Origin: Bacillus rhizoplanae
GTDB lineage: Bacteria; Bacillota; Bacilli; Bacillales; Bacillaceae_G
Direction: 5' to 3'
DNA length: 64,000 nucleotides
NCBI RefSeq assembly: GCF_917563915.1
Contig: NZ_CAKJTI010000006.1
Coordinates: 140,886-204,885, forward strand
Position numbers and translations under genes: made by a program. Below the pieces are notes generated by a model. That model made no database searches. It had not been told where the DNA came from and worked only from the letters and a program-made list of their open reading frames with translations. Shown here piece after piece: positions 1 through 64,000 of the stretch (its first letter is position 1; the number at the start of each line of letters is the position of its first letter).

Positions 1-855
1 TGCAAGCTGAGCAGATGGTGCATGCGGTAACGCTGCACAGTCACCTAACACATACACGTTCTCATAGTCCGGAATATTATGATGTTTTGTTAATACAACC
101 CGACCGCTATTATCGTGCTCGACAGGTAGATTACGAACAACCTCATTTGCTTGAATGCCAGCTGTCCATACGATTGCGTCGCATTCAAGTGGTTCATCGT
201 GGTTATACACAATATTTGGCTCCACTTTTGTAATGTTCGAGTTGCGAATGATTGTAACATTATGTTTCAAAAACCACTCTTCTACGTATCTACTTAATTT
301 TTCTGGGAATGGGAAAAGAATGCGATCTTTTCGGTCAAATAAATAAATGTTTAAGTCTGGACGGCTTTCACGAAGTTCACTTGCTACTTCAACACCGCTT
401 AGTCCAGCCCCTACAACAGCAACTGTTGCGTGTGGCTCTAAACCATTTAGTTGTTGATATGTTTGACGAACTTGTTCAATGGATTGAAGGCTATACGTAT
501 GTTCTTGCGCTCCTGGAACGTTGTGATAGTTGTCTTCACAACCAAGCCCAATAATTAAGTCATCATAATTCACAATTTCACCGTCATCAAGATGAACGGC
601 TTTGTTTTCTAAATCAACATTAGTTATCGTCCCGTATTGAATATTAAGTCGTGGATGTTCTGGAAATGGAATGCGAATATGCGTTTCAGAAATCGTTCCT
701 GCTACTAATGCGTAGTATTCTGTTTTAAAACAGTGATACGGTACCTTGTCGATTAATGTCACTTGAACATCATCCGGAAGTTGGTTGCTCGGAAGAAGAC
801 GCTGTAAAACTCTCATTCCACCGTAGCCCCCACCAAGTATTACGAGGTGCTTCAT
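1..855 (-). CDS. yutJ: Type II NADH dehydrogenase-like flavoprotein, YutJ/YumB family (3' end outside window)
   Basis: Only the first ~285 residues are in the window. The protein starts MKHLVILGGGYGGMRV, a dinucleotide-binding GGGYGG loop for FAD. A second Rossmann motif (VVGAGLSGVEVASEL) lies near residue 150 and would bind NAD(P)H. The family oxidises NADH and passes electrons to menaquinone at the membrane face without pumping protons. The start is ATG at 855-853, behind a purine-rich AAGGGG. It is divergent from yuzB, the arrangement of yutJ-yuzB in B. subtilis, so I use that name; the assignment to YutJ rather than YumB rests on context. A paralogue is at 14186. Confidence 0.85.
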   Translation of the reverse strand, partial: MKHLVILGGGYGGMRVLQRLLPSNQLPDDVQVTLIDKVPYHCFKTEYYALVAGTISETHIRIPFPEHPRLNIQYGTITNVDLENKAVHLDDGEIVNYDDLIIGLGCEDNYHNVPGAQEHTYSLQSIEQVRQTYQQLNGLEPHATVAVVGAGLSGVEVASELRESRPDLNIYLFDRKDRILFPFPEKLSRYVEEWFLKHNVTIIRNSNITKVEPNIVYNHDEPLECDAIVWTAGIQANEVVRNLPVEHDNSGRVVLTKHHNIPDYENVYVLGDCAALPHAPSAQLA

Positions 856-1187
856 GATGGATTACCCCTTTTCTGTTGAAATATCCCCTAATCATAAAAA
901 GTTTTTATATTACAAAAATATTTTGACTTTACCCACTCAAATTATATCGAATTTAGAAGCAAATAACAATGTATGAATGAATAATCTGTTGTACAATAAG
1001 AAGAAAAGTGGGGCGATTTGTGAAAAAATTGTAGAATGTTGCAGTTTTCGACCGAAAAGTGCCTTTTATTAAGGATTAACGCATAAAACGATTGAAAATT
1101 TTAGTCGTTTCAGCTCGATTTATACAACATCTTAGTTTTACTGTTATAAAACAAGGGTTAATATATAGATGTAGGGGGGGAATAAGG
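856..1187. other. Divergent intergenic region yutJ / yuzB
   Basis: This AT-rich 332-bp stretch separates the divergent yutJ-like and yuzB genes, so it must carry both promoters. A TACAAT hexamer lies near 993, but I see no convincing -35/-10 pair and no operator. I see no coding potential. Confidence 0.5.
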
Positions 1188-1427
1188 GTGATTAAACCGT
1201 TAATTGAATTTTGTGTTGGCAACCTTGCAAGTGGTGCGCAAAAGGCACGGGAACAACTGGAGAAAGATCCGAATTTAGATGTGATTGAGTATGGTTGTCT
1301 TGGCTATTGCGGCGTTTGTTTTGAAGGGCTGTATGCACTTGTGAATGGTGAAGTTGTAAAAGGCGAAACACCGGAGGACCTTGTGAAAAACATATATGAT
1401 TATTTAGATGAAAATCCGATGTTCTAA
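1188..1427 (+). CDS. yuzB: YuzB family protein (DUF1450)
   Basis: This 79-aa protein starts at GTG 1188, just after the purine run AGGGGGGGAATAAGG. An upstream ATG in the same frame has no ribosome-binding site and would add a non-conserved N-terminus. The middle contains the cysteine cluster [13 protein letters not shown], which resembles metal or Fe-S binding thioredoxin-like small proteins, but no function is established. Length and sequence match B. subtilis YuzB (78 aa). It lies next to a yutJ-like gene, as in B. subtilis. It is followed by a hairpin terminator. Confidence 0.85.
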
Positions 1428-1455
1428 GGCGTTGCAACGAAGCAGCGTCTTTTTT
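1428..1455 (+). terminator. Rho-independent terminator of yuzB
   Basis: The stem GGCGTTGC / GCAGCGTC (two G-U pairs) encloses loop AACGAA and is followed by TTTTTTATTT. Confidence 0.65.
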
Positions 1456-1540
1456 ATTTGATGAAGGATAAACGTATAAAATCATTTCGAAGGAACAGGC
1501 TAACAAGTGCAGCAATTACTGATATGCACATATAAAAAAA

Positions 1541-1567
1541 GAAAGCCCTTTGTTGAAGGGCTTTTTT
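1541..1567. terminator. Bidirectional hairpin terminator upstream of dapF
   Basis: AAGCCCTT and AAGGGCTT form a perfect stem around TGTTG. It is flanked by an A-run and a T-run, so it can act in either direction. It separates yuzB from dapF. Confidence 0.7.
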
Positions 1568-1703
1568 CTTACACGATACGTGTAAGCACGACTTTGTTAC
1601 GCCAAAATTGTCGTTGAATATGAGAAACGGGGGACATTCTTATTGTTTTCCAAAAGCGCTCATTTTATACTTATAACAATAAAAAATTTTGGAGTGAAAC
1701 AAT

Positions 1704-2570
1704 ATGGGACAACTTTCTTTCACGAAAATGCATGGTCTTGGAAATAATTATATTTATGTGAATATGTTTGAAGAGCAAATTGCAGAAGAGCATCTAGCGA
1801 AAGTTGCTGAAAAAGTGTCAAATGTGAATACGGGAATCGGTTCTGACGGAATGATCCTAATTTGTCCATCTGACGTTGCTCCTGTGAAGATGCGTATTTT
1901 TAATAAAGACGGTTCAGAAGGAAAGAGCTGCGGAAATGGACTGCGCTGCGTTGCAAAGTACGCATATGAGCATAAATTAGTAGAAGAGACTGTTTTTACA
2001 ATCGAAACGTTAGCAGGAATTGTTACAGCAGAAGTAACAGTTGAAGGTGGAATTGTAACTTCCGCTACAATTGATATGGGTGCGCCGCGATTAAAACGCA
2101 CGGATTTACCGATGTTAGGTGAAGGAGAAACACCATTTATTCGTGAAGATTTCCTTTACAGCAATCACCGCTATGCCTTTACAGCTGTCTCAATGGGAAA
2201 TCCGCATGCTGTTATTTTTGTAGATGATATTGGGGAAGCACCGCTTACAACATTAGGCCCTGTGTTAGAAACACACGAGATGTTTCCAGAAAGCGTGAAT
2301 GTGGAATTTATTGAAGTCCTGAATCACCATGAAATGCATTTCCGTGTATGGGAACGCGGTTCTGGTATTACACAAGCGTGTGGAACAGGAGCGTGTGCCG
2401 CAGTTGTAGCTGCAATCTTGAATGGAAAGATGAAGCGCGGACAAGAAATCACTGTTCATTTAGCAGGCGGAGATTTAATGATTACGTGGACAGAAGAAGG
2501 AACAGTTTTAATGAATGGTCCTGCAGAAGTCACTTGCAGCGGTGTATATTATTATAAGATTGAAGAGTAA
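1704..2570 (+). CDS. dapF: Diaminopimelate epimerase
   Basis: This cytoplasmic enzyme interconverts LL- and meso-diaminopimelate for lysine and peptidoglycan synthesis. It is 288 aa with both catalytic-cysteine motifs of the cofactor-independent two-base racemase fold: [10 protein letters not shown] near residue 76 and ACGTGACA near residue 228. Substrate-binding segments NNYIYVN at the N-terminus and ERGSG before the second cysteine are present. The start ATG 1704 follows TTTTGGAGTG. The Fe-S carrier gene begins 41 bp after the stop with no terminator between, so the two are probably co-transcribed, as with dapF-yutM in B. subtilis. Confidence 0.95.
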
Positions 2571-2611
2571 AGATGTATAATAAAGTGAGAGAAGAAAGGA
2601 AGGTGGGTTCT

Positions 2612-2965
2612 ATGATTAATGTAACAGAACAAGCGGCATATCAAATTAAAGATATGTTAAAAGATGCCGAAGATGGAGAGAAATACGTTCGTCTTGCAGT
2701 GCACGGCGGTGGATGCAGCGGTCTTTCTTACGGCTTAGGATTTGAAAGAGAACCAAATGAAGACGACACAGTTCTTGAATTTTTCGGTGTTGAATTTGTT
2801 ATTGATAAAGAAAGTGCTCCGGTTGTAAAAGGAGTAAAAATCGATTATAAGCAATCAATGCTTGGCGGCGGATTCACAATCGATAATCCGAACGCAATCG
2901 CATCGTGCGGATGCGGATCATCTTTCCGTACAGCAACGAATGCTGGTAAGCCTGAAGAGTGCTAA
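2612..2965 (+). CDS. yutM: A-type iron-sulfur cluster carrier, HesB/IscA/ErpA family
   Basis: This 117-aa protein has the three conserved cysteines of A-type carriers: GGGCSGLSY at about residue 36 and CGCGSSF near residue 103. They hold or transfer Fe-S clusters to apo-enzymes. The chosen start (ATG 2612) follows AAGGAAGGTGGG and gives the conserved MINVTEQAAYQIK N-terminus; an in-frame ATG at 2573 has no such signal. It lies downstream of dapF and is closed by a strong terminator. Confidence 0.9.
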   Translation: MINVTEQAAYQIKDMLKDAEDGEKYVRLAVHGGGCSGLSYGLGFEREPNEDDTVLEFFGVEFVIDKESAPVVKGVKIDYKQSMLGGGFTIDNPNAIASCGCGSSFRTATNAGKPEEC

Positions 2966-3059
2966 TGCAACGAGTATTGAGTATTTAATGGAATATGAGA
3001 TGCTGCTAAAGAAGCCTTATTAAGGGTTTAATCAAGTAGGTATCTAATTCGTTATAAAT

Positions 3060-3092
3060 GAAAAACGCTTGGATTCGTTCAAGCGTTTTTTT
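3060..3092 (+). terminator. Rho-independent terminator of dapF-yutM
   Basis: AAAACGCTTG and CAAGCGTTTT pair around GATTCGTT and run into TTTTTTTA. Confidence 0.85.
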
Positions 3093-3154
3093 ATTGTTGA
3101 TTTCTAATAAAATCATGACAAAAATTCAATACTAATAAAAAAGAGGTGATTTTG

Positions 3155-3325
3155 ATGGGAAAATGGAATGAACAGGCGGCACCGAATAATAATTTGCCAG
3201 CTAGCACAATTCGTTCATCTGAACTCCTGTTAGGGAAGAAAGCGGACCATGAATTTTCAGAGGAGCTTTCCGATGGCGGAGAAAGAGATAAAAACATTCA
3301 GATACTCAAAAACAGTTCTAAATAG
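3155..3325 (+). CDS. Small hydrophilic protein, unknown function
   Basis: This is a 56-aa frame with a good Shine-Dalgarno (AAAGAGGTGA) 7-8 bases before ATG 3155. The product begins MGKWNEQAAPNNNLPAST and is rich in Asn, Glu, Lys and Ser, with no membrane segment or cysteine. It is followed directly by its own terminator, which supports a real single-gene unit. I do not recognise the family. Size and polarity resemble minor spore-associated peptides, but nothing in the sequence proves that. Confidence 0.65.
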   Translation: MGKWNEQAAPNNNLPASTIRSSELLLGKKADHEFSEELSDGGERDKNIQILKNSSK

Positions 3326-3342
3326 AAAAAACTGATGCAGCG

Positions 3343-3373
3343 GTGACGATGAAAAAATCGTCACTATTTTTTT
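3343..3373 (+). terminator. Terminator of the 56-aa gene
   Basis: GTGACGAT and ATCGTCAC form a perfect 8-bp stem around GAAAAA, followed by TATTTTTTTA. Confidence 0.85.
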
Positions 3374-3558
3374 ACTTTGTCCCCCATATTCTCTCAACAT
3401 ATGCTTCAAAAAAATATGCCAAAATCAAAAAGATTATTGTATAGTTTAAATATTAAATCGCCTAGAAGAACTATACAGCAGTTAGTGATGTTACATAATC
3501 ACTTTCGAGAAAAAGATACTAACTTTGTTTCTATTTTATTACTAAAGGGGGATTAGAC

Positions 3559-4896
3559 ATGGCACAACAACAATTGAAACGCGAACTGCAACCGCGTCAC
3601 ATCAGGCTTATGGCAATAGGTGGGATGATTGGGACAGGAATTTTCAAAGGAAGTGCAGATACAATTTCAGCTGCAGGACCCGGCATCGTTTTTTCTTATT
3701 TATTTGCAGGATTTCTTCTTCTCATTGTTATGAGTGCAATAGCGGAAATGGCTATTGCTTATCCTGGTTTAAACATTCAAGGGATGATTCAAAAAGCTTT
3801 CGGTTCTCGTTTCGCCTTTGTCATTGGTTGGCTCTACTGGGTCGACTGGATTTTAGTTATTATTGTTGAGGTTTTGGCAGGGGGGAGCTTTTTACAATAC
3901 TGGATTCCATCCGCTCCTTTATGGCTGCTTAGTCTAGCATGTACTGCGCTTCTTCTTCTTATCAATTTGTTTAGCGTCAAACTTTACGGTGAAATAGAGT
4001 TTTGGCTTGCGAGTTTCAAAATTATTACTCTTGTTTTATTTATTTTGCTTGGTTTTGCCTTATTATTTGGCTTCATTCCAAATCATGAAGCAGCATATTT
4101 TACAAACTATACAAGTCACGGCGGATTCTTTCCAAAAGGATTGGGAAGTATTTTCACAGCACTCTTAATAGTTGTTTTTTCTTTCGGAGGTTCAGAATTA
4201 ATCGGATTAACTGTAACAGAAACGAAAAACGTGGAACAGACGCTTCCTAAAGTAATAAAAGGGGTTATGTTCCGAGTGGTTTTATTTTACACACTACCTA
4301 TTCTCATCATCACTGGACTTATCCCTTGGGACGAAGTAGGAAAGCAAGGCAGTCCTTTCGTACAGGTTTTCTCTGCAACTGGATTACAAGGTGTAGCACA
4401 TATTATGAACTTCATTTTATTGACCGCTGTGTTGTCGGCTGCCAATTCAGGAATGTATGCTACTTCTCGAATTTTGTACTCTCTGGCGCAAAATAAAGAA
4501 GCTCCTGCTTTATTCTCGCGTCTTACTAAGCGTGGTGTTCCTGTCTGGGGAGTTCTTGTCAGTTGCATTGGTTTATTAATTGGATCTTTTATCGCGTTCC
4601 TTACGCCAGAGCATGTTTTTGGCTATTTGATGTCTATCCCGGGCTTTACTGTTTTGCTCATTTGGACTAGCATTTGCCTTGCGCAATTCAAGTTGCGTAA
4701 ACAGTATTCTAAAATGCCGTATTTTCGCGTGTGGTTGTTCCCGTACAGCACTTTGTTTGCAGCAGCTGCCTTGTCAATTATTTTTATCTTCTTCTTGTTC
4801 AATTCAGGCAATATAATTAATTCTATTGTATGCGTAAGTATTCTCATCATTTTATCCGTTCTATCCATTTTGGTTGGTAGGAAGGAATCGAAATAA
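3559..4896 (+). CDS. Amino acid permease, APC superfamily
   Basis: This 445-aa integral membrane protein has about 12 hydrophobic segments and the APC signature near the N-terminus (GGMIGTGIFKGSA, residues ~21-33). It contains the family motif FSFGGSELIGLTVTET near residue 215. It would import an amino acid with protons; the substrate cannot be told from sequence. The N-terminal tail is short and there is no fused regulatory domain. ATG 3559 is preceded by AAAGGGGGATT. It stands alone, with a terminator after it and small inverted repeats (3437-3474 and 3485-3504) in its upstream region. Confidence 0.85.
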   Translation: MAQQQLKRELQPRHIRLMAIGGMIGTGIFKGSADTISAAGPGIVFSYLFAGFLLLIVMSAIAEMAIAYPGLNIQGMIQKAFGSRFAFVIGWLYWVDWILVIIVEVLAGGSFLQYWIPSAPLWLLSLACTALLLLINLFSVKLYGEIEFWLASFKIITLVLFILLGFALLFGFIPNHEAAYFTNYTSHGGFFPKGLGSIFTALLIVVFSFGGSELIGLTVTETKNVEQTLPKVIKGVMFRVVLFYTLPILIITGLIPWDEVGKQGSPFVQVFSATGLQGVAHIMNFILLTAVLSAANSGMYATSRILYSLAQNKEAPALFSRLTKRGVPVWGVLVSCIGLLIGSFIAFLTPEHVFGYLMSIPGFTVLLIWTSICLAQFKLRKQYSKMPYFRVWLFPYSTLFAAAALSIIFIFFLFNSGNIINSIVCVSILIILSVLSILVGRKESK

Positions 4897-4936
4897 AGAT
4901 TTTCAACTTAAAAGGAGCATTAACTTTATAAGAGAA

Positions 4937-4966
4937 AAAAGGCCGTGTAAAGCGGCTTTTTTTTGT
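4937..4966 (+). terminator. Terminator of the permease gene
   Basis: AAAGGCCG and CGGCTTTT pair around TGTAAAG and run into TTTTTT. Confidence 0.75.
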
Positions 4967-5124
4967 CTTAGCATTTCCATTTTATAAAAAAAAGCTTCTG
5001 CAAGACTTTAACAGAATGTATATTCCATACATGATTAGCTAAGATGACGTTTTTACAAAAAAATCCAGATGTTTAATAGTAACTATGGAAAAATAATTCT
5101 TCACATAGCGTTCGAATAAAATGT

Positions 5125-5178
5125 TTGAAAAATCAAAAAAATATAGTATTATTTAGGTAAGTAGAAGTTTTCGACAAA
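5125..5178 (+). promoter_or_regulatory. Promoter with Spo0A-type box, copy 1
   Basis: TTGAAA (5125) and TATTAT (5147) are 16 bp apart. A TTCGACAAA sequence at 5170-5178 contains the reverse complement of the Spo0A core TGTCGAA. It sits about 15 bp downstream of the expected start point, a position typical of repression. The box is retained in the second copy. Spo0A control is inference. Confidence 0.5.
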
Positions 5179-5212
5179 TAAAGACAAATATTTACAAATG
5201 GTGAGAGGTTTT

Positions 5213-5242
5213 ATGGTTGTATTTTTCATTCTGCATCTTTGA
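5213..5242 (+). CDS. Possible 9-aa leader peptide MVVFFILHL, copy 1
   Basis: ATG 5213 opens a 9-codon frame, preceded by GAGAGG and ending 27 bases before the FbpB-like start. The duplicate copy keeps the same peptide, with a CTG-to-CTA synonymous change. It could be a translated leader; it is too short to prove. Confidence 0.3.
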   Translation: MVVFFILHL

Positions 5243-5269
5243 TTCCAAAGAAAATAAGGAGGAATGATT

Positions 5270-5419
5270 ATGACAAAAAAGCGCCGTAAATTACTCAGTA
5301 AATCATTTAAAGAATTAGTGCAAGAGAATAAACAACAGATACTTAATGATAAACAAGAATTGGAAAGAATTGAACAACGAATTGAACAACGTCATATAAT
5401 TAAAACACCAGCCTCATAA
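5270..5419 (+). CDS. FbpB-like small basic protein, copy 1
   Basis: This is a 49-aa protein (MTKKRRKLLSKSFKELVQEN...) with a basic N-terminus followed by a charged, probably helical segment rich in Gln, Glu and Lys. It resembles the FbpB family of small basic proteins, which in B. subtilis are Fur-controlled and act with an sRNA on iron-sparing mRNA decay. The family call is from the SFKELVQENK...LNDK..LERIE pattern. ATG 5270 follows AAGGAGG. I see no Fur box; the upstream region instead carries a Spo0A-type box. The terminator overlaps the last codons. A second copy is at 5876. Confidence 0.75.
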   Translation: MTKKRRKLLSKSFKELVQENKQQILNDKQELERIEQRIEQRHIIKTPAS

Positions 5420-5434
5420 TGGCTGGTGTTTTAA
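5402..5434 (+). terminator. Terminator of FbpB-like copy 1
   Basis: AAAACACCAGCC and GGCTGGTGTTTT form a perfect 12-bp stem around TCATAAT; the stop codon lies in the loop. Confidence 0.85.
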
Positions 5435-5588
5435 TTTATCCCGCTATTCGCGGGCAGTAAGACCCCCACCTCAAGATTATGAGAAAGCGAAGAAGGTAGG
5501 GGGGATAACTGCCCGTAAAAGCCCGATTGGTTCAACTAACCGTCAGTGGGGGATGAAGAACCTCCCACTGATGGAAGCTTCACTTTAT
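5435..5588 (+). repeat. bcr1 element, full length, 154 bp
   Basis: The element starts TTTATCCCGC and ends TTTCACTTTAT, so it is bounded by TTTAT on both sides. It has the paired arms CGGGCAGT/ACTGCCCG and a CCATCAGTGGG-type terminal hairpin (one arm reads CCGTCAGTGGG). It lies at the junction between the two FbpB-like copies. The bcr1 identity is from known B. cereus-group repeats. Confidence 0.9.
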
Positions 5589-5730
5589 TAAAAAAAGCTT
5601 CTGCAAGACTTTAACAGAATGCATATCCCATACATGATTAGTTAACATAAAATTTTCGAAAAAAATTCCCAGATAATTAATGGTAACTTGGGAAAAATAA
5701 TTTTTCACATAACGTTCAAATAAATAATGT

Positions 5731-5783
5731 TTGAAAAATCAAAAGTTATAGTATTATTTAGGTAAGTCGAATTTTTCGACAAA
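5731..5783 (+). promoter_or_regulatory. Promoter with Spo0A-type box, copy 2
   Basis: TTGAAA (5731) and TATTAT (5752) are 15 bp apart. TTCGACAAA is at 5775-5783. In this copy the box lies in the palindrome GTCGAATTTTTCGAC (5766-5780), adding a second half-site. Confidence 0.5.
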
Positions 5784-5818
5784 TAAAGACAAATTTTTTA
5801 TAAAGATCGAGAAGTTTT

Positions 5819-5848
5819 ATGGTTGTATTTTTCATTCTACATCTTTGA
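5819..5848 (+). CDS. Possible 9-aa leader peptide MVVFFILHL, copy 2
   Basis: This is the same nine residues as at 5213, with one synonymous difference. The distance to the next start is again 27 bases. Confidence 0.3.
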   Translation: MVVFFILHL

Positions 5849-5875
5849 TACCAAAGGAAATAAGGAGGAATGATT

Positions 5876-6025
5876 ATGACAAAAAAGCCCCGTAAATTAC
5901 TCAATAAATCATTTAAAGAATTAGTACAAGAAAATAAACAACAGATACTTAATGATAAACAAGAATTGGAACGAATTGAACAACGAATTGAACAACGTTA
6001 TATAATTACAAAACCAGCCTCATAA
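5876..6025 (+). CDS. FbpB-like small basic protein, copy 2
   Basis: This 49-aa paralogue of the 5270 gene differs at only a few residues: R5P, S10N, H42Y and a swap near the C-terminus (IKTPAS to ITKPAS). Several other codon differences are silent, so the coding frame looks to be under selection. ATG 5876 follows AAGGAGG. It converges on the stop-interrupted gene at 6042. Confidence 0.75.
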   Translation: MTKKPRKLLNKSFKELVQENKQQILNDKQELERIEQRIEQRYIITKPAS

Positions 6026-6036
6026 TGGCTGGTTTT
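6009..6036 (+). terminator. Terminator of FbpB-like copy 2
   Basis: AAAACCAGCC and GGCTGGTTTT pair around TCATAAT and are followed by TTCTTT. Confidence 0.85.
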
Positions 6037-6041
6037 TTCTT

Positions 6042-6680
6042 TCACTGAAATACTTGAGGGAACTGCTTTACTATTCCTTCAGTAAGCGCATCCGCCATTT
6101 CTAAGGCTTCCTTCTCAATTTTGTCATACAATTGCACACCTGATTGATAATCTTTCTTTAGCATGGATACTGCCTCAGCTTTCGTCAATGCTAGATGCTC
6201 ATAAAACATTTTTCTAAATTTTTCTTTAGGTATATAAGGATTGATACTGCTTAAGAATTCAACAATTTCGTCTCCATTGGCGTACCATTTTTTCTCTGCG
6301 ATTGATGCAGCGTGTTGATCGCCAGCCTTTGCTGCCTTGACAAGGTCTGCGGCGATTACTAAGTGGTCTTTTATCAAATTACTATATTTTGTCGCTGCAT
6401 TTTGACCGTAGAAAGGTTTGAGTGAATTACCCATATCTGGAGCGTTTTTAAGGAGTCGCGTAATAGTAACGTTAACATCTGGTAAATTAAAAATAATGCT
6501 AATGATAGCCAGTCTTGTCCAAGCGACATGCTGTTCCTATAGTGAGCGCATATAACTTTTCAAATCAACTTCATTTTTACTGATACGGTAATTTCGTGCC
6601 ATTGGAAACGCAGATTGCGGATCCCAATTTACATAAGGTATATCATATGTGAAATAATTGGATTGCCAATAAGGGTACAT
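6042..6680 (-). pseudogene. Interrupted gene for a ~212-aa helical protein (in-frame amber stop)
   Basis: A minus-strand frame runs from ATG 6680, behind AAAGGAGTG, to the TGA at 6044-6042. It is broken once by TAG at 6539-6537 (codon 48). Upstream it reads MYPYWQSNYFTYDIPYVNWD; downstream it continues EQHVAWTRLAIISIIFN in the same frame with no length change. The residue before EQHVAWTR is probably an original Trp (TGG to TAG). An internal ATG at 6434 could give a 130-aa product but lacks a good ribosome site. Related cereus-group proteins, as I recall them, are uncharacterised and about this length. It could be a real nonsense mutation or a sequencing error. Confidence 0.75.
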
Positions 6681-6853
6681 AATGATTACACTCCTTTGAA
6701 CATATATACCTCACGATATGATAAACTTCATTCTTAAGTTCCGTGTCCAAATGCTTTTATACAGTTAGGAAATCTAGGATGTTCCAGAAATGTATCTATA
6801 ATAACACTCAGTCGGTGATACGTGGCACTAACGTTATAATAACCTTCAAATGG

Positions 6854-6897
6854 AATCTTAAGGTTGGGGCCTTACTGCTCGCGAATAGTGGGATAAA
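6854..6897 (-). repeat. bcr1 fragment (5' end only)
   Basis: The sequence matches the reverse complement of the bcr1 start (CGCGAATAGTGGGATAAA), with part of the first stem region. The rest of the element is missing. Confidence 0.65.
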
Positions 6898-6909
6898 AAA
6901 GAATGCTCA

Positions 6910-6995
6910 TTAGTTGGCGTCCTCTTCATCTTCTATAACGATTTCTCCGTTTTTTTGTTCATATCGTTTGATTTCTTCAATCTCATTACGTTCGT
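6910..6995 (-). pseudogene. Short coding remnant ending at a bcr1 element
   Basis: On the minus strand the frame YERNEIEEIKRYEQKNG...EDEEDAN ends in TAA at 6912-6910. It is entered directly from the TTTAT end of the bcr1 at 6996-7153. If bcr1 and one TTTAT are removed, an ATG created across the junction (ATGATTTTATACGAA) would start a 31-aa frame overlapping the end of the DUF523 gene. It may be a small gene or an out-of-frame remnant of the DUF523 C-terminus. Confidence 0.35.
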
Positions 6996-7153
6996 ATAAA
7001 GTGAAACTTCCATCAGTGGGGGTTTTTCTTTATCCCCCCACTGATGGTTAGTTGAACCAATCGTGTTCTTACGGGTAGTTATCTCCCACCTATCTTCTAT
7101 GTTTTCTCAGAACCTTGAGGTGAGAGTTTTACTGCCTGTTAGTGCGGGATAAA
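6996..7153 (-). repeat. bcr1 element, full length, 158 bp
   Basis: It is inverted relative to 5435, flanked by ATAAA on both sides (the complement of TTTAT). It keeps the CCATCAGTGGG hairpin and the core TTGGTTCAACTAACC. Its right end supplies the last residues and stop codon of the DUF523 gene. Confidence 0.9.
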
Positions 7154-7591
7154 ATCATCTTCCGAAATAACCGTAAAACCGTGTCGTCTGAATAATGCAG
7201 TTGTAACGCCGTAACCGTCTTGTTTTTGACCATTAAATTCACCTGTGTAAATGACGGAACTTCCGCAAGATGGACTGCGTTCTTTCAGAATAATATACTC
7301 AGGATTTAAATCTTTTATTTGATGTAATGCTTTGTAGGCTCCCGCAATAAAGATTTCTGTCACGTCATTTCCCTTTTGGTCTATTACTTTTGCAGTTCCG
7401 TTCAATACATCGTCACCGTTTCCTCCGATAATTTCGGCAGGTGTACGAGGCGTTGGTAATCCGCCTAATACTTCCGGGCAAATAAGAATTGCTTCTTCTT
7501 TTTCTAGTAGTTCTTGAATCTTTGCAACGAGATTATCATTTCCGTCATAACGACAAGCAATTCCAGCTAAACATGCACTAATTACAATCAT
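7139..7591 (-). CDS. DUF523 family protein with bcr1-derived C-terminus
   Basis: This is a 150-aa cytoplasmic protein of the DUF523 family, whose function is unknown. Typical features are the N-terminal SACLAGIACRYDG (residues 5-17), CPEVLGGLPTPR near residue 39 and KERSPSCGSS near residue 108. The three conserved Cys suggest metal or redox chemistry. ATG 7591 follows CTGAGGTGA. The last codons (ATC CCG CAC TAA) lie inside the bcr1 element, so the native end after EDDF has been replaced by IPH. Family length is nearly complete, so it is probably still functional. Confidence 0.8.
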   Translation of the reverse strand: MIVISACLAGIACRYDGNDNLVAKIQELLEKEEAILICPEVLGGLPTPRTPAEIIGGNGDDVLNGTAKVIDQKGNDVTEIFIAGAYKALHQIKDLNPEYIILKERSPSCGSSVIYTGEFNGQKQDGYGVTTALFRRHGFTVISEDDFIPH

Positions 7592-7669
7592 TTTTTCACC
7601 TCAGTTTGATGAATTTACTTTCATCATACAACAAAATCTTTCGCCACTTTTATGCTTTTCTTCTTATTT

Positions 7670-7723
7670 ATAAAGTGAAACTTCCATCAGTGGGGGGGGA
7701 TTGCCTGCGAATAGCGGGATAAA
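7670..7723 (-). repeat. bcr1 deletion derivative, 54 bp
   Basis: Both ends of bcr1 are present (ATAAAGTGAAAC... and ...GCGAATAGCGGGATAAA), but about 100 bp of the middle is missing. The join is in a run of Gs. It lies directly upstream of the winged-helix gene. Confidence 0.8.
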
Positions 7724-7737
7724 CAGGGGTGATAAAT

Positions 7738-8643
7738 ATGAGTAAACTGTATGAGTTAATGAAAGAATATAGTGAGTTTCAAAGTAAAGAAGAGTTTAAT
7801 ACATATCAAAAGCAAATTTTGACGCGGTATCAAGCTCATATGAATAAAACAGATTTTCTCGTGATTCGTTTGTTAGGAAGGTATGCAATAAACGAAAAGC
7901 AAAAAACGGTTGGTGTCGCATGTCCTTTAATGGAAACAATTGCAGTGAAAATAGGGAAGAGTGTACGGACTGTACGCCGTTCTGTCGCAAAGCTTGAGCA
8001 GCTTAGTATTATTAAGCGTGTGTTCACGAAGGAAAGATATAAGCGAGGGGGATATAGTGCGAGTTTGTATGTGTTTCGTAAGCGGGCAGTTGACCGCATG
8101 AGTGACCGTATGCAAATGACCGCATGTGAAAATAGCGAGAATGCAGGAGAGTGTAAGAAGGAGCAGTTGAATGAGGAAACGGAAATTAGTGTTTATGAAA
8201 ACAATTTAAAGATACAACAGAAAATAAATACGTATGATATGGACGAAACGTATTGCCGTCATGATATTCCAGTGCGATTTGTAGATGCGATTTCACCAAT
8301 GTCTCGTCATCCACAAACGATTAATTTTGCTTGGAGCAAAGTGGAACTTGCTTACAAAAAGAGTGGTTTGCTTGAGGGAGGGTTGTTGTGGGAGCAGCTT
8401 ATGACGCATGATGATATACAAATGCAAATCATTCGGCGGACAAAAAGTGTTGTAAGGGCGTATAAGTACGGTGAGATTCGCAAAGATTTCGGTGCGCTCT
8501 TATATAGTACGATGCAGGCGTTATTTTTAGATATTGCATTAGAATGGGGAGCGGCAGTGAGAAGGCGCAGTAGGGCTTCGCTATATGATCCATTTGAAAG
8601 TAAACAAAGAAAAGAGTCATGCGTGTCAGGCATGACTCTCTAG
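7738..8643 (+). CDS. Winged-helix DNA-binding protein, unknown role
   Basis: This 301-aa protein starts at ATG 7738, seven bases after AGGGGTG; a GTG three codons upstream is less well placed. Residues ~55-100 (ACPLMETIAVKIGKSVRTVRRS) form a helix-turn-helix like that of plasmid or phage replication initiators and DnaD-type proteins. A charged linker follows, then a C-terminal helical domain. No catalytic motif is seen. It is related to chromosomal wHTH proteins of the cereus group with no assigned role. The coding end doubles as the terminator of the convergent MFS gene. The start lies only 14 bp past a bcr1 remnant. Confidence 0.7.
   Translation: MSKLYELMKEYSEFQSKEEFNTYQKQILTRYQAHMNKTDFLVIRLLGRYAINEKQKTVGVACPLMETIAVKIGKSVRTVRRSVAKLEQLSIIKRVFTKERYKRGGYSASLYVFRKRAVDRMSDRMQMTACENSENAGECKKEQLNEETEISVYENNLKIQQKINTYDMDETYCRHDIPVRFVDAISPMSRHPQTINFAWSKVELAYKKSGLLEGGLLWEQLMTHDDIQMQIIRRTKSVVRAYKYGEIRKDFGALLYSTMQALFLDIALEWGAAVRRRSRASLYDPFESKQRKESCVSGMTL
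8613..8639 (-). terminator. Terminator of the MFS gene, inside the wHTH coding end
   Basis: AGAGTCATGC and GCATGACTCT form a perfect 10-bp stem. On the minus strand it is followed by TTTTCTTTG. It overlaps the last codons of the plus-strand gene. Confidence 0.75.
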
Positions 8644-8645
8644 TT

Positions 8646-9896
8646 TTAATCAAACTTTCGCACAGTTGGAACACGAATGGCGATAAATAATACAAACAGA
8701 ATGACAGCAATTGCACCGCTTTTCATAATCGTCACAATTGGTATCCCGGCAGCTAATGCAAGTGAGGTAATGGCATAAGAAATAGGGATAAAGCCCATCG
8801 ATGATAACATGAGTAAGCTCATGACTCGTCCCATCATTTCTTCCTGCACAGTCGATTGAATCATGGCCATTAACGGTACGATTGCCATGGCGATTGTAAT
8901 GCCGTAAAAGCAGCCTGCTAGAACTGCTTGCCAAAGTGTTGTACTAAAGTTAATAGATAAGAAGAAAACACCGGATAACAGCATCATAATAATGCAAAAT
9001 AAACCGCGGCGCCGAGTAATATTTCGCAGCCCGACGATAACTGCACCAATGGCCATTCCTCCGCCAACAGCAGCTTCTAAGTAACTAAAGTGGAGCGAGT
9101 CGCCGTGCAGTACATTTTTAACAAACAGCGGAAAACCGACTTGCATCGGTCCAATTAAAAATAAATTCAAAAAGGCGCTGCAAATAAGAAACGTTGATAA
9201 AAACGATGATTCTTTCACATAAAGGATGCCTTCTTTAATAGAAGTGAACATGCCTTTGTTTGGTTTTCGTTCTTCTTGCCCTATACTTGTGTGAATTTTT
9301 TGGACGAGTATGGCAGAAGTAAGTAATAATAAAATCGTTATCGTAAAGATCGTTTCATAATTACTGAATTCAATCAGTATCCCGCCAATGACAGGACCAA
9401 GAATAACAGATGCTTGGTTTGTCATTTGCGTGAGTGAATTTGCTTGTGTAAGGCGATGCTTCTCTACGAGCTCCGGTAAGATAGAGCCATCAGCTGACCA
9501 GAAAAAGGCATCGGCTAAACCGAAGAAGAGCGCAAAGAAAGCAAATGTGTATAATGTGACGTGACCAATGATGAACCAAATGAGAATAATCGTTACAAGA
9601 AGCGCGCGCACAATATTAGAATAAAACATGATGTTTTTTTTCTGGAATTTGTCTGCAAAGGCTCCGCCGATAATCATAAAGATTAGGCGCGGAACACTAA
9701 GGGCAACAAATACAATTCCAAGTGATGCTTCTAAGTTTAATGTTTTTGCTATGTACCACGTTTGCGAAAACGTAAAAAATGCTAAGGCAAAGCTTGAAAA
9801 TAGGGTAGCGGCCCAAAGAAACAGGAAGTTTGTATTTTTTAATAAAGGTGTCCCCATTTCTTTTAAAGCAAGTTTACTTTTATGTAATTCCTCCAT
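8646..9896 (-). CDS. MFS exporter, MFS_3 / EntS-like
   Basis: This 416-aa protein has about 12 membrane segments. It carries the MFS loop motif GGAFADKFQKKN near residue 77 (the GxxxDRxGRR position) and SADGSILPELV near residue 135, typical of the MFS_3 group that exports drugs or siderophores. The substrate is unknown. ATG 9896 is preceded by AGAAAGGG. It is transcribed toward the wHTH gene, with both stops sharing one hairpin. Confidence 0.85.
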   Translation of the reverse strand: MEELHKSKLALKEMGTPLLKNTNFLFLWAATLFSSFALAFFTFSQTWYIAKTLNLEASLGIVFVALSVPRLIFMIIGGAFADKFQKKNIMFYSNIVRALLVTIILIWFIIGHVTLYTFAFFALFFGLADAFFWSADGSILPELVEKHRLTQANSLTQMTNQASVILGPVIGGILIEFSNYETIFTITILLLLTSAILVQKIHTSIGQEERKPNKGMFTSIKEGILYVKESSFLSTFLICSAFLNLFLIGPMQVGFPLFVKNVLHGDSLHFSYLEAAVGGGMAIGAVIVGLRNITRRRGLFCIIMMLLSGVFFLSINFSTTLWQAVLAGCFYGITIAMAIVPLMAMIQSTVQEEMMGRVMSLLMLSSMGFIPISYAITSLALAAGIPIVTIMKSGAIAVILFVLFIAIRVPTVRKFD

Positions 9897-10015
9897 ATGA
9901 ATCCCTTTCTGTCATATGTCTTTTTATCTTTGTTAACAGTTTCTAATCTTTCTATACAGATACTTTCCATTGTATTCAAAAAAGCAGAATTTGCCCAGCG
10001 GATTTTTGAAGCATA

Positions 10016-10047
10016 AAAATAAGAAGGTGCCGAGGCACCTTCTTATT
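10016..10047. terminator. Bidirectional terminator
   Basis: AATAAGAAGGTGCC and GGCACCTTCTTATT pair across GA with T- and A-rich flanks. It separates the MFS gene from the methyltransferase island. Confidence 0.85.
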
Positions 10048-10109
10048 TTACACTTTAAACTAACGCAATATAAATATCAACTTGTGCATGATTTGGATCG
10101 AAAGTTCGT

Positions 10110-10361
10110 TTATCCCGTTATGTTGTATTCTACTTTACACTGTATTACAAGTTCCTCGAAAAACCCTGTAATATCATTATTTTTGGTTATAACGTTTAAG
10201 TATTCTAAAAGAGTGGGGATTGTAATTAATTCTTCAAAACAATCGATGTATTTTTGATATGTTTCAGAATACAATTCATACAGAGCTGAAGCATCTTTAG
10301 TAATTCTTTCAAGTGCTTGTTTAGGTGTTAAAGTTGTTAAGTCAATACAGTAATAGTACAA
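10110..10361 (-). CDS. Small hypothetical protein, possibly truncated
   Basis: An 83-codon frame on the minus strand can only start at TTG 10361; no ATG or ribosome site is near it. The product (PKQALERITKDASALYELYS...) is acidic and probably helical. The lack of a good start suggests either a 5'-truncated gene or a weakly translated small protein. It is divergent from the 10416 gene. I do not recognise it. Confidence 0.35.
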   Translation of the reverse strand: MYYYCIDLTTLTPKQALERITKDASALYELYSETYQKYIDCFEELITIPTLLEYLNVITKNNDITGFFEELVIQCKVEYNITG

Positions 10362-10415
10362 GTGTGTATATTTTGTAGTAATTGACCATAATTATTTGTA
10401 AGAGGTGATTAATGT

Positions 10416-10943
10416 ATGGAACAAAAAATAATATGTTTTAGTGCTTGTAGTTCAGAAGCTTATAAAAATTTTCAAGAATCTGTTGAGCAACCAGTATCAG
10501 TTAATCAATTGGGCAAAAATATTAAAGTAGCTATTCAACAAGTTGATAGTTCTTTAGATTCTGTATCGATATGGGCTATGCGTTACAGCCCTAAAAATCA
10601 AAAGCTTTGGGAGAAAATTGATGAAGGCGATATTGCCCTTTTTTATGGAAGCAGGAAATTTATTTCGTACGGTAAAATTATTAAAACGTTAATGTGTGAA
10701 CAGGCAGCAAAAAATATTTTTGGTGATACCATTTACAAGTTACTTATCATAATGGAAAAAAATAAAGCTATAGATCAAAAAAGAGATAAGCTTTGGAATA
10801 CATTTAAGTATTCTGAAATAGCTCGTATTCAAGGTATGATGATCCCAAATGTAAAAGTGCAAAATGAACTTTTACAACTTCACAACAATAATATAAATAG
10901 TTTATTAAATGATTTATTAGAAATAAAAGATAATGTAGGTTGA
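10416..10943 (+). CDS. Protein with possible PUA/EVE-like fold, next to a DNA methyltransferase
   Basis: This 175-aa protein starts at ATG 10416, behind AGAGGTGATT. Residues ~50-85 read SIWAMRYSPKNQ..WEKIDEGDIALFYGS. This is the pattern of PUA-like (EVE/ASCH) domains that read modified bases and often accompany restriction systems: an aromatic W, then GD and an aromatic-Gly turn. The rest is helical and shows no nuclease motif. It is AT-rich, unlike the core genes, and lies 370 bp before an orphan methyltransferase in the same direction. The fold call is tentative; it could be the sensor part of a lost restriction protein. Confidence 0.5.
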   Translation: MEQKIICFSACSSEAYKNFQESVEQPVSVNQLGKNIKVAIQQVDSSLDSVSIWAMRYSPKNQKLWEKIDEGDIALFYGSRKFISYGKIIKTLMCEQAAKNIFGDTIYKLLIIMEKNKAIDQKRDKLWNTFKYSEIARIQGMMIPNVKVQNELLQLHNNNINSLLNDLLEIKDNVG

Positions 10944-10968
10944 TATTAAACTGTTCCATTAATAGACA

Positions 10969-10998
10969 CTTCGAAAAAAGTTGATTAATTTTTCGAAG
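10969..10998 (+). terminator. Hairpin after the 10416 gene
   Basis: CTTCGAAAAA and TTTTTCGAAG form a perfect 10-bp stem. The T-run lies inside the second arm and the tail is GATTCTTTTGATT. Confidence 0.55.
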
Positions 10999-11169
10999 GA
11001 TTCTTTTGATTGATTAAGTACCTAATCATTTTGATATTTGTTCAAATTTCATATAGGTATTGACCGTATTTGGGAATTTATATCTTTTATGATTGTTTTT
11101 TTTATAATAACAGCTTGATTTGCATAAGTTGTTTAGAGGTCACCACAAATATAGCATATCGCCTAAAAC

Positions 11170-11228
11170 ATACAATACTGAATCCCACATATAAGAATAT
11201 ATCTAATATGTGGGATTCAGTATTGTAT
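11170..11228. repeat. Perfect 23-bp inverted repeat upstream of the methyltransferase
   Basis: ATACAATACTGAATCCCACA (11170-) is exactly mirrored by TGTGGGATTCAGTATTGTAT (ending 11228). The full arms are 23 bp and the loop 13 bp. It ends 82 bp before the methyltransferase start. With no strong T-run it may be an attenuator, an operator or a relic of an inserted element. Confidence 0.7.
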
Positions 11229-11310
11229 TGTTATTTGTCGTACTGTTATTGTATGTTAAAGTAGCCTAGCCCATGAATTATCCGTTTGACAAATTATGAG
11301 GTGATTATAA

Positions 11311-12264
11311 ATGTGGAACAAAGTTTTCAAAAATATGGAATTCGAAAACCTTCACAATAATGATAGCTTTGTAGGATTGGGAGATAGTGTAGATCTACTT
11401 AAGAAAGTTAATGATAAAACGATTGATTTAATATTTGCAGATCCTCCTTACAACATCGGGAAAGATTTTGGTAATAATAAGGACAAGTGGGATAGTACTC
11501 ATGAATACATTAATTGGTGCAAGCAATGGATTGACGAATGTTTCCGTGTATTAAAGGATAATGGAACATTTTATTTTATGACAGCAACACAATATATGCC
11601 TTACTTAGATGTTTATATTAGTGAAAACTACAATGTACTATCTAGAATTATTTGGACATACGATAGCTCAGGTGTTCAGTCTAAAAAAATGTTCGGTTCA
11701 CTTTATGAACCCATTCTTATGATAAATAAGGACTCTAAAGCAGCTTATACTTTTAATGCTCAAGATATTTTAGTTGAAGCAAAAACGGGTGCAAAAAGAA
11801 AACTAATTGATTATCGTAAGAATCCACCACAACCTTACAGTACTGAAAAAGTTCCTGGGAATGTGTGGGAATTTCCGCGTGTTCGATTTAAGATGGAAGA
11901 ATACGAAAATCATCCGACTCAGAAACCAGAAGCTCTTTTGGAAAGAATTATAAAAGCTTCTTCTAATCCGGGTGATATTGTTTTAGATCCATTTTCTGGT
12001 TCGTTTACTACTTCTGCGGTTGCTGTTAAGAATGGCAGAAAAGCATTGGGGTTTGAGTTCAATAAAGACTTCTATTTAATCGGTTTGAGAAGAACGAGAA
12101 TAACAGAAAGATATGACGGAATTAAATTAGAAAAAGATAAGAGTCGAAAAACAACCAATAAATCTAAAAAAGACCACGTAGTTAGAGAAGATAAAATTAC
12201 TTCTGAAGTTGAAGAAATAGAACAATTTGAAATGTTTTCAGGAGCTGATTTAAAAGTCCGCTAA
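11311..12264 (+). CDS. DNA adenine N6-methyltransferase, YhdJ-like (orphan)
   Basis: This 317-aa beta-class methyltransferase has the catalytic DPPY motif early (FADPPYNIGKDF, residues ~46-57) and the SAM-binding motif late (DPFSGSFTTSAVA, ~residue 229). The block between them (YDSSGVQSKKMFGSLYEPIL, DYRKNPPQPY, VPGNVWEFPRVR, ENHPTQKPEALLERII) closely follows E. coli YhdJ, which methylates ATGCAT. The same target is therefore predicted, not shown. The C-terminal ~40 residues are Lys/Glu-rich and extra. ATG 11311 follows GAGGTGATT. No restriction endonuclease is recognisable nearby. AT content suggests acquisition. Confidence 0.9.
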   Translation: MWNKVFKNMEFENLHNNDSFVGLGDSVDLLKKVNDKTIDLIFADPPYNIGKDFGNNKDKWDSTHEYINWCKQWIDECFRVLKDNGTFYFMTATQYMPYLDVYISENYNVLSRIIWTYDSSGVQSKKMFGSLYEPILMINKDSKAAYTFNAQDILVEAKTGAKRKLIDYRKNPPQPYSTEKVPGNVWEFPRVRFKMEEYENHPTQKPEALLERIIKASSNPGDIVLDPFSGSFTTSAVAVKNGRKALGFEFNKDFYLIGLRRTRITERYDGIKLEKDKSRKTTNKSKKDHVVREDKITSEVEEIEQFEMFSGADLKVR

Positions 12265-12290
12265 ATGCGGGCTTTTAAATTAGCTCCTTT
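12240..12290 (+). terminator. Terminator overlapping the methyltransferase end
   Basis: GGAGCTGATTTAAAAGTCCGC and GCGGGCTTTTAAATTAGCTCC pair (few mismatches) around TAAAT and are followed by TTTT. Confidence 0.8.
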
Positions 12291-12367
12291 TGGTTTCAGT
12301 AAAACTAAGTTGGTATCCTATATCAATCTATTTTTAATGAATATTTCCTTCTACTTTTCGATATTAT

Positions 12368-12433
12368 CCAGTTCCAGCGGCTCGGCCACTCGCATGTCGA
12401 ACATCGTCGAAGGGTCTTTATATTATGTCGAAG
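12368..12433 (+). repeat. Second repeat family, unoccupied copy (bcr1 target)
   Basis: The sequence ...GTCGAAGGGTCTTTAT|ATTATGTCGAAGCGCCGATA matches the flanks of the bcr1 copies at 40595 and 61294, but here no bcr1 is inserted. Only one TTTAT is present. Confidence 0.8.
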
Positions 12434-12552
12434 CGCCGATATATCACAAATAACGCCGATAAATGCACCATTTCCGCCGATATCTTACAAATAGCGCCGA
12501 TAAATGCACCATTTCCGCCGATATATCACAAATAACGCCGGTATATCGGCGG
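12434..12552 (+). repeat. 41-bp tandem repeat, about 2.9 units
   Basis: Units start CGCCGATA at 12434, 12475 and 12516. Each is two ~20-bp half units (CGCCGATATATCACAAATAA / CGCCGATAAATGCACCATTTC, 20 and 21 bases). It ends in GGTATATCGGCGG, which can pair with a unit start. Confidence 0.85.
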
Positions 12553-12562
12553 ACACGTAAAA

Positions 12563-12612
12563 AAGGGACTGATCTCAAAAGGCACCTATGTGCCTTTTGG
12601 ATCAGCCCTATA
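12563..12612 (-). terminator. Terminator of yumC
   Basis: A long hairpin (AGGGCTGATCCAAAAGGCAC / GTGCCTTTTGAGATCAGTCCCT, one bulge) on the minus strand is followed by TTTTTTA. Confidence 0.85.
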
Positions 12613-13602
12613 TTAAAACATGCTAGAACTATGCATTGGTTGCAGCTTCGCATTTGGATCGAAGTACGCTTTTGCATTGTTTACCGCTGTTGGCGCTTCG
12701 CCAAATCCGCATGCAATTAGTTTTACTTTTCCTTCATATGTACAAATATCACCAGCTGCGTAAATGCCAGGGATGTTTGTTTCCATTTTAGAGTTCACAA
12801 CGATGCTGTTTTTTTGGATATCTAAGCCCCAGTCTTTAATTGGACCAAGAGAAGATACGAAGCCGTAGTTTACGATGACATCATCAACATCAATGACAAC
12901 TTTTTCTTCCGTTTTCACATGTTGAAGTACAACTTGTTCAATTTTCTCTTCACCAATCAGTTCAACAGGAACGTGTGGTGTTTTGACTTGTGCACGCGAG
13001 TTCATTAACGTTTCAACGCTATGCTCATGTGCGCGGAATTTATCACGACGATGAACGATTGTTACTTCTTCTGCGATTGGCTCTAACATCATTGTCCAGT
13101 CTACCGCAGAGTCTCCGCCGCCAAACACGACAACGCGTTTGCCAGCAAATTTATTCATATCCTCAACGAAATAGTGTAAGTTTGCTTTTTCGAATTTCTC
13201 TGTACCTTCTAATTCTAAACGGCGTGGTTGGAACGCACCGTTTCCAGCTGTAATGATAACTGATTTAGAGTAGTGTGTTTCTTTATTTGTTACAAGCTTG
13301 AACACGCCATCATCTTGTTTTTCTAACGTTTGAACAGCTTCTTCTAAGCAAACAGTTGGTTCGAACTTGCTCATTTGTTCTTTTAAGTTGTTAATGAGTT
13401 CTTGTGCACGAATTTTAGGAAAACCTGCGATATCATATATGTATTTTTCAGGATATAATGCAGATAATTGACCACCGAGTTGTGGCAAGCTTTCGATAAT
13501 TTTTACGCTTGCTTGTCTCATACCGCCGTAAAAAGCTGTGAATAGTCCAGTTGGGCCTCCACCAATAATAGTGATGTCATATACTTTTTGATTTTCTGTC
13601 AC
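12613..13602 (-). CDS. yumC: Ferredoxin/flavodoxin-NADP+ reductase, thioredoxin-reductase-like type
   Basis: This 329-aa homodimeric flavoprotein uses NADPH to reduce ferredoxin or flavodoxin. FAD loop GGGPTG is at residues ~13-18 and the NADPH loop GGGDSAVDW at ~residue 162. A second FAD motif (AAGDICTY) lies near the C-terminus. The thioredoxin-reductase CxxC pair is absent, as expected for this YumC class. The start is GTG 13602, behind AGGGGGAG. It lies next to a yumB-like gene, as in B. subtilis. Confidence 0.95.
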
Positions 13603-14185
13603 TGTTTACTCCCCCTATAATTAGGAAATCTTTCGTGATTCTCCTATATACACTCGTATGTATGTTATACGGAACTTCCGTGAACGGAGTGCAAGCGCAC
13701 TCAAGACAAATGATATCATATTTTATAAAAAAAAGCGTTAGAAAACGACTGAATTGTGTATACACTTCGCATAGATTTGTTAGAAAAGAAAAACTAGCCA
13801 ATAAGTGAAGTATATATCATTTAGTAATTATAACCATTTTTGGTTAATTGAACAGATTTATAGATAATGATTCCACATTTGAAGGTGAGAAGACTGTAAT
13901 TGTCTCTTAAATTCTGAGCAAATAAGGGAATGTCAAAAAACTTGAAAAGACCGCGTTATTTTAAAATATTGATAATTCTACAATTGCTTGAAAAGTAAAG
14001 AGAAAACGACTAATATAGGAAAGTGAATGTGTTAATTTTTTATGACAAATTTCGTAACATTTTTCAAACTTAATTTTTTTATTTTGTCTAGATTGTGAGA
14101 AAGTCTACATTCTTAGCATTTAAATTGCTTTAGCATTATTTTTATTATTTTTACTATCTATATAAAGAAGAGGGTTGTGATTAGG
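13603..14185. promoter_or_regulatory. 583-bp divergent region yumC / yumB with a sigma-A promoter
   Basis: TTGAAA (13988-13993) and TAATAT (14011-14016), 17 bp apart, make a good promoter for yumB. They leave a leader of about 160 bases, AT-rich with no clear hairpin. The rest is non-coding and shows no repeat. A Rex or other redox-regulator site would be expected for such genes but I cannot point to one. Confidence 0.5.
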
Positions 14186-15394
14186 GTGAAGAAGCCAAAA
14201 ATCGTAGTTCTAGGCGCAGGTTATGGCGGAATGATTACTACTGTACGTCTGCAAAAAACATTATCTGTAAGTGAAGCTGAAATCACATTAGTAAATAACA
14301 ACAGCTATCATTATCAAGCAACTTGGTTACATGAAAGTGCAGCTGGTACGTTGCATCATGATAAAGTTCGCTTAGACATTAAAGATGTAATCGACACAAA
14401 CAAAGTAAACTTCGTGCAAGACACAGTTGTAGAAATTAAAGCAGCTGAAAAACGCGTTATCTTAAAAGATGGCGAGCTAGAGTATGATTACTTAGTAATC
14501 GGTCTTGGTTTCGAATCTGAAACGTTTGGTATTAAAGGATTAAAAGAGCATGCATTCTCTATCGCTAACATTAATGCAACTCGTCAAATCCGTGATCATA
14601 TGGAGTACATGTTCTCTTTATATGCTTCAGAAAAACGTGACGAGTTAGTTACAATCGTTGTCGGTGGTGCTGGATTTACAGGTATCGAGTACGTAGGTGA
14701 ACTTGCAAACCGTGTTCCTGAGCTTTGCAAAGAGTATGATGTTCCTCGCGAAAAAGCACGCATCATCTGTGTTGAGGCTGCTCCAACAGCGCTTCCTGGT
14801 TTTGATCCAGAGCTAGTTGAATACGCTGTAAAACAATTAGAGAAAAAAGGCGTAGAATTCCGCATTGGTACAGCAATTAAAGAAGCAAATGAAGAAGGTA
14901 TCATTGTTGCAAATGGCGACGATGTAGAATTACTGAAATCTGCAACTGTAGTTTGGGCTGCAGGTGTTCGCGGTAATGGTATTGTAGAAGAGTCTGGCTT
15001 TGAAGCAATGCGCGGCCGTGTAAAAGTGGACGAGTACATGCACGCTCCAGGTCATGAAGAAGTATTCATGGTTGGTGATGCAGCGTTACTCATTAACGAA
15101 GAAATTAACCGTCCATACCCACCAACAGCACAAATCGCAATTCAACAAGGTTACAACATTGCACATAACTTAGCTGTTCTTGTTCGTGGTAAAGGCGAAA
15201 TGCAGAAGTTTGTATTCGATAACAAAGGTTCTGTATGTTCATTAGGTCATGACGATGCAATGGGCGTTGTAATGGGCAAAAAATTAACTGGTTGGAAAGC
15301 TTCATTCATGAAGAAAGTAATCGACAACCGTTACCTATTCATGCTTGGCGGACCTTTATTAGTTCTTAAAAAAGGTAAGTTAAAGTTATTTTAA
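14186..15394 (+). CDS. yumB: Type II NADH dehydrogenase, YumB/Ndh family
   Basis: This 402-aa membrane-associated flavoprotein oxidises NADH and reduces menaquinone. The FAD loop [10 protein letters not shown] is at the N-terminus, the NAD loop [15 protein letters not shown] is near residue 158, and the FAD motif MVGDAALL near residue 297. The C-terminal hydrophobic/basic helix ([20 protein letters not shown]) is the family's membrane anchor. I chose GTG 14186, giving [12 protein letters not shown]; an in-frame GTG at 14177 sits too close to the AAGAGG. Its place between yumC and yuiB/yuiC supports the YumB name. Confidence 0.9.
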
Positions 15395-15404
15395 TACGTA
15401 ATGT

Positions 15405-15442
15405 AAAGCAGAAATGGCTGTAAGCTGTTTCTGCTTTTTTTA
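15405..15442 (+). terminator. Terminator of yumB
   Basis: AAAGCAGAAA and TTTCTGCTTT pair and run into TTTTT. Confidence 0.85.
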
Positions 15443-15473
15443 TTATAGTAATTATTTCATTTGCTAACTCAAT

Positions 15474-15579
15474 AAGGAGAATGATTCGAGGTATGTTTCA
15501 TTTTAATTTTACTGAAAATTCCGAAACAAATAAAGACCTTTTTACAAAAATCGCATATTTCCCATCATTCTCCTTTTGA
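15474..15579 (+). CDS. Possible 32-aa peptide framed by a 12-bp inverted repeat
   Basis: AAGGAGAATGAT (15474) is mirrored by ATCATTCTCCTT near 15564-15575. Between them a frame from ATG 15481 or ATG 15493 reads MIRGMFHFNFTENSETNKDL and ends TGA 15577. The AAGGAG is a possible ribosome site. It may equally be a small remnant element; bcr1 begins five bases after the stop. Confidence 0.25.
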
Positions 15580-15583
15580 AGGC

Positions 15584-15691
15584 TTTATCCCGCTATTCGC
15601 GGGCAGTAAGCCCCCACCTCAAGATTCAGAGAGAAGCAAAGAAGCTAGGTGGGGGATGAAGAAAACCCCACTGACGGAAGTTTCACTTTAT
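15584..15691 (+). repeat. bcr1 element, short 108-bp form
   Basis: Both TTTAT ends are present, but the segment between two GTGGGGGAT direct repeats of the full element is missing. That removes the second arm ACTGCCCG and the core TTGGTTCAACTAACC. Confidence 0.9.
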
Positions 15692-15750
15692 AGTATAATG
15701 AAAGAAAAGAATGAATATTCTGTTCGTTTAATTGGAAGGGGTTTGCAGTG

Positions 15751-16242
15751 ATGAGTAAGCGAGGAAATGTGTGGCTAGCGGTAAGCGGTCTCGTTATCAC
15801 AGCAGATGGAAGATGGCTTGTCGTTAAGAAAAAATATGGTGGATTAAAAGGGGAATGGTCATTGCCTGCGGGTTTTGTGAACGAAGGAGAAACAATCGAT
15901 CAAGCAGTGCAGCGTGAAGTATTAGAAGAAACAGGAATTGCCACAAGTGTAAAAGGAATAATGGGTGCACGATCTGGCGTGATACGCGGTGAGATTAGTG
16001 ATAATATGATTATTTTTCTTTTAGAGCCAAAAGGAGAAGACATTGTCGTTCAAGAGCGAGAATTGTATGAGGGAGCGTTCTTATTTCCGGAGGATATTGT
16101 AAATGATGAAAATGCCTCAGTATTAATTCGTTATTTGTTAGAAGCGATGCCAGCACCGCTTTTAAAAATGGACGAGACGTTAAATCCAGGGGAACAGTTT
16201 GATTATACGGTATATAACGTTTTTGTAGGAAGAGTAGATTGA
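15751..16242 (+). CDS. Nudix hydrolase
   Basis: This 163-aa protein has a complete Nudix box at residues ~41-63 (GFVNEGE then REVLEETGI, i.e. Gx5Ex7REUxEExGU). It would hydrolyse a nucleoside diphosphate linked to another group; the substrate is not predictable. ATG 15751 is nine bases after GGAAGGGG; GTG 15748 is an alternative. yuiB follows 24 bp downstream, so they likely form an operon with yuiC as a neighbour. Confidence 0.85.
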   Translation: MSKRGNVWLAVSGLVITADGRWLVVKKKYGGLKGEWSLPAGFVNEGETIDQAVQREVLEETGIATSVKGIMGARSGVIRGEISDNMIIFLLEPKGEDIVVQERELYEGAFLFPEDIVNDENASVLIRYLLEAMPAPLLKMDETLNPGEQFDYTVYNVFVGRVD

Positions 16243-16266
16243 TAAGTAAGAAAGGGTGAAGAAATC

Positions 16267-16584
16267 ATGAGCATACCTGTTTTATTAATTTCAATGATGT
16301 TATTTTTAGTCTTATTTTTTGGAATTGGTTTTTTATTAAATATGATTTTACGAGCAACATGGGTGATGGCCGTTGTATATCCGCTTATTTGTGTGTTTAT
16401 TATTGATAAAGTTGATTTCTTCGATTATTTTGTACAGCCGAAAGAGGCTTTCTCTTCATTAGGAACAAGTTTTCTTCATCTTGGACAAGCTGATATTATG
16501 ATTTTATCAACTGGCTTAGTTGGTGCTGCTTTATCTGGTGTTGTGATCAAAACATTGCGGAAAAATGGATATCAAATGTTTTGA
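16267..16584 (+). CDS. yuiB: YuiB-like membrane protein
   Basis: This 105-aa protein has hydrophobic segments at residues ~4-28, ~33-48 and ~77-96, and no soluble domain. Order Nudix-YuiB-YuiC and similarity in length and hydropathy identify it as YuiB; the function is unknown. ATG 16267 follows AAAGGGTGAAG. A short terminator hairpin follows. Confidence 0.75.
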   Translation: MSIPVLLISMMLFLVLFFGIGFLLNMILRATWVMAVVYPLICVFIIDKVDFFDYFVQPKEAFSSLGTSFLHLGQADIMILSTGLVGAALSGVVIKTLRKNGYQMF

Positions 16585-16612
16585 GGCTCCTTTCGGAGGA
16601 GCTTTTTTTAGA
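16583..16612 (+). terminator. Terminator after yuiB
   Basis: GAGGCTCC and GGAGGAGC can pair around a short T-rich loop and are followed by TTTTTTT. Confidence 0.65.
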
Positions 16613-16716
16613 GATGTCCAACTTCAGTGCTTGTCTTTGCTAAACAGGGCACTTACGTTTTTTATGCGTATTTTCTTCATCGTTTAGGGAACAATGACGA
16701 TGAAGGAGTGTGAAAA

Positions 16717-17343
16717 ATGATAAAACGATTTAGCATTCGCATGATGATGGTTTGCTTATTTTTAGTTGCATTATGTGTAACTTGGCAAGCTGTGTCAGGA
16801 ATCTCTCTTTCTGAAATGATTCATATGTATAAGAAAAATGAAGTGAAAGAAGTTCACGCAGCTGAGCAAAGTAAGCAAGCGATTCCAAATACCTCAGTCA
16901 TTCATGCTTTAGAGAATGAAAAAGATTGGTCAAAATATCGTTCGATGGAAGTTATGGCAACAGGATATACAGCTGGCAGGGAGTCAACAGGGAAGACAAA
17001 AGGACATCCTGAGTATGGGATTACATATTCCGGTGTAAAAGTAAAACGGGACATATACTCAACAATTGCGGCTGATTTGCGCGTATTTCCGATTGGGACA
17101 ATCTTGTTTATTCCTGGATATGGCTATGGTGTTGTAGCGGATAAAGGCGGTGCTATTAAAGGAAATCGACTTGATTTATATTATGAAACCGTGCAAGATG
17201 TATACAGTCAATGGGGAAAGAAGAAAGTGAATGTTTACATTGTGAAAATGGGAAATGGAAAATTTACAGAACAAGAGTTAACACTTTTAAACGAAGCGGA
17301 ACCGATGCAAGTGTTTCGCGGACAATATTTAAACCAACGATAG
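16717..17343 (+). CDS. yuiC: 3D-domain protein YuiC (predicted cell-wall lytic enzyme)
   Basis: This 208-aa protein has an N-terminal membrane anchor or signal (residues ~7-27) and a C-terminal 3D domain. The domain's three Asp-containing elements are visible: [23 protein letters not shown] and NRLDLYYE. The domain resembles the catalytic core of MltA-type lytic transglycosylases; B. subtilis YuiC is a stationary-phase-survival-type peptidoglycan enzyme. ATG 16717 follows AAGGAGTGTG. It sits outside the membrane facing the wall. Confidence 0.9.
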
Positions 17344-17373
17344 TCTAGACGCTTAAAGCGCTAGACTTTTTTT
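17343..17373 (+). terminator. Terminator of yuiC
   Basis: GTCTAG...CTAGAC with inner GCTT/AAGC pairing is followed by TTTTTTT. Confidence 0.8.
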
Positions 17374-17393
17374 CATTCTCTTGTCATCATGAA

Positions 17394-17543
17394 ATAAAGT
17401 GAAACTTCCATCAGTGGGTCTTCATCTCCCAATGATGGTTAGTTGAACCAATCGGGCTTTTACGGGCAGTTATTCCCCGCCTATCTTCTTCGCTTCTCTC
17501 AACCTTGAGGTGGGGGTCTTACTGCCCGTTAGTGCGGGATGAA
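17394..17543 (-). repeat. bcr1 element, near full length, 150 bp
   Basis: Inverted orientation, starting ATAAAGTGAAAC; the far end reads GGGATGAAA, so one flank ATAAA is degraded. The core and central stem are intact. Confidence 0.85.
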
Positions 17544-17581
17544 ATAGAGGAGAAAGAAAATATAGCAAAGGGAGAGCATAT

Positions 17582-17962
17582 ATGGAAGACTATCCTTTAG
17601 CGTATTATGAGTTTTTTATAAAGTATAACGAAGGCGATTATTATACGTGTCATGACTTATTAGAAGAAATGTGGCTTGAAGATCGGGGGAATTTGTTTTT
17701 AAAAGGTTTATTGCAAATGGCAGTCGCTCAGTATCATTACAGCTATGGGAATATAAAGGGAGCACGAATGATGATGGAAGTAGCGGAAGAGTATTTAACT
17801 CCATATTGTCCTGTTTATTGGAATTTGAATGTTGAAAAGGTCGTACACTTTATTCAATTGTGCCGCAAAATTTTACCAAAAGAGATAAATCGAATTCCAT
17901 ACGAGCAAGTTCAGAATTTGCCGCAGCTCCCAGAGTTTATTTTATATATGGAAGAAGTTTGA
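17582..17962 (+). CDS. DUF309 family protein (YpuF-like)
   Basis: This 126-aa protein has the DUF309 motif near the N-terminus (FNEGDYYTCHDLLEEMW-like, here YNEGDYYTCHDLLEEMWLE), followed by KGLLQMAVAQYH. The fold is an all-helical repeat; no biochemical role is known to me. ATG 17582 follows AAGGGAGAG. pepA starts 63 bp later behind its own TATAAT (17990), so it may be a separate unit. Confidence 0.85.
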   Translation: MEDYPLAYYEFFIKYNEGDYYTCHDLLEEMWLEDRGNLFLKGLLQMAVAQYHYSYGNIKGARMMMEVAEEYLTPYCPVYWNLNVEKVVHFIQLCRKILPKEINRIPYEQVQNLPQLPEFILYMEEV

Positions 17963-18024
17963 ATTGTCGCATTTTCGCGAAAATAAAGCTATAATAGAAA
18001 CAGAAAAAATATGGGGGTGCTAGC

Positions 18025-19509
18025 ATGTTTCAAGTACAAAAAGAACTAGCAAGTCATGAAGCGGTAGTTGTTGCCTTATTTGAAGACGAGGTAATGAGTA
18101 GTTTTGTAAAAGAATTAGATCAGGCGTTTGATGGACATTTACAAGTGCTACTAGACGAGAAAGAAATTTCTCCGAAGAAAAAAGTAATTTCGAAAGTACA
18201 TAGCTTAGGAAAAACCGATGCAAAGCGTTACTACTTTGTTGGTCTTGGCAAAAAAGAAAGATATACAACAGAAACATTGCGCGGTGCACTTGGAAAGTTA
18301 GCGAAAACGTTACAAGGTGCAAAAGTAAAAAATGTTGCATTTGTATTAGATTCATTCGTTACTGAAAAAATGGATGCAACTGATGTTGCACATATTGCAG
18401 CAGAAACATATTTCCTTGGTACATATGAATTAGTAACATATAAAACAAATCAAAAAGAAGCACATCAATTAGAAAGCTTTGCTGTCATTACAGAAGAAGA
18501 TCCGCAAGAAATTGAAGCAGCATTAACAGTTGGCTATGTACATGGCCGTGCTACAAACTCTGCGCGTACGCTTGTGAATCTGCCGCCAAACGTATTAACG
18601 GCAACAGCTTTAGCAGACTATGCGGTTGAACTAGCGGAAAAATATGATATGGATTATAAAGTACTTGAAAAAGAAGAGATGGAAGAGCTTGGAATGGGTG
18701 CGCTGCTTGCAGTTAACCAAGGTTCTACAGAACCGCCAAAAATGATTGCTCTTTTATACAAAGGTAAAGAAGAGTGGACAGATGTAATTGGCTTAGTTGG
18801 TAAAGGGATTACATACGATACAGGTGGTTATTCTCTGAAACCGCGCGAAAGCATGGTTGGTATGAAAGGCGATATGGGCGGCGCAGCAGCTGTTCTTGGC
18901 GCAATGGAAATTATCGGTGAACTTCGCCCAGAGAAAAACGTTGTTGCCGTTATCCCTTCTACGGACAATATGGTGAGCGGCACTGCATTTAAACCAGATG
19001 ATGTGATTACATCGATGAGCGGTAAAACAATTGAAGTATTAAATACAGACGCAGAAGGCCGCTTAGCGTTAGCTGACGGTATTACGTATGCGAAAAAGCT
19101 TGGTGCAAATTACCTTGTTGATGTCGCGACATTAACAGGCGGCATTATTGTTGCTCTTGGAAACCATACGACAGGTGCAATGACAAATGATGAAGCATTT
19201 TATGAACAAATGTTAGAAGCAGCGATGGAAACAGATGAGCCAATTTGGCAATTACCGATTTTTGAACGTGATAAAGAACGTGTTCGTAACAGTAAATTTG
19301 CAGATTTAAACAACTCACCAGGACGCGATGGTCATGCAATCATGGCAGGAACATTCCTTGGGGAGTTTGCAGAAGAAACACCTTGGGTGCATTTAGATAT
19401 TGCAGGAACATCTGATACAAAGGGCTCACACGACTTAGGTCCAGCTGGTGGAACAGGCACGATGGTGCGTACATTAGCAACACTTGTTGAGCGTTTTGGG
19501 GAAGAGTAA
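18025..19509 (+). CDS. pepA: Leucyl aminopeptidase (M17)
   Basis: This 494-aa cytosolic two-metal exopeptidase removes N-terminal residues in peptide turnover. The active-site blocks are clear: [15 protein letters not shown] (residues ~252-266), [11 protein letters not shown] (~276) and the signature [10 protein letters not shown] (~337). Together they supply the Lys, Asp and Glu metal ligands and the catalytic Arg. Corresponds to B. subtilis YuiE/PepA, matching the yui neighbourhood. ATG 18025 follows GGGGGTG. Confidence 0.95.
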
Positions 19510-19515
19510 ATGAGG

Positions 19516-19546
19516 AAAGGATTGGCAGATGCCAATCCTTTTTTTG
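19516..19546 (+). terminator. Terminator of pepA
   Basis: AAGGATTGGCA and TGCCAATCCTT form a perfect stem followed by TTTTT. Confidence 0.9.
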
Positions 19547-19609
19547 ATGCGTGCCAGCGTTTTTCTTTGATAAAGAAGGAGTTAAATGTTGTAAAAAGAT
19601 AAAAAATAT

Positions 19610-19639
19610 TTGAGGAAAGCGCTATTTTTTTCATATAAT
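19610..19639 (+). promoter_or_regulatory. Sigma-A-type promoter of pgcA
   Basis: TTGAGG (19610) and TATAAT (19634) are 18 bp apart, about 30 bp before the start codon. Confidence 0.6.
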
Positions 19640-19670
19640 GGGATTATGTCTATTGAGAGGAGAGAGCAAC

Positions 19671-21395
19671 ATGAAATGGAAAAAAGAATATGAACGTTGG
19701 ATTTCCTTTGCGAATTTAGATGCAGAGCTAAAGCAGCAACTAGAAGCAATGCAAAGTGATGAAAAGAAAATTGAAGATAGTTTTTATAAAGATTTAGAAT
19801 TTGGTACAGGTGGTATGCGCGGGGAACTAGGTGCTGGCACAAATCGTTTAAATGTGTACACTGTCCGCAAGGCAACAGAAGGTTTAGCCCGTTTCATTGA
19901 AAACCAAGGTGAAGAAGCAAAAGCACGTGGCGTAGTTGTCGCATATGATTCTCGTCACAAGTCTCCAGAGTTTGCGATGGAAGTAGCAGCAACACTAGGT
20001 GCTCATGGCATTAAAACATATGTATTTGAAAGCCTGCGCCCAACACCAGAGCTTTCTTTTGCAGTACGTTATTTACATACATGCAGTGGAATCGTTCTTA
20101 CAGCAAGCCACAATCCGCCGGAATATAATGGCTATAAAGTGTACGGAGATGATGGCGGGCAATTGCCTCCAAAAGAAGCGGATGAGTTAATTAGTTATGT
20201 AAATGATGTAAGTGACGAATTGACAGTAGAGGTTGCTGATGTAGAGCAATTGAAACAAAATGGTCTCTTACAGATTATCGGTCAAGAAGTTGACGATGCG
20301 TATTTAGAACAATTAAAAACAGTTATTCTTAATAAAGAGCTTGTGAAGGAAGTTGGACAAGATTTAAAAATTGTCTTCTCACCTTTACATGGAACATCTA
20401 ATATTCCGGCTCGCCGCGGATTAGAGGCTGTTGGATTTAAAAATGTAACTGTTGTGAAAGAACAAGAACAGCCAGATCCAAACTTCTCAACAGTAAAATC
20501 ACCAAATCCAGAAGAACATGCTGCATTTGAATTGGCAATTCGGTACGGTGAAGAAATTGATGCAGATGTATTAATTGCAACAGATCCAGATGCTGATCGC
20601 CTTGGCGTAGCAGTTCGTAATCATGATGGCAAGTATCAAGTGTTGACAGGAAATCAAACAGGTGCTTTAATGTTGGATTACTTATTAACACAAAAGAAAG
20701 AACAAGGTATTTTACCAACAAACGGTGTTGTATTAAAAACAATCGTTACATCCGAATTAGGACGCACAATCGCAAAGGCTTACGGACTTGATACAATCGA
20801 TACGTTAACTGGATTTAAATTCATCGGTGAAAAGATTAAGCAATATGAAGCGAGCGGAGAATATGAGTTCCAGTTTGGTTATGAAGAAAGCTACGGTTAT
20901 TTAATTCGCCCGTTCTGCCGTGATAAAGACGCAGTACAGTCTGTATTATTTGCATGTGAAGTTGCCGCATATTATAAAGCGCAAGGTAAAACATTATATG
21001 ATGGTTTACTTGAAGTATTTGAAAAGTACGGATATTTCCGTGAAGGACTTGTTTCCTTAACGTTAAAAGGAAAAGATGGAGCAGAGCAAATTCAAAATAT
21101 GATGACATCTTTCCGTGAAAATAGGCCGACAGAAGTGGCTGGCTTAAAAGTAACGATTGCGGAAGATTATAAAGCAAGCGTTAGAACAAAAGTAAAAGAA
21201 GCTGCGACAGAAGAAATTGAATTACCAAAATCAAATGTATTAAAGTATTATTTGGCAGATGGATCTTGGTTCTGCCTGCGACCATCAGGAACAGAGCCGA
21301 AGATTAAGTTTTACTTTGGTGTACAAGGAGATTCACTACAACATAGTGAAGAGAAGCTTGAAGCGATTAAAGAAGATATTATGAATCGTTTTTAA
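19671..21395 (+). CDS. pgcA: Alpha-phosphoglucomutase (phospho-sugar mutase)
   Basis: This 574-aa enzyme interconverts glucose-6-P and glucose-1-P, the substrate of GtaB encoded at 26270. The phosphoserine loop [11 protein letters not shown] is at ~residue 142, the Mg loop DPDADRLG near 305, the sugar loop GYEESYGY near 405, and the phosphate-binding [12 protein letters not shown] near the C-terminus. I chose ATG 19671 behind GAGAGGAGAG; an in-frame ATG at 19638 overlaps the -10 box. Together with GtaB it would feed UDP-glucose to the glycosylation genes downstream. Confidence 0.93.
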
Positions 21396-21402
21396 TATGA
21401 GT

Positions 21403-21430
21403 AAAGAGGGAATATTTTCCCTCTTTTTTT
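21403..21430 (+). terminator. Terminator of pgcA
   Basis: AAAGAGGGAA and TTCCCTCTTT pair around TATT, then TTTTT. Confidence 0.9.
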
Positions 21431-21614
21431 ACGTTTTCATATAAAAATGAGGAAGATTGTAAGACAAGCATGAAATTTCTCTTATTTTATGATAGAATTT
21501 TATTCCGTGCGGGATAAGTATGCGCTTTCAAATTGAAAGTTTAGAAGGATTACGTTTTATCCATACATGTTAAAAGTAGTGAAAAAATATCAAAATATTC
21601 GTAATGTTCAAAGA

Positions 21615-21691
21615 TAAGCCCGGAAGTGGCTGTTGATTCAGCCGATCATCAGTACAGGAGAATTTCTACTGATGAAAGTTTCATTTTCTAT
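21615..21691 (+). repeat. Decayed bcr1 relic (3' half)
   Basis: AAGCCCG..., a diverged core, the hairpin CATCAGTA...TACTGATG and the end AAAGTTTCATTTTCTAT match the bcr1 3' half in order. The hairpin pairing survives despite base changes. Confidence 0.55.
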
Positions 21692-21725
21692 CTAGGTTTT
21701 AATTCATAAAAAGAGAGTTGAGTGT

Positions 21726-22067
21726 ATGAAAGCATCTACTAAAAATTATGTGTTTTTACATGCAGCCTTTTTTTTATACTCTATTATAATGGTGTATATG
21801 AAATGGGCGGCAAAATTTTCAGTTACTTCAATTAGTTTTTTCTTAGCTTACATGGGACTTATTATTCTTTTGTTTGGATATGCAATTATTTGGCAGCAAG
21901 TAATTAAACATTTTGAAATATCTAAAGCGTATTCACATCGAGGAGTTATTATTTTATGGGGACTTCTATGGTCCGTAGTATTTTTTGGAGATGTTATAAA
22001 ATGGAATAATTTACTAGGTGCAGCTATCATTATAATTGGAATTGTTGTGGTGACAAGAGATGAATAA
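21726..22067 (+). CDS. Small EamA/SMR-type membrane protein, subunit 1
   Basis: This 113-aa protein has about four membrane helices and resembles half of an EamA transporter, or ArnE/ArnF-type flippase subunits that move undecaprenyl-phosphate-sugars. It overlaps the next gene by 8 bp, which suggests paired translation and a heterodimer. The C-terminal region (VVFFGDVIKWNNLLGAAIII) has the usual last-helix pattern. ATG 21726 follows AAAAGAGAG. The flippase role is inferred from the neighbouring polyprenyl-glycosyltransferase genes. Confidence 0.7.
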   Translation: MKASTKNYVFLHAAFFLYSIIMVYMKWAAKFSVTSISFFLAYMGLIILLFGYAIIWQQVIKHFEISKAYSHRGVIILWGLLWSVVFFGDVIKWNNLLGAAIIIIGIVVVTRDE

Positions 22068-22398
22068 ATTTGTACTGCTTTATATTTTTGGGATTATTTT
22101 GGCAAATTACTCACAAATTTTATTAAAAAAAGCAACGTTAGCTGTTTATGATAAGAAATGGAAAGAATATGTGAATCGTTATGTAATTATTGGATATTCT
22201 TTATTTGTGATAAATGCAGGTTTAAATGTAATTGCGATGAAAGGTGTCCCGTTAAAGCAAGCACCTGTTTTAGAGTCGCTTAGTTATGTTGTTATTTTAA
22301 TATTCAGTTGGTATTTTCTTGGCGAGAAAATTACGAAAAGAAAAGTAATAGGAAATATTATTATCATTATAGGAATTGCTGTGTTTTGTATGCAGTGA
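22060..22398 (+). CDS. Small EamA/SMR-type membrane protein, subunit 2
   Basis: This 112-aa four-helix protein has the early motif NYSQILLKKATL and the end helix IFSWYFLGEKITKRKVIGN typical of the SMR/EamA family. It overlaps subunit 1 by 8 bp. It probably forms the flippase for the sugar-lipid made by the GT2 at 24449. The DUF2142 gene follows after 68 bp. Confidence 0.7.
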   Translation: MNKFVLLYIFGIILANYSQILLKKATLAVYDKKWKEYVNRYVIIGYSLFVINAGLNVIAMKGVPLKQAPVLESLSYVVILIFSWYFLGEKITKRKVIGNIIIIIGIAVFCMQ

Positions 22399-22466
22399 AA
22401 GGAGTGTATTTCTATAATAAGTAGTGTTAATTTAAGGAAAATAATATAAATGGAGTGTTATGTTGT

Positions 22467-24428
22467 ATGGTAAATAGGAAAAAGATATTTTTGTCTTTTT
22501 TGATAGTTTTTTGTGCAGTTTTTTATGTATTCCTGACGGGACCTATTCATACTGTAAACAAAAGCCTTGCTTATAGCAATTATAAGATGGTTGATTTAGC
22601 CGAGGGCGATGAATTACGACAAGAGTTTCGTTTTGCTGGGGAAAACCCAAAGTATTTGTTATTACCTCTTACAAGCGAAAGCTATCATAAAAACGCACTA
22701 TTGGAGTATGAACTTTCAGTTAAAGGAAGAGTAGTAAGTAAAGAGACAATCGATTTGAAAAAATGGGGTGGAGAAGACTATATTAAAGATCCTCATTTTA
22801 AAAGTAGTATCATAGTTCCTATTGCAAAAGATTTAGATAATGATGTTGTCTTAAAAGTGAAAATCGTGAAAGCGGAGAATGGTGAAAAAATTTCTATTCG
22901 TACTGGGGCATCATTATCATCAGATGGAAAATTGATTGTTAATGGTAAAGAAGATAAAGGACAAGCAGTAGCGGCTAAAGTATTATACGATCAACTGGAT
23001 TGGCTAAAAATTAGACAAGCTGCAATTACCGCATTAGTTACCTTAGTTGTTTTAGCTTTAATTGGGAAAAATACAATTAAGAATTTTGTTGTTGTGGCTG
23101 GAGCAATGGGGATTATGTTTAGTTTTAATAATCCGCTTTTTGAAGCAACTGATGAGAATTTTCATTTTGCAAAAGCTTATGATATTAGTTTAGGGCATCT
23201 TCTGTCTACGAAACAAGGTGATAAAGTAGGCGTTAACTTGCCAGAAAATATAGACGACATGCCACGACCAAATCAATTTGAAACAACTTATGGATTGCTT
23301 CAAAAAGGCGAAAGATACGATAGAGCTAAGAGCGAGGCTTGGGATACGTATACTTTTGCAAATAAAACAAAATTCGTCGAGCAGCCGACAACGGCTGTTT
23401 ATACACCAATTCCATATATTCCACAAGCTCTTGGCTTGTTTATTGCCAATATATTAGGTTTAAAAGCTTTCAGTGCTCTAATGTTAGGAAGAATTTTTAA
23501 CTTAATTGTGTATATTGTGTTGACTGCAATGGCGATAAAAATAATTCCAAGATTGAAAAATACGCTAGCGTTTTTAGCTTCATTTCCGTTATTTGTATCA
23601 TTAGCTGCATCATTTTCGGCTGATGCAATGTTGATGGGGTTAACTTACTTATTTATCGCTATTATATTACAGAAACTTATGTGTTCGGAAAAGGATGTAT
23701 TACGAGTTAAGGACTTTGTTATTCCAACCTTGTTATTAATCCTTATTGTATTGTGTAAATTTACGTATTGGCCATTATCATTCTTAATGCTGTCATTTGT
23801 TGGACGGGACCTATTCCGTACGAAAATGCAAGGTATTATTTCTTTCCTTACGCTTGCAGGTATATCCGGTTTACTGATGAGTTCTTGGAATTTATTTGTG
23901 ATGAAGTTTGTTGGAACAATTAATCCAAATGAAAAAATTAATCCAGTTGAGCAATTGAAATTCATGTTTGGACATCCAGTTGATGCTATGAAAACATTCT
24001 TTGGAACTTTTGAAGACGGAATGAGTACGTGGCTGACCATGTTAAATCAAGTTGGATGGGTAACGCATTTAATGAGCGGTATTGTAATTATTAGTTTGGT
24101 TGGGCTTGTTATGACGGCAATCTTTGATTATACAGAAGATAAGTTTAAATTACGCAACATTGATTATTGGATTTTTATTTTAACAAGTATAAGTATAGTT
24201 GGACTAGTTATGTTAAGTTTATATTTAACTTGGTCTGAAGTTGGTGCAGATTTTATAAATGGGCTACAAGGAAGATATTTCTTACCTATTTTGCCAATTA
24301 TATTGTTTATGTTTAATGAAAAAATGAATGTAAAACAGCATTCGGAGTTAACGGCACAAAGGTCAGCGAAGTTAGCATGTTGGATGTTGTTGTATGCCAA
24401 TGTTTTTATGTTGGGTTATTTATATTAA
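22467..24428 (+). CDS. DUF2142 family polytopic protein (predicted GT-C glycosyltransferase)
   Basis: This 653-aa protein has one N-terminal helix, an extracytoplasmic ~150-residue beta-rich domain and then about 11 helices. The DUF2142 hallmarks are present: ATDENFHFAKAYD (~residue 228) and the later loop EQPTTAVYTPIPYIPQ. It resembles GT-C enzymes that take sugar from polyprenyl phosphate outside the membrane. I chose ATG 22467, nine bases after GGAGTG; a GTG at 22455 has no separate site. Its acceptor is unknown. It stands in an apparent operon with EamA subunits, a GT2 and DUF2304. Confidence 0.8.
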   Translation: MVNRKKIFLSFLIVFCAVFYVFLTGPIHTVNKSLAYSNYKMVDLAEGDELRQEFRFAGENPKYLLLPLTSESYHKNALLEYELSVKGRVVSKETIDLKKWGGEDYIKDPHFKSSIIVPIAKDLDNDVVLKVKIVKAENGEKISIRTGASLSSDGKLIVNGKEDKGQAVAAKVLYDQLDWLKIRQAAITALVTLVVLALIGKNTIKNFVVVAGAMGIMFSFNNPLFEATDENFHFAKAYDISLGHLLSTKQGDKVGVNLPENIDDMPRPNQFETTYGLLQKGERYDRAKSEAWDTYTFANKTKFVEQPTTAVYTPIPYIPQALGLFIANILGLKAFSALMLGRIFNLIVYIVLTAMAIKIIPRLKNTLAFLASFPLFVSLAASFSADAMLMGLTYLFIAIILQKLMCSEKDVLRVKDFVIPTLLLILIVLCKFTYWPLSFLMLSFVGRDLFRTKMQGIISFLTLAGISGLLMSSWNLFVMKFVGTINPNEKINPVEQLKFMFGHPVDAMKTFFGTFEDGMSTWLTMLNQVGWVTHLMSGIVIISLVGLVMTAIFDYTEDKFKLRNIDYWIFILTSISIVGLVMLSLYLTWSEVGADFINGLQGRYFLPILPIILFMFNEKMNVKQHSELTAQRSAKLACWMLLYANVFMLGYLY

Positions 24429-24448
24429 AGTGGAGTGGGGGATTACTT

Positions 24449-25165
24449 TTGTTTAAAAAGAAGCTCATTATTATTCCTGCCTATAATGAATCAACGAACT
24501 TAATTCATGTTGTAGAGGATATAGAAGCGAATGCACCGGATTTTGATTACGTCATTATTAATGATTGTTCAAAGGATGATACAGAGCAAATTTGTAAAGA
24601 TAATAAATTTAACTACGTCAGTTTGCCAATTAATTTAGGAATCGGCGGAGCGATGCAAACGGGGTATAAATATGCGCAGCGCTACGGTTATGATATTGCT
24701 GTACAATTTGATGGTGACGGTCAACATGATGCTGCCTATTTAGGCGTTCTTCTTCAGACGATGGAAGAAAAACAGGCAGATATGGTTATTGGTTCACGTT
24801 TTATTAATAAAGAAGGCTTTCAGTCTTCCTTCACAAGAAGATTAGGAATTCGTTTCTTTGAAAAGTTAATTAAAGCTGTATCTGGAAAAATAATCACAGA
24901 TGCTACTTCTGGATTTAGAATGGTGAATCGCGATATTATTAATGAATTTTGCGATTACTATCCAAAAGATTATCCAGAACCAGAAAGTATTGTTTCTGTA
25001 TTAAGAAATGACTATAAAATAGAGGAAGCCCCTGTACTTATGCGAGACAGAATCGGTGGCACATCTTCGATTGTAAATTACAAAGCAATTTATTATATGA
25101 TTAAAGTGACACTTGCGATTACAATCGACAGATTAAAACCTAAACGAAAGGAGAATGCTTCATGA
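24449..25165 (+). CDS. Glycosyltransferase family 2, DPM1-like
   Basis: This 238-aa GT-A enzyme has IIIPAYNE at the N-terminus, FDGDGQHD (DxD metal site) near residue 90 and ATSGFRMVNRD near residue 155. It lacks C-terminal membrane helices, like soluble dolichyl-/polyprenyl-phosphate sugar synthases. I chose TTG 24449 eight bases after GGAGTGGGGGA; an upstream ATG at 24377 lies inside the previous gene. It overlaps the DUF2304 gene by 4 bp. It would make the lipid-linked sugar for the EamA pair and the DUF2142 protein. Confidence 0.85.
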   Translation: MFKKKLIIIPAYNESTNLIHVVEDIEANAPDFDYVIINDCSKDDTEQICKDNKFNYVSLPINLGIGGAMQTGYKYAQRYGYDIAVQFDGDGQHDAAYLGVLLQTMEEKQADMVIGSRFINKEGFQSSFTRRLGIRFFEKLIKAVSGKIITDATSGFRMVNRDIINEFCDYYPKDYPEPESIVSVLRNDYKIEEAPVLMRDRIGGTSSIVNYKAIYYMIKVTLAITIDRLKPKRKENAS

Positions 25166-25554
25166 CAATTCGCCTTCAAGTATTAATTATTTTAGGTGTA
25201 TTAGTAGGATTGATTATTTTTACAAACTTAGTGCGTAAAGAGAAATTAGACCTGAAGTATGTACTGACATGGTTTGGCGTTTTAATCGGTATTCTCATCA
25301 TTGGAATCTTGCCAAAAACGATTAATGTTGTATCGGATATGTTAGGTGTTGCAACGCCAATTAACGCATTGTTTTTTTTCGGATTTATATTTGTAACATG
25401 TGTATTGTTCTTTTTAACGATTGTTGTTTCGAGATCCTCTGCTCGTATTAAAGAGTTGACGCAAATCGTAGCGATTCATCAGCATGAAAATGAAAAAATG
25501 AAGAAAAAATTGGATAACTATTATAAAGAAGAGAACCAAAAAGTGACTATGTAA
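25162..25554 (+). CDS. DUF2304 membrane protein
   Basis: This 130-aa protein has three helices (residues ~5-22, ~33-50, ~65-90) and a C-terminal coiled-coil-like tail. DUF2304 proteins typically follow GT2 genes and may anchor or regulate them. It overlaps the GT2 stop as ATGA. The stop TAA shares its last base with the flanking ATAAA of an inverted bcr1. Confidence 0.85.
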   Translation: MTIRLQVLIILGVLVGLIIFTNLVRKEKLDLKYVLTWFGVLIGILIIGILPKTINVVSDMLGVATPINALFFFGFIFVTCVLFFLTIVVSRSSARIKELTQIVAIHQHENEKMKKKLDNYYKEENQKVTM

Positions 25555-25690
25555 TAAAGTGAAATTTTTCATCGGAGCGCTTTCCCTACTGGTGGTTAGT
25601 TGAACGAATCGGACTCTAACAGGAAACCTAACTTTTTGGATTGCTCAGGACTTTGAGTGGAGGGCTTATTGCCTATTAGAGTGAGATAAA
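25554..25690 (-). repeat. bcr1 element, diverged, 137 bp
   Basis: Inverted, with ATAAA at both ends (25554-25558 and 25686-25690). The core GGTTAGTTGAACGAATCGG and the ends are recognisable, the middle strongly changed. Confidence 0.75.
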
Positions 25691-25695
25691 GAGAA

Positions 25696-25730
25696 CAAAA
25701 AGGAGTGAATCTTGCATTCACTCCTTTTTG
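25696..25730. terminator. Bidirectional terminator after the DUF2304 operon
   Basis: AAAAAGGAGTGAAT and ATTCACTCCTTTTT pair perfectly around CTTGC. Confidence 0.9.
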
Positions 25731-26269
25731 CATGCGTGTAATTCAAACTCATTTAGGTTAATATAAAGTGGGAATATTATGATTATTGGTGATGTTTATA
25801 TAATAATTAGGGTTGCTTCATTTTCTTACTATTTAAGTGGATTTTTTCGTTGGAAAAGTATAGTAAATTCTTATTTTATTGAAGTAAAAAGAATGAAGAA
25901 GTAACGGCAGGAGCATATGGTAATGCTAGAACAAAGCATGTTACATTATGTGCGCTTTTAGATATTAACTGTTTATTAAAGGAAGTGACAAATAAAGGAC
26001 AACTATAAAGTAACCTTGACGAATAAAGAAGCAATCATGTAGAATTTGTAGGAAGTGTCATTTTCGGTAAGTGAGAAACAAACATGTAAGAAAACTGTAA
26101 TATGACACTCAGATTAATAGATATATAATATAGAAGTTGCGTTTTTTCTATAAGAGATGTCTTGTCAAGGAATAAAATTTATTCAATAAATATACTTTGA
26201 CGGGGCAAATTAAAAAATAAATATTTGTATAAATGCGCATATAGACCAACAAAGAAAGAGGTTATAAGC
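25731..26269 (+). other. 539-bp region before gtaB with one coding remnant
   Basis: A short plus-strand frame at 25892-26008 (NEEVTAGAYGNARTKHVTLC..., stop TAA) has no start signal and is cut off upstream by a stop. It looks like the 3' end of a lost gene that I do not recognise. Otherwise the region is AT-rich. Candidate promoters for gtaB (TATAAT near 26125; TTGACG near 26198) are not convincing. Confidence 0.4.
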
Positions 26270-27160
26270 ATGAAAAAGGTAAGAAAGGCCATTATCCCAG
26301 CTGCTGGTCTTGGAACACGTTTTTTACCAGCAACGAAGGCAATGCCAAAGGAAATGTTACCGATTGTTGATAAACCAACAATTCAATATATCGTTGAAGA
26401 AGCAGTTGCTGCAGGTATTGAAGATATTATTATCGTTACAGGTAAAGGAAAACGTGCAATCGAAGATCATTTCGATAATGCTTTTGAATTAGAGCAAAAT
26501 TTATTAGAAAAGAAAAAGTATGAGCTACTTGAAAAAGTACAAGCTTCTTCTAAAATGGTGGATATTCACTATATCCGTCAAAAGGAACCAAAAGGTTTGG
26601 GCCATGCAGTATGGTGCGCGCGCAAATTCATTGGTGATGAGCCGTTTGCTGTATTACTTGGAGACGATATTGTACAAGCAGAAACACCTTGCTTAAAACA
26701 GTTAATCGATGAGTATGAAAAAACACTGTCATCCGTAATTGGTGTACAAACAGTTCCAGAAGATGAAACACATCGCTACGGTATTATTGATCCATCAGAA
26801 AAAGATGGACGCCGTTATCAAGTAAAACAATTCGTTGAAAAACCAGCACAAGGTACAGCACCTTCAAATTTAGCGATTATGGGTCGTTATATATTAACAC
26901 CGGAAATCTTCCGTTTCTTAGAAGAGCAACATATCGGTGCTGGCGGTGAAATTCAATTAACGGATGCAATTCAAAATCTAAATGAAATTCAACGCGTATT
27001 CGCTTACGATTTTGAAGGAAAACGTTATGATGTTGGTGAGAAGCTTGGCTTTATTCAAACAACAATTGAAATGGCGCTGCAACATGACGAATTAAAAGAA
27101 GATTTACTACAAATTATGCAAAACCTTGTGAAAGAACAAGGAGAAGCGATTAAAAACTAA
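26270..27160 (+). CDS. gtaB: UTP-glucose-1-phosphate uridylyltransferase
   Basis: This 296-aa nucleotidyltransferase makes UDP-glucose from UTP and glucose-1-P. The nucleotide loop [20 protein letters not shown] is at residues ~11-30, VEKP near residue 171 and the sugar-binding region GGEIQLTDA near 225. I chose ATG 26270 eight bases after AAAGAGG; an in-frame upstream ATG lacks a ribosome site. Its product feeds the flanking glycosyltransferase modules; with pgcA upstream the pathway to UDP-glucose is present in this window. A long inverted repeat follows. Confidence 0.95.
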
Positions 27161-27177
27161 TTATTGATAGATGTGTA

Positions 27178-27245
27178 AGATTAGACATAGTGAATTGGAG
27201 AATGAGGTATTCTAAGGAAAACATCCAATTTACTATGTCTAATCT
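27178..27245. repeat. 22-bp inverted repeat between gtaB and the GT2 gene
   Basis: AGATTAGACATAGTGAATTG(GA) is matched by (TC)CAATTTACTATGTCTAATCT with one G-U pair; the loop is 24 bases. No T-run follows, so it is a poor terminator and may be an RNA processing or stability element. Confidence 0.7.
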
Positions 27246-27300
27246 GTGCTTATAAATTGTTCTTTACTTGGAAAATTTGAAAAAGAAAGGGGTACCTACT

Positions 27301-28305
27301 TTGAAGACCATTACAATTTTAGTACCGGCCTACAATGAAGAAGAAGTGTTAGATCAATTGTATAGTCGGTTGACAGGAGTAATTGAGTCGGTGCCAAATT
27401 ACGACTTTGAGATTTTGTTTGTGAATGATGGAAGTAAAGATAATACATTAAATATTATTAAAGAGTTTCGAGTACACGATAAACGCATTTCTTATGTAGA
27501 TTTATCTCGTAACTTTGGAAAAGAAACAGCAATGATTGCCGGACTGGATCATGCAATGGGAGATGCGGTTATCATTATTGATGCTGATTTACAAGACCCA
27601 CCGGAATTAATCCCAGAAATGATTCAATATTGGGAGCAAGGCTATGACGACATTTATGCCAAAAGACGTTCTCGTGCAGGAGAATCTTGGGCGAAAAAAT
27701 GGACAGCTGGTAAATACTATAGTCTATTAAAGAAAACAACAAGAATTCCAATTCAAGAAAATACAGGAGATTTTCGTTTATTGGATAGACGTTGCGTGGA
27801 AGCATTAAAGAAAATTCGTGAAACACAGCGTTATACAAAAGGAATGTTCAGTTGGATTGGTTACAATAAGAAAGAAATTTTATTCGACCGCGATCCGCGC
27901 GCAGCTGGTGAAACGAAATGGAACTACTTTAAGTTAATGGATTTAGCAATTGAAGGACTTACATCCTTTACTACGTTTCCATTACGTCTTGCATCCTTCA
28001 CAGGGTTTACCGTATCATTCTTTGCATTTTGTTACATGGTGTGGATTATTATTAAAACGATGATTTATGGTGAACCGGTAAGCGGCTATCCATCTATGAT
28101 GACAGCGATTTTATTCATTGGCGGCGTACAGTTAATCGCAATTGGAATTATCGGTGAATATTTAGGTCGTATCTTTAACGAAACGAAAAATCGTCCACTA
28201 TACTTTGTAGATGAGTATAATGATGATAAAGTAACAAATTTGGATGAAAAGCCGACAGCAAAGTTATATCGCGTAGAAGATCATAAAGTAAAATCAAATC
28301 GTTAG
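27301..28305 (+). CDS. GT2 polyprenyl-phosphate glycosyltransferase, GtrB/CsbB-like
   Basis: This 334-aa enzyme has a GT-A domain (LVPAYNEEE; DADLQDPPE at ~residue 94; GDFRLLDRR at ~157) and two C-terminal membrane helices (~residues 230-300). B. subtilis CsbB/YkcC have this layout and charge undecaprenyl phosphate with a sugar. I chose TTG 27301 eight bases after AGAAAGGGG; TTG 27268 upstream lacks a site. GtrA follows after 12 bp and YfhO next, the same partners used for teichoic acid glycosylation. Confidence 0.85.
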   Translation: MKTITILVPAYNEEEVLDQLYSRLTGVIESVPNYDFEILFVNDGSKDNTLNIIKEFRVHDKRISYVDLSRNFGKETAMIAGLDHAMGDAVIIIDADLQDPPELIPEMIQYWEQGYDDIYAKRRSRAGESWAKKWTAGKYYSLLKKTTRIPIQENTGDFRLLDRRCVEALKKIRETQRYTKGMFSWIGYNKKEILFDRDPRAAGETKWNYFKLMDLAIEGLTSFTTFPLRLASFTGFTVSFFAFCYMVWIIIKTMIYGEPVSGYPSMMTAILFIGGVQLIAIGIIGEYLGRIFNETKNRPLYFVDEYNDDKVTNLDEKPTAKLYRVEDHKVKSNR

Positions 28306-28317
28306 GAGATTACAAAC

Positions 28318-28725
28318 GTGAATAACAAAACGAAGGAAATCTTTAACTATTTGGTTTTTGGTGGTTTAACGACGCTGGTCAACATTGTTACGTATTATGT
28401 TTGTGCAACTTTAGCTGGAATGGATTACAAAGTTGCCACGACAATTGCATGGATTGTATCTGTGTTGTTTGCGTATATTACAAATAAAAAATATGTATTT
28501 AGCAGCCAACAAACAAGTGTTGCCCATGCAATGAAAGAATTCTTCTATTTTATGGGCTTTCGCGTATTGTCGTATTTCATTGATCTCTTCTCCATGATTG
28601 CATTAGTTGAGTGGTTAGGTATCAATGATTTAGTATCTAAGATTATAGCGAATGTTATTGTTGTAGTTGTTAATTATTTTGCAAGTAAATATATAATTTT
28701 TAAAAAAAAGGTCGAAATTCAGTAA
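28318..28725 (+). CDS. GtrA family membrane protein (predicted sugar-lipid flippase)
   Basis: This 135-aa protein has four helices and the GtrA pattern: FGGLTTLVNIVTYY near the N-terminus and NYFASKYIIFKKK at the end. The family is thought to flip polyprenyl-phosphate-sugars across the membrane. The start is GTG 28318 behind TAGGAGATT, 12 bp after the GT2 gene. Confidence 0.85.
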   Translation: MNNKTKEIFNYLVFGGLTTLVNIVTYYVCATLAGMDYKVATTIAWIVSVLFAYITNKKYVFSSQQTSVAHAMKEFFYFMGFRVLSYFIDLFSMIALVEWLGINDLVSKIIANVIVVVVNYFASKYIIFKKKVEIQ

Positions 28726-28821
28726 GGCCAAAATGCATGAAAAACAAATAGCTTGGCTCTATGCCGGCTATTGTTTTTTATACATATATACTTCGAACTA
28801 GGAATAACATGGAGGCGTATA

Positions 28822-31518
28822 ATGCAGCAACTGTTGGATTTATTTAAGAAAAAGAAATTTTTGTACGCATTAGCTTTTTTCCTTCCATTTTCTATTTATG
28901 GTGTAATGTTTATACTGCTGGGTATTGCCCCGTTTGGAGACAAATCAATTCTTGTTACTGATTTGCATACACAGTATGTACAGTTTTACACATATTTATA
29001 TGATGTTATGAAAAATGGAAAAAGCATTTTTTATAGCTGGGAAGGTGGAATGGGACTAAACTTCCTTGGCGTATTTGCTTATTATTTAGCAAGCCCGTTT
29101 TCTATTTTAATTCTCTTTTTTGATCGTGCACATATTCCGGAAGCGATTATGCTCATGACATTATTAAAAGTCGGGTTAGCTGGTATGACAATGACGTATT
29201 ATTTAAGTCACATGATGAAGCGTCGTGATATTACAATTGCAGTATTCTCAACTTTTTATGCATTAATGTCATTTGTAACAGTCTATTCTTTCTGTATCAT
29301 GTGGTTAGATGCAATTTATCTACTTCCACTCATTATGCTTGGAATTGAGAGGTTGCTGACGACTAAAAAATACGGATTGTTTATTTTTAGTTTAGCTCTT
29401 ACATTTATTACAAACTTCTATATTTCTTATATGGTTGGAATCTTTACATTTATTTACTTTATCGTGCGCTTTTGTGTCCTTTATGACATTCGCAATGTAA
29501 AGCAATTCTTTCAAAAGTTTGTATGGTTCTGTATTGGGACAGGTTTAGCAGTTGGAATGTCAGCATTCATCACGATCCCAACGTATTTGGACTTAAAGAG
29601 CAATTTTGCGGAACGTGCGAAAATTCCATTTTCTACAACATTTAATTTTGACCCATTTGACTTTTATAGTCGTTTCTTTAATGGAGTTGTAGATACAACG
29701 GTTAATGGAATGCCAAACGTTTATGCTGGTGTATTAACAGTATTGCTTGTACCATTGTTCTTTGTAACAAAGAAAATTTCATTAAAAGAAAAAATTGCGT
29801 ATGGGGCAGTGATGCTGTTTTTAGTTATTTCTTTTGAAATACCGTTTTTAAATATTGCTTGGCATGGTTTTGAGCCGCCAACGAATTTCCCGTATCGTTA
29901 TTCGTTTGTATTTTCATTTTTGCTTGTTTATGTAGCTGCTCGAACATTTATGATATTTGGGGAAGAATTATTACCAGCATTGAAAAAAGTAGTTTTCTTC
30001 AACATATTTATGATCATTTTACTTGGGAAAGTAGCACCTTCTTATATGCAATCCAATAAAATGATGGCAAACATCTTTTTGGTTGTTGTTTATGCGTTGT
30101 TACTATACTTAAAGGTTCGACTAAAAAACAAAAAAGCATTAGTATCTTTTGCCTTGTTAGCTATAGCCTCGCTGGATGTTGCACTGAATACAATGTATTC
30201 GATTAAGCTAATGGGTTATGAGTATGGTTACATTAATCGTCAAGAATATGCATCTCCATATCCGGGATATGAAGAAACGATTCAAAAAGTAGCTGAAAAA
30301 GATCCAGGGTTATATCGCATGGAAACGACAATGGGGAGAACCTGGAATGATGCGATGCGCTTCGGGTATAAAGGGATTACTCATTTCAATTCTGTTGCGA
30401 ATGGGCATTTGAATTTATATATGCAAGATTTAGGTTACGGTTATTTGGACGCATTAATTTTACAAAACGGCAAAGGAATTGTTTCAACTGATGCCCTGTT
30501 TGGTATGAAATATATGATCTCGGATAGTCCATTAAATAAATATGGTTTTGAAAAAATCGACAGTGTCGGTGACTTCTCCATATATGAGAATAAAAATGCC
30601 CTTCCGTTTGGATATATGGTCAATAAAGAAGAGTTTGATACAAAAGGAAAAGATAAGTTAAAGGTTCAAAAATACAATTATACAAACTCATTTGAAGAGC
30701 AAAATAAACTAATTGGCAAGTTAAATGGACAAAGTGTTGACTATTATAAAGCGCTTCAACCGGTTTCTGTTCAATATAACAACTTACAAGTAGTAGAAAC
30801 AGAAAAAACCAAGAAGCAACTTGCTAATCAAAAGCAAAAAATGGCTCTTACAAACCAAAAACCAATTGAGTTGGCAAAACTGCAAGATGATAAGCCAGCA
30901 AGCATTAAATATGTGTTTGATGTTAAAGGCAAACAACAGTTATATACAAAATTGCGTGTGGACCCAACTGGTGTAACAAAGGTTTACGTAAATGGAAAAA
31001 CATTAGGTAAAACAATTGGTGAGGGACCGGATAGCGACTTATCTAATTATCCAGAGTATTATTGGAACAATGGTATTCTTGACTTAGGCGCTTTTGAAAA
31101 TGAAAAAGTGGAAGTGGAAGTACAGGTAAAACCTCATTCTATTGAATTGGATCAACAATTGTTCTATGGACTTGATATGGATACGTTTGAAAAACGTGTA
31201 GATGAATTAAGACAGCAGTCATTGAACGTAACAAACTACACAGGTCGCAGTGTTGAAGGAAAAGTTGATGTAAAAGAAGATAATTTCCTTTTCTTATCTA
31301 TTCCATATGATAAAGGCTGGAAAGCAACTGTTGATGGGAAAGATGCAAAAGTACTGAAATTAAATGATGCATTTCTTGGAGTAGAACTACCAAAAGGTAC
31401 ACATACAATTGAATTGAAGTATACATCCCCAGGATTTACAGTAGGGGTTATTGTTTCTGTTATCAGCTTACTAGCAACGGTTTCTCTTTGCTTTATCGTG
31501 CTGAAGAAGAGGAAGTAA
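28822..31518 (+). CDS. YfhO family polytopic glycosyltransferase, copy 1
   Basis: This 898-aa membrane protein has about 13 helices in the first ~480 residues, an extracytoplasmic domain, and a last helix at the C-terminus. The early loop LVTDLHTQYVQFY carries an acidic site as in GT-C enzymes. B. subtilis YfhO, with CsbB, adds N-acetylglucosamine to lipoteichoic acid; the same type of role is likely here. I chose ATG 28822 behind GGAGG; a GTG at 28753 lacks a site. A paralogue follows at 31647 after a terminator. Confidence 0.85.
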   Translation: MQQLLDLFKKKKFLYALAFFLPFSIYGVMFILLGIAPFGDKSILVTDLHTQYVQFYTYLYDVMKNGKSIFYSWEGGMGLNFLGVFAYYLASPFSILILFFDRAHIPEAIMLMTLLKVGLAGMTMTYYLSHMMKRRDITIAVFSTFYALMSFVTVYSFCIMWLDAIYLLPLIMLGIERLLTTKKYGLFIFSLALTFITNFYISYMVGIFTFIYFIVRFCVLYDIRNVKQFFQKFVWFCIGTGLAVGMSAFITIPTYLDLKSNFAERAKIPFSTTFNFDPFDFYSRFFNGVVDTTVNGMPNVYAGVLTVLLVPLFFVTKKISLKEKIAYGAVMLFLVISFEIPFLNIAWHGFEPPTNFPYRYSFVFSFLLVYVAARTFMIFGEELLPALKKVVFFNIFMIILLGKVAPSYMQSNKMMANIFLVVVYALLLYLKVRLKNKKALVSFALLAIASLDVALNTMYSIKLMGYEYGYINRQEYASPYPGYEETIQKVAEKDPGLYRMETTMGRTWNDAMRFGYKGITHFNSVANGHLNLYMQDLGYGYLDALILQNGKGIVSTDALFGMKYMISDSPLNKYGFEKIDSVGDFSIYENKNALPFGYMVNKEEFDTKGKDKLKVQKYNYTNSFEEQNKLIGKLNGQSVDYYKALQPVSVQYNNLQVVETEKTKKQLANQKQKMALTNQKPIELAKLQDDKPASIKYVFDVKGKQQLYTKLRVDPTGVTKVYVNGKTLGKTIGEGPDSDLSNYPEYYWNNGILDLGAFENEKVEVEVQVKPHSIELDQQLFYGLDMDTFEKRVDELRQQSLNVTNYTGRSVEGKVDVKEDNFLFLSIPYDKGWKATVDGKDAKVLKLNDAFLGVELPKGTHTIELKYTSPGFTVGVIVSVISLLATVSLCFIVLKKRK

Positions 31519-31525
31519 AATGAAA

Positions 31526-31577
31526 GAGGATCCTCTCTAAGTAGGGCTAACAGAGCCTACTTAGAGAGGATTTTTAT
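31526..31577 (+). terminator. Terminator between the two yfhO genes
   Basis: ATCCTCTCTAAGTAGG and CCTACTTAGAGAGGAT pair perfectly and are followed by TTTTTAT. Confidence 0.9.
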
Positions 31578-31646
31578 ATATTCGCTTACGTCAAGAATCA
31601 GAAGGTATGCAAGAGGAAAATAAAAATAAAACAGGAGCGTAAAATA

Positions 31647-34199
31647 ATGAAACAATTAAAAGGTCTGTACGGCGTTCTGTTCTTTTTCGTTCCATTCTGT
31701 ATATTACTTATATGCTATGCTTTGTTCGGTGTGTATCCGTTTGGAAAGTATTCGATATTAATTAGTGATTTAAACACACAATATGTTCAATTTTATTCTT
31801 ATTTACATAGCGTATTTACAGAAGGGAAGAGTTTACAATATACATTTGAATTAGGCGGGGGACTTAACTTTCTTGGGACATTCGCCTACTATTTAGCAAG
31901 TCCGTTTTCTTTACTTCTTTACTTCTTTAATAAAGAAAGCATTCCAGAATTTATTTTTCTTATTACACTTCTAAAAGTAGGATTTGCAGGATTAACATGT
32001 GGTTGGTTTTTACGTTATGTGATAGGGAAAGAGCATAAAGGGTTGTTACTGTTTTCAACTGCTTATGCATTGTCAGGTTATGTTATGGCCTATTCGTTTC
32101 ATGTCATGTGGCTAGATGGTGTCGTGTTCCTGCCTGTTGTTTTAATTGGAGTTGAAAAGCTTTTACGAGACAGAAAGGTTATTTTCTTTACGGTTGCATT
32201 AGCGATTATGTTTATCGCTAATTTCTATATTTCATTTATGTTCGGGATTTTTACATTCCTTTATTTTGTTATTCGACTCTTTTCACAATATAAGTTTCGA
32301 GATATAAAAACATGGGGAAAATATTTTCTGTTGTTCTGCATTGGAACGGGACTAGCTGTTGGAATAGGAGCTATAATTATTCTTCCAACTTTGGGAGCGT
32401 TAAAGAGTAACCCATATAGTATCAGTTCAATGGACTTCAAATTAGAATGGAATCTTAATTTACTTGATTTTTATTGGAAGCTATTATCGGGAGGATATGA
32501 TTCAAGTTTATTTGGTGCTCCTAACGTATATGCATCCACATTAGTATTGGTATTATTACCTTTATACTTTGTGAATAAAGAAATTAACAAGAGGGAAAAA
32601 TTCTTATCTATATTTGTATTTTTGTTCTTAATTTGCAGTTTTGCAATTCCGTTTTTAAATTTAGCTTGGCATGGGAATAAGCCGCCAAATGCGTATCCAC
32701 ATCGTTTTGCCTTTGTATTTGTTATGTTGACAATTTTTATGGCAGCCAGAGTATTTCAACATATGAATCGAAAGTATGTTGTACCATTATGGATTAGTTA
32801 TATCGTACATCTGATTCTATTATATTCATTGTCAGTGAAAGGATATAAAGCGGTTCATAATGATATACTGCTTACAAACGCTCTTTTTATTACGGTTGTG
32901 GTTATAGTATTGCATATTCGTATGGTGAAACCATCATTATCAAAATTAACAACAGGATTATTGCTCATTTGTTTAATAGCTGATGTTAGTTTCAATACAA
33001 ATAACTATATTCATGGCCTTCATAAAGAAATGACTTATGCAAAGCGGAAAGAATACGAACTGAATAAAACTGCTAAACAAGCTATTCAGTATGTAAATGA
33101 AATCAATACAGAGCGGTATCGTGTAAATTCTCAATACTTTCGAACGCTAAATGATTCATTACAATATGATTATCCATCTTTTCAAACATTTAATTCGATG
33201 GCAAATGGATCATTTCATCGCTTCTTAAAGCAGACAGGGTACTCAACGTCTCCGGACTTTTTAGTAGCAAATAATCATGGTAATACATTAGTATTTGACG
33301 CCATTTTTAAAAATGGATATAGAATTGAAGATGGTAGTATACCGAAATACGGATACGAGAAAATAAAACAATTTGGTTTTGCTAATGTGTTTAAGAACAA
33401 TAATATTGTTCCATTTGGTTATCCAGTTGAAAGTTTACCTTCTAAAAATGAAGAGAATCCTTTTGTTTTTCAAGAAAAGCTGATTGGTGCCCAAGAAGGA
33501 ACGCTATTTAAAAAGCTAGCAGATCCAAAAATTTCGCTAAAAAATATGGCTGCTGTTCCAGGAGAAGAAGGAATATATGAAAGAGTTAATAAGGCAGAGC
33601 CGGGATATATTACGCTTCAAGTAAGTATACCAAAAGAGGTTCAATTATATGGATTAGCTGATGGAATTGAAAAGTGGAAAGAAATCGTAGTGAATGACCA
33701 GTATACGTGTTACTTACCGCCTGATCCAGAAAAATCTATAATTGATTTTGGATACTTCCCAACAAAAGGGACTACAACAATGAAGATAAAGATTGAGGAC
33801 GAGGATGTCTTCTCATTAAAAGGGATTCAGTTTTATGGATTAGACATAGACAAATTTAATGAGACAGTAAAAGAATTACAAAAGAACACAATGAAAGTTA
33901 CTGAAAACAAAGGAACAACAATAAAAGGAAATATAGCATTAAAGAATGAATCTACATTTGTATTTCCGATTCCTTATGATATTGGCTGGTCCGTTACAAT
34001 TGATGGGAAAGAGCAGTCTACAGAAAAAATTGTGAATGGTTTATTAGGAGTCAAGGCGAATGCTGGTGACCATGAAGTTGTACTTACTTACCATTCTCCA
34101 GGTTTAAAACTGGGTATCATTATTTCTGTTGTGAGCATCATCCTTACTGTATTATTTGCTATTGTACAGACAAGGATGTTACGGAAAAACGTAGAATAA
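31647..34199 (+). CDS. YfhO family polytopic glycosyltransferase, copy 2
   Basis: This 850-aa protein is a paralogue of the preceding gene with the same order: N-terminal helices, the loop LISDLNTQYVQFYSY (residues ~36-50), HVMWLDG, an extracytoplasmic C-terminal domain and a final helix. The C-terminal segments PYDIGWSVTIDGK and PYDKGWKATVDGK of the two are clearly related, but overall they have diverged well. ATG 31647 follows AGGAGCG. A separate terminator before it suggests its own expression or partial read-through. It may use a different acceptor or sugar. Confidence 0.85.
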   Translation: MKQLKGLYGVLFFFVPFCILLICYALFGVYPFGKYSILISDLNTQYVQFYSYLHSVFTEGKSLQYTFELGGGLNFLGTFAYYLASPFSLLLYFFNKESIPEFIFLITLLKVGFAGLTCGWFLRYVIGKEHKGLLLFSTAYALSGYVMAYSFHVMWLDGVVFLPVVLIGVEKLLRDRKVIFFTVALAIMFIANFYISFMFGIFTFLYFVIRLFSQYKFRDIKTWGKYFLLFCIGTGLAVGIGAIIILPTLGALKSNPYSISSMDFKLEWNLNLLDFYWKLLSGGYDSSLFGAPNVYASTLVLVLLPLYFVNKEINKREKFLSIFVFLFLICSFAIPFLNLAWHGNKPPNAYPHRFAFVFVMLTIFMAARVFQHMNRKYVVPLWISYIVHLILLYSLSVKGYKAVHNDILLTNALFITVVVIVLHIRMVKPSLSKLTTGLLLICLIADVSFNTNNYIHGLHKEMTYAKRKEYELNKTAKQAIQYVNEINTERYRVNSQYFRTLNDSLQYDYPSFQTFNSMANGSFHRFLKQTGYSTSPDFLVANNHGNTLVFDAIFKNGYRIEDGSIPKYGYEKIKQFGFANVFKNNNIVPFGYPVESLPSKNEENPFVFQEKLIGAQEGTLFKKLADPKISLKNMAAVPGEEGIYERVNKAEPGYITLQVSIPKEVQLYGLADGIEKWKEIVVNDQYTCYLPPDPEKSIIDFGYFPTKGTTTMKIKIEDEDVFSLKGIQFYGLDIDKFNETVKELQKNTMKVTENKGTTIKGNIALKNESTFVFPIPYDIGWSVTIDGKEQSTEKIVNGLLGVKANAGDHEVVLTYHSPGLKLGIIISVVSIILTVLFAIVQTRMLRKNVE

Positions 34200-34216
34200 G
34201 AAATGAAAAATAAAGA

Positions 34217-34250
34217 AAAAAGCTACTGAATTCTTCAGTAGCTTTTTTTT
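34217..34250. terminator. Bidirectional terminator between yfhO and the ligase operon
   Basis: AAAGCTACTGAA and TTCAGTAGCTTT pair around TTC, with T- and A-runs at either side. Confidence 0.9.
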
Positions 34251-35611
34251 GTACGGTGCTGTATATACCCAGTTGTTAAAAAGAAGTACAGCATAAATGA
34301 AGCATTTTCTAATATGTTATAAAATGCGCCGCCAATAATCGCTCCAACTATTAAATATAAAACAAGAGGAGCAAACGGTGATTCTTTCCTGTATTTCCAA
34401 AGAAGAGAAAGGAATCCAAAGGCGAATCCCGCACATAAGAGTACGCCTATTATACCTGTTTCAGCGAGTATTTGAATGTATTGATTATCGGAATAGAAGT
34501 CCCATGTAATCTTATAGTGTTTATAAATAGGCGATGAGAAAGTTTGCGTAGCAGCATCACCAAATGTTCCAAATCCATAGCCGGTAATTGGTTTATCTTG
34601 AAAGATTTCAACTGCTTTTTTTACATAGTAAATGCGCCCATCTTGTTTACTAAGTTCAACTGTGTCTTCTGAGAGTGCTTCTGTAAAGCGTTTTACACCC
34701 ATTCTCTCTCCCTCTAAATAGTTCGTCATTTTGGAGATGCATGAAGCGCATAGGAATGACACAAGAGCGATTACTAGCAGTGATTTCCAATTTGAAAATT
34801 TCCGGTTGATGCATAAATAGACAACTAAAAAGACAGTAATTGTTAGAAATGCACCACGTGAATATGTGAGCCATAATGTTGTGGCAATGAGTGTGAGCCC
34901 TATATATGTGACATATTTCATTTTCCCTGATACGTTTCGAAGAACGTATAGTGAAATAAGAAAAGCTAATATCAAATATAGTGCCAATTCATTTGGGCCG
35001 CCCGCCATTCCGTATATCCGAATTTTGTTTGTTGGAGCAAGCAAAAGATGTTTCCAAGCTTCTGGCAAAAACATGGTTCGCAATGATAGTTTCTCAATCA
35101 GCCCCTGTATAGACATAATGACAGAAGCAATGAAGGTGATTTGCGCAAAAAATAATATATCCTCATCGTGAATGGTGATACGAGAAGCGATATAGTATAC
35201 AAAATAAAATAGAAGCAGTGTGTGTAATTGCATAGCAATTGCGACGAGTGAAACACCATGCGATAGACCGATTGCAGCACCAAACAAGCAGAAAAGAAAA
35301 TATAATATTTCAAAGTATCGGAATGAAAAAAGCTGTGAAATATTATGTCGGTATTGCCATAATAGACGCAATAAGAGAGAAATGATGATGAATAGACCGA
35401 TAAACTTTAGCCCAGGATTATAAGCAACGAGAAAGGGGCGCATCGGAATAAACATTAGTAAATAAGCAATACCGAGCTTTTCATCTCGAAAAGCAGCACA
35501 TGCTAGTGCGACAGAAATGAAAAGTCCGGTATAAGTTGATGGAAACAGTAATCCCAATATAACGAAGAAGATACTTGCCCATATATAGTAGAATCGAGTT
35601 GAATGTGTCAT
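34235..35611 (-). CDS. O-antigen ligase/polymerase-like membrane protein (Wzy/WaaL type)
   Basis: This 458-aa protein has about 12 helices and the O-antigen-ligase domain. SRGAFLT near residue 250 and the long extracytoplasmic loop with PITGYGFGTFGDA near residue 340 are the usual pattern. It would join or polymerise lipid-linked glycans outside the membrane. ATG 35611 follows AAAGGAGGATAT. It is the last of three minus-strand genes with a GT4 and a MurJ-like flippase, spaced 10 bp from the GT4. Confidence 0.8.
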   Translation of the reverse strand: MTHSTRFYYIWASIFFVILGLLFPSTYTGLFISVALACAAFRDEKLGIAYLLMFIPMRPFLVAYNPGLKFIGLFIIISLLLRLLWQYRHNISQLFSFRYFEILYFLFCLFGAAIGLSHGVSLVAIAMQLHTLLLFYFVYYIASRITIHDEDILFFAQITFIASVIMSIQGLIEKLSLRTMFLPEAWKHLLLAPTNKIRIYGMAGGPNELALYLILAFLISLYVLRNVSGKMKYVTYIGLTLIATTLWLTYSRGAFLTITVFLVVYLCINRKFSNWKSLLVIALVSFLCASCISKMTNYLEGERMGVKRFTEALSEDTVELSKQDGRIYYVKKAVEIFQDKPITGYGFGTFGDAATQTFSSPIYKHYKITWDFYSDNQYIQILAETGIIGVLLCAGFAFGFLSLLWKYRKESPFAPLVLYLIVGAIIGGAFYNILENASFMLYFFLTTGYIQHRTKKSY

Positions 35612-35621
35612 ATATCCTCCT

Positions 35622-36689
35622 TTAACATGATGATGGTGTGCGATAAATTGCTGTAACTTCTTTCAACATTTTTGAAAAAGTGAAGTTTTGTAAATAATGC
35701 TCGCGTCCGCATTCTGCTAAGGAATGATATAATTTTTCATCTTGTAATAATTGCGCTAAAGATGCAGCCAATGTTTCTTCCGATCCATACGGTATTAATA
35801 GACCTGAATGATTATGAACAATTACTTCTGGCAAGCCGCCGACATTTGTTGCAATAACAGGTTTTTTCATAGCAATTGCTTCAATAGCGACATAGGATAA
35901 TCCTTCATTTTCTGATGGGATCACAATAATGTCATGTTTTGTATATTCTTTTATAATATCGTCTTGAAAGCCTACTAATGATACATGTTCACATAGAGAT
36001 AGCTCTTGAATCATCTCTGTTAACTCTTCTTTTAATGGTCCTTCACCGATAATATCACAATGCCATTGTAAAGATGGATGTAGTACTTTTAGCTCTTTCA
36101 AGCCTTTTAATAAGAATAGTTGTCCTTTTTCTTTGCTAAGCCTTCCGATAACAGCTATTTTTTTTGGGTGATGCTGAGAAAGAGAGGTATCTATATACGG
36201 ATCTGCAACGCCGTTATAAATGACCTTTATCTTTTTTTCTGGTACGCCCTTTTGACATAGCTGCTCCTTCATAAATTGAGAGATGCAAATGATAGCATCA
36301 TTATAGCGTGTAAAAAAGGAATTGCTCCACTTTAAGTGAAATGACATCGGCACATTTACGTGGTATGTCCAAACAACCCGAACAGGAGCACCTAATAATT
36401 TGGCTAGAATAGCGATATAATTTTCACGTAAAAACTGTGCATGAACGATATCGATTTTTTCTTTTTTTATAATTTTCTTTAGCTGCATAGCAGCTTGTAT
36501 ATCAAAAGGATGACGCATTTTGATTTGATACATCGGTACGTTTAGTTGTTCAAACTTTTTTAAGAAAGGACCAGGGATAGAGTATACAAGGATACAGTGT
36601 TCTGGACCAACGGATTCCATTAAATCTAGAACGTATTTTTCGGATCCGCCATCCCCGATATAATTTAAAAGGTACATAATTTTATTCAT
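35622..36689 (-). CDS. Glycosyltransferase family 4
   Basis: This 355-aa GT-B enzyme has a glycine-rich N-terminus (LLNYIGDGGSEKYV), GRLSKEKGQ near residue 184 and the ExxxxxxxE donor-binding motif in ENEGLSYVAIEAIAMKKPV near residue 258. It adds a sugar from a nucleotide-sugar to a lipid-linked acceptor on the cytoplasmic side. It overlaps the MurJ-like gene by 8 bp and precedes the ligase gene by 10 bp, so the three are translationally close. Confidence 0.85.
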   Translation of the reverse strand: MNKIMYLLNYIGDGGSEKYVLDLMESVGPEHCILVYSIPGPFLKKFEQLNVPMYQIKMRHPFDIQAAMQLKKIIKKEKIDIVHAQFLRENYIAILAKLLGAPVRVVWTYHVNVPMSFHLKWSNSFFTRYNDAIICISQFMKEQLCQKGVPEKKIKVIYNGVADPYIDTSLSQHHPKKIAVIGRLSKEKGQLFLLKGLKELKVLHPSLQWHCDIIGEGPLKEELTEMIQELSLCEHVSLVGFQDDIIKEYTKHDIIVIPSENEGLSYVAIEAIAMKKPVIATNVGGLPEVIVHNHSGLLIPYGSEETLAASLAQLLQDEKLYHSLAECGREHYLQNFTFSKMLKEVTAIYRTPSSC

Positions 36690-38238
36690 TTATATTCTTC
36701 CTTTTACCTAAAAATAGCGACAGCAATTGTTGTAGCTCCTTTATCTTTAATATATAAGTGACGAGTAAGTAAACGATGGCACCAATTGCTATTGCTAATA
36801 AGATAAGCAACTTTGTATCGTGTGAGAAATGAAGCAGCAGTTTGGAAGCATACAAACTTACAAAAGATGCAACAATACATTTAAGTAAAAAGCCACCGTA
36901 GTGCGAGCTCACCTGTTCTTTCTCTTTCATAAATTTTCGGAGCATCCATAATAGCATGAGTACAGTGCTGGCTGATGCTATTGAAGTGGAAAGAGCTGCA
37001 CCAGCTAAACCAATTTGGTTAACGAGTATAATGCATAATATAACATTTATAATCATGGAAATAATCGATGCATACATAATGTATCGATTCAGTTTCAAAG
37101 AAAAAAGCAAGCGATCAAGTAAGTCTTTTAAAGGCTGCATGAGGGCAGCTAACGCATAAAATTGCAGCGCGGTTGCTGTCATTATGATAGAATCTTCCCC
37201 AAATGCCCCATAGTTATAAACAACTTTGACAATTTCCTCTGTAAAAAAGGTGAAATAAATAAAAACAGGAATAAACAAATATAAAAGCACCTTTATATTT
37301 GTTTCCATTAATTTTGTGAAGTCTTTCCAGTTCGAGTGATTTACGTATTCGACAAATTTAGGATACATAACTGTTAAGACAGGAGCAGCAATTAACCCAA
37401 GCGGAATAAAGTATAGCTTTTGGGAGTAATTAAGAGCTGCGATGGATCCTTCTTGTAATCCGGAGACTAGTGTACGATCTACAAGTAGATTAATTTGAAC
37501 AGACATACTTGTAATAAAAGCAGGAATGCTCAAAGATATCATGGTTTTTAAAGAAGGATCTTTCCAATCGATTACAAATTGATAGCGATATCCTTCACGC
37601 TTGGAGGCGAAATAAACGAGTATATTTTGTACGATGTTTCCGACAATAACACCTAATGCTAGTGCATAAATTCCAATCCATTGTACAAGGCAAATAAAAA
37701 TAATAAGTGTAATACCGTTTAATACAACCCATTGCATACTCGTAATACGAAATTTATGTAAACTGTTCAAATAAGCATTAAAAATATCAATCATGAATGT
37801 GCAAAATACAGTCGGAAAAATAATTTGCAATAGATGAGCCGATAATAAAGCTGTTTGCTCAGGGAGCCCATGCGCAAATATTGAAATGAAGAAGCGGGGC
37901 TGTAATTCAATGAGCAAAAGCGGAATGAAAAAAATAAGTAGAACTATGTTTAAAAAGTTATTCATAAATCGATAGGCTTTAAGTGGATCTTTTCCTTTCA
38001 ATTCCATGAAAATAGGGATGAAAGAAAAGGCGAAAGCCCCTGTAATACCAGTAAAAACAATAGTTGGTATATTTAAAGCTACAACGTATGCATCAACGGC
38101 ATAATTTGTACCGAAATAAGCTCCAAGTGTTACTTCTTTTGTAAATCCAAGTAGTTTTCCTAAAGCTGTCCCAAGTGTGAAAAATAGTGTTACAATGAGA
38201 AATCTTTTTGTATTTTCTTGAGATGCCTCTCTACTCAT
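36682..38238 (-). CDS. MurJ/MviN-like lipid flippase
   Basis: This 518-aa MOP-superfamily protein has about 14 helices and an N-terminus typical of MurJ (FFTLGTALGKLLGFTKEVTL). In this operon it more likely flips a polysaccharide lipid intermediate than lipid II, because it sits with a GT4 and a ligase rather than with mur genes; that is inference. ATG 38238 is preceded by AAGGAATTG. The product of the three-gene unit is probably a surface polysaccharide. Confidence 0.85.
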   Translation of the reverse strand: MSREASQENTKRFLIVTLFFTLGTALGKLLGFTKEVTLGAYFGTNYAVDAYVVALNIPTIVFTGITGAFAFSFIPIFMELKGKDPLKAYRFMNNFLNIVLLIFFIPLLLIELQPRFFISIFAHGLPEQTALLSAHLLQIIFPTVFCTFMIDIFNAYLNSLHKFRITSMQWVVLNGITLIIFICLVQWIGIYALALGVIVGNIVQNILVYFASKREGYRYQFVIDWKDPSLKTMISLSIPAFITSMSVQINLLVDRTLVSGLQEGSIAALNYSQKLYFIPLGLIAAPVLTVMYPKFVEYVNHSNWKDFTKLMETNIKVLLYLFIPVFIYFTFFTEEIVKVVYNYGAFGEDSIIMTATALQFYALAALMQPLKDLLDRLLFSLKLNRYIMYASIISMIINVILCIILVNQIGLAGAALSTSIASASTVLMLLWMLRKFMKEKEQVSSHYGGFLLKCIVASFVSLYASKLLLHFSHDTKLLILLAIAIGAIVYLLVTYILKIKELQQLLSLFLGKRKNINE

Positions 38239-38340
38239 TTATAATCAATTCCTTATTTAAATTTAATTCTTTTTCAAGCATAATTTATTTGTATGTAAAA
38301 ATCAAATATATCTTGGTAACGTAAAATGTTTCCCAATTAA

Positions 38341-38378
38341 AAAAGGATATCACCCAATAGAGGGGGATATCCTTTTTA
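38341..38378 (-). terminator. Terminator of bioY
   Basis: AAAAGGATATC and GATATCCTTTT pair around a C-rich/G-rich inner stem; on the minus strand it is followed by TTTTTT. Confidence 0.8.
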
Positions 38379-38448
38379 GCTCGCAATAAAAGACAGTAAT
38401 AATTCTCGCCTCTTATAACAAAACAATAGTATGAAATAACGGTTTCAC

Positions 38449-38605
38449 TTTATCCCACATTAACGGGCAGTAAGCCCTCCACCTTAAGATTCAGAGAGAA
38501 GCAAAGAAGATAGGTGAGGGATAACTGCCCGTAAAAGCCCGATTGGTTCAACTAACCATCAGTGGGGGATGAAGAAAACCCCCACTGATGGAAGTTTCAC
38601 TTTAT
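38449..38605 (+). repeat. bcr1 element, full length, 157 bp
   Basis: TTTATCCCAC...TTTCACTTTAT with all helices. It overlaps the bioY stop codon: the right TTTAT provides TAA on the minus strand. The left flank GGTTTCAC looks like the end of another bcr1, suggesting a second insertion next to an older one. Confidence 0.92.
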
Positions 38606-39192
38606 GAAGCAAAGCGACTATTCTGATAGGCAGAACGGCGAACAGCATAGTATATACGAGGTGCAATAACTGCACCGATCATTGTAAAGATGATATCTTT
38701 TACAGCAAACCACATCATAACCTTCCAAGCAGCTGCATAGCTAATATGACCGCCTACCCAAGTGTTTATAGCTAAGTACATATAAGTCGTGCCAATGATA
38801 TAGACAAGAATGATTCCGACAGCAGAAGCAGTAGCAAATGTACCGAATTTTGGGTTTTTGACTTGCTCAACGATTTTACCTGTTACATAAGCAACAACAA
38901 TGAAAGAAAGAATAAATCCGCCAGTTGGGCTTAATAGAGTACTAAATCCAGCTTGAAAGCCAGCGAATATAGGTGCTCCTGCAATTCCAACTAGTGTATA
39001 AACAATCATAGATAAGGCCCCGATTCGGCTTCCAAGAAGAAGACCAGCTAAAATAGCAAAGAATGGCTGCATAGAAAGCGGAATACCTGCAACTTGTAGA
39101 AATGGTGCCCAAGATGTAATATTTGCGCCAATCGCCATAAGTGCGACAAACATTGCAGCTAAAGCTAAGTCTGATGCACGAAGTTTATTCAT
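38602..39192 (-). CDS. bioY: Biotin transporter substrate-binding component BioY
   Basis: This 196-aa six-helix S-component captures biotin and works with an ECF module encoded elsewhere. Typical segments are ASDLALAAMFVALMAIGA at the N-terminus, GIPLSMQPFFAILAGLLLG, and PTGGFILSF. I chose ATG 39192, behind GGAGG; the longer in-frame GTG/ATG lies within the operator. A BirA operator overlaps the start region. The TAA stop comes from the bcr1 target site. Corresponds to B. subtilis YuiG. Confidence 0.92.
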   Translation of the reverse strand: MNKLRASDLALAAMFVALMAIGANITSWAPFLQVAGIPLSMQPFFAILAGLLLGSRIGALSMIVYTLVGIAGAPIFAGFQAGFSTLLSPTGGFILSFIVVAYVTGKIVEQVKNPKFGTFATASAVGIILVYIIGTTYMYLAINTWVGGHISYAAAWKVMMWFAVKDIIFTMIGAVIAPRIYYAVRRSAYQNSRFAS

Positions 39193-39256
39193 AATGTTAA
39201 CCTCCGAGTGTTTTGTAGTTAACATTATCGTACTGAATCCATCTATGCATTGTCAA
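39191..39256 (-). promoter_or_regulatory. bioY promoter with BirA (biotin repressor) operator
   Basis: ATAATGTTAAC (39191-39201) and GTTAACATTAT (39218-39228) form a perfect 11-bp inverted repeat with a 16-bp spacer, the known form of Bacillus BirA sites. On the minus strand TTGACA (39256-39251) and TACGAT (39232-39227) are 18 bp apart, so the operator overlaps the -10 and the start of transcription, extending to the start codon. The -35 lies just beyond the end of the upstream gene. Confidence 0.88.
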
Positions 39257-39986
39257 TTAGAATATTTTGATATTTTGGCTTTAAAACCTCACGAAGTAGT
39301 GTATATGGAATCCGGAATTGTGGAATACCACTTGCGTACGGCGCAATTTCGTACAGCGGGAAATAAATCATGAGATGATCTTGTTCTAAAACGTATTTGA
39401 GTTTTTTTTCGTTCATCGCTTTCTCGGCAGCATCTGGGAAGAAGATCTCCTTATTTTGCTCAATTTGTCTAACGATTTCTGTCTTAATGATTGTTTCATA
39501 TTGACTACCTTTTTGAAATAAATCTGCTAAGCGGAGAGGTTTGTTTTTCTCTACATCGAATGTATTTGCTTTCCATTCGTACATGCCATGGGCACCGCCT
39601 GTATATTGATAGCGATTTACATATAGACTGAGCAATGGGAATTTATTTAATCCTACTTTGTAGTCAACATTCGCGATATATGGATGAAATGGAGCATCTG
39701 TCTCTTTTGATTGTTCATAATATGTTTTTGCATCTTTTTCTAAGTTCTTTTTAAACTGGCTCGTGCTTTTTTCATAATACGTATTTAATTTCTTTTGAAA
39801 TTGTCCATCTGGAATGTTATGAAATTGTGGATAATTAAGTTGATATTCAAAATAAGGGTTCTTACCTTTTTGGGTCATAGTATGAACTTTAATTGTAAGG
39901 TTAGGTGTTTGGGCTGCTATTGCATTTTTTGGTACAATAGCGATAGAGAAGTAAGAAAACAATATAATATATAATAGTTTCTTCAT
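39243..39986 (-). CDS. Secreted DUF4163/DUF3298 domain protein
   Basis: This 247-aa protein has a signal peptide (MKKLLYIILFSYFSIAIVP, cleavage after AIAA). The mature part has the DUF4163 segment (FEYQLNYPQF) and a C-terminal DUF3298 half (YQYTGGAHGMYEWKANTFD near residue 125), as in RsiV and PdaC-type proteins. It probably binds a cell-wall or lysozyme-like partner outside the cell; no catalytic domain is attached. ATG 39986 follows GGAGGT. Its end abuts the bioY promoter. Confidence 0.85.
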   Translation of the reverse strand: MKKLLYIILFSYFSIAIVPKNAIAAQTPNLTIKVHTMTQKGKNPYFEYQLNYPQFHNIPDGQFQKKLNTYYEKSTSQFKKNLEKDAKTYYEQSKETDAPFHPYIANVDYKVGLNKFPLLSLYVNRYQYTGGAHGMYEWKANTFDVEKNKPLRLADLFQKGSQYETIIKTEIVRQIEQNKEIFFPDAAEKAMNEKKLKYVLEQDHLMIYFPLYEIAPYASGIPQFRIPYTLLREVLKPKYQNILIDNA

Positions 39987-40080
39987 AAAAGGTACCTCCA
40001 TGTATTATAGATTCACTGATAGTTTGAAAAGAAATAGATATTATTATGCGTTTTTTGGTAATTCGAAAGGGGATAATCGT

Positions 40081-40458
40081 ATGCCTAAAACATTAATGGA
40101 AGCATTAGGTATTGAATTATTAGAAATGACAGAGGAGAAGGTTGTAGCGACAATGCCAGTACATGGAAGTACGCATCAGCCATTGGGTTTTTTACACGGA
40201 GGAGCATCTGTTGCTCTAGCGGAAACAGTTGCAAGTGTTGGTACATATAATTTAATTGATCAAGATAAATATCTGTGCTTTGGTCTTGAAATTAATGCAA
40301 ATCATTTACATTCAAAACGAGAAGGAATTGTAACAGCGATCGGAACACCACTTCACAAAGGGAAGACGACAATGGTGTGGGACATTCGAATTATTGATGA
40401 AGACAATACTTTAATTTGTATTTCCAGATGTACAGTTGCAGTGAAAGAGAAAAAATAA
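40081..40458 (+). CDS. menI: Hotdog-fold thioesterase, MenI-like (1,4-dihydroxy-2-naphthoyl-CoA hydrolase)
   Basis: This 125-aa PaaI-type hotdog protein has GFLHGGASVALAE near residue 41, containing the catalytic-region residues of the 4HBT/PaaI family. Size and neighbourhood (yui/yux genes) match B. subtilis YuxO/MenI, which releases DHNA in menaquinone synthesis; other acyl-CoA substrates cannot be excluded. I chose ATG 40081 behind AAAGGGG; the longer frame overlaps the divergent gene's promoter. Confidence 0.75.
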   Translation: MPKTLMEALGIELLEMTEEKVVATMPVHGSTHQPLGFLHGGASVALAETVASVGTYNLIDQDKYLCFGLEINANHLHSKREGIVTAIGTPLHKGKTTMVWDIRIIDEDNTLICISRCTVAVKEKK

Positions 40459-40490
40459 AAACGATTGCCGATATTGGCAATCGTTTTTTC
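40457..40490 (+). terminator. Terminator of the thioesterase gene
   Basis: AAAACGATTGCC and GGCAATCGTTTT pair around GATATT, then TT. Confidence 0.9.
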
Positions 40491-40565
40491 TTTTTCGTGC
40501 TGTATTCATATTGAGAAGATGAAAAAGTTCACTTCTTGGTGTGATCCAGTACTAGCGAATGGACT

Positions 40566-40745
40566 ATTCATATGTTGAACATTGTCGAAGGGTCTTTATC
40601 CCGCATTAACGGGCAGTAAAGGATGGAGAAGAGCGGGGAAGAAAACAGCCCGTAAAAGCCCGATTGGTTCAACTAACCATCAGTGAGAAAAGCGTCACTG
40701 ATGGAAGTTTCACTTTATATCCTGTCGAAGCGCCGATATATTGAG
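40566..40745 (+). repeat. Second repeat family, copy interrupted by bcr1
   Basis: ATGTTGAACATTGTCGAAGG(GTCTTTAT) and, after the bcr1, ATCCTGTCGAAGCGCCGATA match the unoccupied sequence at 12368-12440. Confidence 0.85.
40595..40718 (+). repeat. bcr1 element, 124-bp form, nested
   Basis: TTTAT-bounded; the first stem and core are conserved and the central CCCCCACCT/AGGTGGGGG stem is replaced by GGATGGAGAAGAGCGGGGAA. It differs from the copy at 61294 by an AC-AG/AC-TG change only. Confidence 0.92.
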
Positions 40746-40749
40746 AATA

Positions 40750-40785
40750 TGAAAAAACCGACTGCTTCAAGCAGTCGGTTTCTCA
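40750..40785 (-). terminator. Terminator of glyQS
   Basis: AACCGACTGCTT and AAGCAGTCGGTT pair; on the minus strand TTTTTTC follows. Confidence 0.9.
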
Positions 40786-42162
40786 TTAGAATTGAATTTT
40801 CTTCTCTAAGAAGCTTTTTAGCTCGCTAATTGGCATACGTACTTGTTCCATTGTGTCACGGTCACGTACTGTAACTGCTTTGTCTTCAACAGAGTCGAAG
40901 TCGTAAGTGATACAGAATGGTGTACCGATTTCGTCTTGACGGCGGTAACGTTTACCGATAGAACCTGTTTCGTCGAAGTCAACCATGAAGTCTTTTGCAA
41001 GTTCTGCGAATACTTCTTGAGCACCTTCAGATAGCTTTTTAGAAAGCGGCAGGATTGCTGCTTTAAATGGTGCTAATGCTGGGTGGAAACGAAGAACCGT
41101 ACGAGAATCGTTTTCTAATTGCTCTTCTTCGTATGCATCACATAAGAATGCTAATGTTACGCGGTCTGCGCCAAGAGATGGCTCGATGCAGTATGGTACG
41201 TAACGTTCATTCGTTTGTGGGTCTACGTAGTTAAAGTCTTCAGTAGAATGCTCCATATGACGGTTTAAGTCAAAGTCCGTACGAGACGCGATGCCCCAAA
41301 GTTCGCCCCAGCCAAATGGGAATTTAAATTCGATATCAGTTGTTGCGTTACTGTAATGAGATAATTCTTCTTCACCGTGGTCGCGAAGACGCATGCTTTC
41401 TTCGTTCATACCAAGTGAAAGAAGAAAGTTTTTACAAGTGTTGCGCCAGAATGTGAACCATTCTAAATCGTCGCCAGGTTTGCAGAAGAATTCAAGTTCC
41501 ATTTGTTCAAATTCACGCGTACGGAACGTAAAGTTACCAGGCGTAATTTCGTTACGGAAGCTCTTACCAATTTGGCCGATACCAAATGGGAGCTTTTTAC
41601 GCATAGAGCGCTGTACGTTTTTGAAGTTTACGAAAATACCTTGTGCTGTTTCAGGACGAAGGAAAATTTCGTTTGTGCTAGATTCTGTAACACCTTGAAA
41701 TGTTTTAAACATTAAGTTGAACTGACGAATTTCAGTGAAGTCTTCGCTGCCGCAATCTGGGCATTTTACTTCGTGTTCTTTCATTAATCCAGCCATTTGA
41801 TCGAAAGTAAGACCGTCAACAATCATTTCGATGCCTTTTGCATCTAAAGCATCTTCGATTAATTTGTCAGCACGGTGGCGCGCTTTACATTTTTTACAGT
41901 CGATCATTGGATCGTTGAAGTTTCCAACGTGGCCAGATGCTACCCAAGTTTTTGGGTTCATTAAAATTGCTGCGTCTAAACCTACGTTATACGGAGATTC
42001 TTGAATGAATTTTTTCCACCAAGCTTTTTTCACGTTGTTTTTTAATTCGATACCAAGTGGACCGTAATCCCAAGTATTTGCGAGACCGCCGTAAATTTCA
42101 GAACCCGGGAAAACAAAACCACGATGTTTTGCTAAGTTTACGATTTGTTCCATTGAAGCCAT
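40786..42162 (-). CDS. glyQS: Glycyl-tRNA synthetase, eukaryote-type dimeric (GlyQS)
   Basis: This 458-aa class II enzyme charges tRNA-Gly. Motif 1/2 region [20 protein letters not shown] near residue 203 and the motif 3 region [11 protein letters not shown] near residue 350 are clear; two zinc-type CxxC pairs appear ([14 protein letters not shown]). I chose ATG 42162 behind AAGGAGG, giving [20 protein letters not shown]. The upstream in-frame extension falls within the T-box leader. Expression is controlled by the T-box. Confidence 0.95.
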
Positions 42163-42243
42163 TTTCAATTCCTCCTTGAAAGATAACGTATTGGCGATGA
42201 AGGATAGAGCAGTACTTGTAGAAGCGATATTCCCGCTTTTCAA

Positions 42244-42465
42244 TAAAAAAAACGCTCATCCCAAGGCTTATTTAGCCTAGGGACGAGCGTTTGCCCGCGG
42301 TTCCACCCTAGTTGACACACAAAATTGTATGTCCACTTTATATTGTATTGCTCAGGACTGCCTTTTTCCTTGCAGTTTCAGGCTTTCACCATCCCTGAAT
42401 CGCTTCGTTTTTGCAAGTACTTATTTGTCCTTCATCGCTACCATATTTAAAAAATAGATGACCAT
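42244..42465 (-). ncRNA. T-box riboswitch (glycine) of glyQS
   Basis: On the minus strand the T-box sequence GGGTGGAACCGCGGG (around 42308-42294) precedes a strong terminator (AAACGCTCGTCCCTAGGCT... with TTTTTTTT, 42290-42244). Upstream lies a Stem I region starting about GCGATGAAGGAC with a purine-rich GGGATGGTGAAAGCC. Uncharged tRNA-Gly would pair with the TGGAA bulge and prevent termination. A GGC in AAAAAGGCAGTCC is a candidate specifier; I did not model the fold. Confidence 0.92.
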
Positions 42466-42552
42466 ATTTTATCATGTTCTCTTTTAATTCACAATAGAGA
42501 GACTTGTTTAGCGTAGTATATGCAGGGTCTGTTATATAGTATAGCCCAAAAC

Positions 42553-43236
42553 TTACTGCTGGAATACTTCTTTAATATGTTTAATACCCTCCCGTTTACT
42601 AAGCGGTGCAAGATGATGGGTTTGCACGAATTCCCATACAGCTTTTGGATTTGTTTTTGCGTATTCACGAAGTACCCAGCCAATTGCTTTTTGAATGAAA
42701 AATTCTTTAGAGTGACTGAGCTGTTCGATTAACGAGAAGAGAAGTTTCGTATCTGTTTTTTCTTTATACTTTAGCTGGAATAAAAGGCATGTTCGCTGTA
42801 GCCACATATTGTCAGACGCCATCCACTTTTGCACATACGGTTCGATTAAATGCGGATGCGCCGCCAAGATAAGGCCGACAAAATGACTTGCAAGCATATC
42901 CACAGAATCCCACGATGATTTTGTAGTAATGAGCTCTTCTAACAGTGGTAAATGAGTTTCATTTAAATGTTTACGATATTTATCTAATAGAGTTAAAGCG
43001 ACCATTTGGAATTCTCGTTCTGGCAATGCCCATAGTTCGCGAAGAATAACAGGAAGTTCTGCTACTTTTGGTGCCTCAGTATTTTGTGACACTTCACGAA
43101 ATAACTGTTTTCGCTCGGGTGTTTGAATGCCGAGAAATGGAAAGTGATTTTTCATATAACGTTCCATCGATTCTGCTTTTGCACGGTTGCGATGTGCTTC
43201 AAAGTGTTTTTGTAAGCTTTCGGTGAATGGATGCAT
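42553..43236 (-). CDS. alkD: DNA alkylation repair glycosylase AlkD
   Basis: This 227-aa HEAT-like-repeat glycosylase removes N3/N7-alkylated purines. The B. cereus AlkD active-site residues are present: W and D in KSSWDSVD, R in WLQRTCLLFQ, and W in QKAIGWVLREYAK. The first of the usual WW pair is Ser here (KSSW instead of KSWW), and the C-terminus is about 10 residues shorter than in B. cereus AlkD. Overall divergence from the B. cereus protein is marked. ATG 43236 follows AATGAGG. Confidence 0.9.
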   Translation of the reverse strand: MHPFTESLQKHFEAHRNRAKAESMERYMKNHFPFLGIQTPERKQLFREVSQNTEAPKVAELPVILRELWALPEREFQMVALTLLDKYRKHLNETHLPLLEELITTKSSWDSVDMLASHFVGLILAAHPHLIEPYVQKWMASDNMWLQRTCLLFQLKYKEKTDTKLLFSLIEQLSHSKEFFIQKAIGWVLREYAKTNPKAVWEFVQTHHLAPLSKREGIKHIKEVFQQ

Positions 43237-43320
43237 AGCTCATTCCTCATTTATATTTTTATTTTAGTTTAACATTTTTTACAAAAGGATTCGGTTTGTT
43301 ATCCTCATTTATCTTCTTTG

Positions 43321-43371
43321 ATTTCTTTGAATCTTGAGGCGAGGTTTACTGCTCGCGAATAGCAGGATAAA
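43321..43371 (-). repeat. bcr1 fragment (5' part)
   Basis: CTTGAGG...TTTACTGCTCGCGAATAGCAGGATAAA matches the complement of the bcr1 start; the other end is missing. Confidence 0.65.
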
Positions 43372-43452
43372 AATTTTTTTATCCACTTCTTAATACTTTC
43401 CGTTACGAATATATAGAAAAAGAACGGAACTGAGTTAAAAGGGGGCATTAAG

Positions 43453-43941
43453 ATGGGGGATCAAGTTGTAATAAGTGGGACAGCGAATGATGGGATTATA
43501 GCCGGCTTTTTAGCGTTAGGACTTATTTTTGTCATTATCTTTTTAGTTTGGGCTGTAGCTGCTTATTTATTAACAGCATTTGCGCTGTATAACATGGCAA
43601 AGGCTGATGGATTGGAAGATTCCTTCTTTGCATTTATTCCATTTTTAAACTGTAAAACATGGGGAGATTTAATTGGAAAGAAATTACCGCAATTTATGCA
43701 GCCGCAAGCGGGATGGAAGTTATTTGGTGTGTATGTTGCCTGCTTTATTATCAAATGGATTCCATTTTTGTATACCATATCTTCAGTTCTATTTATTGTG
43801 TTAGGTATTTATGTCGTATATTTACTATTAGAAAGATATACAACCAATGCAGTGCTATATACGGTGCTACACGTTATTACATGTTCTATTTTTCTTCCGA
43901 TTCACTTATTTGTAATTCGAAATAATGAACCGAGATATTAA
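43453..43941 (+). CDS. Integral membrane protein, unknown function
   Basis: This 162-aa protein has four hydrophobic segments (residues ~14-45, ~90-108, ~112-125, ~135-153), with a soluble loop containing KTWGDLIGKKLPQ. I know no family for it. ATG 43453 follows AAAAGGGGGC. It has its own terminator and stands alone between alkD and the ArsB-type transporter. Confidence 0.6.
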   Translation: MGDQVVISGTANDGIIAGFLALGLIFVIIFLVWAVAAYLLTAFALYNMAKADGLEDSFFAFIPFLNCKTWGDLIGKKLPQFMQPQAGWKLFGVYVACFIIKWIPFLYTISSVLFIVLGIYVVYLLLERYTTNAVLYTVLHVITCSIFLPIHLFVIRNNEPRY

Positions 43942-43948
43942 GGATAAG

Positions 43949-43980
43949 AAAAAACGGAAGGGTTTCCTTCCGTTTTTTCT
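43949..43980. terminator. Terminator after the 162-aa gene
   Basis: AAAAAACGGAAGG and CCTTCCGTTTTTT pair around GTTT. Confidence 0.9.
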
Positions 43981-43983
43981 ATT

Positions 43984-44054
43984 GTCTAGCTCCAGCGGCT
44001 AGCATGGTCAGTGGCTTCGCTTCTCATTCTTAGCGAGCCGCTTTCGCTTTACGT
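43984..44054. repeat. Dispersed 'CTAGCTCCAGCGGCTAG' type repeat
   Basis: TGTCTAGCTCCAGCGGCTAG followed by GAGCCGCTTTCGCTTT resembles a repeat common near terminators in Bacillus and relatives. A related CCAGTTCCAGCGGCTCGGCC is found at 12368. Confidence 0.5.
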
Positions 44055-44058
44055 TACA

Positions 44059-45393
44059 TTACATTAAGTAACGTAAATAAATATAAATGTTCGAAATGAT
44101 TAATGAAACAATTGTAATTGGGAAGCCAACTTTTAAGAATTCCATATAGCTAAAGGCATGTCCTTCGCGGTTTGCAATACCTGCAACGATTACGTTTGCA
44201 GATGCCCCGATTAATGTTCCGTTTCCGCCTAAACAAGCGCCAAGTGCTAGTGCCCACCAGAGTACGTCGACCTGTGCATCAGATGGTGTTAAGCCGAGTC
44301 CAATTGTCATATCATTAATAAGCGGGATCATTGTTGCGACGAATGGAATATTATCAATCGTTGCAGAAGCGATGCCAGATACCCATAAAATAAGTACAGC
44401 AGCGAAAGAAATGTCACCGCCAGTTATATTTAATATTTGCTGTGCTAACGATTTAATTAAACCAATATCGATAAGACCGCCAACAAGTACGAATAAGCCA
44501 GCAAAGAAGAAAATTGTAACCCATTCTACATTAGCAAATACTTCTTCAATTTCATGCTCTTTTACACCGATTAACATTAATACCGTTGCTCCTGTTAAGG
44601 CGATAACTGCTGCATCAACGTGAAAAATAGAGTGTGTCATGAATCCGATGATTGTAAGCCCTAGTACAGTTAGTGATTTTTTCATTAGTACTGGATCTTT
44701 AATGTATTGCTTTTCATCTAGGCTCATTAATTTTTTAATTTGGATTGGATCAGCTATTAATTGTTTTCTATACATGAAGTACAGCATAACTGCTGTCACT
44801 GCAATAATGATGATCACAATTGGAGCTAAGTTCACTAAGAAAGTATTAAAATCTAAATGTTTATTTGCAGAGCCAATCATAATATTTGGAGGGTCACCGA
44901 TAAGTGTAGCAGTTCCACCGATATTTGAGAAAATAATTTCTGATATTAAATACGGAACAGGATTTACTTGTAAAATACGTGTGATAGATAGCGTAACTGG
45001 TACGACGAGAAGAACCGTTGTTACGTTGTCTAAAAAAGCGGAGCCAACTGCAGTTAATAAAGAAAGAATAATTAAAATACGAATTGGATTTCCTTTCGCT
45101 TTCTTAGCGGATTTAATCGCAACATATTGAAAGACCCCTGATTTGCTCGTAATGTTAACTAAAATCATCATACCAATGAGTAAGGTAATCGTTCCCCATT
45201 CAATATGCTTCGTAAAAGCATTATGTAAGTCAACAACTCCTACAATTACCATTAAGGCTGCACCAAGCAGTGCGATGACAGCGCGGTTAATTTTTTCAGA
45301 AATGATGATGGCATATGTAACTAAAAAGACAGCAATTGCAAAATAGTATTGCCAGTTTGCAATTTCTTGTGTTGTTTCATGCAAAAATCCCAT
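44059..45393 (-). CDS. ArsB/NhaD-type ion transporter family protein
   Basis: This 444-aa protein has about 11 helices and the two paired repeats of the IT superfamily. Conserved segments are FLDNVTTVLLVVP and GGTATLIGDPPNIMIGSA in the first half and TIDNIPFVATMIPL with GGNGTLIGASANVIV in the second. Family members export arsenite or exchange sodium or dicarboxylates. No arsenic regulator or arsenate reductase is next to it, so the substrate is open. ATG 45393 follows GAGGGGAGAT. Confidence 0.85.
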   Translation of the reverse strand: MGFLHETTQEIANWQYYFAIAVFLVTYAIIISEKINRAVIALLGAALMVIVGVVDLHNAFTKHIEWGTITLLIGMMILVNITSKSGVFQYVAIKSAKKAKGNPIRILIILSLLTAVGSAFLDNVTTVLLVVPVTLSITRILQVNPVPYLISEIIFSNIGGTATLIGDPPNIMIGSANKHLDFNTFLVNLAPIVIIIIAVTAVMLYFMYRKQLIADPIQIKKLMSLDEKQYIKDPVLMKKSLTVLGLTIIGFMTHSIFHVDAAVIALTGATVLMLIGVKEHEIEEVFANVEWVTIFFFAGLFVLVGGLIDIGLIKSLAQQILNITGGDISFAAVLILWVSGIASATIDNIPFVATMIPLINDMTIGLGLTPSDAQVDVLWWALALGACLGGNGTLIGASANVIVAGIANREGHAFSYMEFLKVGFPITIVSLIISNIYIYLRYLM

Positions 45394-45714
45394 CTCCCCT
45401 CAGTAGTTTTTTTTATTGTTTGATACAATTATGTAATAAACACAATTAAAGTCATTATAAAGTAGAAAAATGTAAGATGTAAATGAAAGCAATTGTTTTG
45501 TCATATTTTCCGCACAAATGAAATGAGTTATTTTCTTGTTTTTGAAAATATTTGCTGTTATTTGACATATATATAAGATACATCTCATTGAACCAATCGG
45601 GCTCTTATGGACGCTTCTTCTTTCTCAATTAGGATTCATGCACGTAAACGTGTTCGGGGTTATTTGTTGTGATATAATGGATGAATATGGAAGAATTTAT
45701 AAGGAAGGGATCGT
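45394..45714. other. Divergent region of the transporter and kapD
   Basis: 321 bp, AT-rich. It holds a bcr1 fragment at ~45588-45640 and a TATAAT at 45671-45676 without a matching -35, probably for kapD. No coding remnant is seen. Confidence 0.4.
45588..45640 (-). repeat. bcr1 core fragment
   Basis: TTGAACCAATCGGGCTCTTA(TGGACGCTTCTTC) matches the conserved core and the start of the CGGACGCT-type stem. Both ends are lost. Confidence 0.5.
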
Positions 45715-46338
45715 ATGGATGAACAACAATTATTATTTTTAGATTTTGAGTTTACAATGCCTCAGAATCGAAAAAAGCCAAAAGGATTTTTTCCGGAAAT
45801 TATTGAAGTAGGAATTGTTTCGGTTGTAAATCATGTTGTAGTTGATACGTATTCTTCTTATGTAAAACCGGAAACTTTTTCATCGTTAACAGAACGGTGC
45901 AAAAAGTTTTTAGGAATTCAGCAAGAAGCAGTGGATGATGGGATTTCATTTGCAACGCTTGTTGAAAAGCTGGCAAACTATGATAAACGTTGCAGTACAA
46001 CAGTTGTGACGTGGGGAAATATGGATATGAGAGTGCTGAAACATAATTGCGAAATAACGAATATTTCTTATCCATTTACGGGACAATGTCGTGATTTATC
46101 GTTAGAGTATAAGCGTTTTTTTGGGGATCGCAACCAAACTGGATTATGGAAAGCTATTGAAGCATACGGAAAGGTCGCTACAGGTAAGCATCACTGTGCG
46201 TTAGATGATGCAATGACAACATATAACATTTTTAAACTTGTTGAGAAAGATAAGCAATACTTAGTAAAACCAGCTCCTCCAACACTTGGCGAGCTTGTAG
46301 ACTTTTCGAAAGTATTAAAAAAGGTAAGTGCACAATAA
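45715..46338 (+). CDS. kapD: 3'-5' exonuclease KapD
   Basis: This 207-aa DEDDh exonuclease has LFLDFEFTMP (DEDD motif I, residues ~7-16), TWGNMDMRVLK near residue 99 and HHCALDDAMTTYNIF near residue 161. In B. subtilis KapD affects sporulation by acting against the KinA pathway. The neighbour kapB is divergently arranged here (it converges on kapD). ATG 45715 follows AAGGAAGGG. Confidence 0.9.
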   Translation: MDEQQLLFLDFEFTMPQNRKKPKGFFPEIIEVGIVSVVNHVVVDTYSSYVKPETFSSLTERCKKFLGIQQEAVDDGISFATLVEKLANYDKRCSTTVVTWGNMDMRVLKHNCEITNISYPFTGQCRDLSLEYKRFFGDRNQTGLWKAIEAYGKVATGKHHCALDDAMTTYNIFKLVEKDKQYLVKPAPPTLGELVDFSKVLKKVSAQ

Positions 46339-46376
46339 CAGCCAAATTACAATCATAATTGTAATTTGGCTGTTTT
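46337..46376. terminator. Bidirectional terminator kapD / kapB
   Basis: AACAGCCAAATTACAAT and ATTGTAATTTGGCTGTT pair perfectly around CATA. Confidence 0.9.
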
Positions 46377-46397
46377 GTTTGTTCAGCGCTACTGATC

Positions 46398-46781
46398 TTA
46401 CAATTGATAATCATGCTTTAATTGTTCTAGCACTTGTAAGCTTCGCTGTGCAAATGGAGAGTCGTCCTCTTGTAATTGTTGCATTTGTTCTGTTAATGCT
46501 TTTCGAAGCGATTCTTTATAATCAGGCACGTCACCTTCATAATGCTTGACCATTTGCTGTGGGATATTTGTTTGTTCACGAAATGCTAAGGCGCGGCGTT
46601 CATGGAAAAATGGCACGTCAGCTTGTTTTACGTTATGTAAGTCGCCTTGCATTGGATGTTTCATAACTGCGAGAACCTTTACAAGATAATGCTGTGGACG
46701 AACATTTGTAATTTCACCAATGTACTTCCCTGTTTTGTAAATGCCTGTTACAACATCACCAATTTGGAATGTTTCATTCAT
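46398..46781 (-). CDS. kapB: Kinase-associated protein B (sporulation)
   Basis: This 127-aa protein begins MNETFQIGDVVTGIYKTGKY and matches KapB, a factor in the KinB phosphorelay. It has an SH3-like beta N-terminal part (residues 1-60) followed by a helical C-terminal region ending SLQVLEQLKHDYQL. No lipobox is visible. I chose ATG 46781 eight bases after GAGG; the in-frame GTG 9 bases upstream overlaps that site. Confidence 0.88.
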   Translation of the reverse strand: MNETFQIGDVVTGIYKTGKYIGEITNVRPQHYLVKVLAVMKHPMQGDLHNVKQADVPFFHERRALAFREQTNIPQQMVKHYEGDVPDYKESLRKALTEQMQQLQEDDSPFAQRSLQVLEQLKHDYQL

Positions 46782-46907
46782 GTTTTTCACCTCTTTCTCA
46801 TAGTAAGCAATGGAAGAGAAGGAGTCAAAGGAGAAGGAAGTTTTGTTTTGACTGAAAGTTCTGTATAATTGATTGTATAAAGGAAATGAACAAAGGAGTG
46901 AAGAATT

Positions 46908-47084
46908 ATGATGCCTTTATACTTTCCAGAAGACAAGACAGAATATATTATACCTGCCATTGTATGTGTGTTATTTCTTATTGGAGCAGTTGCTACGTGG
47001 CGTATGTTTATTAAATCATCAGAACGAGAAGCAGAGAATTTGCAAGAGATGGAAAAACGTATTATGGGACGAGAAAAACGATAA
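46908..47084 (+). CDS. Small single-pass membrane protein, unknown function
   Basis: This is a 58-aa protein: MMPLYFPEDKTEYIIPAIVC..., one helix at residues ~13-32, then a charged C-terminal tail ending MGREKR. ATG 46908 is seven bases after AAAGGAGTG. The TAA stop lies within the ATAAA that begins an inverted bcr1-like element, so the original end may have been changed by the insertion. Confidence 0.7.
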   Translation: MMPLYFPEDKTEYIIPAIVCVLFLIGAVATWRMFIKSSEREAENLQEMEKRIMGREKR

Positions 47085-47200
47085 AGTGAAACTTCCTTTT
47101 GGAGTGCTTTTCTCCAAAAGGTTAGTTGAACCAATCGGGCACTTACGGACGCTTCTTCATCGAGAATTGGCTGAAGTATAGCGTCTATAAGTAGCGGGAG
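47081..47200 (-). repeat. bcr1-like element, CTTTTGGAG subfamily
   Basis: It begins ATAAAGTGAAACTTCC and carries CCTTTTGGAG/CTCCAAAAGG in place of the CCATCAGTGGG hairpin, and GACGCT/AGCGTC in place of GGCAGT/ACTGCC. The core TTAGTTGAACCAATCGGG is unchanged. Confidence 0.8.
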
Positions 47201-47264
47201 TTTTTGTATGTTTCCTTCTAGGCTCGGACAATATAAGAACAGAATGAGTCTGGAGGGAATACGG

Positions 47265-47813
47265 ATGAAAAAGCAACTCGTATTGGGATGTTTCGCAGCT
47301 TTCCTCTTTGCTGGATGTGCACAAGAGAAGCCGACAAAAATAGAAGTGAAGCTTTACAATGCTTTTGGAGATAAAGTTGGAACAGCTAAGGTCTCTCAGG
47401 AGACAAGCGGTGTAAAGATTTCTATTAAAGCAGAAGGATTTACACCTGGTGTACACGGAGTACATATTCATGAAATGGGTGAATGTAAAGCACCGGACTT
47501 TATTTCTTCTGGAGATCATTTTAATCTCAGTAAAAAGAAGCATGGATTATTGCATCCGCAAGGGTATGAAAACGGAGATTTACCGAATGTAATTGCAGAT
47601 GGTGAAGGAAAGATTAAAGCGGATATTACTGCACCGCAAGTGAGTTTAAAAGAAGGAAAAACAACGCTGCATAAAAAAGACGGCGCATCGCTTATTATTA
47701 CAGAAAATGCAGATGACGGGATGACGCAACCAGCTGGAAATTCGGGGAAACGAATTGTATGCGGTGTGATTGTGAAAAAAGCTTCGGATATAAAAAAAGA
47801 AAAAGGAAAATAA
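47265..47813 (+). CDS. sodC: Cu-Zn superoxide dismutase-like lipoprotein (likely ligand-deficient)
   Basis: This 182-aa lipoprotein has a signal with lipobox LFAGC (Cys ~18). The SOD fold is recognisable: VHIHEMGEC (two Cu His), SGDHFNLSKKKHG (bridging His and Zn His), GDLPNV and GNSGKRIVCGVI. However, the His usually before GDL is Glu-Asn (YENGDLPN), and the Cu His in the V-H-x-x-x-D-D segment is Thr (LIITENADD). B. subtilis YojM also lacks Cu ligands. Enzyme activity is therefore doubtful. I chose ATG 47265 behind GGAGGG. Confidence 0.85.
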   Translation: MKKQLVLGCFAAFLFAGCAQEKPTKIEVKLYNAFGDKVGTAKVSQETSGVKISIKAEGFTPGVHGVHIHEMGECKAPDFISSGDHFNLSKKKHGLLHPQGYENGDLPNVIADGEGKIKADITAPQVSLKEGKTTLHKKDGASLIITENADDGMTQPAGNSGKRIVCGVIVKKASDIKKEKGK

Positions 47814-47814
47814 G

Positions 47815-47875
47815 AAAAACGTTCGGAAAACTGAACGTTTTAAGGCTGCCGGGAAAGTCTCGGCAGCCTTTATAT
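47815..47875 (+). terminator. Two hairpins after sodC
   Basis: AAAACGTTC/GAACGTTTT is followed by GGCTGCCG/CGGCAGCC and TTTATATATT. Confidence 0.8.
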
Positions 47876-47884
47876 ATTTTGATG

Positions 47885-48030
47885 TTAAAATCGCCGATAC
47901 AAGTTCTTGGATGCGGGCACAAAGTGTTTCAACAAAATTTGGTCCTTCGTGTAAGGTAACTCATATTCGCGTGCGACATTCGCTAAAGCACGGACAATTT
48001 CACGACGATAAGCAGCCGTCGAAGAACGAA
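47885..48030 (-). pseudogene. C-terminal coding remnant cut by bcr1
   Basis: On the minus strand a frame reads RSSTAAYRREIVRALANVAR...KHFVPASKNLYRRF and stops at TAA 47887-47885. It has no start and is cut at 48030 by the end of a bcr1 fragment. Codon choice looks genuine. I do not recognise the parent gene. Confidence 0.45.
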
Positions 48031-48049
48031 CATGGAAATTTCACTTTAT
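48030..48049 (+). repeat. bcr1 3'-end fragment
   Basis: CATGGAAATTTCACTTTAT is the end of a bcr1; the rest has been lost. Confidence 0.6.
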
Positions 48050-48071
48050 AATTTTGAAATTATGAAATGAT

Positions 48072-48179
48072 TTTATCCCGCTATTCGCGGGCAGTAAGAT
48101 CCCCACCTCAAGATTGAGAGAAGCGAAGAAGATAGGTGGGGGATGAAGAAAACTCTAACTGATGGAAATTTCACTTTAT
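48072..48179 (+). repeat. bcr1 element, short 108-bp form
   Basis: Same deletion as at 15584: the segment between the two GTGGGGGAT repeats is missing. TTTAT is present at both ends. Confidence 0.9.
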
Positions 48180-48255
48180 CACCTGAAAATATTTATTTTA
48201 CTACTTGATACCTCAGTTTGTATTAATATAACCTATTAATATACAATATTCCCAT

Positions 48256-48338
48256 TTTATCCCGATATTTACGGGCGGTAAGACCCTCACTTTAAGATTC
48301 AGAGAGAAACGAAGAAGATAGGTGGGGGATAAAGAAAG
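48256..48338 (+). repeat. bcr1 5' fragment abutting the response-regulator gene
   Basis: It starts TTTATCCCGATA and matches as far as AGGTGGGGGATAAAGAAA; the hairpin end is missing. The ribosome site AAAGGGG of the next gene is at the break. Confidence 0.8.
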
Positions 48339-48346
48339 GGGATTAC

Positions 48347-49021
48347 ATGAAAAAGAAGCTTCTATATATTGAGGACAATAAGGAAATTGGTGCTTGGGTA
48401 TGTGAAGATTTATTCGAACGGGGCTATCAGGTAACTTGGATTACTTCAGGTGAAGGTGCCATTGAACATATGGCGGAAATCGACCTAGTAATCCTTGATA
48501 TTATGCTTCCAGGATTGGATGGCTTTTCAGTTGGACAGCGATTGAAAAAGGAATTTCCAAAGACTCCTATTTTAATGCTATCCGCCAGATCATCGATTGA
48601 TGATAAGTTGCAGGGGCTGCAGTTTGCAGATGATTATATGACAAAGCCTTTTCACCCCGATGAACTCGCGGCACGGGTGGAAGTGCTTCTCAGACGGTTT
48701 GACAAGATATGCTCCCCGCTCATTGTACTATCACATCTCCGCATTTATTTGAATGAGAACCGCATTGTGGATTCCAGATCGAATAATGATGTCATACTTA
48801 CGGCTAAGCAGTTTCAAATTTTCACCTATTTACTCCGTCATCCAAACCAAATCTTAACAAAAGAACAAATTTATGAGGCTGTATGGGGAAATCCATATAT
48901 TGAAGGAGATAAAACCTTAATGGTACATATCCGCCATTTACGCGAAAAAATAGAGCAGGAGCCAAGTCAACCACAAATAATTGAAACAATTCGCGGCATT
49001 GGATATAGGGTGAAACAATGA
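48347..49021 (+). CDS. Response regulator, OmpR/PhoB family
   Basis: This 224-aa protein has a receiver domain with the phospho-acceptor in LVILDIMLPGLDG (~Asp 53), conserved Ser/Thr and Lys in LSARS and MTKPF, and a C-terminal winged-helix domain (TAKQFQIFTYLLRHPNQIL; VHIRHLREKIE; IRGIGYRVK). The GLxxGADDY motif is one residue short (GLQFADDY). ATG 48347 follows AAAGGGG. It overlaps the histidine kinase gene by 4 bp. Codon choice here looks richer in G+C than in the neighbours. Confidence 0.92.
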   Translation: MKKKLLYIEDNKEIGAWVCEDLFERGYQVTWITSGEGAIEHMAEIDLVILDIMLPGLDGFSVGQRLKKEFPKTPILMLSARSSIDDKLQGLQFADDYMTKPFHPDELAARVEVLLRRFDKICSPLIVLSHLRIYLNENRIVDSRSNNDVILTAKQFQIFTYLLRHPNQILTKEQIYEAVWGNPYIEGDKTLMVHIRHLREKIEQEPSQPQIIETIRGIGYRVKQ

Positions 49022-50370
49022 AATTCCGACATTCGCTGTTAGTTAGATATTTGTTGATCATTACAACTGCACTTGTTTTATGGCCGTTTGTTTTACCTCT
49101 TTATTACTTGCCGAAATATACACTAGACAAGGATATGCAACAAAAGGTCAAGTATATGGATACAAAAAAGTTGGAACAAATGTGGAATGATGAGGCAGCA
49201 AAGTTGAACGGGGCGCCCCCGGATCAAGTGGACAAACAACTCCGTTCGTTAAAAGAGCGATATTCAATGGCGACAATGTTTTGGGTTGACGCCGCAGGCA
49301 AAACACAGCTCAAACTTCCCGAAAAAAAGAGTATACCTGACCAATGGACGTTTCAGGAAAGCACTAAGTTTATGAAGAAAAATGTTGATAATGACCTGTT
49401 CACAATTATTGCCTTTATTGGCGGCGACCAGAGCCAAGGCTTTATGGTTTTTCAAGTCCCTCTTTCCGTTACACAACCACCCGGCCTGTCCGCTATCGAT
49501 GATAAGTTTTTGCTGGTATATGCTGTGCTTGTCTTTGCAATTTTTCTAATTACATCTTGGGTATTTTTCTCGAAAATTCGCAGGCGGCTCGTTCAACTAC
49601 AAACCGCAATGGCCGAAGTTGATGAGAACGGCATTCCTCAGAAAATTCTCATTCGTAAAAAGGACGAAATCGCGCAACTAGGGTCGGCATTCAATCATAT
49701 GATTGACGAGTTGATAAACAGTAGGAAACGTGAACAGGAGGAGGAGGCTCTTCGTAAACAATTGATTGCTAATATATCACACGATTTACGGACACCACTC
49801 ACCACCATCCGTGGACATGCTTATTCATTGCAAAAGGAAACTTTATCTCCTAAAGGGAGGGAATCGCTTCATTTGATTGAAAGAAAAGTAGATGCTCTTA
49901 GCCAATTGCTCGAAAACCTTCTTTCCTACACGTTATTATCGGCGGGGAAATATACTTTGCAACAGAAGGAGACAGATATTATCCGATTAACCCGGACTTC
50001 CGCTGCAGGGTGGTTTCCCGTATTTGAAAAGGAAGGATTTGAAGTGGAGGTTCGTTTGTCAAAAAAAGCTTTAATGTGGAATGTCGATCCGCACTGGTTT
50101 ACCCGTATATTAGATAATCTATTCCAGAACGCTGTTAGACACGCAAAAGCCGGACGGTATGTTGGTGTAAGTTTGGAAGAGTTAGATGGAAGGACTGCTG
50201 TTGTTGTTGAGGACAAAGGTCCTGGAATGGATAGCATCTCCAGTGAAAAAGGAGCCGGAATTGGTTTATCCATTGTTTCATTGATGCTCCAAGAAATGAA
50301 TCTTGAATGGAAAATAACAAGTTCCACGAACGGCACTCGCATTTATCTATATAAAAAAGTTGAACTATAA
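49018..50370 (+). CDS. Sensor histidine kinase
   Basis: This 450-aa kinase has helix 1 (residues ~8-27), an extracytoplasmic sensor of ~130 residues, helix 2 (~160-180), HAMP (~185-240), H-box ISHDLRTPLTTIRGH (~residue 260), N-box LDNLFQNAVRHA (~365), and G-boxes VVVEDKGPGM and GAGIGLSIV. The stimulus is unknown. Translation is coupled to the regulator through ATGA. Confidence 0.93.
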   Translation: MKFRHSLLVRYLLIITTALVLWPFVLPLYYLPKYTLDKDMQQKVKYMDTKKLEQMWNDEAAKLNGAPPDQVDKQLRSLKERYSMATMFWVDAAGKTQLKLPEKKSIPDQWTFQESTKFMKKNVDNDLFTIIAFIGGDQSQGFMVFQVPLSVTQPPGLSAIDDKFLLVYAVLVFAIFLITSWVFFSKIRRRLVQLQTAMAEVDENGIPQKILIRKKDEIAQLGSAFNHMIDELINSRKREQEEEALRKQLIANISHDLRTPLTTIRGHAYSLQKETLSPKGRESLHLIERKVDALSQLLENLLSYTLLSAGKYTLQQKETDIIRLTRTSAAGWFPVFEKEGFEVEVRLSKKALMWNVDPHWFTRILDNLFQNAVRHAKAGRYVGVSLEELDGRTAVVVEDKGPGMDSISSEKGAGIGLSIVSLMLQEMNLEWKITSSTNGTRIYLYKKVEL

Positions 50371-50431
50371 ACGAAATAAGCACTGTACATGCATTAGCTC
50401 GCTTGGCAAAAGTTAAACGAAATTTAAACTA

Positions 50432-50486
50432 GACCCCACCATCATTTTAATCTTCACTGATTAAAATGATGGTGGGGTTAAATTTT
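50432..50486 (+). terminator. Terminator of the two-component operon
   Basis: CCCCACCATCATTTTAATC and GATTAAAATGATGGTGGGG form a 19-bp perfect stem, followed by TTAAATTTT. Confidence 0.8.
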
Positions 50487-50578
50487 GAAACATAAATAAA
50501 TATCAATACCCTATCTGGTTGGTTCCTTAGCTTCAGGTCGTAGGTGTTTACAATAGTAAAGAAAAGAGGATGATTTCA

Positions 50579-51649
50579 ATGGAGACTTCATCACCCATAA
50601 TTGAGGAAAAGATTAGAAAAGGTTTTACACGATGGCCCTTATGGATTGGATATGGCGCTGTGGGATGGTCACTGCTCTACGGGACTGTACAGCTTTACTG
50701 GTTACTTGGAGGATCGGGGTATCCCTTTAAACGTGGTGAAATGGACTTGTTTGCGGCTATGGTTACTTATCTTCCACCCCGAGTTGGAGGCCTCATTTTT
50801 GTTATTCTCTGTTTACTAGGAATAGTGATTGGCGTAGCCATGCAAAAAACATGGAGAAGTGTTCTTCTTCGGTGGCTAATGCTTACTTTTGCTTGGTGCT
50901 TTGCTGTTGCCTTGCTCCTTTTTATTCCTGATATTAGCCTAATTATGGTCATGGCTTATGCCTTTTTATTTAAGTTTGCTTTTAACTGGATTATGCTCAA
51001 CCAGGTCATTTGTATTATAGGTGCTCTTCTTTGGATTATGACTGCTGTCGCATATCAACGTAGGACCCGTGATGCTTGTGAATATTGTGGACGGACAGAG
51101 AATGGAAACACATTTTTATTGGTACGCTGGGGGAGATGGCTGACCATTATCGCAGCTCTTGCACCTATTCCCTATGCGCTCACACGTTTTGCGTGGGCAC
51201 TTAATATCCCTTTAGGAGTCGACCCGCAATTCCTTCACGATTTTTCAAAAGTCAATTCTATGTCACAGATAACAGAATGGGTATTTGGGTCTGTTTGCGT
51301 AGGCGGAGGGATTCTTACACTTGGTTTGATTCAAAAATGGGGTGAAATATTCCCTCGTTGGTTCCCGTTCATTGGTGGTAAAAGAGTTCCCATCATGCTC
51401 GCAGTGGTTCCAGCCTCTATTATAGCCATTGCTGTAACTGCAGCCGGATTTGTCTTTACCTTTAGTTTTTTTGCTGTGACATTTCACCTTATGCCAGTCG
51501 ATAACATCCTCCTCAGTCAGATATGGGGGACGGTTGGACCTATGATTTTCTGGGTGCCATGGGGAGTAGCACTTGGTCTTGCTGCCATCGCTTACTATTA
51601 TCGTCGGCGTGGTAAGTGTACGCATTGTGGGAGAGACGATCAAAATTGA
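50579..51649 (+). CDS. Polytopic membrane protein with cysteine pairs, unknown function
   Basis: This 356-aa protein has about nine helices and two cytoplasmic CxxC motifs (CEYCGRTENG near residue 167 and CTHCGRDDQN at the C-terminus), which may bind zinc. I do not recognise it beyond a likeness to DUF3995-type membrane proteins. I chose ATG 50579, nine bases after AAGAGG; ATG 50570 overlaps the site. It lies downstream of the two-component system and is likely its target or partner. The next gene is similar in part (PKWVPLIGGRK / PRWFPFIGGKR). Confidence 0.65.
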   Translation: METSSPIIEEKIRKGFTRWPLWIGYGAVGWSLLYGTVQLYWLLGGSGYPFKRGEMDLFAAMVTYLPPRVGGLIFVILCLLGIVIGVAMQKTWRSVLLRWLMLTFAWCFAVALLLFIPDISLIMVMAYAFLFKFAFNWIMLNQVICIIGALLWIMTAVAYQRRTRDACEYCGRTENGNTFLLVRWGRWLTIIAALAPIPYALTRFAWALNIPLGVDPQFLHDFSKVNSMSQITEWVFGSVCVGGGILTLGLIQKWGEIFPRWFPFIGGKRVPIMLAVVPASIIAIAVTAAGFVFTFSFFAVTFHLMPVDNILLSQIWGTVGPMIFWVPWGVALGLAAIAYYYRRRGKCTHCGRDDQN

Positions 51650-51669
51650 AGCAGAAAAAAGAGAGTTGC

Positions 51670-52344
51670 ATGAATAGGAACAAAATAACTAATAATGGGG
51701 AATCTTCCATGCAAATATTAAATGTTTTTGAACGCTTTACAAAGAAAGCGGTATGGCCTGGTTACGTTGGTTGCCTATGGGCATTTATGTATGCAGTTTT
51801 TGTTCGATTTTATGAAGCGGCAGGGGGGAATATAGGCCTTTCGGGCCAACTTAATGACCCTAAATCATTTTACATGGCAAGTTACATCGCTGGTGTCATC
51901 ATCATGTTATGTGGATTTGCCTTGCTTACACTTATCAAACCATGGGGAAAGGTCATTCCGAAATGGGTGCCGTTGATTGGAGGCAGAAAGATCCATCGTC
52001 TTATTTTATTAATCCCTACTCTTATCGGAACTGCCTTTTTAATTGCTCATGGAGTCAGTGGCATGATTACAAAAGCTATGCTTTTGGCAGGTGTCATTAC
52101 AATTAACTTCCCTGGCTGGACTGTAGTCGATGTCCATAGCTTAGCTATATGGGATCTCTTGTTTTACGAACCGTGGTTTGTCATTATGGGTATTTTGGCT
52201 GGTTTGACTGCTTCCCATTATGCGCAAGCTTCTGGTGTTCCACTTTCTGCATTCAGACGCTGTACGTTAATTTATTTGAGTTTGGTTTTTCTCCTTACTG
52301 CGCTTTTTGTGTTCGCTATAATTTTTGACTTCGGAAAATTTTAA
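51670..52344 (+). CDS. Membrane protein related to the C-terminal part of its neighbour
   Basis: This 224-aa protein has about five helices. KPWGKVIPKWVPLIGGRKIHRL aligns by eye with QKWGEIFPRWFPFIGGKRVPIM of the upstream protein, so the two are partial paralogues. Starts at ATG 51670 or ATG 51709 (behind ATGGGGAATC) are both possible. Function unknown; likely co-transcribed with the upstream gene. Confidence 0.6.
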   Translation: MNRNKITNNGESSMQILNVFERFTKKAVWPGYVGCLWAFMYAVFVRFYEAAGGNIGLSGQLNDPKSFYMASYIAGVIIMLCGFALLTLIKPWGKVIPKWVPLIGGRKIHRLILLIPTLIGTAFLIAHGVSGMITKAMLLAGVITINFPGWTVVDVHSLAIWDLLFYEPWFVIMGILAGLTASHYAQASGVPLSAFRRCTLIYLSLVFLLTALFVFAIIFDFGKF

Positions 52345-52347
52345 TTA

Positions 52348-52421
52348 CCGCTACTGCGTCGGATCTTATATGAATCTATCACCATACAGATTTTGGTTTG
52401 GCGCAGCAGCGGATTTTTATC
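52348..52421 (+). terminator. Probable terminator of the membrane-protein pair
   Basis: CCGCTACTGCG and CGCAGCAGCGG pair (long loop) and are followed by ATTTTTAT. Confidence 0.5.
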
Positions 52422-52432
52422 ATATCTGACGA

Positions 52433-52473
52433 GAAGACCCCCACCTCAAGCGCGAAGCGGTAGGTGGGGGTAG
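52433..52473 (+). repeat. bcr1 central-stem fragment
   Basis: ACCCCCACCT (52437) and AGGTGGGGGT (ending 52471) are the P1a stem of bcr1, with AAGACCCCC preceding as in the full element. Confidence 0.6.
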
Positions 52474-52515
52474 TTCAATCAAAGAATGTTGGAGTGTATA
52501 ATAACCAGGCTTAAG

Positions 52516-53694
52516 TCACATAGATAGCTTTTCCTTGGAAGTACATGAAAACGCGCATTGTAAGCGGCGGAGCGCATCTTCTAATACAGGGCGTGGACAG
52601 CCGATATTTAAACGAATGTGTTGCTCACCGCCAGCACCAAATTTTTCTCCTGGTTCTACAATGATTCTCCCTTTTTTCTCTAATAATTCCATTCGTTCAT
52701 TTTGAGTCAGTCCAAGTTTGGAACAATCAATCCAAAGCAAGAATGTACCATCTGGTTGAATGACGGATAGCTTCGGAATATGCTGTTTAATAAAATCACA
52801 TGCAAATCGTGCATTCTCTTCTATATAAGATAACAGCTCTGTTAGCCATTCATTGCATTCTGTGTATGCACTTTGCATTGCTGCGTAAGCAAACGTGTTT
52901 AATCCATGAAAGCCTTGGCGATGCTGCACAGCAGTAAAGGAATCTCGCAGCTTTTCATTTGGAATAATAATAACCGATGCTTGCAGCCCAGCAATATTAA
53001 ATGTTTTACTTGGGGCGATGCATGTAACAGCTCGCTTTGCTAAGTTTGCTGATAAAGAAGCGAGTGGTATATGCTTGCGTCCATTAAAGATAATATCAGC
53101 ATGAATTTCATCTGCAATGACGATTACATCATATATTTCGCAGAGCGTGCCGAGTTTAGTTAACTCTTCCACTGTCCATACACGTCCAATCGGATTGTGT
53201 GGACTGCACAGGAACATCAGTTTTACACCTTGCTGAAATTGTTTCTCTAACTGTTCAAAATCCATTTTGTAAACACCGTTTTCTAAGTGTAGTGGATTGG
53301 TAAGCACTTGGCGCCCATTCGTTGTTACCATTTCGAAAAATGGTGGATATACAGGCGGCTGTACAAGTACTGAATCTTTCTTTTCAGTAAAAGCTTGTAC
53401 AGAAACACTAAGTGCAGGAACGATGCCAGCGCTAAAGACAAGCCATTCTTTTTCAATGACCCAATTATATTGTGTTTTTACCCAATGACAAATTGTTTCT
53501 TTTACTTGTTCACTTGAAGTGTTATAACCGAAAATAGGATGTTGTAACCGTTTGGTTAAGGCGTCTTGAATTGGTGAGGGAACAGGGAAGTCCATGTCTG
53601 CAATCCAGGCATGAAGAAGTTCCTCGTTTTTATGTGTATCCCATTTAACGGAATCTGTCCCGCGGCGATTTACCATTTCGTTAAAATTCCCCAT
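52516..53694 (-). CDS. patB: PLP-dependent cystathionine beta-lyase / aminotransferase PatB
   Basis: This 392-aa fold-type I PLP enzyme cleaves C-S bonds in cystathionine. SKTFNIAGLQ carries the PLP lysine (~residue 233), with DEIHADIIF near residue 201 and NPIGRVW near 170. I chose ATG 53694 behind AAAGGAG, giving MGNFNEMVNRRGTDSVKWD; the frame extends upstream but without conservation. It lies divergent from yugE as expected for the yug cluster. Confidence 0.92.
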   Translation of the reverse strand: MGNFNEMVNRRGTDSVKWDTHKNEELLHAWIADMDFPVPSPIQDALTKRLQHPIFGYNTSSEQVKETICHWVKTQYNWVIEKEWLVFSAGIVPALSVSVQAFTEKKDSVLVQPPVYPPFFEMVTTNGRQVLTNPLHLENGVYKMDFEQLEKQFQQGVKLMFLCSPHNPIGRVWTVEELTKLGTLCEIYDVIVIADEIHADIIFNGRKHIPLASLSANLAKRAVTCIAPSKTFNIAGLQASVIIIPNEKLRDSFTAVQHRQGFHGLNTFAYAAMQSAYTECNEWLTELLSYIEENARFACDFIKQHIPKLSVIQPDGTFLLWIDCSKLGLTQNERMELLEKKGRIIVEPGEKFGAGGEQHIRLNIGCPRPVLEDALRRLQCAFSCTSKEKLSM

Positions 53695-53810
53695 ATTTGT
53701 TACTCCTTTCAATAATAGGTTAAAAGTACTGAATGTTCTCTCATTTCTTCTAGCATAGCTGATATGATACGATAAAGAAAAGTGGAAAATAAGAAAAAGG
53801 CGGGAAGTGT

Positions 53811-54062
53811 ATGGGGACATATGAGAAAATGATAGATTTTGTGAAGAGTTGGGATCCGTTTCGAATGGGGCCAGAATTTTATGAAACAGAAGCAAGTGAC
53901 ATCGTCTACATTGTAAGTACATTTGATGATGCGAAATATATCGCAAAGAAAATACAGCACATTTATTTGCTATCATTTGAAAAAACATTACCTATTGAAA
54001 AGTGTCAATGGTTAGCAGAACAATTGTTACTATTAAAAGGTGGCGGAAGTTGTACGCTATAA
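53811..54062 (+). CDS. yugE: DUF1871 protein YugE
   Basis: This 83-aa acidic cytoplasmic protein (MGTYEKMIDFVKSWDPFRMG) matches the DUF1871/YugE family in length and start. Function unknown. The stop TAA lies in the ATAAA at which the downstream bcr1-like array begins, so the last residues (GSCTL) may have been modified by insertion. Confidence 0.8.
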   Translation: MGTYEKMIDFVKSWDPFRMGPEFYETEASDIVYIVSTFDDAKYIAKKIQHIYLLSFEKTLPIEKCQWLAEQLLLLKGGGSCTL

Positions 54063-54525
54063 AGCGAAACTTCCTTTCGGAGCGTTCTTCTCCAAAAGGT
54101 TAGTTAAGCCAATCGGGCTCTTACAGACGGTTTGTTGTTTCTTCGTAGCTAAGCATCTTACCGACTGTTAGAGCGGGATAAAGTGAAACTTCCTTTTGGA
54201 GCGTTCTTCTCCAAAAGGTTAGTTGAACCAATCGGGTTCTTACAGACGGTTTGTTGTTTCTTCGTAGCTAAGCATCTTACCGACTGTTAGAGCGGGATAA
54301 AGCGAAACTTCCTTTTGGAGCGTTCTTCTCCAAAAGGTTAGTTGAACCTACGGGTTCTTACAGACGGTTTGTTGTTTCTTCGTAGCTAAGCATCTTACCG
54401 ACTGTTAGAGCGGGATAAAGCGAAACTTCCTTTTGGAGCGTTCTTCTCCAAAAGGTTAGTTGAACCTACGGAAGCTTGTCCCACGAGAGTTGTCTTAAGA
54501 ATAGTGTCCGTAAATAGCAGGAGAA
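54059..54525 (-). repeat. Tandem array of four bcr1-like units, period 119 bp
   Basis: Units begin AAAGYGAAACTTCC at 54061, 54180, 54299 and 54417 (119, 119 and 118 bp apart). Units 1-3 are nearly identical; unit 4 loses its second half after GAACCTACGG. The subfamily hairpin is CCTTTTGGAG-type, and the second helix is CAGTCGGT/ACCGTCTG. Each unit ends GAGCGGGATAAA, which is the start of the next. Confidence 0.95.
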
Positions 54526-54528
54526 AGA

Positions 54529-54583
54529 GGCTGATATCTAAAAGTTCATTGAAGTTGGACTTTTGAATATCGGCCTTTTTTTA
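54529..54583 (+). terminator. Terminator after the repeat array
   Basis: GGCTGATAT...ATATCGGCC with inner AAAGTTC/GACTTTT pairing is followed by TTTTTTT. Confidence 0.7.
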
Positions 54584-54652
54584 TCCCGCTATTCGCGGGC
54601 AGTAAGGCTCTCATCTTAAAGTTCTGAGAAATCAAAGAGGGTAGTTACTGCA
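54580..54652 (+). repeat. bcr1 fragment (5' half)
   Basis: TTTATCCCGCTATTCGCGGG followed by a diverged AAGGCTCTCATCTTAAAG and TTACTGC matches the first half only. It lies at the end of the terminator T-run. Confidence 0.75.
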
Positions 54653-54670
54653 CACATGCGACAGGTGTGT

Positions 54671-55510
54671 TCAATTTGCTAAGAAGGTCATAATTTCTTC
54701 ATATACGTGTTCCGGCTTTTCTTCTGGTAATAGATGTCCTGTGTTTTCATAAGAGATAAAGTGTGAATGCTGCAGGTCATTGTGTAATCGGTGTCCAACA
54801 TTAATAGGAACAACACGATCTTTTTCTCCCCAAATAAGCAAAGTAGGTGTTTTAATTTTTTGTAGTTCTTTTGATGTTAAGTCTCCTTCGCGATCTCGAA
54901 TCATACGGGTTAGTGCAGGAAAGATGCGATTATCATAAAAAGGTGCTGCATAGCCTTGCATCATTTCGTCATCGATTAAAGAATGATCGTGAACAACATT
55001 CATTAAATTATAGATGATGCCTCGTCGTATAATCCAATTTTTTACGTATAAATGAAAGAACGGTAAATAAGAAGTGTAGATAAGCGGCAAATTTGCTCGT
55101 GATAAATAGCTTGAACTGCATAAAAGAACTGTCTTTTGAATTAAATCAGGCCGCAACCGGCTTATATATAACGCAATTTGTCCGCCCATTGAATGCCCTA
55201 CTAAAATAACGTTTTTTTTCTGTAAATGTTCGATGAGTTCAATAACAATCGTTGCGAGGTTTTGATAAGAATATGTGAAATGAAATGGTTTATCACTTTT
55301 TCCAAATGGCGGTAAATCTAGAGCAATCACGTTCCCTTGCTGAGCTAAAAGCGGAATGAGCCGCCGATAGCTAAAGGTCGAAGAGAGAAAGCCATGAATT
55401 AAAACAAATGTTGGTTTTTCTTCTGCACAAAAAGACTGATAGAGCTCATAATGAACCGTAATCCCTCTTGTAGAAAAGGTGAAGTGAGGGAGTTGAACTT
55501 CGTTTTCCAT
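54671..55510 (-). CDS. yugF: Alpha/beta hydrolase YugF
   Basis: This 279-aa hydrolase has the nucleophile elbow VGHSMGGQ (Ser ~99), acid WGEKDRVVP (~residue 226) and base His in NTGHLLPEEKP (~256). The oxyanion region LIHGFLSS is near residue 39. Substrate unknown. I chose ATG 55510, eight bases after GGAG; two upstream starts overlap that site. Its place in the yug cluster gives the name. Confidence 0.85.
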   Translation of the reverse strand: MENEVQLPHFTFSTRGITVHYELYQSFCAEEKPTFVLIHGFLSSTFSYRRLIPLLAQQGNVIALDLPPFGKSDKPFHFTYSYQNLATIVIELIEHLQKKNVILVGHSMGGQIALYISRLRPDLIQKTVLLCSSSYLSRANLPLIYTSYLPFFHLYVKNWIIRRGIIYNLMNVVHDHSLIDDEMMQGYAAPFYDNRIFPALTRMIRDREGDLTSKELQKIKTPTLLIWGEKDRVVPINVGHRLHNDLQHSHFISYENTGHLLPEEKPEHVYEEIMTFLAN

Positions 55511-55601
55511 CTTCATCACTCCGTTGTTTTTTGTTCATATCATCTCCTTGTTAGGGGAAATTATCCCGTGGAAGAAGGGAAAGCAGGAAGAAAACCAAAT
55601 G

Positions 55602-55645
55602 TATAAAAAAAGACAAAACCACCGTGATGTGGTCTTGTCTTTTTG
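55602..55645 (-). terminator. Terminator of the D-2-hydroxyacid dehydrogenase gene
   Basis: AAGACAAAACCAC and GTGGTCTTGTCTT pair (one G-U) and T-runs follow on the minus strand. Confidence 0.85.
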
Positions 55646-55649
55646 TTGA

Positions 55650-56618
55650 TCATTTCAGTTCATTGACGAGATTTGGAGGGGTATTCCCTTGCAGTCCGGC
55701 TACTAAGTTTTTTGCTGCTGTCATCGCCATGTTTTGGCGTGTTTTTAACGTTGCGGAACCAATGTGAGGGAGCGTAACGACATTTGGCAGAGATAACAAT
55801 GGGTTATCCTTTTCAATTGGTTCTTGTGTAAACGTATCAATGCCTGCGGCGAAAATTTTCTTTTGCTGCAATGCTTCAATTAATGCTGTTTCATTTACCG
55901 TTTTACCCCGAGACGCATTAATAAAAACAGCTGTTTTTTTCATTACATTAAATTCTTTTTCTCCAATTAAATGATAAGTTTCTTCTGTTAATGGCGTAAG
56001 TAGAACGATAAAATCTGCTTTTTGTAGTAACGTTTCTAATTCGCAATATGTTGCACCAAGCTCTCGTTCTGCTTTTTCCTTGCGGCTCCGATTGTAGTAT
56101 AAAACGTCCATATCGAATCCGAATTTCGCACGTTTGGCAACGACTTCTCCGATGCGACCCATGCCGATGATTCCGATTGTTTGATGGTGAACGTCTAAGC
56201 CGAAATGTTCTTTGTTAATTTCTGCATTCCATTCTCCAGATTTCACGTAACAATCAAGCTCGCAAACACGGCGAGAGGCAGATAGCATTAATGCAAATAC
56301 AAGATCAGCGACAGTATCATCTAACACGTACGGTGTATTTGTTCCGATTATTTTTCTTTTTTTCATAGCTTCGATATCGAAGTTGTCATAGCCGACAGAA
56401 ATATTACTTACTACTTTCAACTGCGGAGCTGCTTGGAGTAATTCTTCATCAATGATTGCCCCGAAATTTAATAGTCCATGTGCATCTTTTACTTTTTCTA
56501 ATAGTACGTGGCGCGGGATTTTTTCGTTTTCATCCCATGCCTCATATTCATAATGCTCAGCAATGTATTCTTCAACAAAGGCAGGAACTTGTTCTGCAAT
56601 GTATACTCTTTGTTTCAT
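55650..56618 (-). CDS. D-isomer 2-hydroxyacid dehydrogenase (glyoxylate/2-ketogluconate reductase type)
   Basis: This 322-aa enzyme has the NAD loop GMGRIGEVVAKRAKFG near residue 151, the catalytic Arg in NASRGKTVNE (~235), Glu in TQEPIEKDNP (~264) and His in LPHIGSAT (~283). It would reduce a 2-keto acid; glyoxylate or 2-ketogluconate are likely for this class. ATG 56618 follows AAAAAGGGGATG. Confidence 0.88.
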   Translation of the reverse strand: MKQRVYIAEQVPAFVEEYIAEHYEYEAWDENEKIPRHVLLEKVKDAHGLLNFGAIIDEELLQAAPQLKVVSNISVGYDNFDIEAMKKRKIIGTNTPYVLDDTVADLVFALMLSASRRVCELDCYVKSGEWNAEINKEHFGLDVHHQTIGIIGMGRIGEVVAKRAKFGFDMDVLYYNRSRKEKAERELGATYCELETLLQKADFIVLLTPLTEETYHLIGEKEFNVMKKTAVFINASRGKTVNETALIEALQQKKIFAAGIDTFTQEPIEKDNPLLSLPNVVTLPHIGSATLKTRQNMAMTAAKNLVAGLQGNTPPNLVNELK

Positions 56619-56637
56619 GGTTTCATCCCCTTTTTAT

Positions 56638-56734
56638 ATTATCCCGCTACTTTTGGGCAGTAAGAGCCCGATTAGGCTGGCTTTCCATCAGTGGGGGATG
56701 AAGCAAAACCCCACTGATGGAAGTTTCACTTTAT
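56638..56734 (+). repeat. bcr1 element, short form, first of a head-to-tail pair
   Basis: It ends ATGGAAGTTTCACTTTAT and shares this TTTAT with the next element. Its start is ATTATCCCGC and a middle piece is missing. Confidence 0.8.
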
Positions 56735-56851
56735 CCCGCTCTAACGGACGCTATTTCTTAAAGCCTTTTCGTGGAAGGAGCGTCCGTAAGAGCCCGATTG
56801 GCTCAACTAACCTTTCGGAGAAGAACGCTCCAAAAGGAAGTTTCACTTTAT
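56730..56851 (+). repeat. bcr1-like element, CTTTTGGAG subfamily, second of pair
   Basis: It starts TTTATCCCGCTCTAACGGAC and ends TTTCACTTTAT. P1 is CGGACGCT/AGCGTCCG and P2 is CTTTCGGAG/CTCCAAAAGG. The core is AGAGCCCGATTGGCTCAACT. Confidence 0.9.
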
Positions 56852-56941
56852 TGTTACATAATTATCTGAAAAAATCTTCTTTTCAAACAGGAAAAGCTGT
56901 CTGTATAATTTAGAAAATACACAAAAAGAGAAAGGGCGAGT

Positions 56942-57439
56942 ATGATGACAGAAAAAGAATTAGAATTGTTAGCCTGTCTTGAAAAGAGTAGCCGATTATC
57001 TGAAGAAACATTAGCCAAAATGTTAAACATAGATGTAGAAGAAGTGATAACGATCCTTGAAAAATTAGAAAAAGAAAAAGTGATTGTAGATTATGTTACG
57101 CTGATTGATTGGACAAAGGTAAAAGAACATACAGGTTTAACAGCAATGATTGATGTGAAAGTTACACCGAAGCACGGCGTTGGATTTGACGCGGTAGCGG
57201 AGCAAATTTACCGATATCCAGAGGTGAAGTCAGTTTATTTAATGTCAGGTACATATGACCTTTCCATTACTGTAGAAGGAAAAGGGATGGCTGAAGTTGC
57301 GACATTTGTAGCGGAAAAGTTAGCGACAATTGAATCTGTTGTATCGACGACAACGCATTTTATTTTGAAAAAGTATAAACATGAAGGAATTATATATGAA
57401 AACAAAGATGATGATAAGCGAATTGTGGTGGTACCATGA
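56942..57439 (+). CDS. alaR: Lrp/AsnC family transcriptional regulator AlaR
   Basis: This 165-aa regulator has an N-terminal helix-turn-helix (residues ~5-50) and a C-terminal RAM/ferredoxin-like effector domain (VYLMSGTYDLSITVEG near residue 100). It overlaps the alaT aminotransferase start by 4 bp (ATGA), the alaR-alaT order of B. subtilis, so it likely controls alanine synthesis genes. ATG 56942 follows AAAGGGCGAG. Confidence 0.88.
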   Translation: MMTEKELELLACLEKSSRLSEETLAKMLNIDVEEVITILEKLEKEKVIVDYVTLIDWTKVKEHTGLTAMIDVKVTPKHGVGFDAVAEQIYRYPEVKSVYLMSGTYDLSITVEGKGMAEVATFVAEKLATIESVVSTTTHFILKKYKHEGIIYENKDDDKRIVVVP

Positions 57440-58626
57440 GTAAATTTGAATTATCAAAAGTAGCACAATCTTTACAACCGTCCGGTATTCGTAAATTTTT
57501 TGATTTAGCGGCGGGTATGAAAGGTGTTATTTCATTAGGTGTTGGCGAGCCGGACTTTGTAACGCCTTGGAATGTAAGGCAAGCTTGCATTCGTTCATTA
57601 GAAGAAGGATATACGGCATATACTGCGAATGCTGGATTATTAGAGCTTCGCGAAGAAATTGCAAAATATTTAGAAAAACAATTTGCAGTATCTTATGATC
57701 CAAAAGAAGAAATTATTGTAACGGTTGGGGCAAGTCAGGCGTTAGATGTAGCGATGCGTGCAATTGTAAATCCTGGTGATGAAGTTATTATTATTGAACC
57801 AAGCTTTGTATCATATGCACCGCTTGTTACGCTGGCTGGCGGGGTACCTGTACCTATTTCTACATCTCCAACCGATGAATTTAAAGTACAGCCGGAGCAG
57901 ATTGAAGCTGCCATTACATCGAACACGAAAGCGATTTTATTATGTTCGCCAAACAATCCGACAGGAACGCTCTTAAATAAAGAAGAATTAGAAAAACTTG
58001 CGGTCATTATAGAGAAATACAATTTAATCGTACTATCCGATGAGATTTATGCAGAGCTTGTCTATGATGAGACATATACAAGCTTTGCGAGCGTGAAACA
58101 TATGCGTGATCATACAATTTTAATCTCTGGTTTTTCAAAAGGGTTTGCGATGACAGGTTGGCGCCTTGGTTTGATCGCAGCCCCTCAACATTTTGCGGAA
58201 TTGATGTTAAAGATCCATCAATATTCTATGATGTGTGCGCCGACGATGTCGCAATTTGCAGCATTAGAAGCACTTCGCTCTGGAGAACAAGAAGTTGTTC
58301 GAATGCGTGAGAGCTATAAACAACGCCGAAACTTTATGGCGACTTCATTTAATGAAATGGGACTAGATTGTCATATGCCAGGCGGAGCATTCTATGTATT
58401 TCCTTCAATTCGTTCAACAGGATTATCTTCGGCGGAATTTGCCGAACGTTTATTATTAGCGGAAAAAGTCGCTGTTGTACCTGGAAGTGTGTTTGGCGAG
58501 GGCGGAGAAGGATTTATTCGCTGTTCATACGCAACATCACTTGAACAACTTATGGAAGCGATGAAACGCATGAAACGATTTATGGAGAACGAAAAAAGGA
58601 CAAAACATAATACGTTTTGTCCATAA
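57436..58626 (+). CDS. alaT: Alanine-type aminotransferase AlaT
   Basis: This 396-aa fold-type I transaminase has SGFSKGFAMTGWRLG (PLP Lys ~237), NNPTGTLL near residue 175, SDEIYAELVYD near 203 and RCSYATS at the C-terminus. It is translationally coupled to alaR. The last codons form a GGACAAAAC/GTTTTGTCC hairpin without a T-run, perhaps a weak terminator or an mRNA end stabiliser. Confidence 0.9.
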   Translation: MSKFELSKVAQSLQPSGIRKFFDLAAGMKGVISLGVGEPDFVTPWNVRQACIRSLEEGYTAYTANAGLLELREEIAKYLEKQFAVSYDPKEEIIVTVGASQALDVAMRAIVNPGDEVIIIEPSFVSYAPLVTLAGGVPVPISTSPTDEFKVQPEQIEAAITSNTKAILLCSPNNPTGTLLNKEELEKLAVIIEKYNLIVLSDEIYAELVYDETYTSFASVKHMRDHTILISGFSKGFAMTGWRLGLIAAPQHFAELMLKIHQYSMMCAPTMSQFAALEALRSGEQEVVRMRESYKQRRNFMATSFNEMGLDCHMPGGAFYVFPSIRSTGLSSAEFAERLLLAEKVAVVPGSVFGEGGEGFIRCSYATSLEQLMEAMKRMKRFMENEKRTKHNTFCP

Positions 58627-58783
58627 AAGGGGGGGAATACTAGAAAGCCATGTGTTAGTATTTTATCCTGACATTTGAAGATTTATACATGTTAAGGAAA
58701 ATTTTTTCATGATTTTTGAATGAAATGTTAGTAAGTGGTATAATTTACTAATACAAAAGGTAAAACATATGGGAGTGTTTCTT

Positions 58784-59128
58784 ATGTCAGACAAATACAC
58801 AACAGGAGTGGTTGTGAAGGGAAAAGTGACAGGAATTCAAGATTACGGTGCATTCGTTGCATTAGATGAAGAAACGCAAGGTCTTGTGCATATATCTGAA
58901 ATTACAAATGGGTATGTGAAAGATATTCATGATTTTTTAAAAGTTGGGGATGCAGTAGAAGTAAAGGTGCTTTCAGTTAATAGAGAGAACGGAAAAATGA
59001 GTCTATCATTGAAGGCTGCCAAACGTAAACAAGGAAAAGTGCGTATACCGAATCCTTCTGCAAATGGATTTAACACATTGCGAGAAAAGTTAACAGAGTG
59101 GATTGAAGAATCTCAAATCACAAAATAA
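58784..59128 (+). CDS. yugI: S1 RNA-binding domain protein YugI
   Basis: This 114-aa protein is an S1 domain (VVKGKVTGIQDYGAFVALDE; GLVHISEITNGYV; VKVLSVNRENGKMSLSLKA) plus a short basic tail. It corresponds to B. subtilis YugI/general stress protein 13, which associates with ribosomes. I chose ATG 58784, nine bases after GGGAGTG. It has its own terminator. Confidence 0.92.
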   Translation: MSDKYTTGVVVKGKVTGIQDYGAFVALDEETQGLVHISEITNGYVKDIHDFLKVGDAVEVKVLSVNRENGKMSLSLKAAKRKQGKVRIPNPSANGFNTLREKLTEWIEESQITK

Positions 59129-59158
59129 AAGCAGGGAGCATAGCTCTCTGCTTTTATT
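59127..59158 (+). terminator. Terminator of yugI
   Basis: AAAGCAGGGAGC and GCTCTCTGCTTT pair around ATA, followed by TATTTC. Confidence 0.8.
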
Positions 59159-59284
59159 TCTTGTTCACCAAATAATCGGTGAATGTGATACATTATGATA
59201 TAAAATAATCAAACATTTCTTTTGCTGCATTTGTAATCAGTATAAAGAAACATCCGTATGTCAGAAGTTAGTAAAGCATCATAG

Positions 59285-59314
59285 ATCTCCACTTGTGTGA
59301 AAACAAGTGGAGAT
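59285..59314. repeat. 11-bp hairpin between yugI and yuzA
   Basis: ATCTCCACTTG and CAAGTGGAGAT form a perfect stem around TGTGAAAA. There is no clear T-run in either direction; it may be a weak terminator for yuzA. Confidence 0.6.
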
Positions 59315-59351
59315 GCATGTTTTATAATATCATTTTAGAATGCTATTAGAT

Positions 59352-59585
59352 TTATCGTACTTCACGTGCTTCTGGGTGTGTTCCAAGTTCTTCAGAAGGT
59401 TTAAATAATAAGCCAAGGTTAATTAAACCTGAAATACCCACAATACCATAGATAATTCGAGCAAGTGCTGTATCTTGCCCTCCGAAGATAGCTGCTACTA
59501 AATCGAATTGAAAGAAACCAATGAGTCCCCAGTTTACTGCGCCGATAATCGTAAATACTAAGGCAATGCGTTGTAATGTACTCAT
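59352..59585 (-). CDS. yuzA: DUF378 membrane protein YuzA
   Basis: This 77-aa protein has two helices (residues ~4-22 and ~42-62) with the motif GAVNWGLIGFFQFDLVAAIFG, typical of the DUF378 family. Function unknown. ATG 59585 follows GGAGGG; the in-frame upstream sequence is non-conserved. Its neighbours yugI and pgi match the B. subtilis order. Confidence 0.88.
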   Translation of the reverse strand: MSTLQRIALVFTIIGAVNWGLIGFFQFDLVAAIFGGQDTALARIIYGIVGISGLINLGLLFKPSEELGTHPEAREVR

Positions 59586-59866
59586 TTTAAGCAGTCCCTC
59601 CTTAAATGATGAAGCAAAAACGAGATACATTTGCTCGTTTAATGAAGCTTCCTTTATAGAATGGATACCTTTTGTTGTTCTTATACCCAAAAAATTAAAA
59701 TTTCTCATTGTATACTTGTCTAGACCGAAAAAAATGGAAGTTATGACGATTTTGTAAAAAAAATAAAATGGCTACGCTTACAATTTGTAGTTCGCTTGAT
59801 TTACAACTGTGGTTTCGCTAAAGTGAAGACAGAAATACATATACATATTGTATTGGAGGGAAAAAG

Positions 59867-61219
59867 ATGAGCACACATGTAACGTTTGACTATTCAAAGG
59901 CGTTATCGTTCATCAGTGAACAAGAATTAACATATTTACGTGATGCAGTAAAAGTATCACACCATGCAATTCATGAAAAAACAGGAGCAGGAAATGACTT
60001 CTTAGGTTGGGTAGAACTTCCGCTTGCATACGATAAAGAGGAATTTGCTCGCATTCAAAAATGCGCTGAGAAAATTAAAAATGACTCTGACATTTTACTT
60101 GTTATTGGGATTGGTGGTTCTTACTTAGGAGCGCGAGCAGCAATTGAAATGCTAAACCATTCTTTCTACAACACGCTGTCTAAAGAACAACGCAAAACTC
60201 CACAAGTGCTATTTGTTGGACAAAACATTAGCTCCACTTACATGAAAGATTTAATGGATGTATTAGAAGGTAAGGACTTCTCTGTTAACGTTATTTCTAA
60301 ATCAGGTACAACAACAGAGCCTGCAATTGCATTCCGCATTTTCCGTAAGCTATTAGAAGAGAAATACGGAAAAGAAGAAGCGCGTAAACGTATTTATGCA
60401 ACGACAGATAAAGCGCGCGGTGCTTTAAAAACATTAGCTGACGAAGAAGGATACGAAACATTCGTGATTCCAGATGATGTTGGTGGTCGCTTCTCTGTAT
60501 TAACACCAGTTGGTTTATTGCCGATTGCTGTAAGTGGTTTAAATATTGAAGAAATGATGCAAGGGGCAGCTGCAGCTAGTGATGATTTTGCGAAATCAGA
60601 ACTTGAAGAAAATCCAGCTTATCAATATGCAGTTGTACGCAATGCTTTATACAATAAAGGTAAAACAATTGAAATGCTTGTTAACTACGAACCAGCACTT
60701 CAATATTTTGCTGAATGGTGGAAACAATTATTTGGTGAGAGTGAAGGAAAAGATCAAAAAGGTATTTTCCCATCTTCTGCAAACTTCTCAACTGACCTGC
60801 ATTCTTTAGGTCAATACATTCAAGAAGGACGCCGTGATCTATTTGAAACAGTTCTAAAAGTAGGAAAATCTACACACGAACTAAAAATTGAATTAGATGA
60901 GAACGATTTAGATGGATTAAATTACCTTGCTGGTGAAACAGTGGACTTTGTTAACACAAAAGCATACGAAGGAACATTGCTTGCACATAGCGATGGCGGT
61001 GTACCAAACTTAATCGTCAATATTCCTGAACTAAATGAGTATACATTCGGTTATCTTGTATACTTCTTCGAAAAAGCATGTGCGATGAGCGGCTACTTAT
61101 TAGGCGTAAATCCATTTGACCAACCAGGCGTAGAAGCATATAAGAAAAACATGTTCGCTCTACTTGGAAAACCAGGATTCGAAGAACTAAAAGCAGAACT
61201 AGAAGAACGTTTGAAATAA
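59867..61219 (+). CDS. pgi: Glucose-6-phosphate isomerase
   Basis: This 450-aa glycolytic enzyme interconverts glucose-6-P and fructose-6-P. Signatures are [18 protein letters not shown] near residue 204 and [11 protein letters not shown] with [10 protein letters not shown] near residues 352-385; [11 protein letters not shown] near residue 83 is also typical. ATG 59867 follows TGGAGGG. A terminator follows. Confidence 0.96.
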
Positions 61220-61254
61220 GAAAAGCTGTTGGGATTATCCCAACAGCTTTTTTT
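61219..61254 (+). terminator. Terminator of pgi
   Basis: AAAAGCTGTTGGGAT and ATCCCAACAGCTTTT pair around T, followed by TTTT. Confidence 0.9.
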
Positions 61255-61267
61255 TGATGAATGTGCG

Positions 61268-61440
61268 TGTGTGTCGAATATTGCCGAAGGGTCTTTATCC
61301 CGCATTAACGGGCAGTAAAGGATGGAGAAGAGCGGGGAAGAAAACTGCCCGTAAAAGCCCGATTGGTTCAACTAACCATCAGTGAGAAAAGCGTCACTGA
61401 TGGAAGTTTCACTTTATCTCATGTCGAAGCGCCGATATAT
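61268..61440 (+). repeat. Second repeat family, copy interrupted by bcr1
   Basis: GTGTGTCGAATATTGCCGAA(GGGTCTTTAT) on the left and CTCATGTCGAAGCGCCGATA on the right of the bcr1 match 12368-12440. Confidence 0.85.
61294..61417 (+). repeat. bcr1 element, 124-bp form, nested
   Basis: Nearly identical to the 40595 copy, in the same target sequence at the same position, bounded by TTTAT. Confidence 0.93.
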
Positions 61441-61488
61441 GGAGCACGAATTGGGTATGCTAAAAAAAATCTAGAAAGGATGATACAT

Positions 61489-61899
61489 TTGATTCCGATT
61501 CATTCAAAGTTAGAAGGACAAACATTTGCTCTCTTCAAGTTAGAAGAAATATTAAAGCCGCTCGGTTATACAATCGGTGGGAATTGGGATTATGAGAAAG
61601 GGTGTTTTGATTATAAGATAGATGAGGAAGATGGATATCAATTTTTACGATTACCGTTTACAGCAGTTGAAGGAGAGCTTGATGTAAACGGAGTTATAGT
61701 TCGTCTTGATACACCTTATCTTCTTTCGCATGTGTACCAAGATGAACTAGATGATGAGGTGAATACATTCACAGCAGGCTTATCGTCTTTCGATCAGTTT
61801 GCAGAACCGAAAGATGCAGATGGGGACATGCAAGCTAAATATATTGATATTGGTAAAGCTATAGTTCGAGAGTTAGAAGAATATCTCTTTAATGTTTAA
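61489..61899 (+). CDS. yugN: YugN-like protein
   Basis: This 136-aa cytoplasmic protein begins (M)IPIHSKLEGQTFALFKLE with TTG as start, eight bases after AAAGGA. ATG 61480 overlaps the ribosome site. GYTIGGNWDYEKGCFDYKID near residue 35 and the C-terminal Q-F-AEPKDADGD pattern match YugN of B. subtilis. Function unknown. It overlaps the yugO gene end by 11 bp in convergent orientation. Confidence 0.82.
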   Translation: MIPIHSKLEGQTFALFKLEEILKPLGYTIGGNWDYEKGCFDYKIDEEDGYQFLRLPFTAVEGELDVNGVIVRLDTPYLLSHVYQDELDDEVNTFTAGLSSFDQFAEPKDADGDMQAKYIDIGKAIVRELEEYLFNV

Positions 61900-62884
61900 T
61901 GACAATGAGTGAATCATTTTCTTGCAGAGTAAATGAGTGAACTGGATTTATGTGATATTGTCCGTCGCGTTGTATACCAAGTAATAGTATATTTTGTTTT
62001 AATAAAGCACTGTTACAATATTCGAATGTTTCACCAGCGTATGTCTGAGGAATATGCGTAAGCTGCAATTTATTTGTAGTAATTTCATTATAAATTGTAA
62101 ACAGCACCTCTGAAATCGAAGGAAATAATAGTGAAGCGGTAAATATATAACTTGTTAATTTATTTCCTTCAATAATTTCTGTCGCCCCAGCTCGGTTTGC
62201 ATTTCGAACTTGATCGGACGTCAGCATTTCAACAATACAATAAATATTTGGATGTAATCCTTTCGCTGTTAAAATGGTTAGAATAGATTGTGTATCAGCA
62301 GAACTCTCACTTTTCTCTTTATCAGCTGTAATCAAAATTGTATGTGCGGTACGAATGTTTGCTTTGAGTAAAATATGATCATGATGAGGACAGCCTTTAA
62401 TAAATTGTAAATGATGAAATGATTTTGGGAGTAGAGGAAGTGTTTCATCTATAAGAACAATATCAAGGTTTGGTTGTAATACGTGCAATTGGCTTACAAC
62501 ATGCTTAACACGTTCGTTCCAACCGATAATAATCATATGACCATGACAAGAGGCAGCCTCTTCACCTTTTATTTTCATATATTGTTTACTAATCATTTCC
62601 GTAGCGAACGATACCATATAATAGGAGCCGAATCCAGTTCCTAATAAAATGAGAATAATTGCGAGTATTCTTCCATGTACACTGCGAGGAACGTAATCGC
62701 CGTATCCAACAGTGAACGTTGTGACAAGCGCCCACCATATACCGTCAAACCATGTTGGAAAGTGGATTGGTTCTAATTTGTGTATAAGAAATCCAAAGAA
62801 GATAATGAATCCAACAATTAAGGTAACCAATCGTAAAATGATAGAGTTGCGAAACGTGTCTAAAATACTACTTCTTGCATTCAA
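61889..62884 (-). CDS. yugO: Potassium channel with RCK domain, YugO
   Basis: This 331-aa channel has helix 1 (~residues 18-38), pore loop with the selectivity filter TTFTVGYGDYVP (~58-69), helix 2 (~78-98) and a cytoplasmic RCK/TrkA-N domain (IIIGWNERVKHVV near residue 118) with a TrkA-C-like end. YugO in B. subtilis mediates potassium signals in biofilms. I chose TTG 62884, nine bases after GGGGAGGAG; the longer TTG start includes that site. Confidence 0.88.
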   Translation of the reverse strand: MNARSSILDTFRNSIILRLVTLIVGFIIFFGFLIHKLEPIHFPTWFDGIWWALVTTFTVGYGDYVPRSVHGRILAIILILLGTGFGSYYMVSFATEMISKQYMKIKGEEAASCHGHMIIIGWNERVKHVVSQLHVLQPNLDIVLIDETLPLLPKSFHHLQFIKGCPHHDHILLKANIRTAHTILITADKEKSESSADTQSILTILTAKGLHPNIYCIVEMLTSDQVRNANRAGATEIIEGNKLTSYIFTASLLFPSISEVLFTIYNEITTNKLQLTHIPQTYAGETFEYCNSALLKQNILLLGIQRDGQYHINPVHSFTLQENDSLIVIKH

Positions 62885-62938
62885 TGTCTGCAGCTCCTCC
62901 CCAATCAATATGGTTATAGTGTTACCATTATAAAAAGA

Positions 62939-62976
62939 AGAAAAACCCCCTCATAGGAATAAGGGAGTCTTCACAT
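62939..62976 (-). terminator. Terminator of the MgtC-family gene
   Basis: On the minus strand CTCCCTTA and TATGAGGGGG pair, then TTTTTC. It overlaps the end of the coding sequence. Confidence 0.65.
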
Positions 62977-63657
62977 GCTTTCCACTTCGGCTTGTCGTAC
63001 ACTTTCAAGATGCTGAATGGCATAGTACACGTCAGCTGTATGCATTTTTTGGTCAACAGACATTTTCATTTGTAGAAAATGAGCTCCATTTTCTAACGTT
63101 TTGAGTTTCATATTTTTAACTTTTATATCCATCTTCTTGATGTCTTCGATAACGGTAGGGATATTTTCCATGCTATTCACAACGAGTTTTACAACAATCT
63201 CGCGTTGACGAAGTGACTTCGGCCCTAAAATACTCATTACAAAAGGAATAAGTTCTACACTAATCATAAGAAAACACATGCCGAAGATCGCTTCTAGATA
63301 AAAACCAGCTCCGACTGCGATGCCAATTCCAGATGCCCCCCAAATCATTGCAGCAGTGGTGAGGCCTGCGATACTATCGTTACCTCTTCGTAAAATAACA
63401 CCAGCTCCTAAAAAACCGATTCCTGATACAACTTGAGCTGCTAAGCGGAGGGGATCCATGCCGATTCTGTTTGAGACGGAGCTCGGTAAGTTATAAGCTG
63501 CTTCAATTGAAACAATGGTAAGTAAACAACTAATAATAGAAATAACTAAGCAAGTTTTGAGGCCTAGTGGTTTTCGCCTTAATTCCCGTTCTAAACCAAT
63601 CGCAAATCCTAAAATGGCAGAGAGGCCTAACTTAAGTAATAAATCGAAGTGTTCCAT
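62971..63657 (-). CDS. MgtC/SapB family membrane protein
   Basis: This 228-aa protein has four to five helices with the conserved GLERELRRKPLGLKTCLVI near residue 22, VVSGIGFLGAGVILRR near residue 75 and GLTTAAMIWGASGIGIAVG near 95, then a cytoplasmic ACT-like C-terminal domain (~145-228). MgtC-like proteins affect growth in low Mg and ATP homeostasis. I chose ATG 63657 behind GGAGGGG; the longer frame lacks signals. Confidence 0.88.
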   Translation of the reverse strand: MEHFDLLLKLGLSAILGFAIGLERELRRKPLGLKTCLVISIISCLLTIVSIEAAYNLPSSVSNRIGMDPLRLAAQVVSGIGFLGAGVILRRGNDSIAGLTTAAMIWGASGIGIAVGAGFYLEAIFGMCFLMISVELIPFVMSILGPKSLRQREIVVKLVVNSMENIPTVIEDIKKMDIKVKNMKLKTLENGAHFLQMKMSVDQKMHTADVYYAIQHLESVRQAEVESM

Positions 63658-63848
63658 TTGTATCCCCTCCTGTAAATTGAGGTAATAGACGAGTTTATAT
63701 TTTATGTATATGGTACAAGGAAGGGAAGTTGGACAGTTTTTATAAAAAAATTTAAAAGGGTGTTGCATTTCGATTTTCACCATGCTATATTAATAAACGT
63801 CGCTGATGCACAACAGCAGAAAGCACAAAAAAGAAATAAAAAACAATG

Positions 63849-63877
63849 TTGACATCAAAAAACAAAGATGTTAACAT
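63849..63877 (+). promoter_or_regulatory. rRNA operon promoter
   Basis: TTGACA (63849-63854) and TAACAT (63872-63877) are separated by exactly 17 bp. Together with the leader motif TTCTTTGAAAACTGAACG (starting 63910) this is a typical rrn promoter and leader. Confidence 0.8.
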
Positions 63878-63975
63878 AAGGAAGTCGCAATTGAGCGGCT
63901 AACAAGTTCTTTGAAAACTGAACGAAACAAACAACGTGAAACGTCAATTTTTATTTATGATGCTAGACAAACACT

Positions 63976-64000
63976 TTATTGGAGAGTTTGATCCTGGCTC
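63976..64000 (+). rRNA. rrs: 16S ribosomal RNA, 5' end (continues past the window)
   Basis: TTATTGGAGAGTTTGATCCT(GGCTC) is the start of a Bacillus 16S gene. Only about 25 bases are included. The exact first base is uncertain by one or two. Confidence 0.95.

Follow-up and report, generated by a model that had tools for sequence, protein, structure and literature searches.

What is the fold of the bcr1 repeats maintained for, and in which form do these elements move? Until now bcr1 has been regarded as peculiar to the Bacillus cereus group. It has been described as specific to that group (PMC8725734), as a structured, mobile-like and mostly chromosomal element with a TTTAT motif and a mean of 39 copies per strain, whose movement is possibly akin to site-specific recombination (PMC6542083), and as a repeat with a conserved secondary structure (PMC2267715). 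The literature on these repeats (Okstad 2004; Klevan 2007; Kristoffersen 2011) is cited here through those reports and PMC3446304. The question is raised by a stretch of 64,000 nucleotides of Bacillus rhizoplanae DNA (hereafter the window), in which bcr1 copies of several subfamilies lie close together.

bcr1 Copies in the Window

The copies were taken as bcr1 on the basis of a TTTAT-flanked element of ~150 nt with a conserved fold. No Rfam family matched bcr1 in the window at the gathering threshold, nor in six loci at E values up to 1. Full-length copies are found at 38449..38605 (+), which has three helices and the linker and the top score in the window (161 bits), at 5435..5588 (+), with the left-end variant TATTCG, at 17394..17543 (-), with TTCAT at its left site and TTTAT at its right site, and at 6996..7153 (-). 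A 124-nt subfamily is represented at 40595..40718 (+) and 61294..61417 (+), both copies sitting inside the same host repeat. The CGGACGCT subfamily includes the copy at 56730..56851 (+), whose left TTTAT is also the right-end TTTAT of a copy without middle at 56641..56734 (+), the upstream member of this head-to-tail tandem, and a diverged copy of the same type at 47081..47203 (-). Four copies form a head-to-tail array at 54059..54526 (-), with a period of 118-119 and a TTTAT common to neighbours; three are of the CAGTCGGT type and one is mixed (54415-54526).

Other copies are diverged or incomplete. They comprise a diverged copy at 25554..25690 (-; 65 bits), a degenerate one at 21556..21689 (+; 32.8 bits), copies without right end at 48256..48369 (+) and 54580..54704 (+), a minimal remnant with only left and right ends at 7670..7723 (-), and a weak remnant with linker at 45573..45676 (-; 19 bits). 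The deletion form at 15584..15691 (+), in which the linker is gone along with the central helix's 3' arm and the join lies at a GTGGGGGAT repeat, recurs in kind at 48072..48179 (+). The deletion forms at 15584, 48072 and 56641 were absent from an earlier note on this DNA, as were the altered linkers of the copies at 54415 and 54297.

A Conserved Fold With Covarying Helices

The element consists of a left hairpin, formed by the central helix, which in long copies surrounds an inner helix, and a right hairpin, so that both ends carry subterminal hairpins. When 38449-38605 was folded without alignment, the same helices were obtained, with z = -8.5 as DNA and -7.4 as RNA. TAA stands 5' of both hairpin feet in most copies and is missing in the TATTCG left-end variant; on its 5' side the terminal hairpin is preceded by CTAA. 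In IS200/IS605 elements a guide sequence 5' of each hairpin foot pairs with the cleavage site. At the right end of bcr1 such a role is only presumed, because the putative guide adjoins an AACT/AGTT pairing in the 38449-38605 fold.

The earlier note had proposed that the helices covary between subfamilies around a conserved linker, and most of the forms that it assigned were recovered. An exact motif search, with copies read on their own strands, located the terminal hairpin CCATCAGTGGG/CCCACTGATGG in 38449-38605; CATCAGTGA/TCACTGATG is present in the 40595 and 61294 copies and CATCAGTA/TACTGATG at 21647-21674, within the degenerate copy. Some assignments need small corrections. The 5435 copy carries CCGTCAGTGGG, which gives a G.T pair; CCTTTTGGAG/CTCCAAAAGG occurs in 47081-47203 (-) and, within the 54059-54526 (-) array, in three copies, while the 54059 array copy shows CTCCGAAAGG; and in the 56730 copy CCTTTCGGAG faces CTCCAAAAGG with one C.A mismatch. 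The central helix was seen in its three described forms, CGGGCAGT/ACTGCCCG, CGGACGCT/AGCGTCCG in the 56730 copy and CAGTCGGT/ACCGTCTG on the array minus strand, and in the 47081 copy 7 of the 8 central pairs are intact, including a T.G pair. The window copies have thus kept two helices, or three in the long copies, through paired substitutions around a nearly fixed linker. The claimed near-invariance of the linker was confirmed at 90% identity or more at most linker columns of 54 copies, an invariance that is partly built in outside the window since the non-window copies were gathered via an exact linker match.

Covariation among 11 window copies was assessed by five measures, two of which did not exceed shuffles. 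In the structure, 92.2% of cells are paired, as against 26-47% with partners slid by 1-3 columns, and 20 cells are doubly changed (7.6 +/- 2.0 after shuffling, with none of 500 shuffles reaching 20); the 6 pairs with a double change and the 11 further pair types were not above shuffles, being reached by 99 and 494 of 500, respectively. A set of 96 distinct copies drawn from many Bacillales has 277 cells in which both partners of a pair have changed, whereas the maximum in 500 phylogeny-preserving nulls was 107. Singly, 13 of 30 pairs were significant in a test limited to the given structure, and no single pair was when all column pairs were tested blind; the 8 highest-ranked among 11,476 column pairs, and the 9 highest-ranked among 11,026, all belong to the structure. 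A further count gave double change in 25 of 31 pairs, in 130 cells versus 39 after shuffling. The proposal that paired changes reflect selection on the folded nucleic acid is therefore supported, covariation in excess of phylogeny being shown for the entire structure.

That proposal left the choice between RNA and a single-stranded mobilisation substrate. The evidence leans to single-stranded DNA, because copies are aligned with the replication fork in three lineages, though not in four others (see below), and because G.U pairs are not in excess over A.C, and it leaves room for an RNA role as well. Selection on RNA, under which the repeats would work in cis within UTRs, or as small RNAs, and covariation would keep the transcript structure, is in keeping with the stability of the RNA fold and with the finding that 40.0% and 50.9% of the bcr copies of all 18 families lie within transcripts in two B. 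cereus strains, where the decay rate correlates only with bcr3 and not with bcr1 (PMC3446304). An excess of G.U would be expected if the transcript of each copy were selected; resident copies, however, have 96 G.U cells versus 153 A.C cells, and 29 versus 81 in the terminal hairpin. Together with the decayed or deletion forms of several window copies, and with copy numbers and orientations described below, this makes selection on RNA an unlikely reason for the fold.

Distribution Beyond the B. cereus Group

Among the matches listed (genome_contigs), the exact 21-nt linker occurs in at least 120 stretches under at least 17 Bacillales genus names, and none of these 120 linker-match titles names a cereus-group species. 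When 120 genomes from one order were sampled, a covariance model matched in 67. Genomes with matches include Cytobacillus citreus (131 matches), Caldibacillus (79), Gottfriedia endophytica (64), the genome G005 (11) and Rummeliibacillus POC4 (10), and in another genome (G014) the matching stretches are ~65-82% identical to the window. The element thus reaches beyond the B. cereus group. The copies found here share the TTTAT motif, fold and mobile character of published bcr1 and differ in occurring outside that group and in the fork bias of some lineages, which the portions of the published descriptions consulted do not mention (PMC6542083; PMC3446304; PMC8725734; PMC2267715). Within one family, matches range from 0 to 64 per genome, a range that argues against a function selected as RNA. 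With one window copy as query, phages gave no match in 50,697 records and plasmids gave 4 among 72,556; viral contigs held one exact 18-mer match.

Insertion Sites and Junctions

The host repeat of the 40595 and 61294 copies also exists as one paralogous empty site (12353..12450, +), with a single TTTAT and without bcr1, whereas TTTAT stands on both sides when the site is filled. This is what a classical MITE would produce, if a DDE transposase duplicated a 5-bp TTTAT target, and bcr1 has indeed been listed among MITEs (PMC3733652) and called MITE-like (PMC3446304). Like MITEs, the bcr1 copies are short, non-autonomous and free of genes. On the other hand, bcr1 lacks terminal inverted repeats, its ends being TTTATCCCGC and ATAAAGTGAA, and gives no hint of matching variable duplications. 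Where both sites are present (92 copies), the left site is off TTTAT in 31 and the right in 18 (p = 0.045); both are off-consensus in 5, none of which has the same variant twice. The two sites vary independently, which argues against target duplication, although unlike sites could also result if a strict TTTAT target were used and the two sites then mutated separately. A fork bias is not known as a hallmark of DDE elements, and we consider a classical MITE quite unlikely.

Head-to-tail junctions extend beyond the window, as 15 of 285 distinct right ends pass directly into a left end. Outside tandems, the base after the right TTTAT is C in 83 cases, T in 80, A in 54 and G in 53, with background counts of T 2400, C 1766, A 1616 and G 1170.

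Orientation Relative to the Replication Fork

Most copies follow the fork in some species, which suggests movement as single-stranded DNA. In Rummeliibacillus suwonensis, 94 of 112 copies on the largest contig are co-fork (p = 1.3e-13), or 70 of 83 with one copy per cluster; in C. citreus, 61 of 73 are co-fork on four large scaffolds (p = 5e-9), a count for which the strands of C1 were set by hand. The bias is weak in Peribacillus loiseleuriae (47/68, p = 0.002), and weaker with one copy per cluster (33/51, p = 0.049). By local skew, 15 of 19 copies are co-fork in Caldibacillus, and only 1 of 6 each in Bacillus sp. J33 and Neobacillus massiliamazoniensis. No bias was seen in G014 (17/36), G130 (18/39) and G145 (10/19), or in the window, where 10 copies are on the + strand and 7 on the - strand of DNA whose + strand is uniformly G-rich.

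In R. suwonensis, and for the most part in P. loiseleuriae, orientation tracks the fork and not the genes on either side. Of the copies that lie between convergent or divergent genes, 41 of 45 are co-fork (29/33 in R. suwonensis and 12/12 in P. loiseleuriae); of those flanked by two anti-fork genes, 5/6 and 4/4 are, respectively. These figures speak against orientation being set by transcription, as selection on RNA would have it; the unbiased P. loiseleuriae copies between two co-fork genes (17/34), by contrast, could reflect transcription-tied selection.

Oriented motifs such as KOPS and Chi are known features of chromosomes, and the bias might have arisen by later selection on chromosome architecture rather than at insertion. 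Its confinement to some lineages would fit such sorting, yet both orientations are freely held in other genomes, and in R. suwonensis the bias is, if anything, stronger among copies of higher score, which are presumably younger (34/37, 32/37 and 28/37 with falling score; a trend only, p = 0.11), which is the opposite of slow sorting. This origin of the bias appears distinctly improbable.

Copying by a reverse transcriptase at the fork could likewise yield a lagging-strand orientation bias. A group II-intron-like or other reverse-transcriptase mobility, in which DNA is made at the fork from a structured RNA, would suit a structured element with fork bias, and of the 12 genomes examined 9 carry reverse transcriptase genes, among them C. 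citreus, R. suwonensis, Caldibacillus and P. loiseleuriae. No RVT_1 match was found in the other three, namely G. endophytica (G011) and G005, despite their bcr1 matches, and G009, which speaks against a reverse transcriptase as universal helper; moreover, TTTAT at both ends would not be expected of group II introns. We therefore regard this route as rather improbable.

Search for a Mobilising Enzyme

The search covered Y1_Tnp genes from a first set of 11 genomes and a second of 6, together with TnpB genes from 11 genomes, and recovered no transposase gene with bcr1 ends: only 4 of 48 Y1/TnpB loci (40 of 55 gathered, and 8 more) hold a model match, and at the scanned loci the bcr1 ends are not placed around the genes. 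In L123 and L146, which were opened among the four, the bcr1 copies are separate and lie beside the gene rather than forming its ends, and two IS200 copies of R. suwonensis have ends unlike those of bcr1. Pairs of left and right ends 230-4000 nt apart occur in 15 cases in the collected DNA, the longest spanning 3.6 kb; the 6 inspected for an autonomous relative are neighbouring copies, nested hairpins or insertions, with no transposase between bcr1 ends. Five further end pairs are spaced 7-16 kb apart. Several of these genomes encode longer Y1_Tnp proteins, which by their length may be TnpAREP-like. The draft assemblies of C. citreus, Rummeliibacillus POC4 and Caldibacillus contain no intact Y1 gene. 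Given the 131 and 79 matches in C. citreus and Caldibacillus, movement may depend on a type of enzyme not yet recognised, or on one that the host supplies in trans.

Comparison With Known Systems and a Proposed Mechanism

IS608 and ISDra2 of the IS200/IS605 family have subterminal hairpins, insert 3' of a fixed short target and show lagging-strand orientation (PMC8612924; PMC5934647). The orientation of bcr1 in three lineages, the single TTTAT of the empty site and the independently varying sites are in keeping with this logic, although later mutation could also account for the sites. bcr1 differs in having no internal tnpA or tnpB, none having been found with the same ends, in a central helix that surrounds a long insert, and in a fork bias that is missing in several lineages. 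With the REP elements of the TnpAREP/RAYT system it shares a small, non-autonomous, palindromic nature and high copy number; it exceeds them in size, has two hairpins as well as a fixed linker, and carries CTAA where REPs have the GTAG with which they end (PMC3733652).

Our best explanation, held with middling confidence, is that non-autonomous mobile elements of ~120-160 nt form a wider family in Bacillales, with bcr1 as its branch in the cereus group, and are moved as single-stranded DNA in an IS200/IS605-like manner. Membership in IS200/IS605 is not claimed since no cognate transposase was found in the subset of gathered loci and the few genomes scanned. The element strand would fold as single-stranded DNA into its left and right hairpins, which, with the fixed linker, may serve recognition by a trans-acting enzyme, probably of the HUH/Y1-like class. 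This enzyme would cut 3' of a TTTAT at the left, probably derived from the target, and 3' of another at the right, probably the element's own. The cut strand would then be pasted 3' of another TTTAT, preferably in single-stranded lagging-strand template at the fork. A single-stranded circular intermediate, as in IS200/IS605, would show in R. suwonensis as the outward-facing junction CACTTTAT-CCCGC outside tandem arrays. It is possible, if somewhat doubtful, that the family is instead a fork-coupled single-strand system across Bacillales whose enzyme is neither a known IS200/IS605 nor a TnpAREP transposase.

What is new here is the wide Bacillales range, the fork-following orientation in three lineages and its absence in others, and the independent variation of the two TTTAT copies. 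If bcr1 does belong to a Bacillales-wide, fork-oriented family, its mechanism would be testable in relatives that are harmless, for instance Rummeliibacillus or Cytobacillus, and the family would provide both a natural recorder of fork direction and a handle in the search for a putative single-strand transposase.

Structure and covariation of bcr1

The helices and linker of bcr1 named by the earlier note are present in the window with small misquotes, as found by motif search with each copy read on its own strand. The covariance model yields 23 matches in the window at E values up to 1, some of which are reverse-strand echoes of the same copies. In the orientation of the element, TTTAT is followed by C[CG]C[GA][CG] and by a few bases, which in most copies end in TAA. 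The central helix, of consensus CGGGCAGT/ACTGCCCG, encloses an inner helix, CCCCCACCT/AGGTGGGGG, in the long copies, and TAAAAGCCCGATTGGTTCAACTAA sits between the central helix and the terminal hairpin (CCATCAGTGGGGG/CCCCCACTGATGG), which is followed by AAGTTTCAC and then by TTTAT. Folding of 38449-38605 unaided gave the same anatomy, with z values of -8.5 as single-stranded DNA and -7.4 as RNA, and its bottom strand folds too (z -6.8). The linker is missing from copies 15584 and 48072, where it was probably lost between two GTGGGGGAT repeats, and the middle is absent from copy 56641. Bcr1 already figures with a conserved secondary structure in a published list (PMC2267715).

The earlier note had also claimed that the helices covary between subfamilies. 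Among 11 window copies, 92.2% of paired cells do pair, as against 26-47% with slid partners, and 20 cells are doubly changed versus 7.6 after shuffling; neither the number of pairs showing a double change (6) nor that of further pair types (11) rises above the shuffles. In a comparison of 54 divergent copies, drawn from the window and from named genomes, 84.6% of cells paired, 25 of 31 pairs showed a double change, and the 130 doubly changed cells (39.1 in shuffles) were reached in none of 500 shuffles. Under a tree-based null, in which per-column changes were re-dealt across the branches of a FastTree tree, the 8 highest-ranked of 11,476 column pairs were all structure pairs, none of them significant across all 11,476. 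For a larger set, 120 model matches were reduced to 96 by removing duplicates and rows with more than 20% gaps in paired columns, and structure pairs then took the top 9 of 11,026 places. Pair by pair, covariation beyond phylogeny holds for 13 of 30 structure pairs with correction for 30 tests but for none with correction for all pairs. It is borne out for the structure as a whole, with 277 doubly changed cells where 500 nulls averaged 59 and never went above 107, in an alignment that was fitted to the model and thus favours the structure (alignments A1 and A4 were made with MAFFT and not model-fitted).

Resident copies contain 96 G.T versus 153 A.C cells. In the terminal hairpin of the 96 copies (alignment A2), A.C cells (81) likewise exceed G.T cells (29), as if the bottom strand tolerated wobble or mutation were strand-biased.

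Distribution

An exact scan of genome_contigs with the 21-nt linker found at least 120 stretches, and at least 17 genera appear in the titles among the matches listed: Rummeliibacillus, Bacillus, Cytobacillus, Caldibacillus, Peribacillus, Lysinibacillus, Halobacillus, Gottfriedia, Oceanobacillus, Amphibacillus, Metabacillus, Mesobacillus, Neobacillus, Sporosarcina, Anoxybacillus, Fredinandcohnia and Domibacillus, with additional records labelled Paenibacillus and Pseudomonas. The model, searched within one order (E up to 1e-6, stricter filters), matched 67 of 120 sampled genomes, including the centre genome, G008. Within the Gottfriedia family 6 of 19 genomes matched, two with 64 and 42 matches and four with 1-2, and the other 13 had none. 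Matches occurred in 4 of 72,556 plasmid records and in none of 50,697 phage records, and viral contigs gave 1 exact match. The bcr elements have been described as specific to the B. cereus group (PMC8725734); our literature search found no report of them outside it, a weak negative, the original bcr1 papers lying beyond its reach.

Bcr1-like sequence was also seen in records bearing Gram-negative names, namely loci L063 and L101 (labelled Pseudomonas sp. ISL-84) and CP079755.1 (labelled Klebsiella grimontii). These are probably mislabelled or contaminated, and may alternatively reflect transfer.

Nested and neighboring elements

Rfam RF01690 (Bacillaceae-1 RNA) lies within bcr1 copies of several genera, chiefly in the terminal-hairpin loop, by Rfam match in L012:132-196, L123:3021-3087 and L146:483-549, and by motif match in L005, L009, L043, L048, L062, L064, L068, L070, L076, L081, L099, L105 and L119. 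Rather than being independent, this orphan RNA could be a mobile palindrome that is nested in bcr1. One or several tandem hairpin modules, each of ~52 nt, lengthen the linker in L009, L048 and L146 (Bacillaceae bacterium Marseille-Q3522); in some of the modules, CAATCGGGC is able to pair with GCCCGATTG of the linker.

In the window, copy 5435-5588 is flanked by two diverged direct copies of ~455 nt (4978-5432 and 5581-6038), 85-92% alike in the stretches found. The minus strand at 58592-58654 matches Rfam RF02451 (ncr1241, a Bacillus sRNA), and the protein at 59867 resembles PDB glucose-6-phosphate isomerase 3ifs (976 bits, 450 residues), a B. anthracis protein, so that the window most likely comes from a chromosome of the B. 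cereus group.

Insertion sites and orientation

Repeats of a CGCCGATATA-unit family at 12353-12556, 40531-40760 and 61230-61460 host two bcr1 copies and an empty site. The latter (12353-12450) carries a single TTTAT and is a read-through paralogue of the repeat hosting copies 40595 and 61294; since these filled loci are 96% alike across 173 nt, some flank included, both copies may stem from one insertion. Of 92 copies with both sites, 31 have a left site other than TTTAT and 18 a right one (p = 0.045); in 5 copies this is true of both sites, and in none of these are the two identical. Head-to-tail junctions, in which a right end runs straight into a left end, account for 15 of 285 distinct right ends.

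With the replication strand inferred from GC skew in 10-15-kb samples, bcr1 was co-oriented with the fork in 94 of 112 copies on the 2.98 Mb contig of R. suwonensis, among the matches listed (at least 150 model matches in all), in 47/68 in P. loiseleuriae, in 61/73 on four large scaffolds of C. citreus, among the matches listed (131 exist; one copy lying between opposite skew samples was omitted), and in 15/19 in Caldibacillus by local skew. No such bias was found in the window (10 plus versus 7 minus, the array counted once, skew measured), in genomes G014 (17/36; of 42 matches 37 were entered, tandem neighbors being omitted, and 1 had no flank), G130 (18/39, the strand past 3.36 Mb being assumed unchanged) and G145 (10/19 on the main contig), or, by local skew, in Bacillus sp. 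J33 and Neobacillus massiliamazoniensis (1/6 co-oriented in each). As both biased and unbiased genomes exist, the fork bias is strong yet lineage-dependent. Of 133 copies within 8-kb loci, the G-rich strand carries 84 (p = 0.003), and of the 36 with convergent or divergent gene neighbors it carries 25 (p = 0.03).

Gene direction was controlled for by calling flanking reading frames for 83 of the 112 R. suwonensis and 51 of the 68 P. loiseleuriae copies; 20 and 15, respectively, had no flank, and the remainder lay at most 800 nt from another copy. In these subsets, 70/83 (p = 1e-10) and 33/51 (p = 0.049) are co-oriented with the fork. The respective fractions are 29/33 and 12/12 between convergent or divergent genes, 5/6 and 4/4 between two anti-fork genes, 29/36 and 17/34 between two co-fork genes, and 7/8 and 0/1 with one or no gene called. 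In P. loiseleuriae (G030), the bias is thus complete (16/16) where neighboring genes give no cue or oppose it and absent (17/34) between two co-fork genes.

Candidate enzymes and proposed mechanism of movement

Y1_Tnp occurs in 10/11 and 6/6 genomes of two sets, and reverse transcriptase genes in 9/12. In C. citreus and Caldibacillus (131 and 79 bcr1 matches), Y1_Tnp matches are broken or partial only, and Rummeliibacillus POC4 (10 bcr1 matches) has none. In C. citreus, nine full and distinct copies resemble one another (median pairwise identity 0.932, nearest neighbor 0.974), so movement there is probably not ancient. None of 48 Y1/TnpB loci scanned is enclosed by bcr1 ends as a transposon would be, the bcr1 matches of L477 and L481 being judged from coordinates alone.

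We do not claim membership of IS200/IS605 for bcr1, because our search turned up no cognate transposase and the fork bias does not hold in all lineages. That bcr1 works like IS200/IS605 is nevertheless plausible. The simplest account is that it moves as single-stranded DNA through a trans-acting nuclease that recognizes its hairpins, as described for IS608 and ISDra2 (PMC8612924, PMC5934647).
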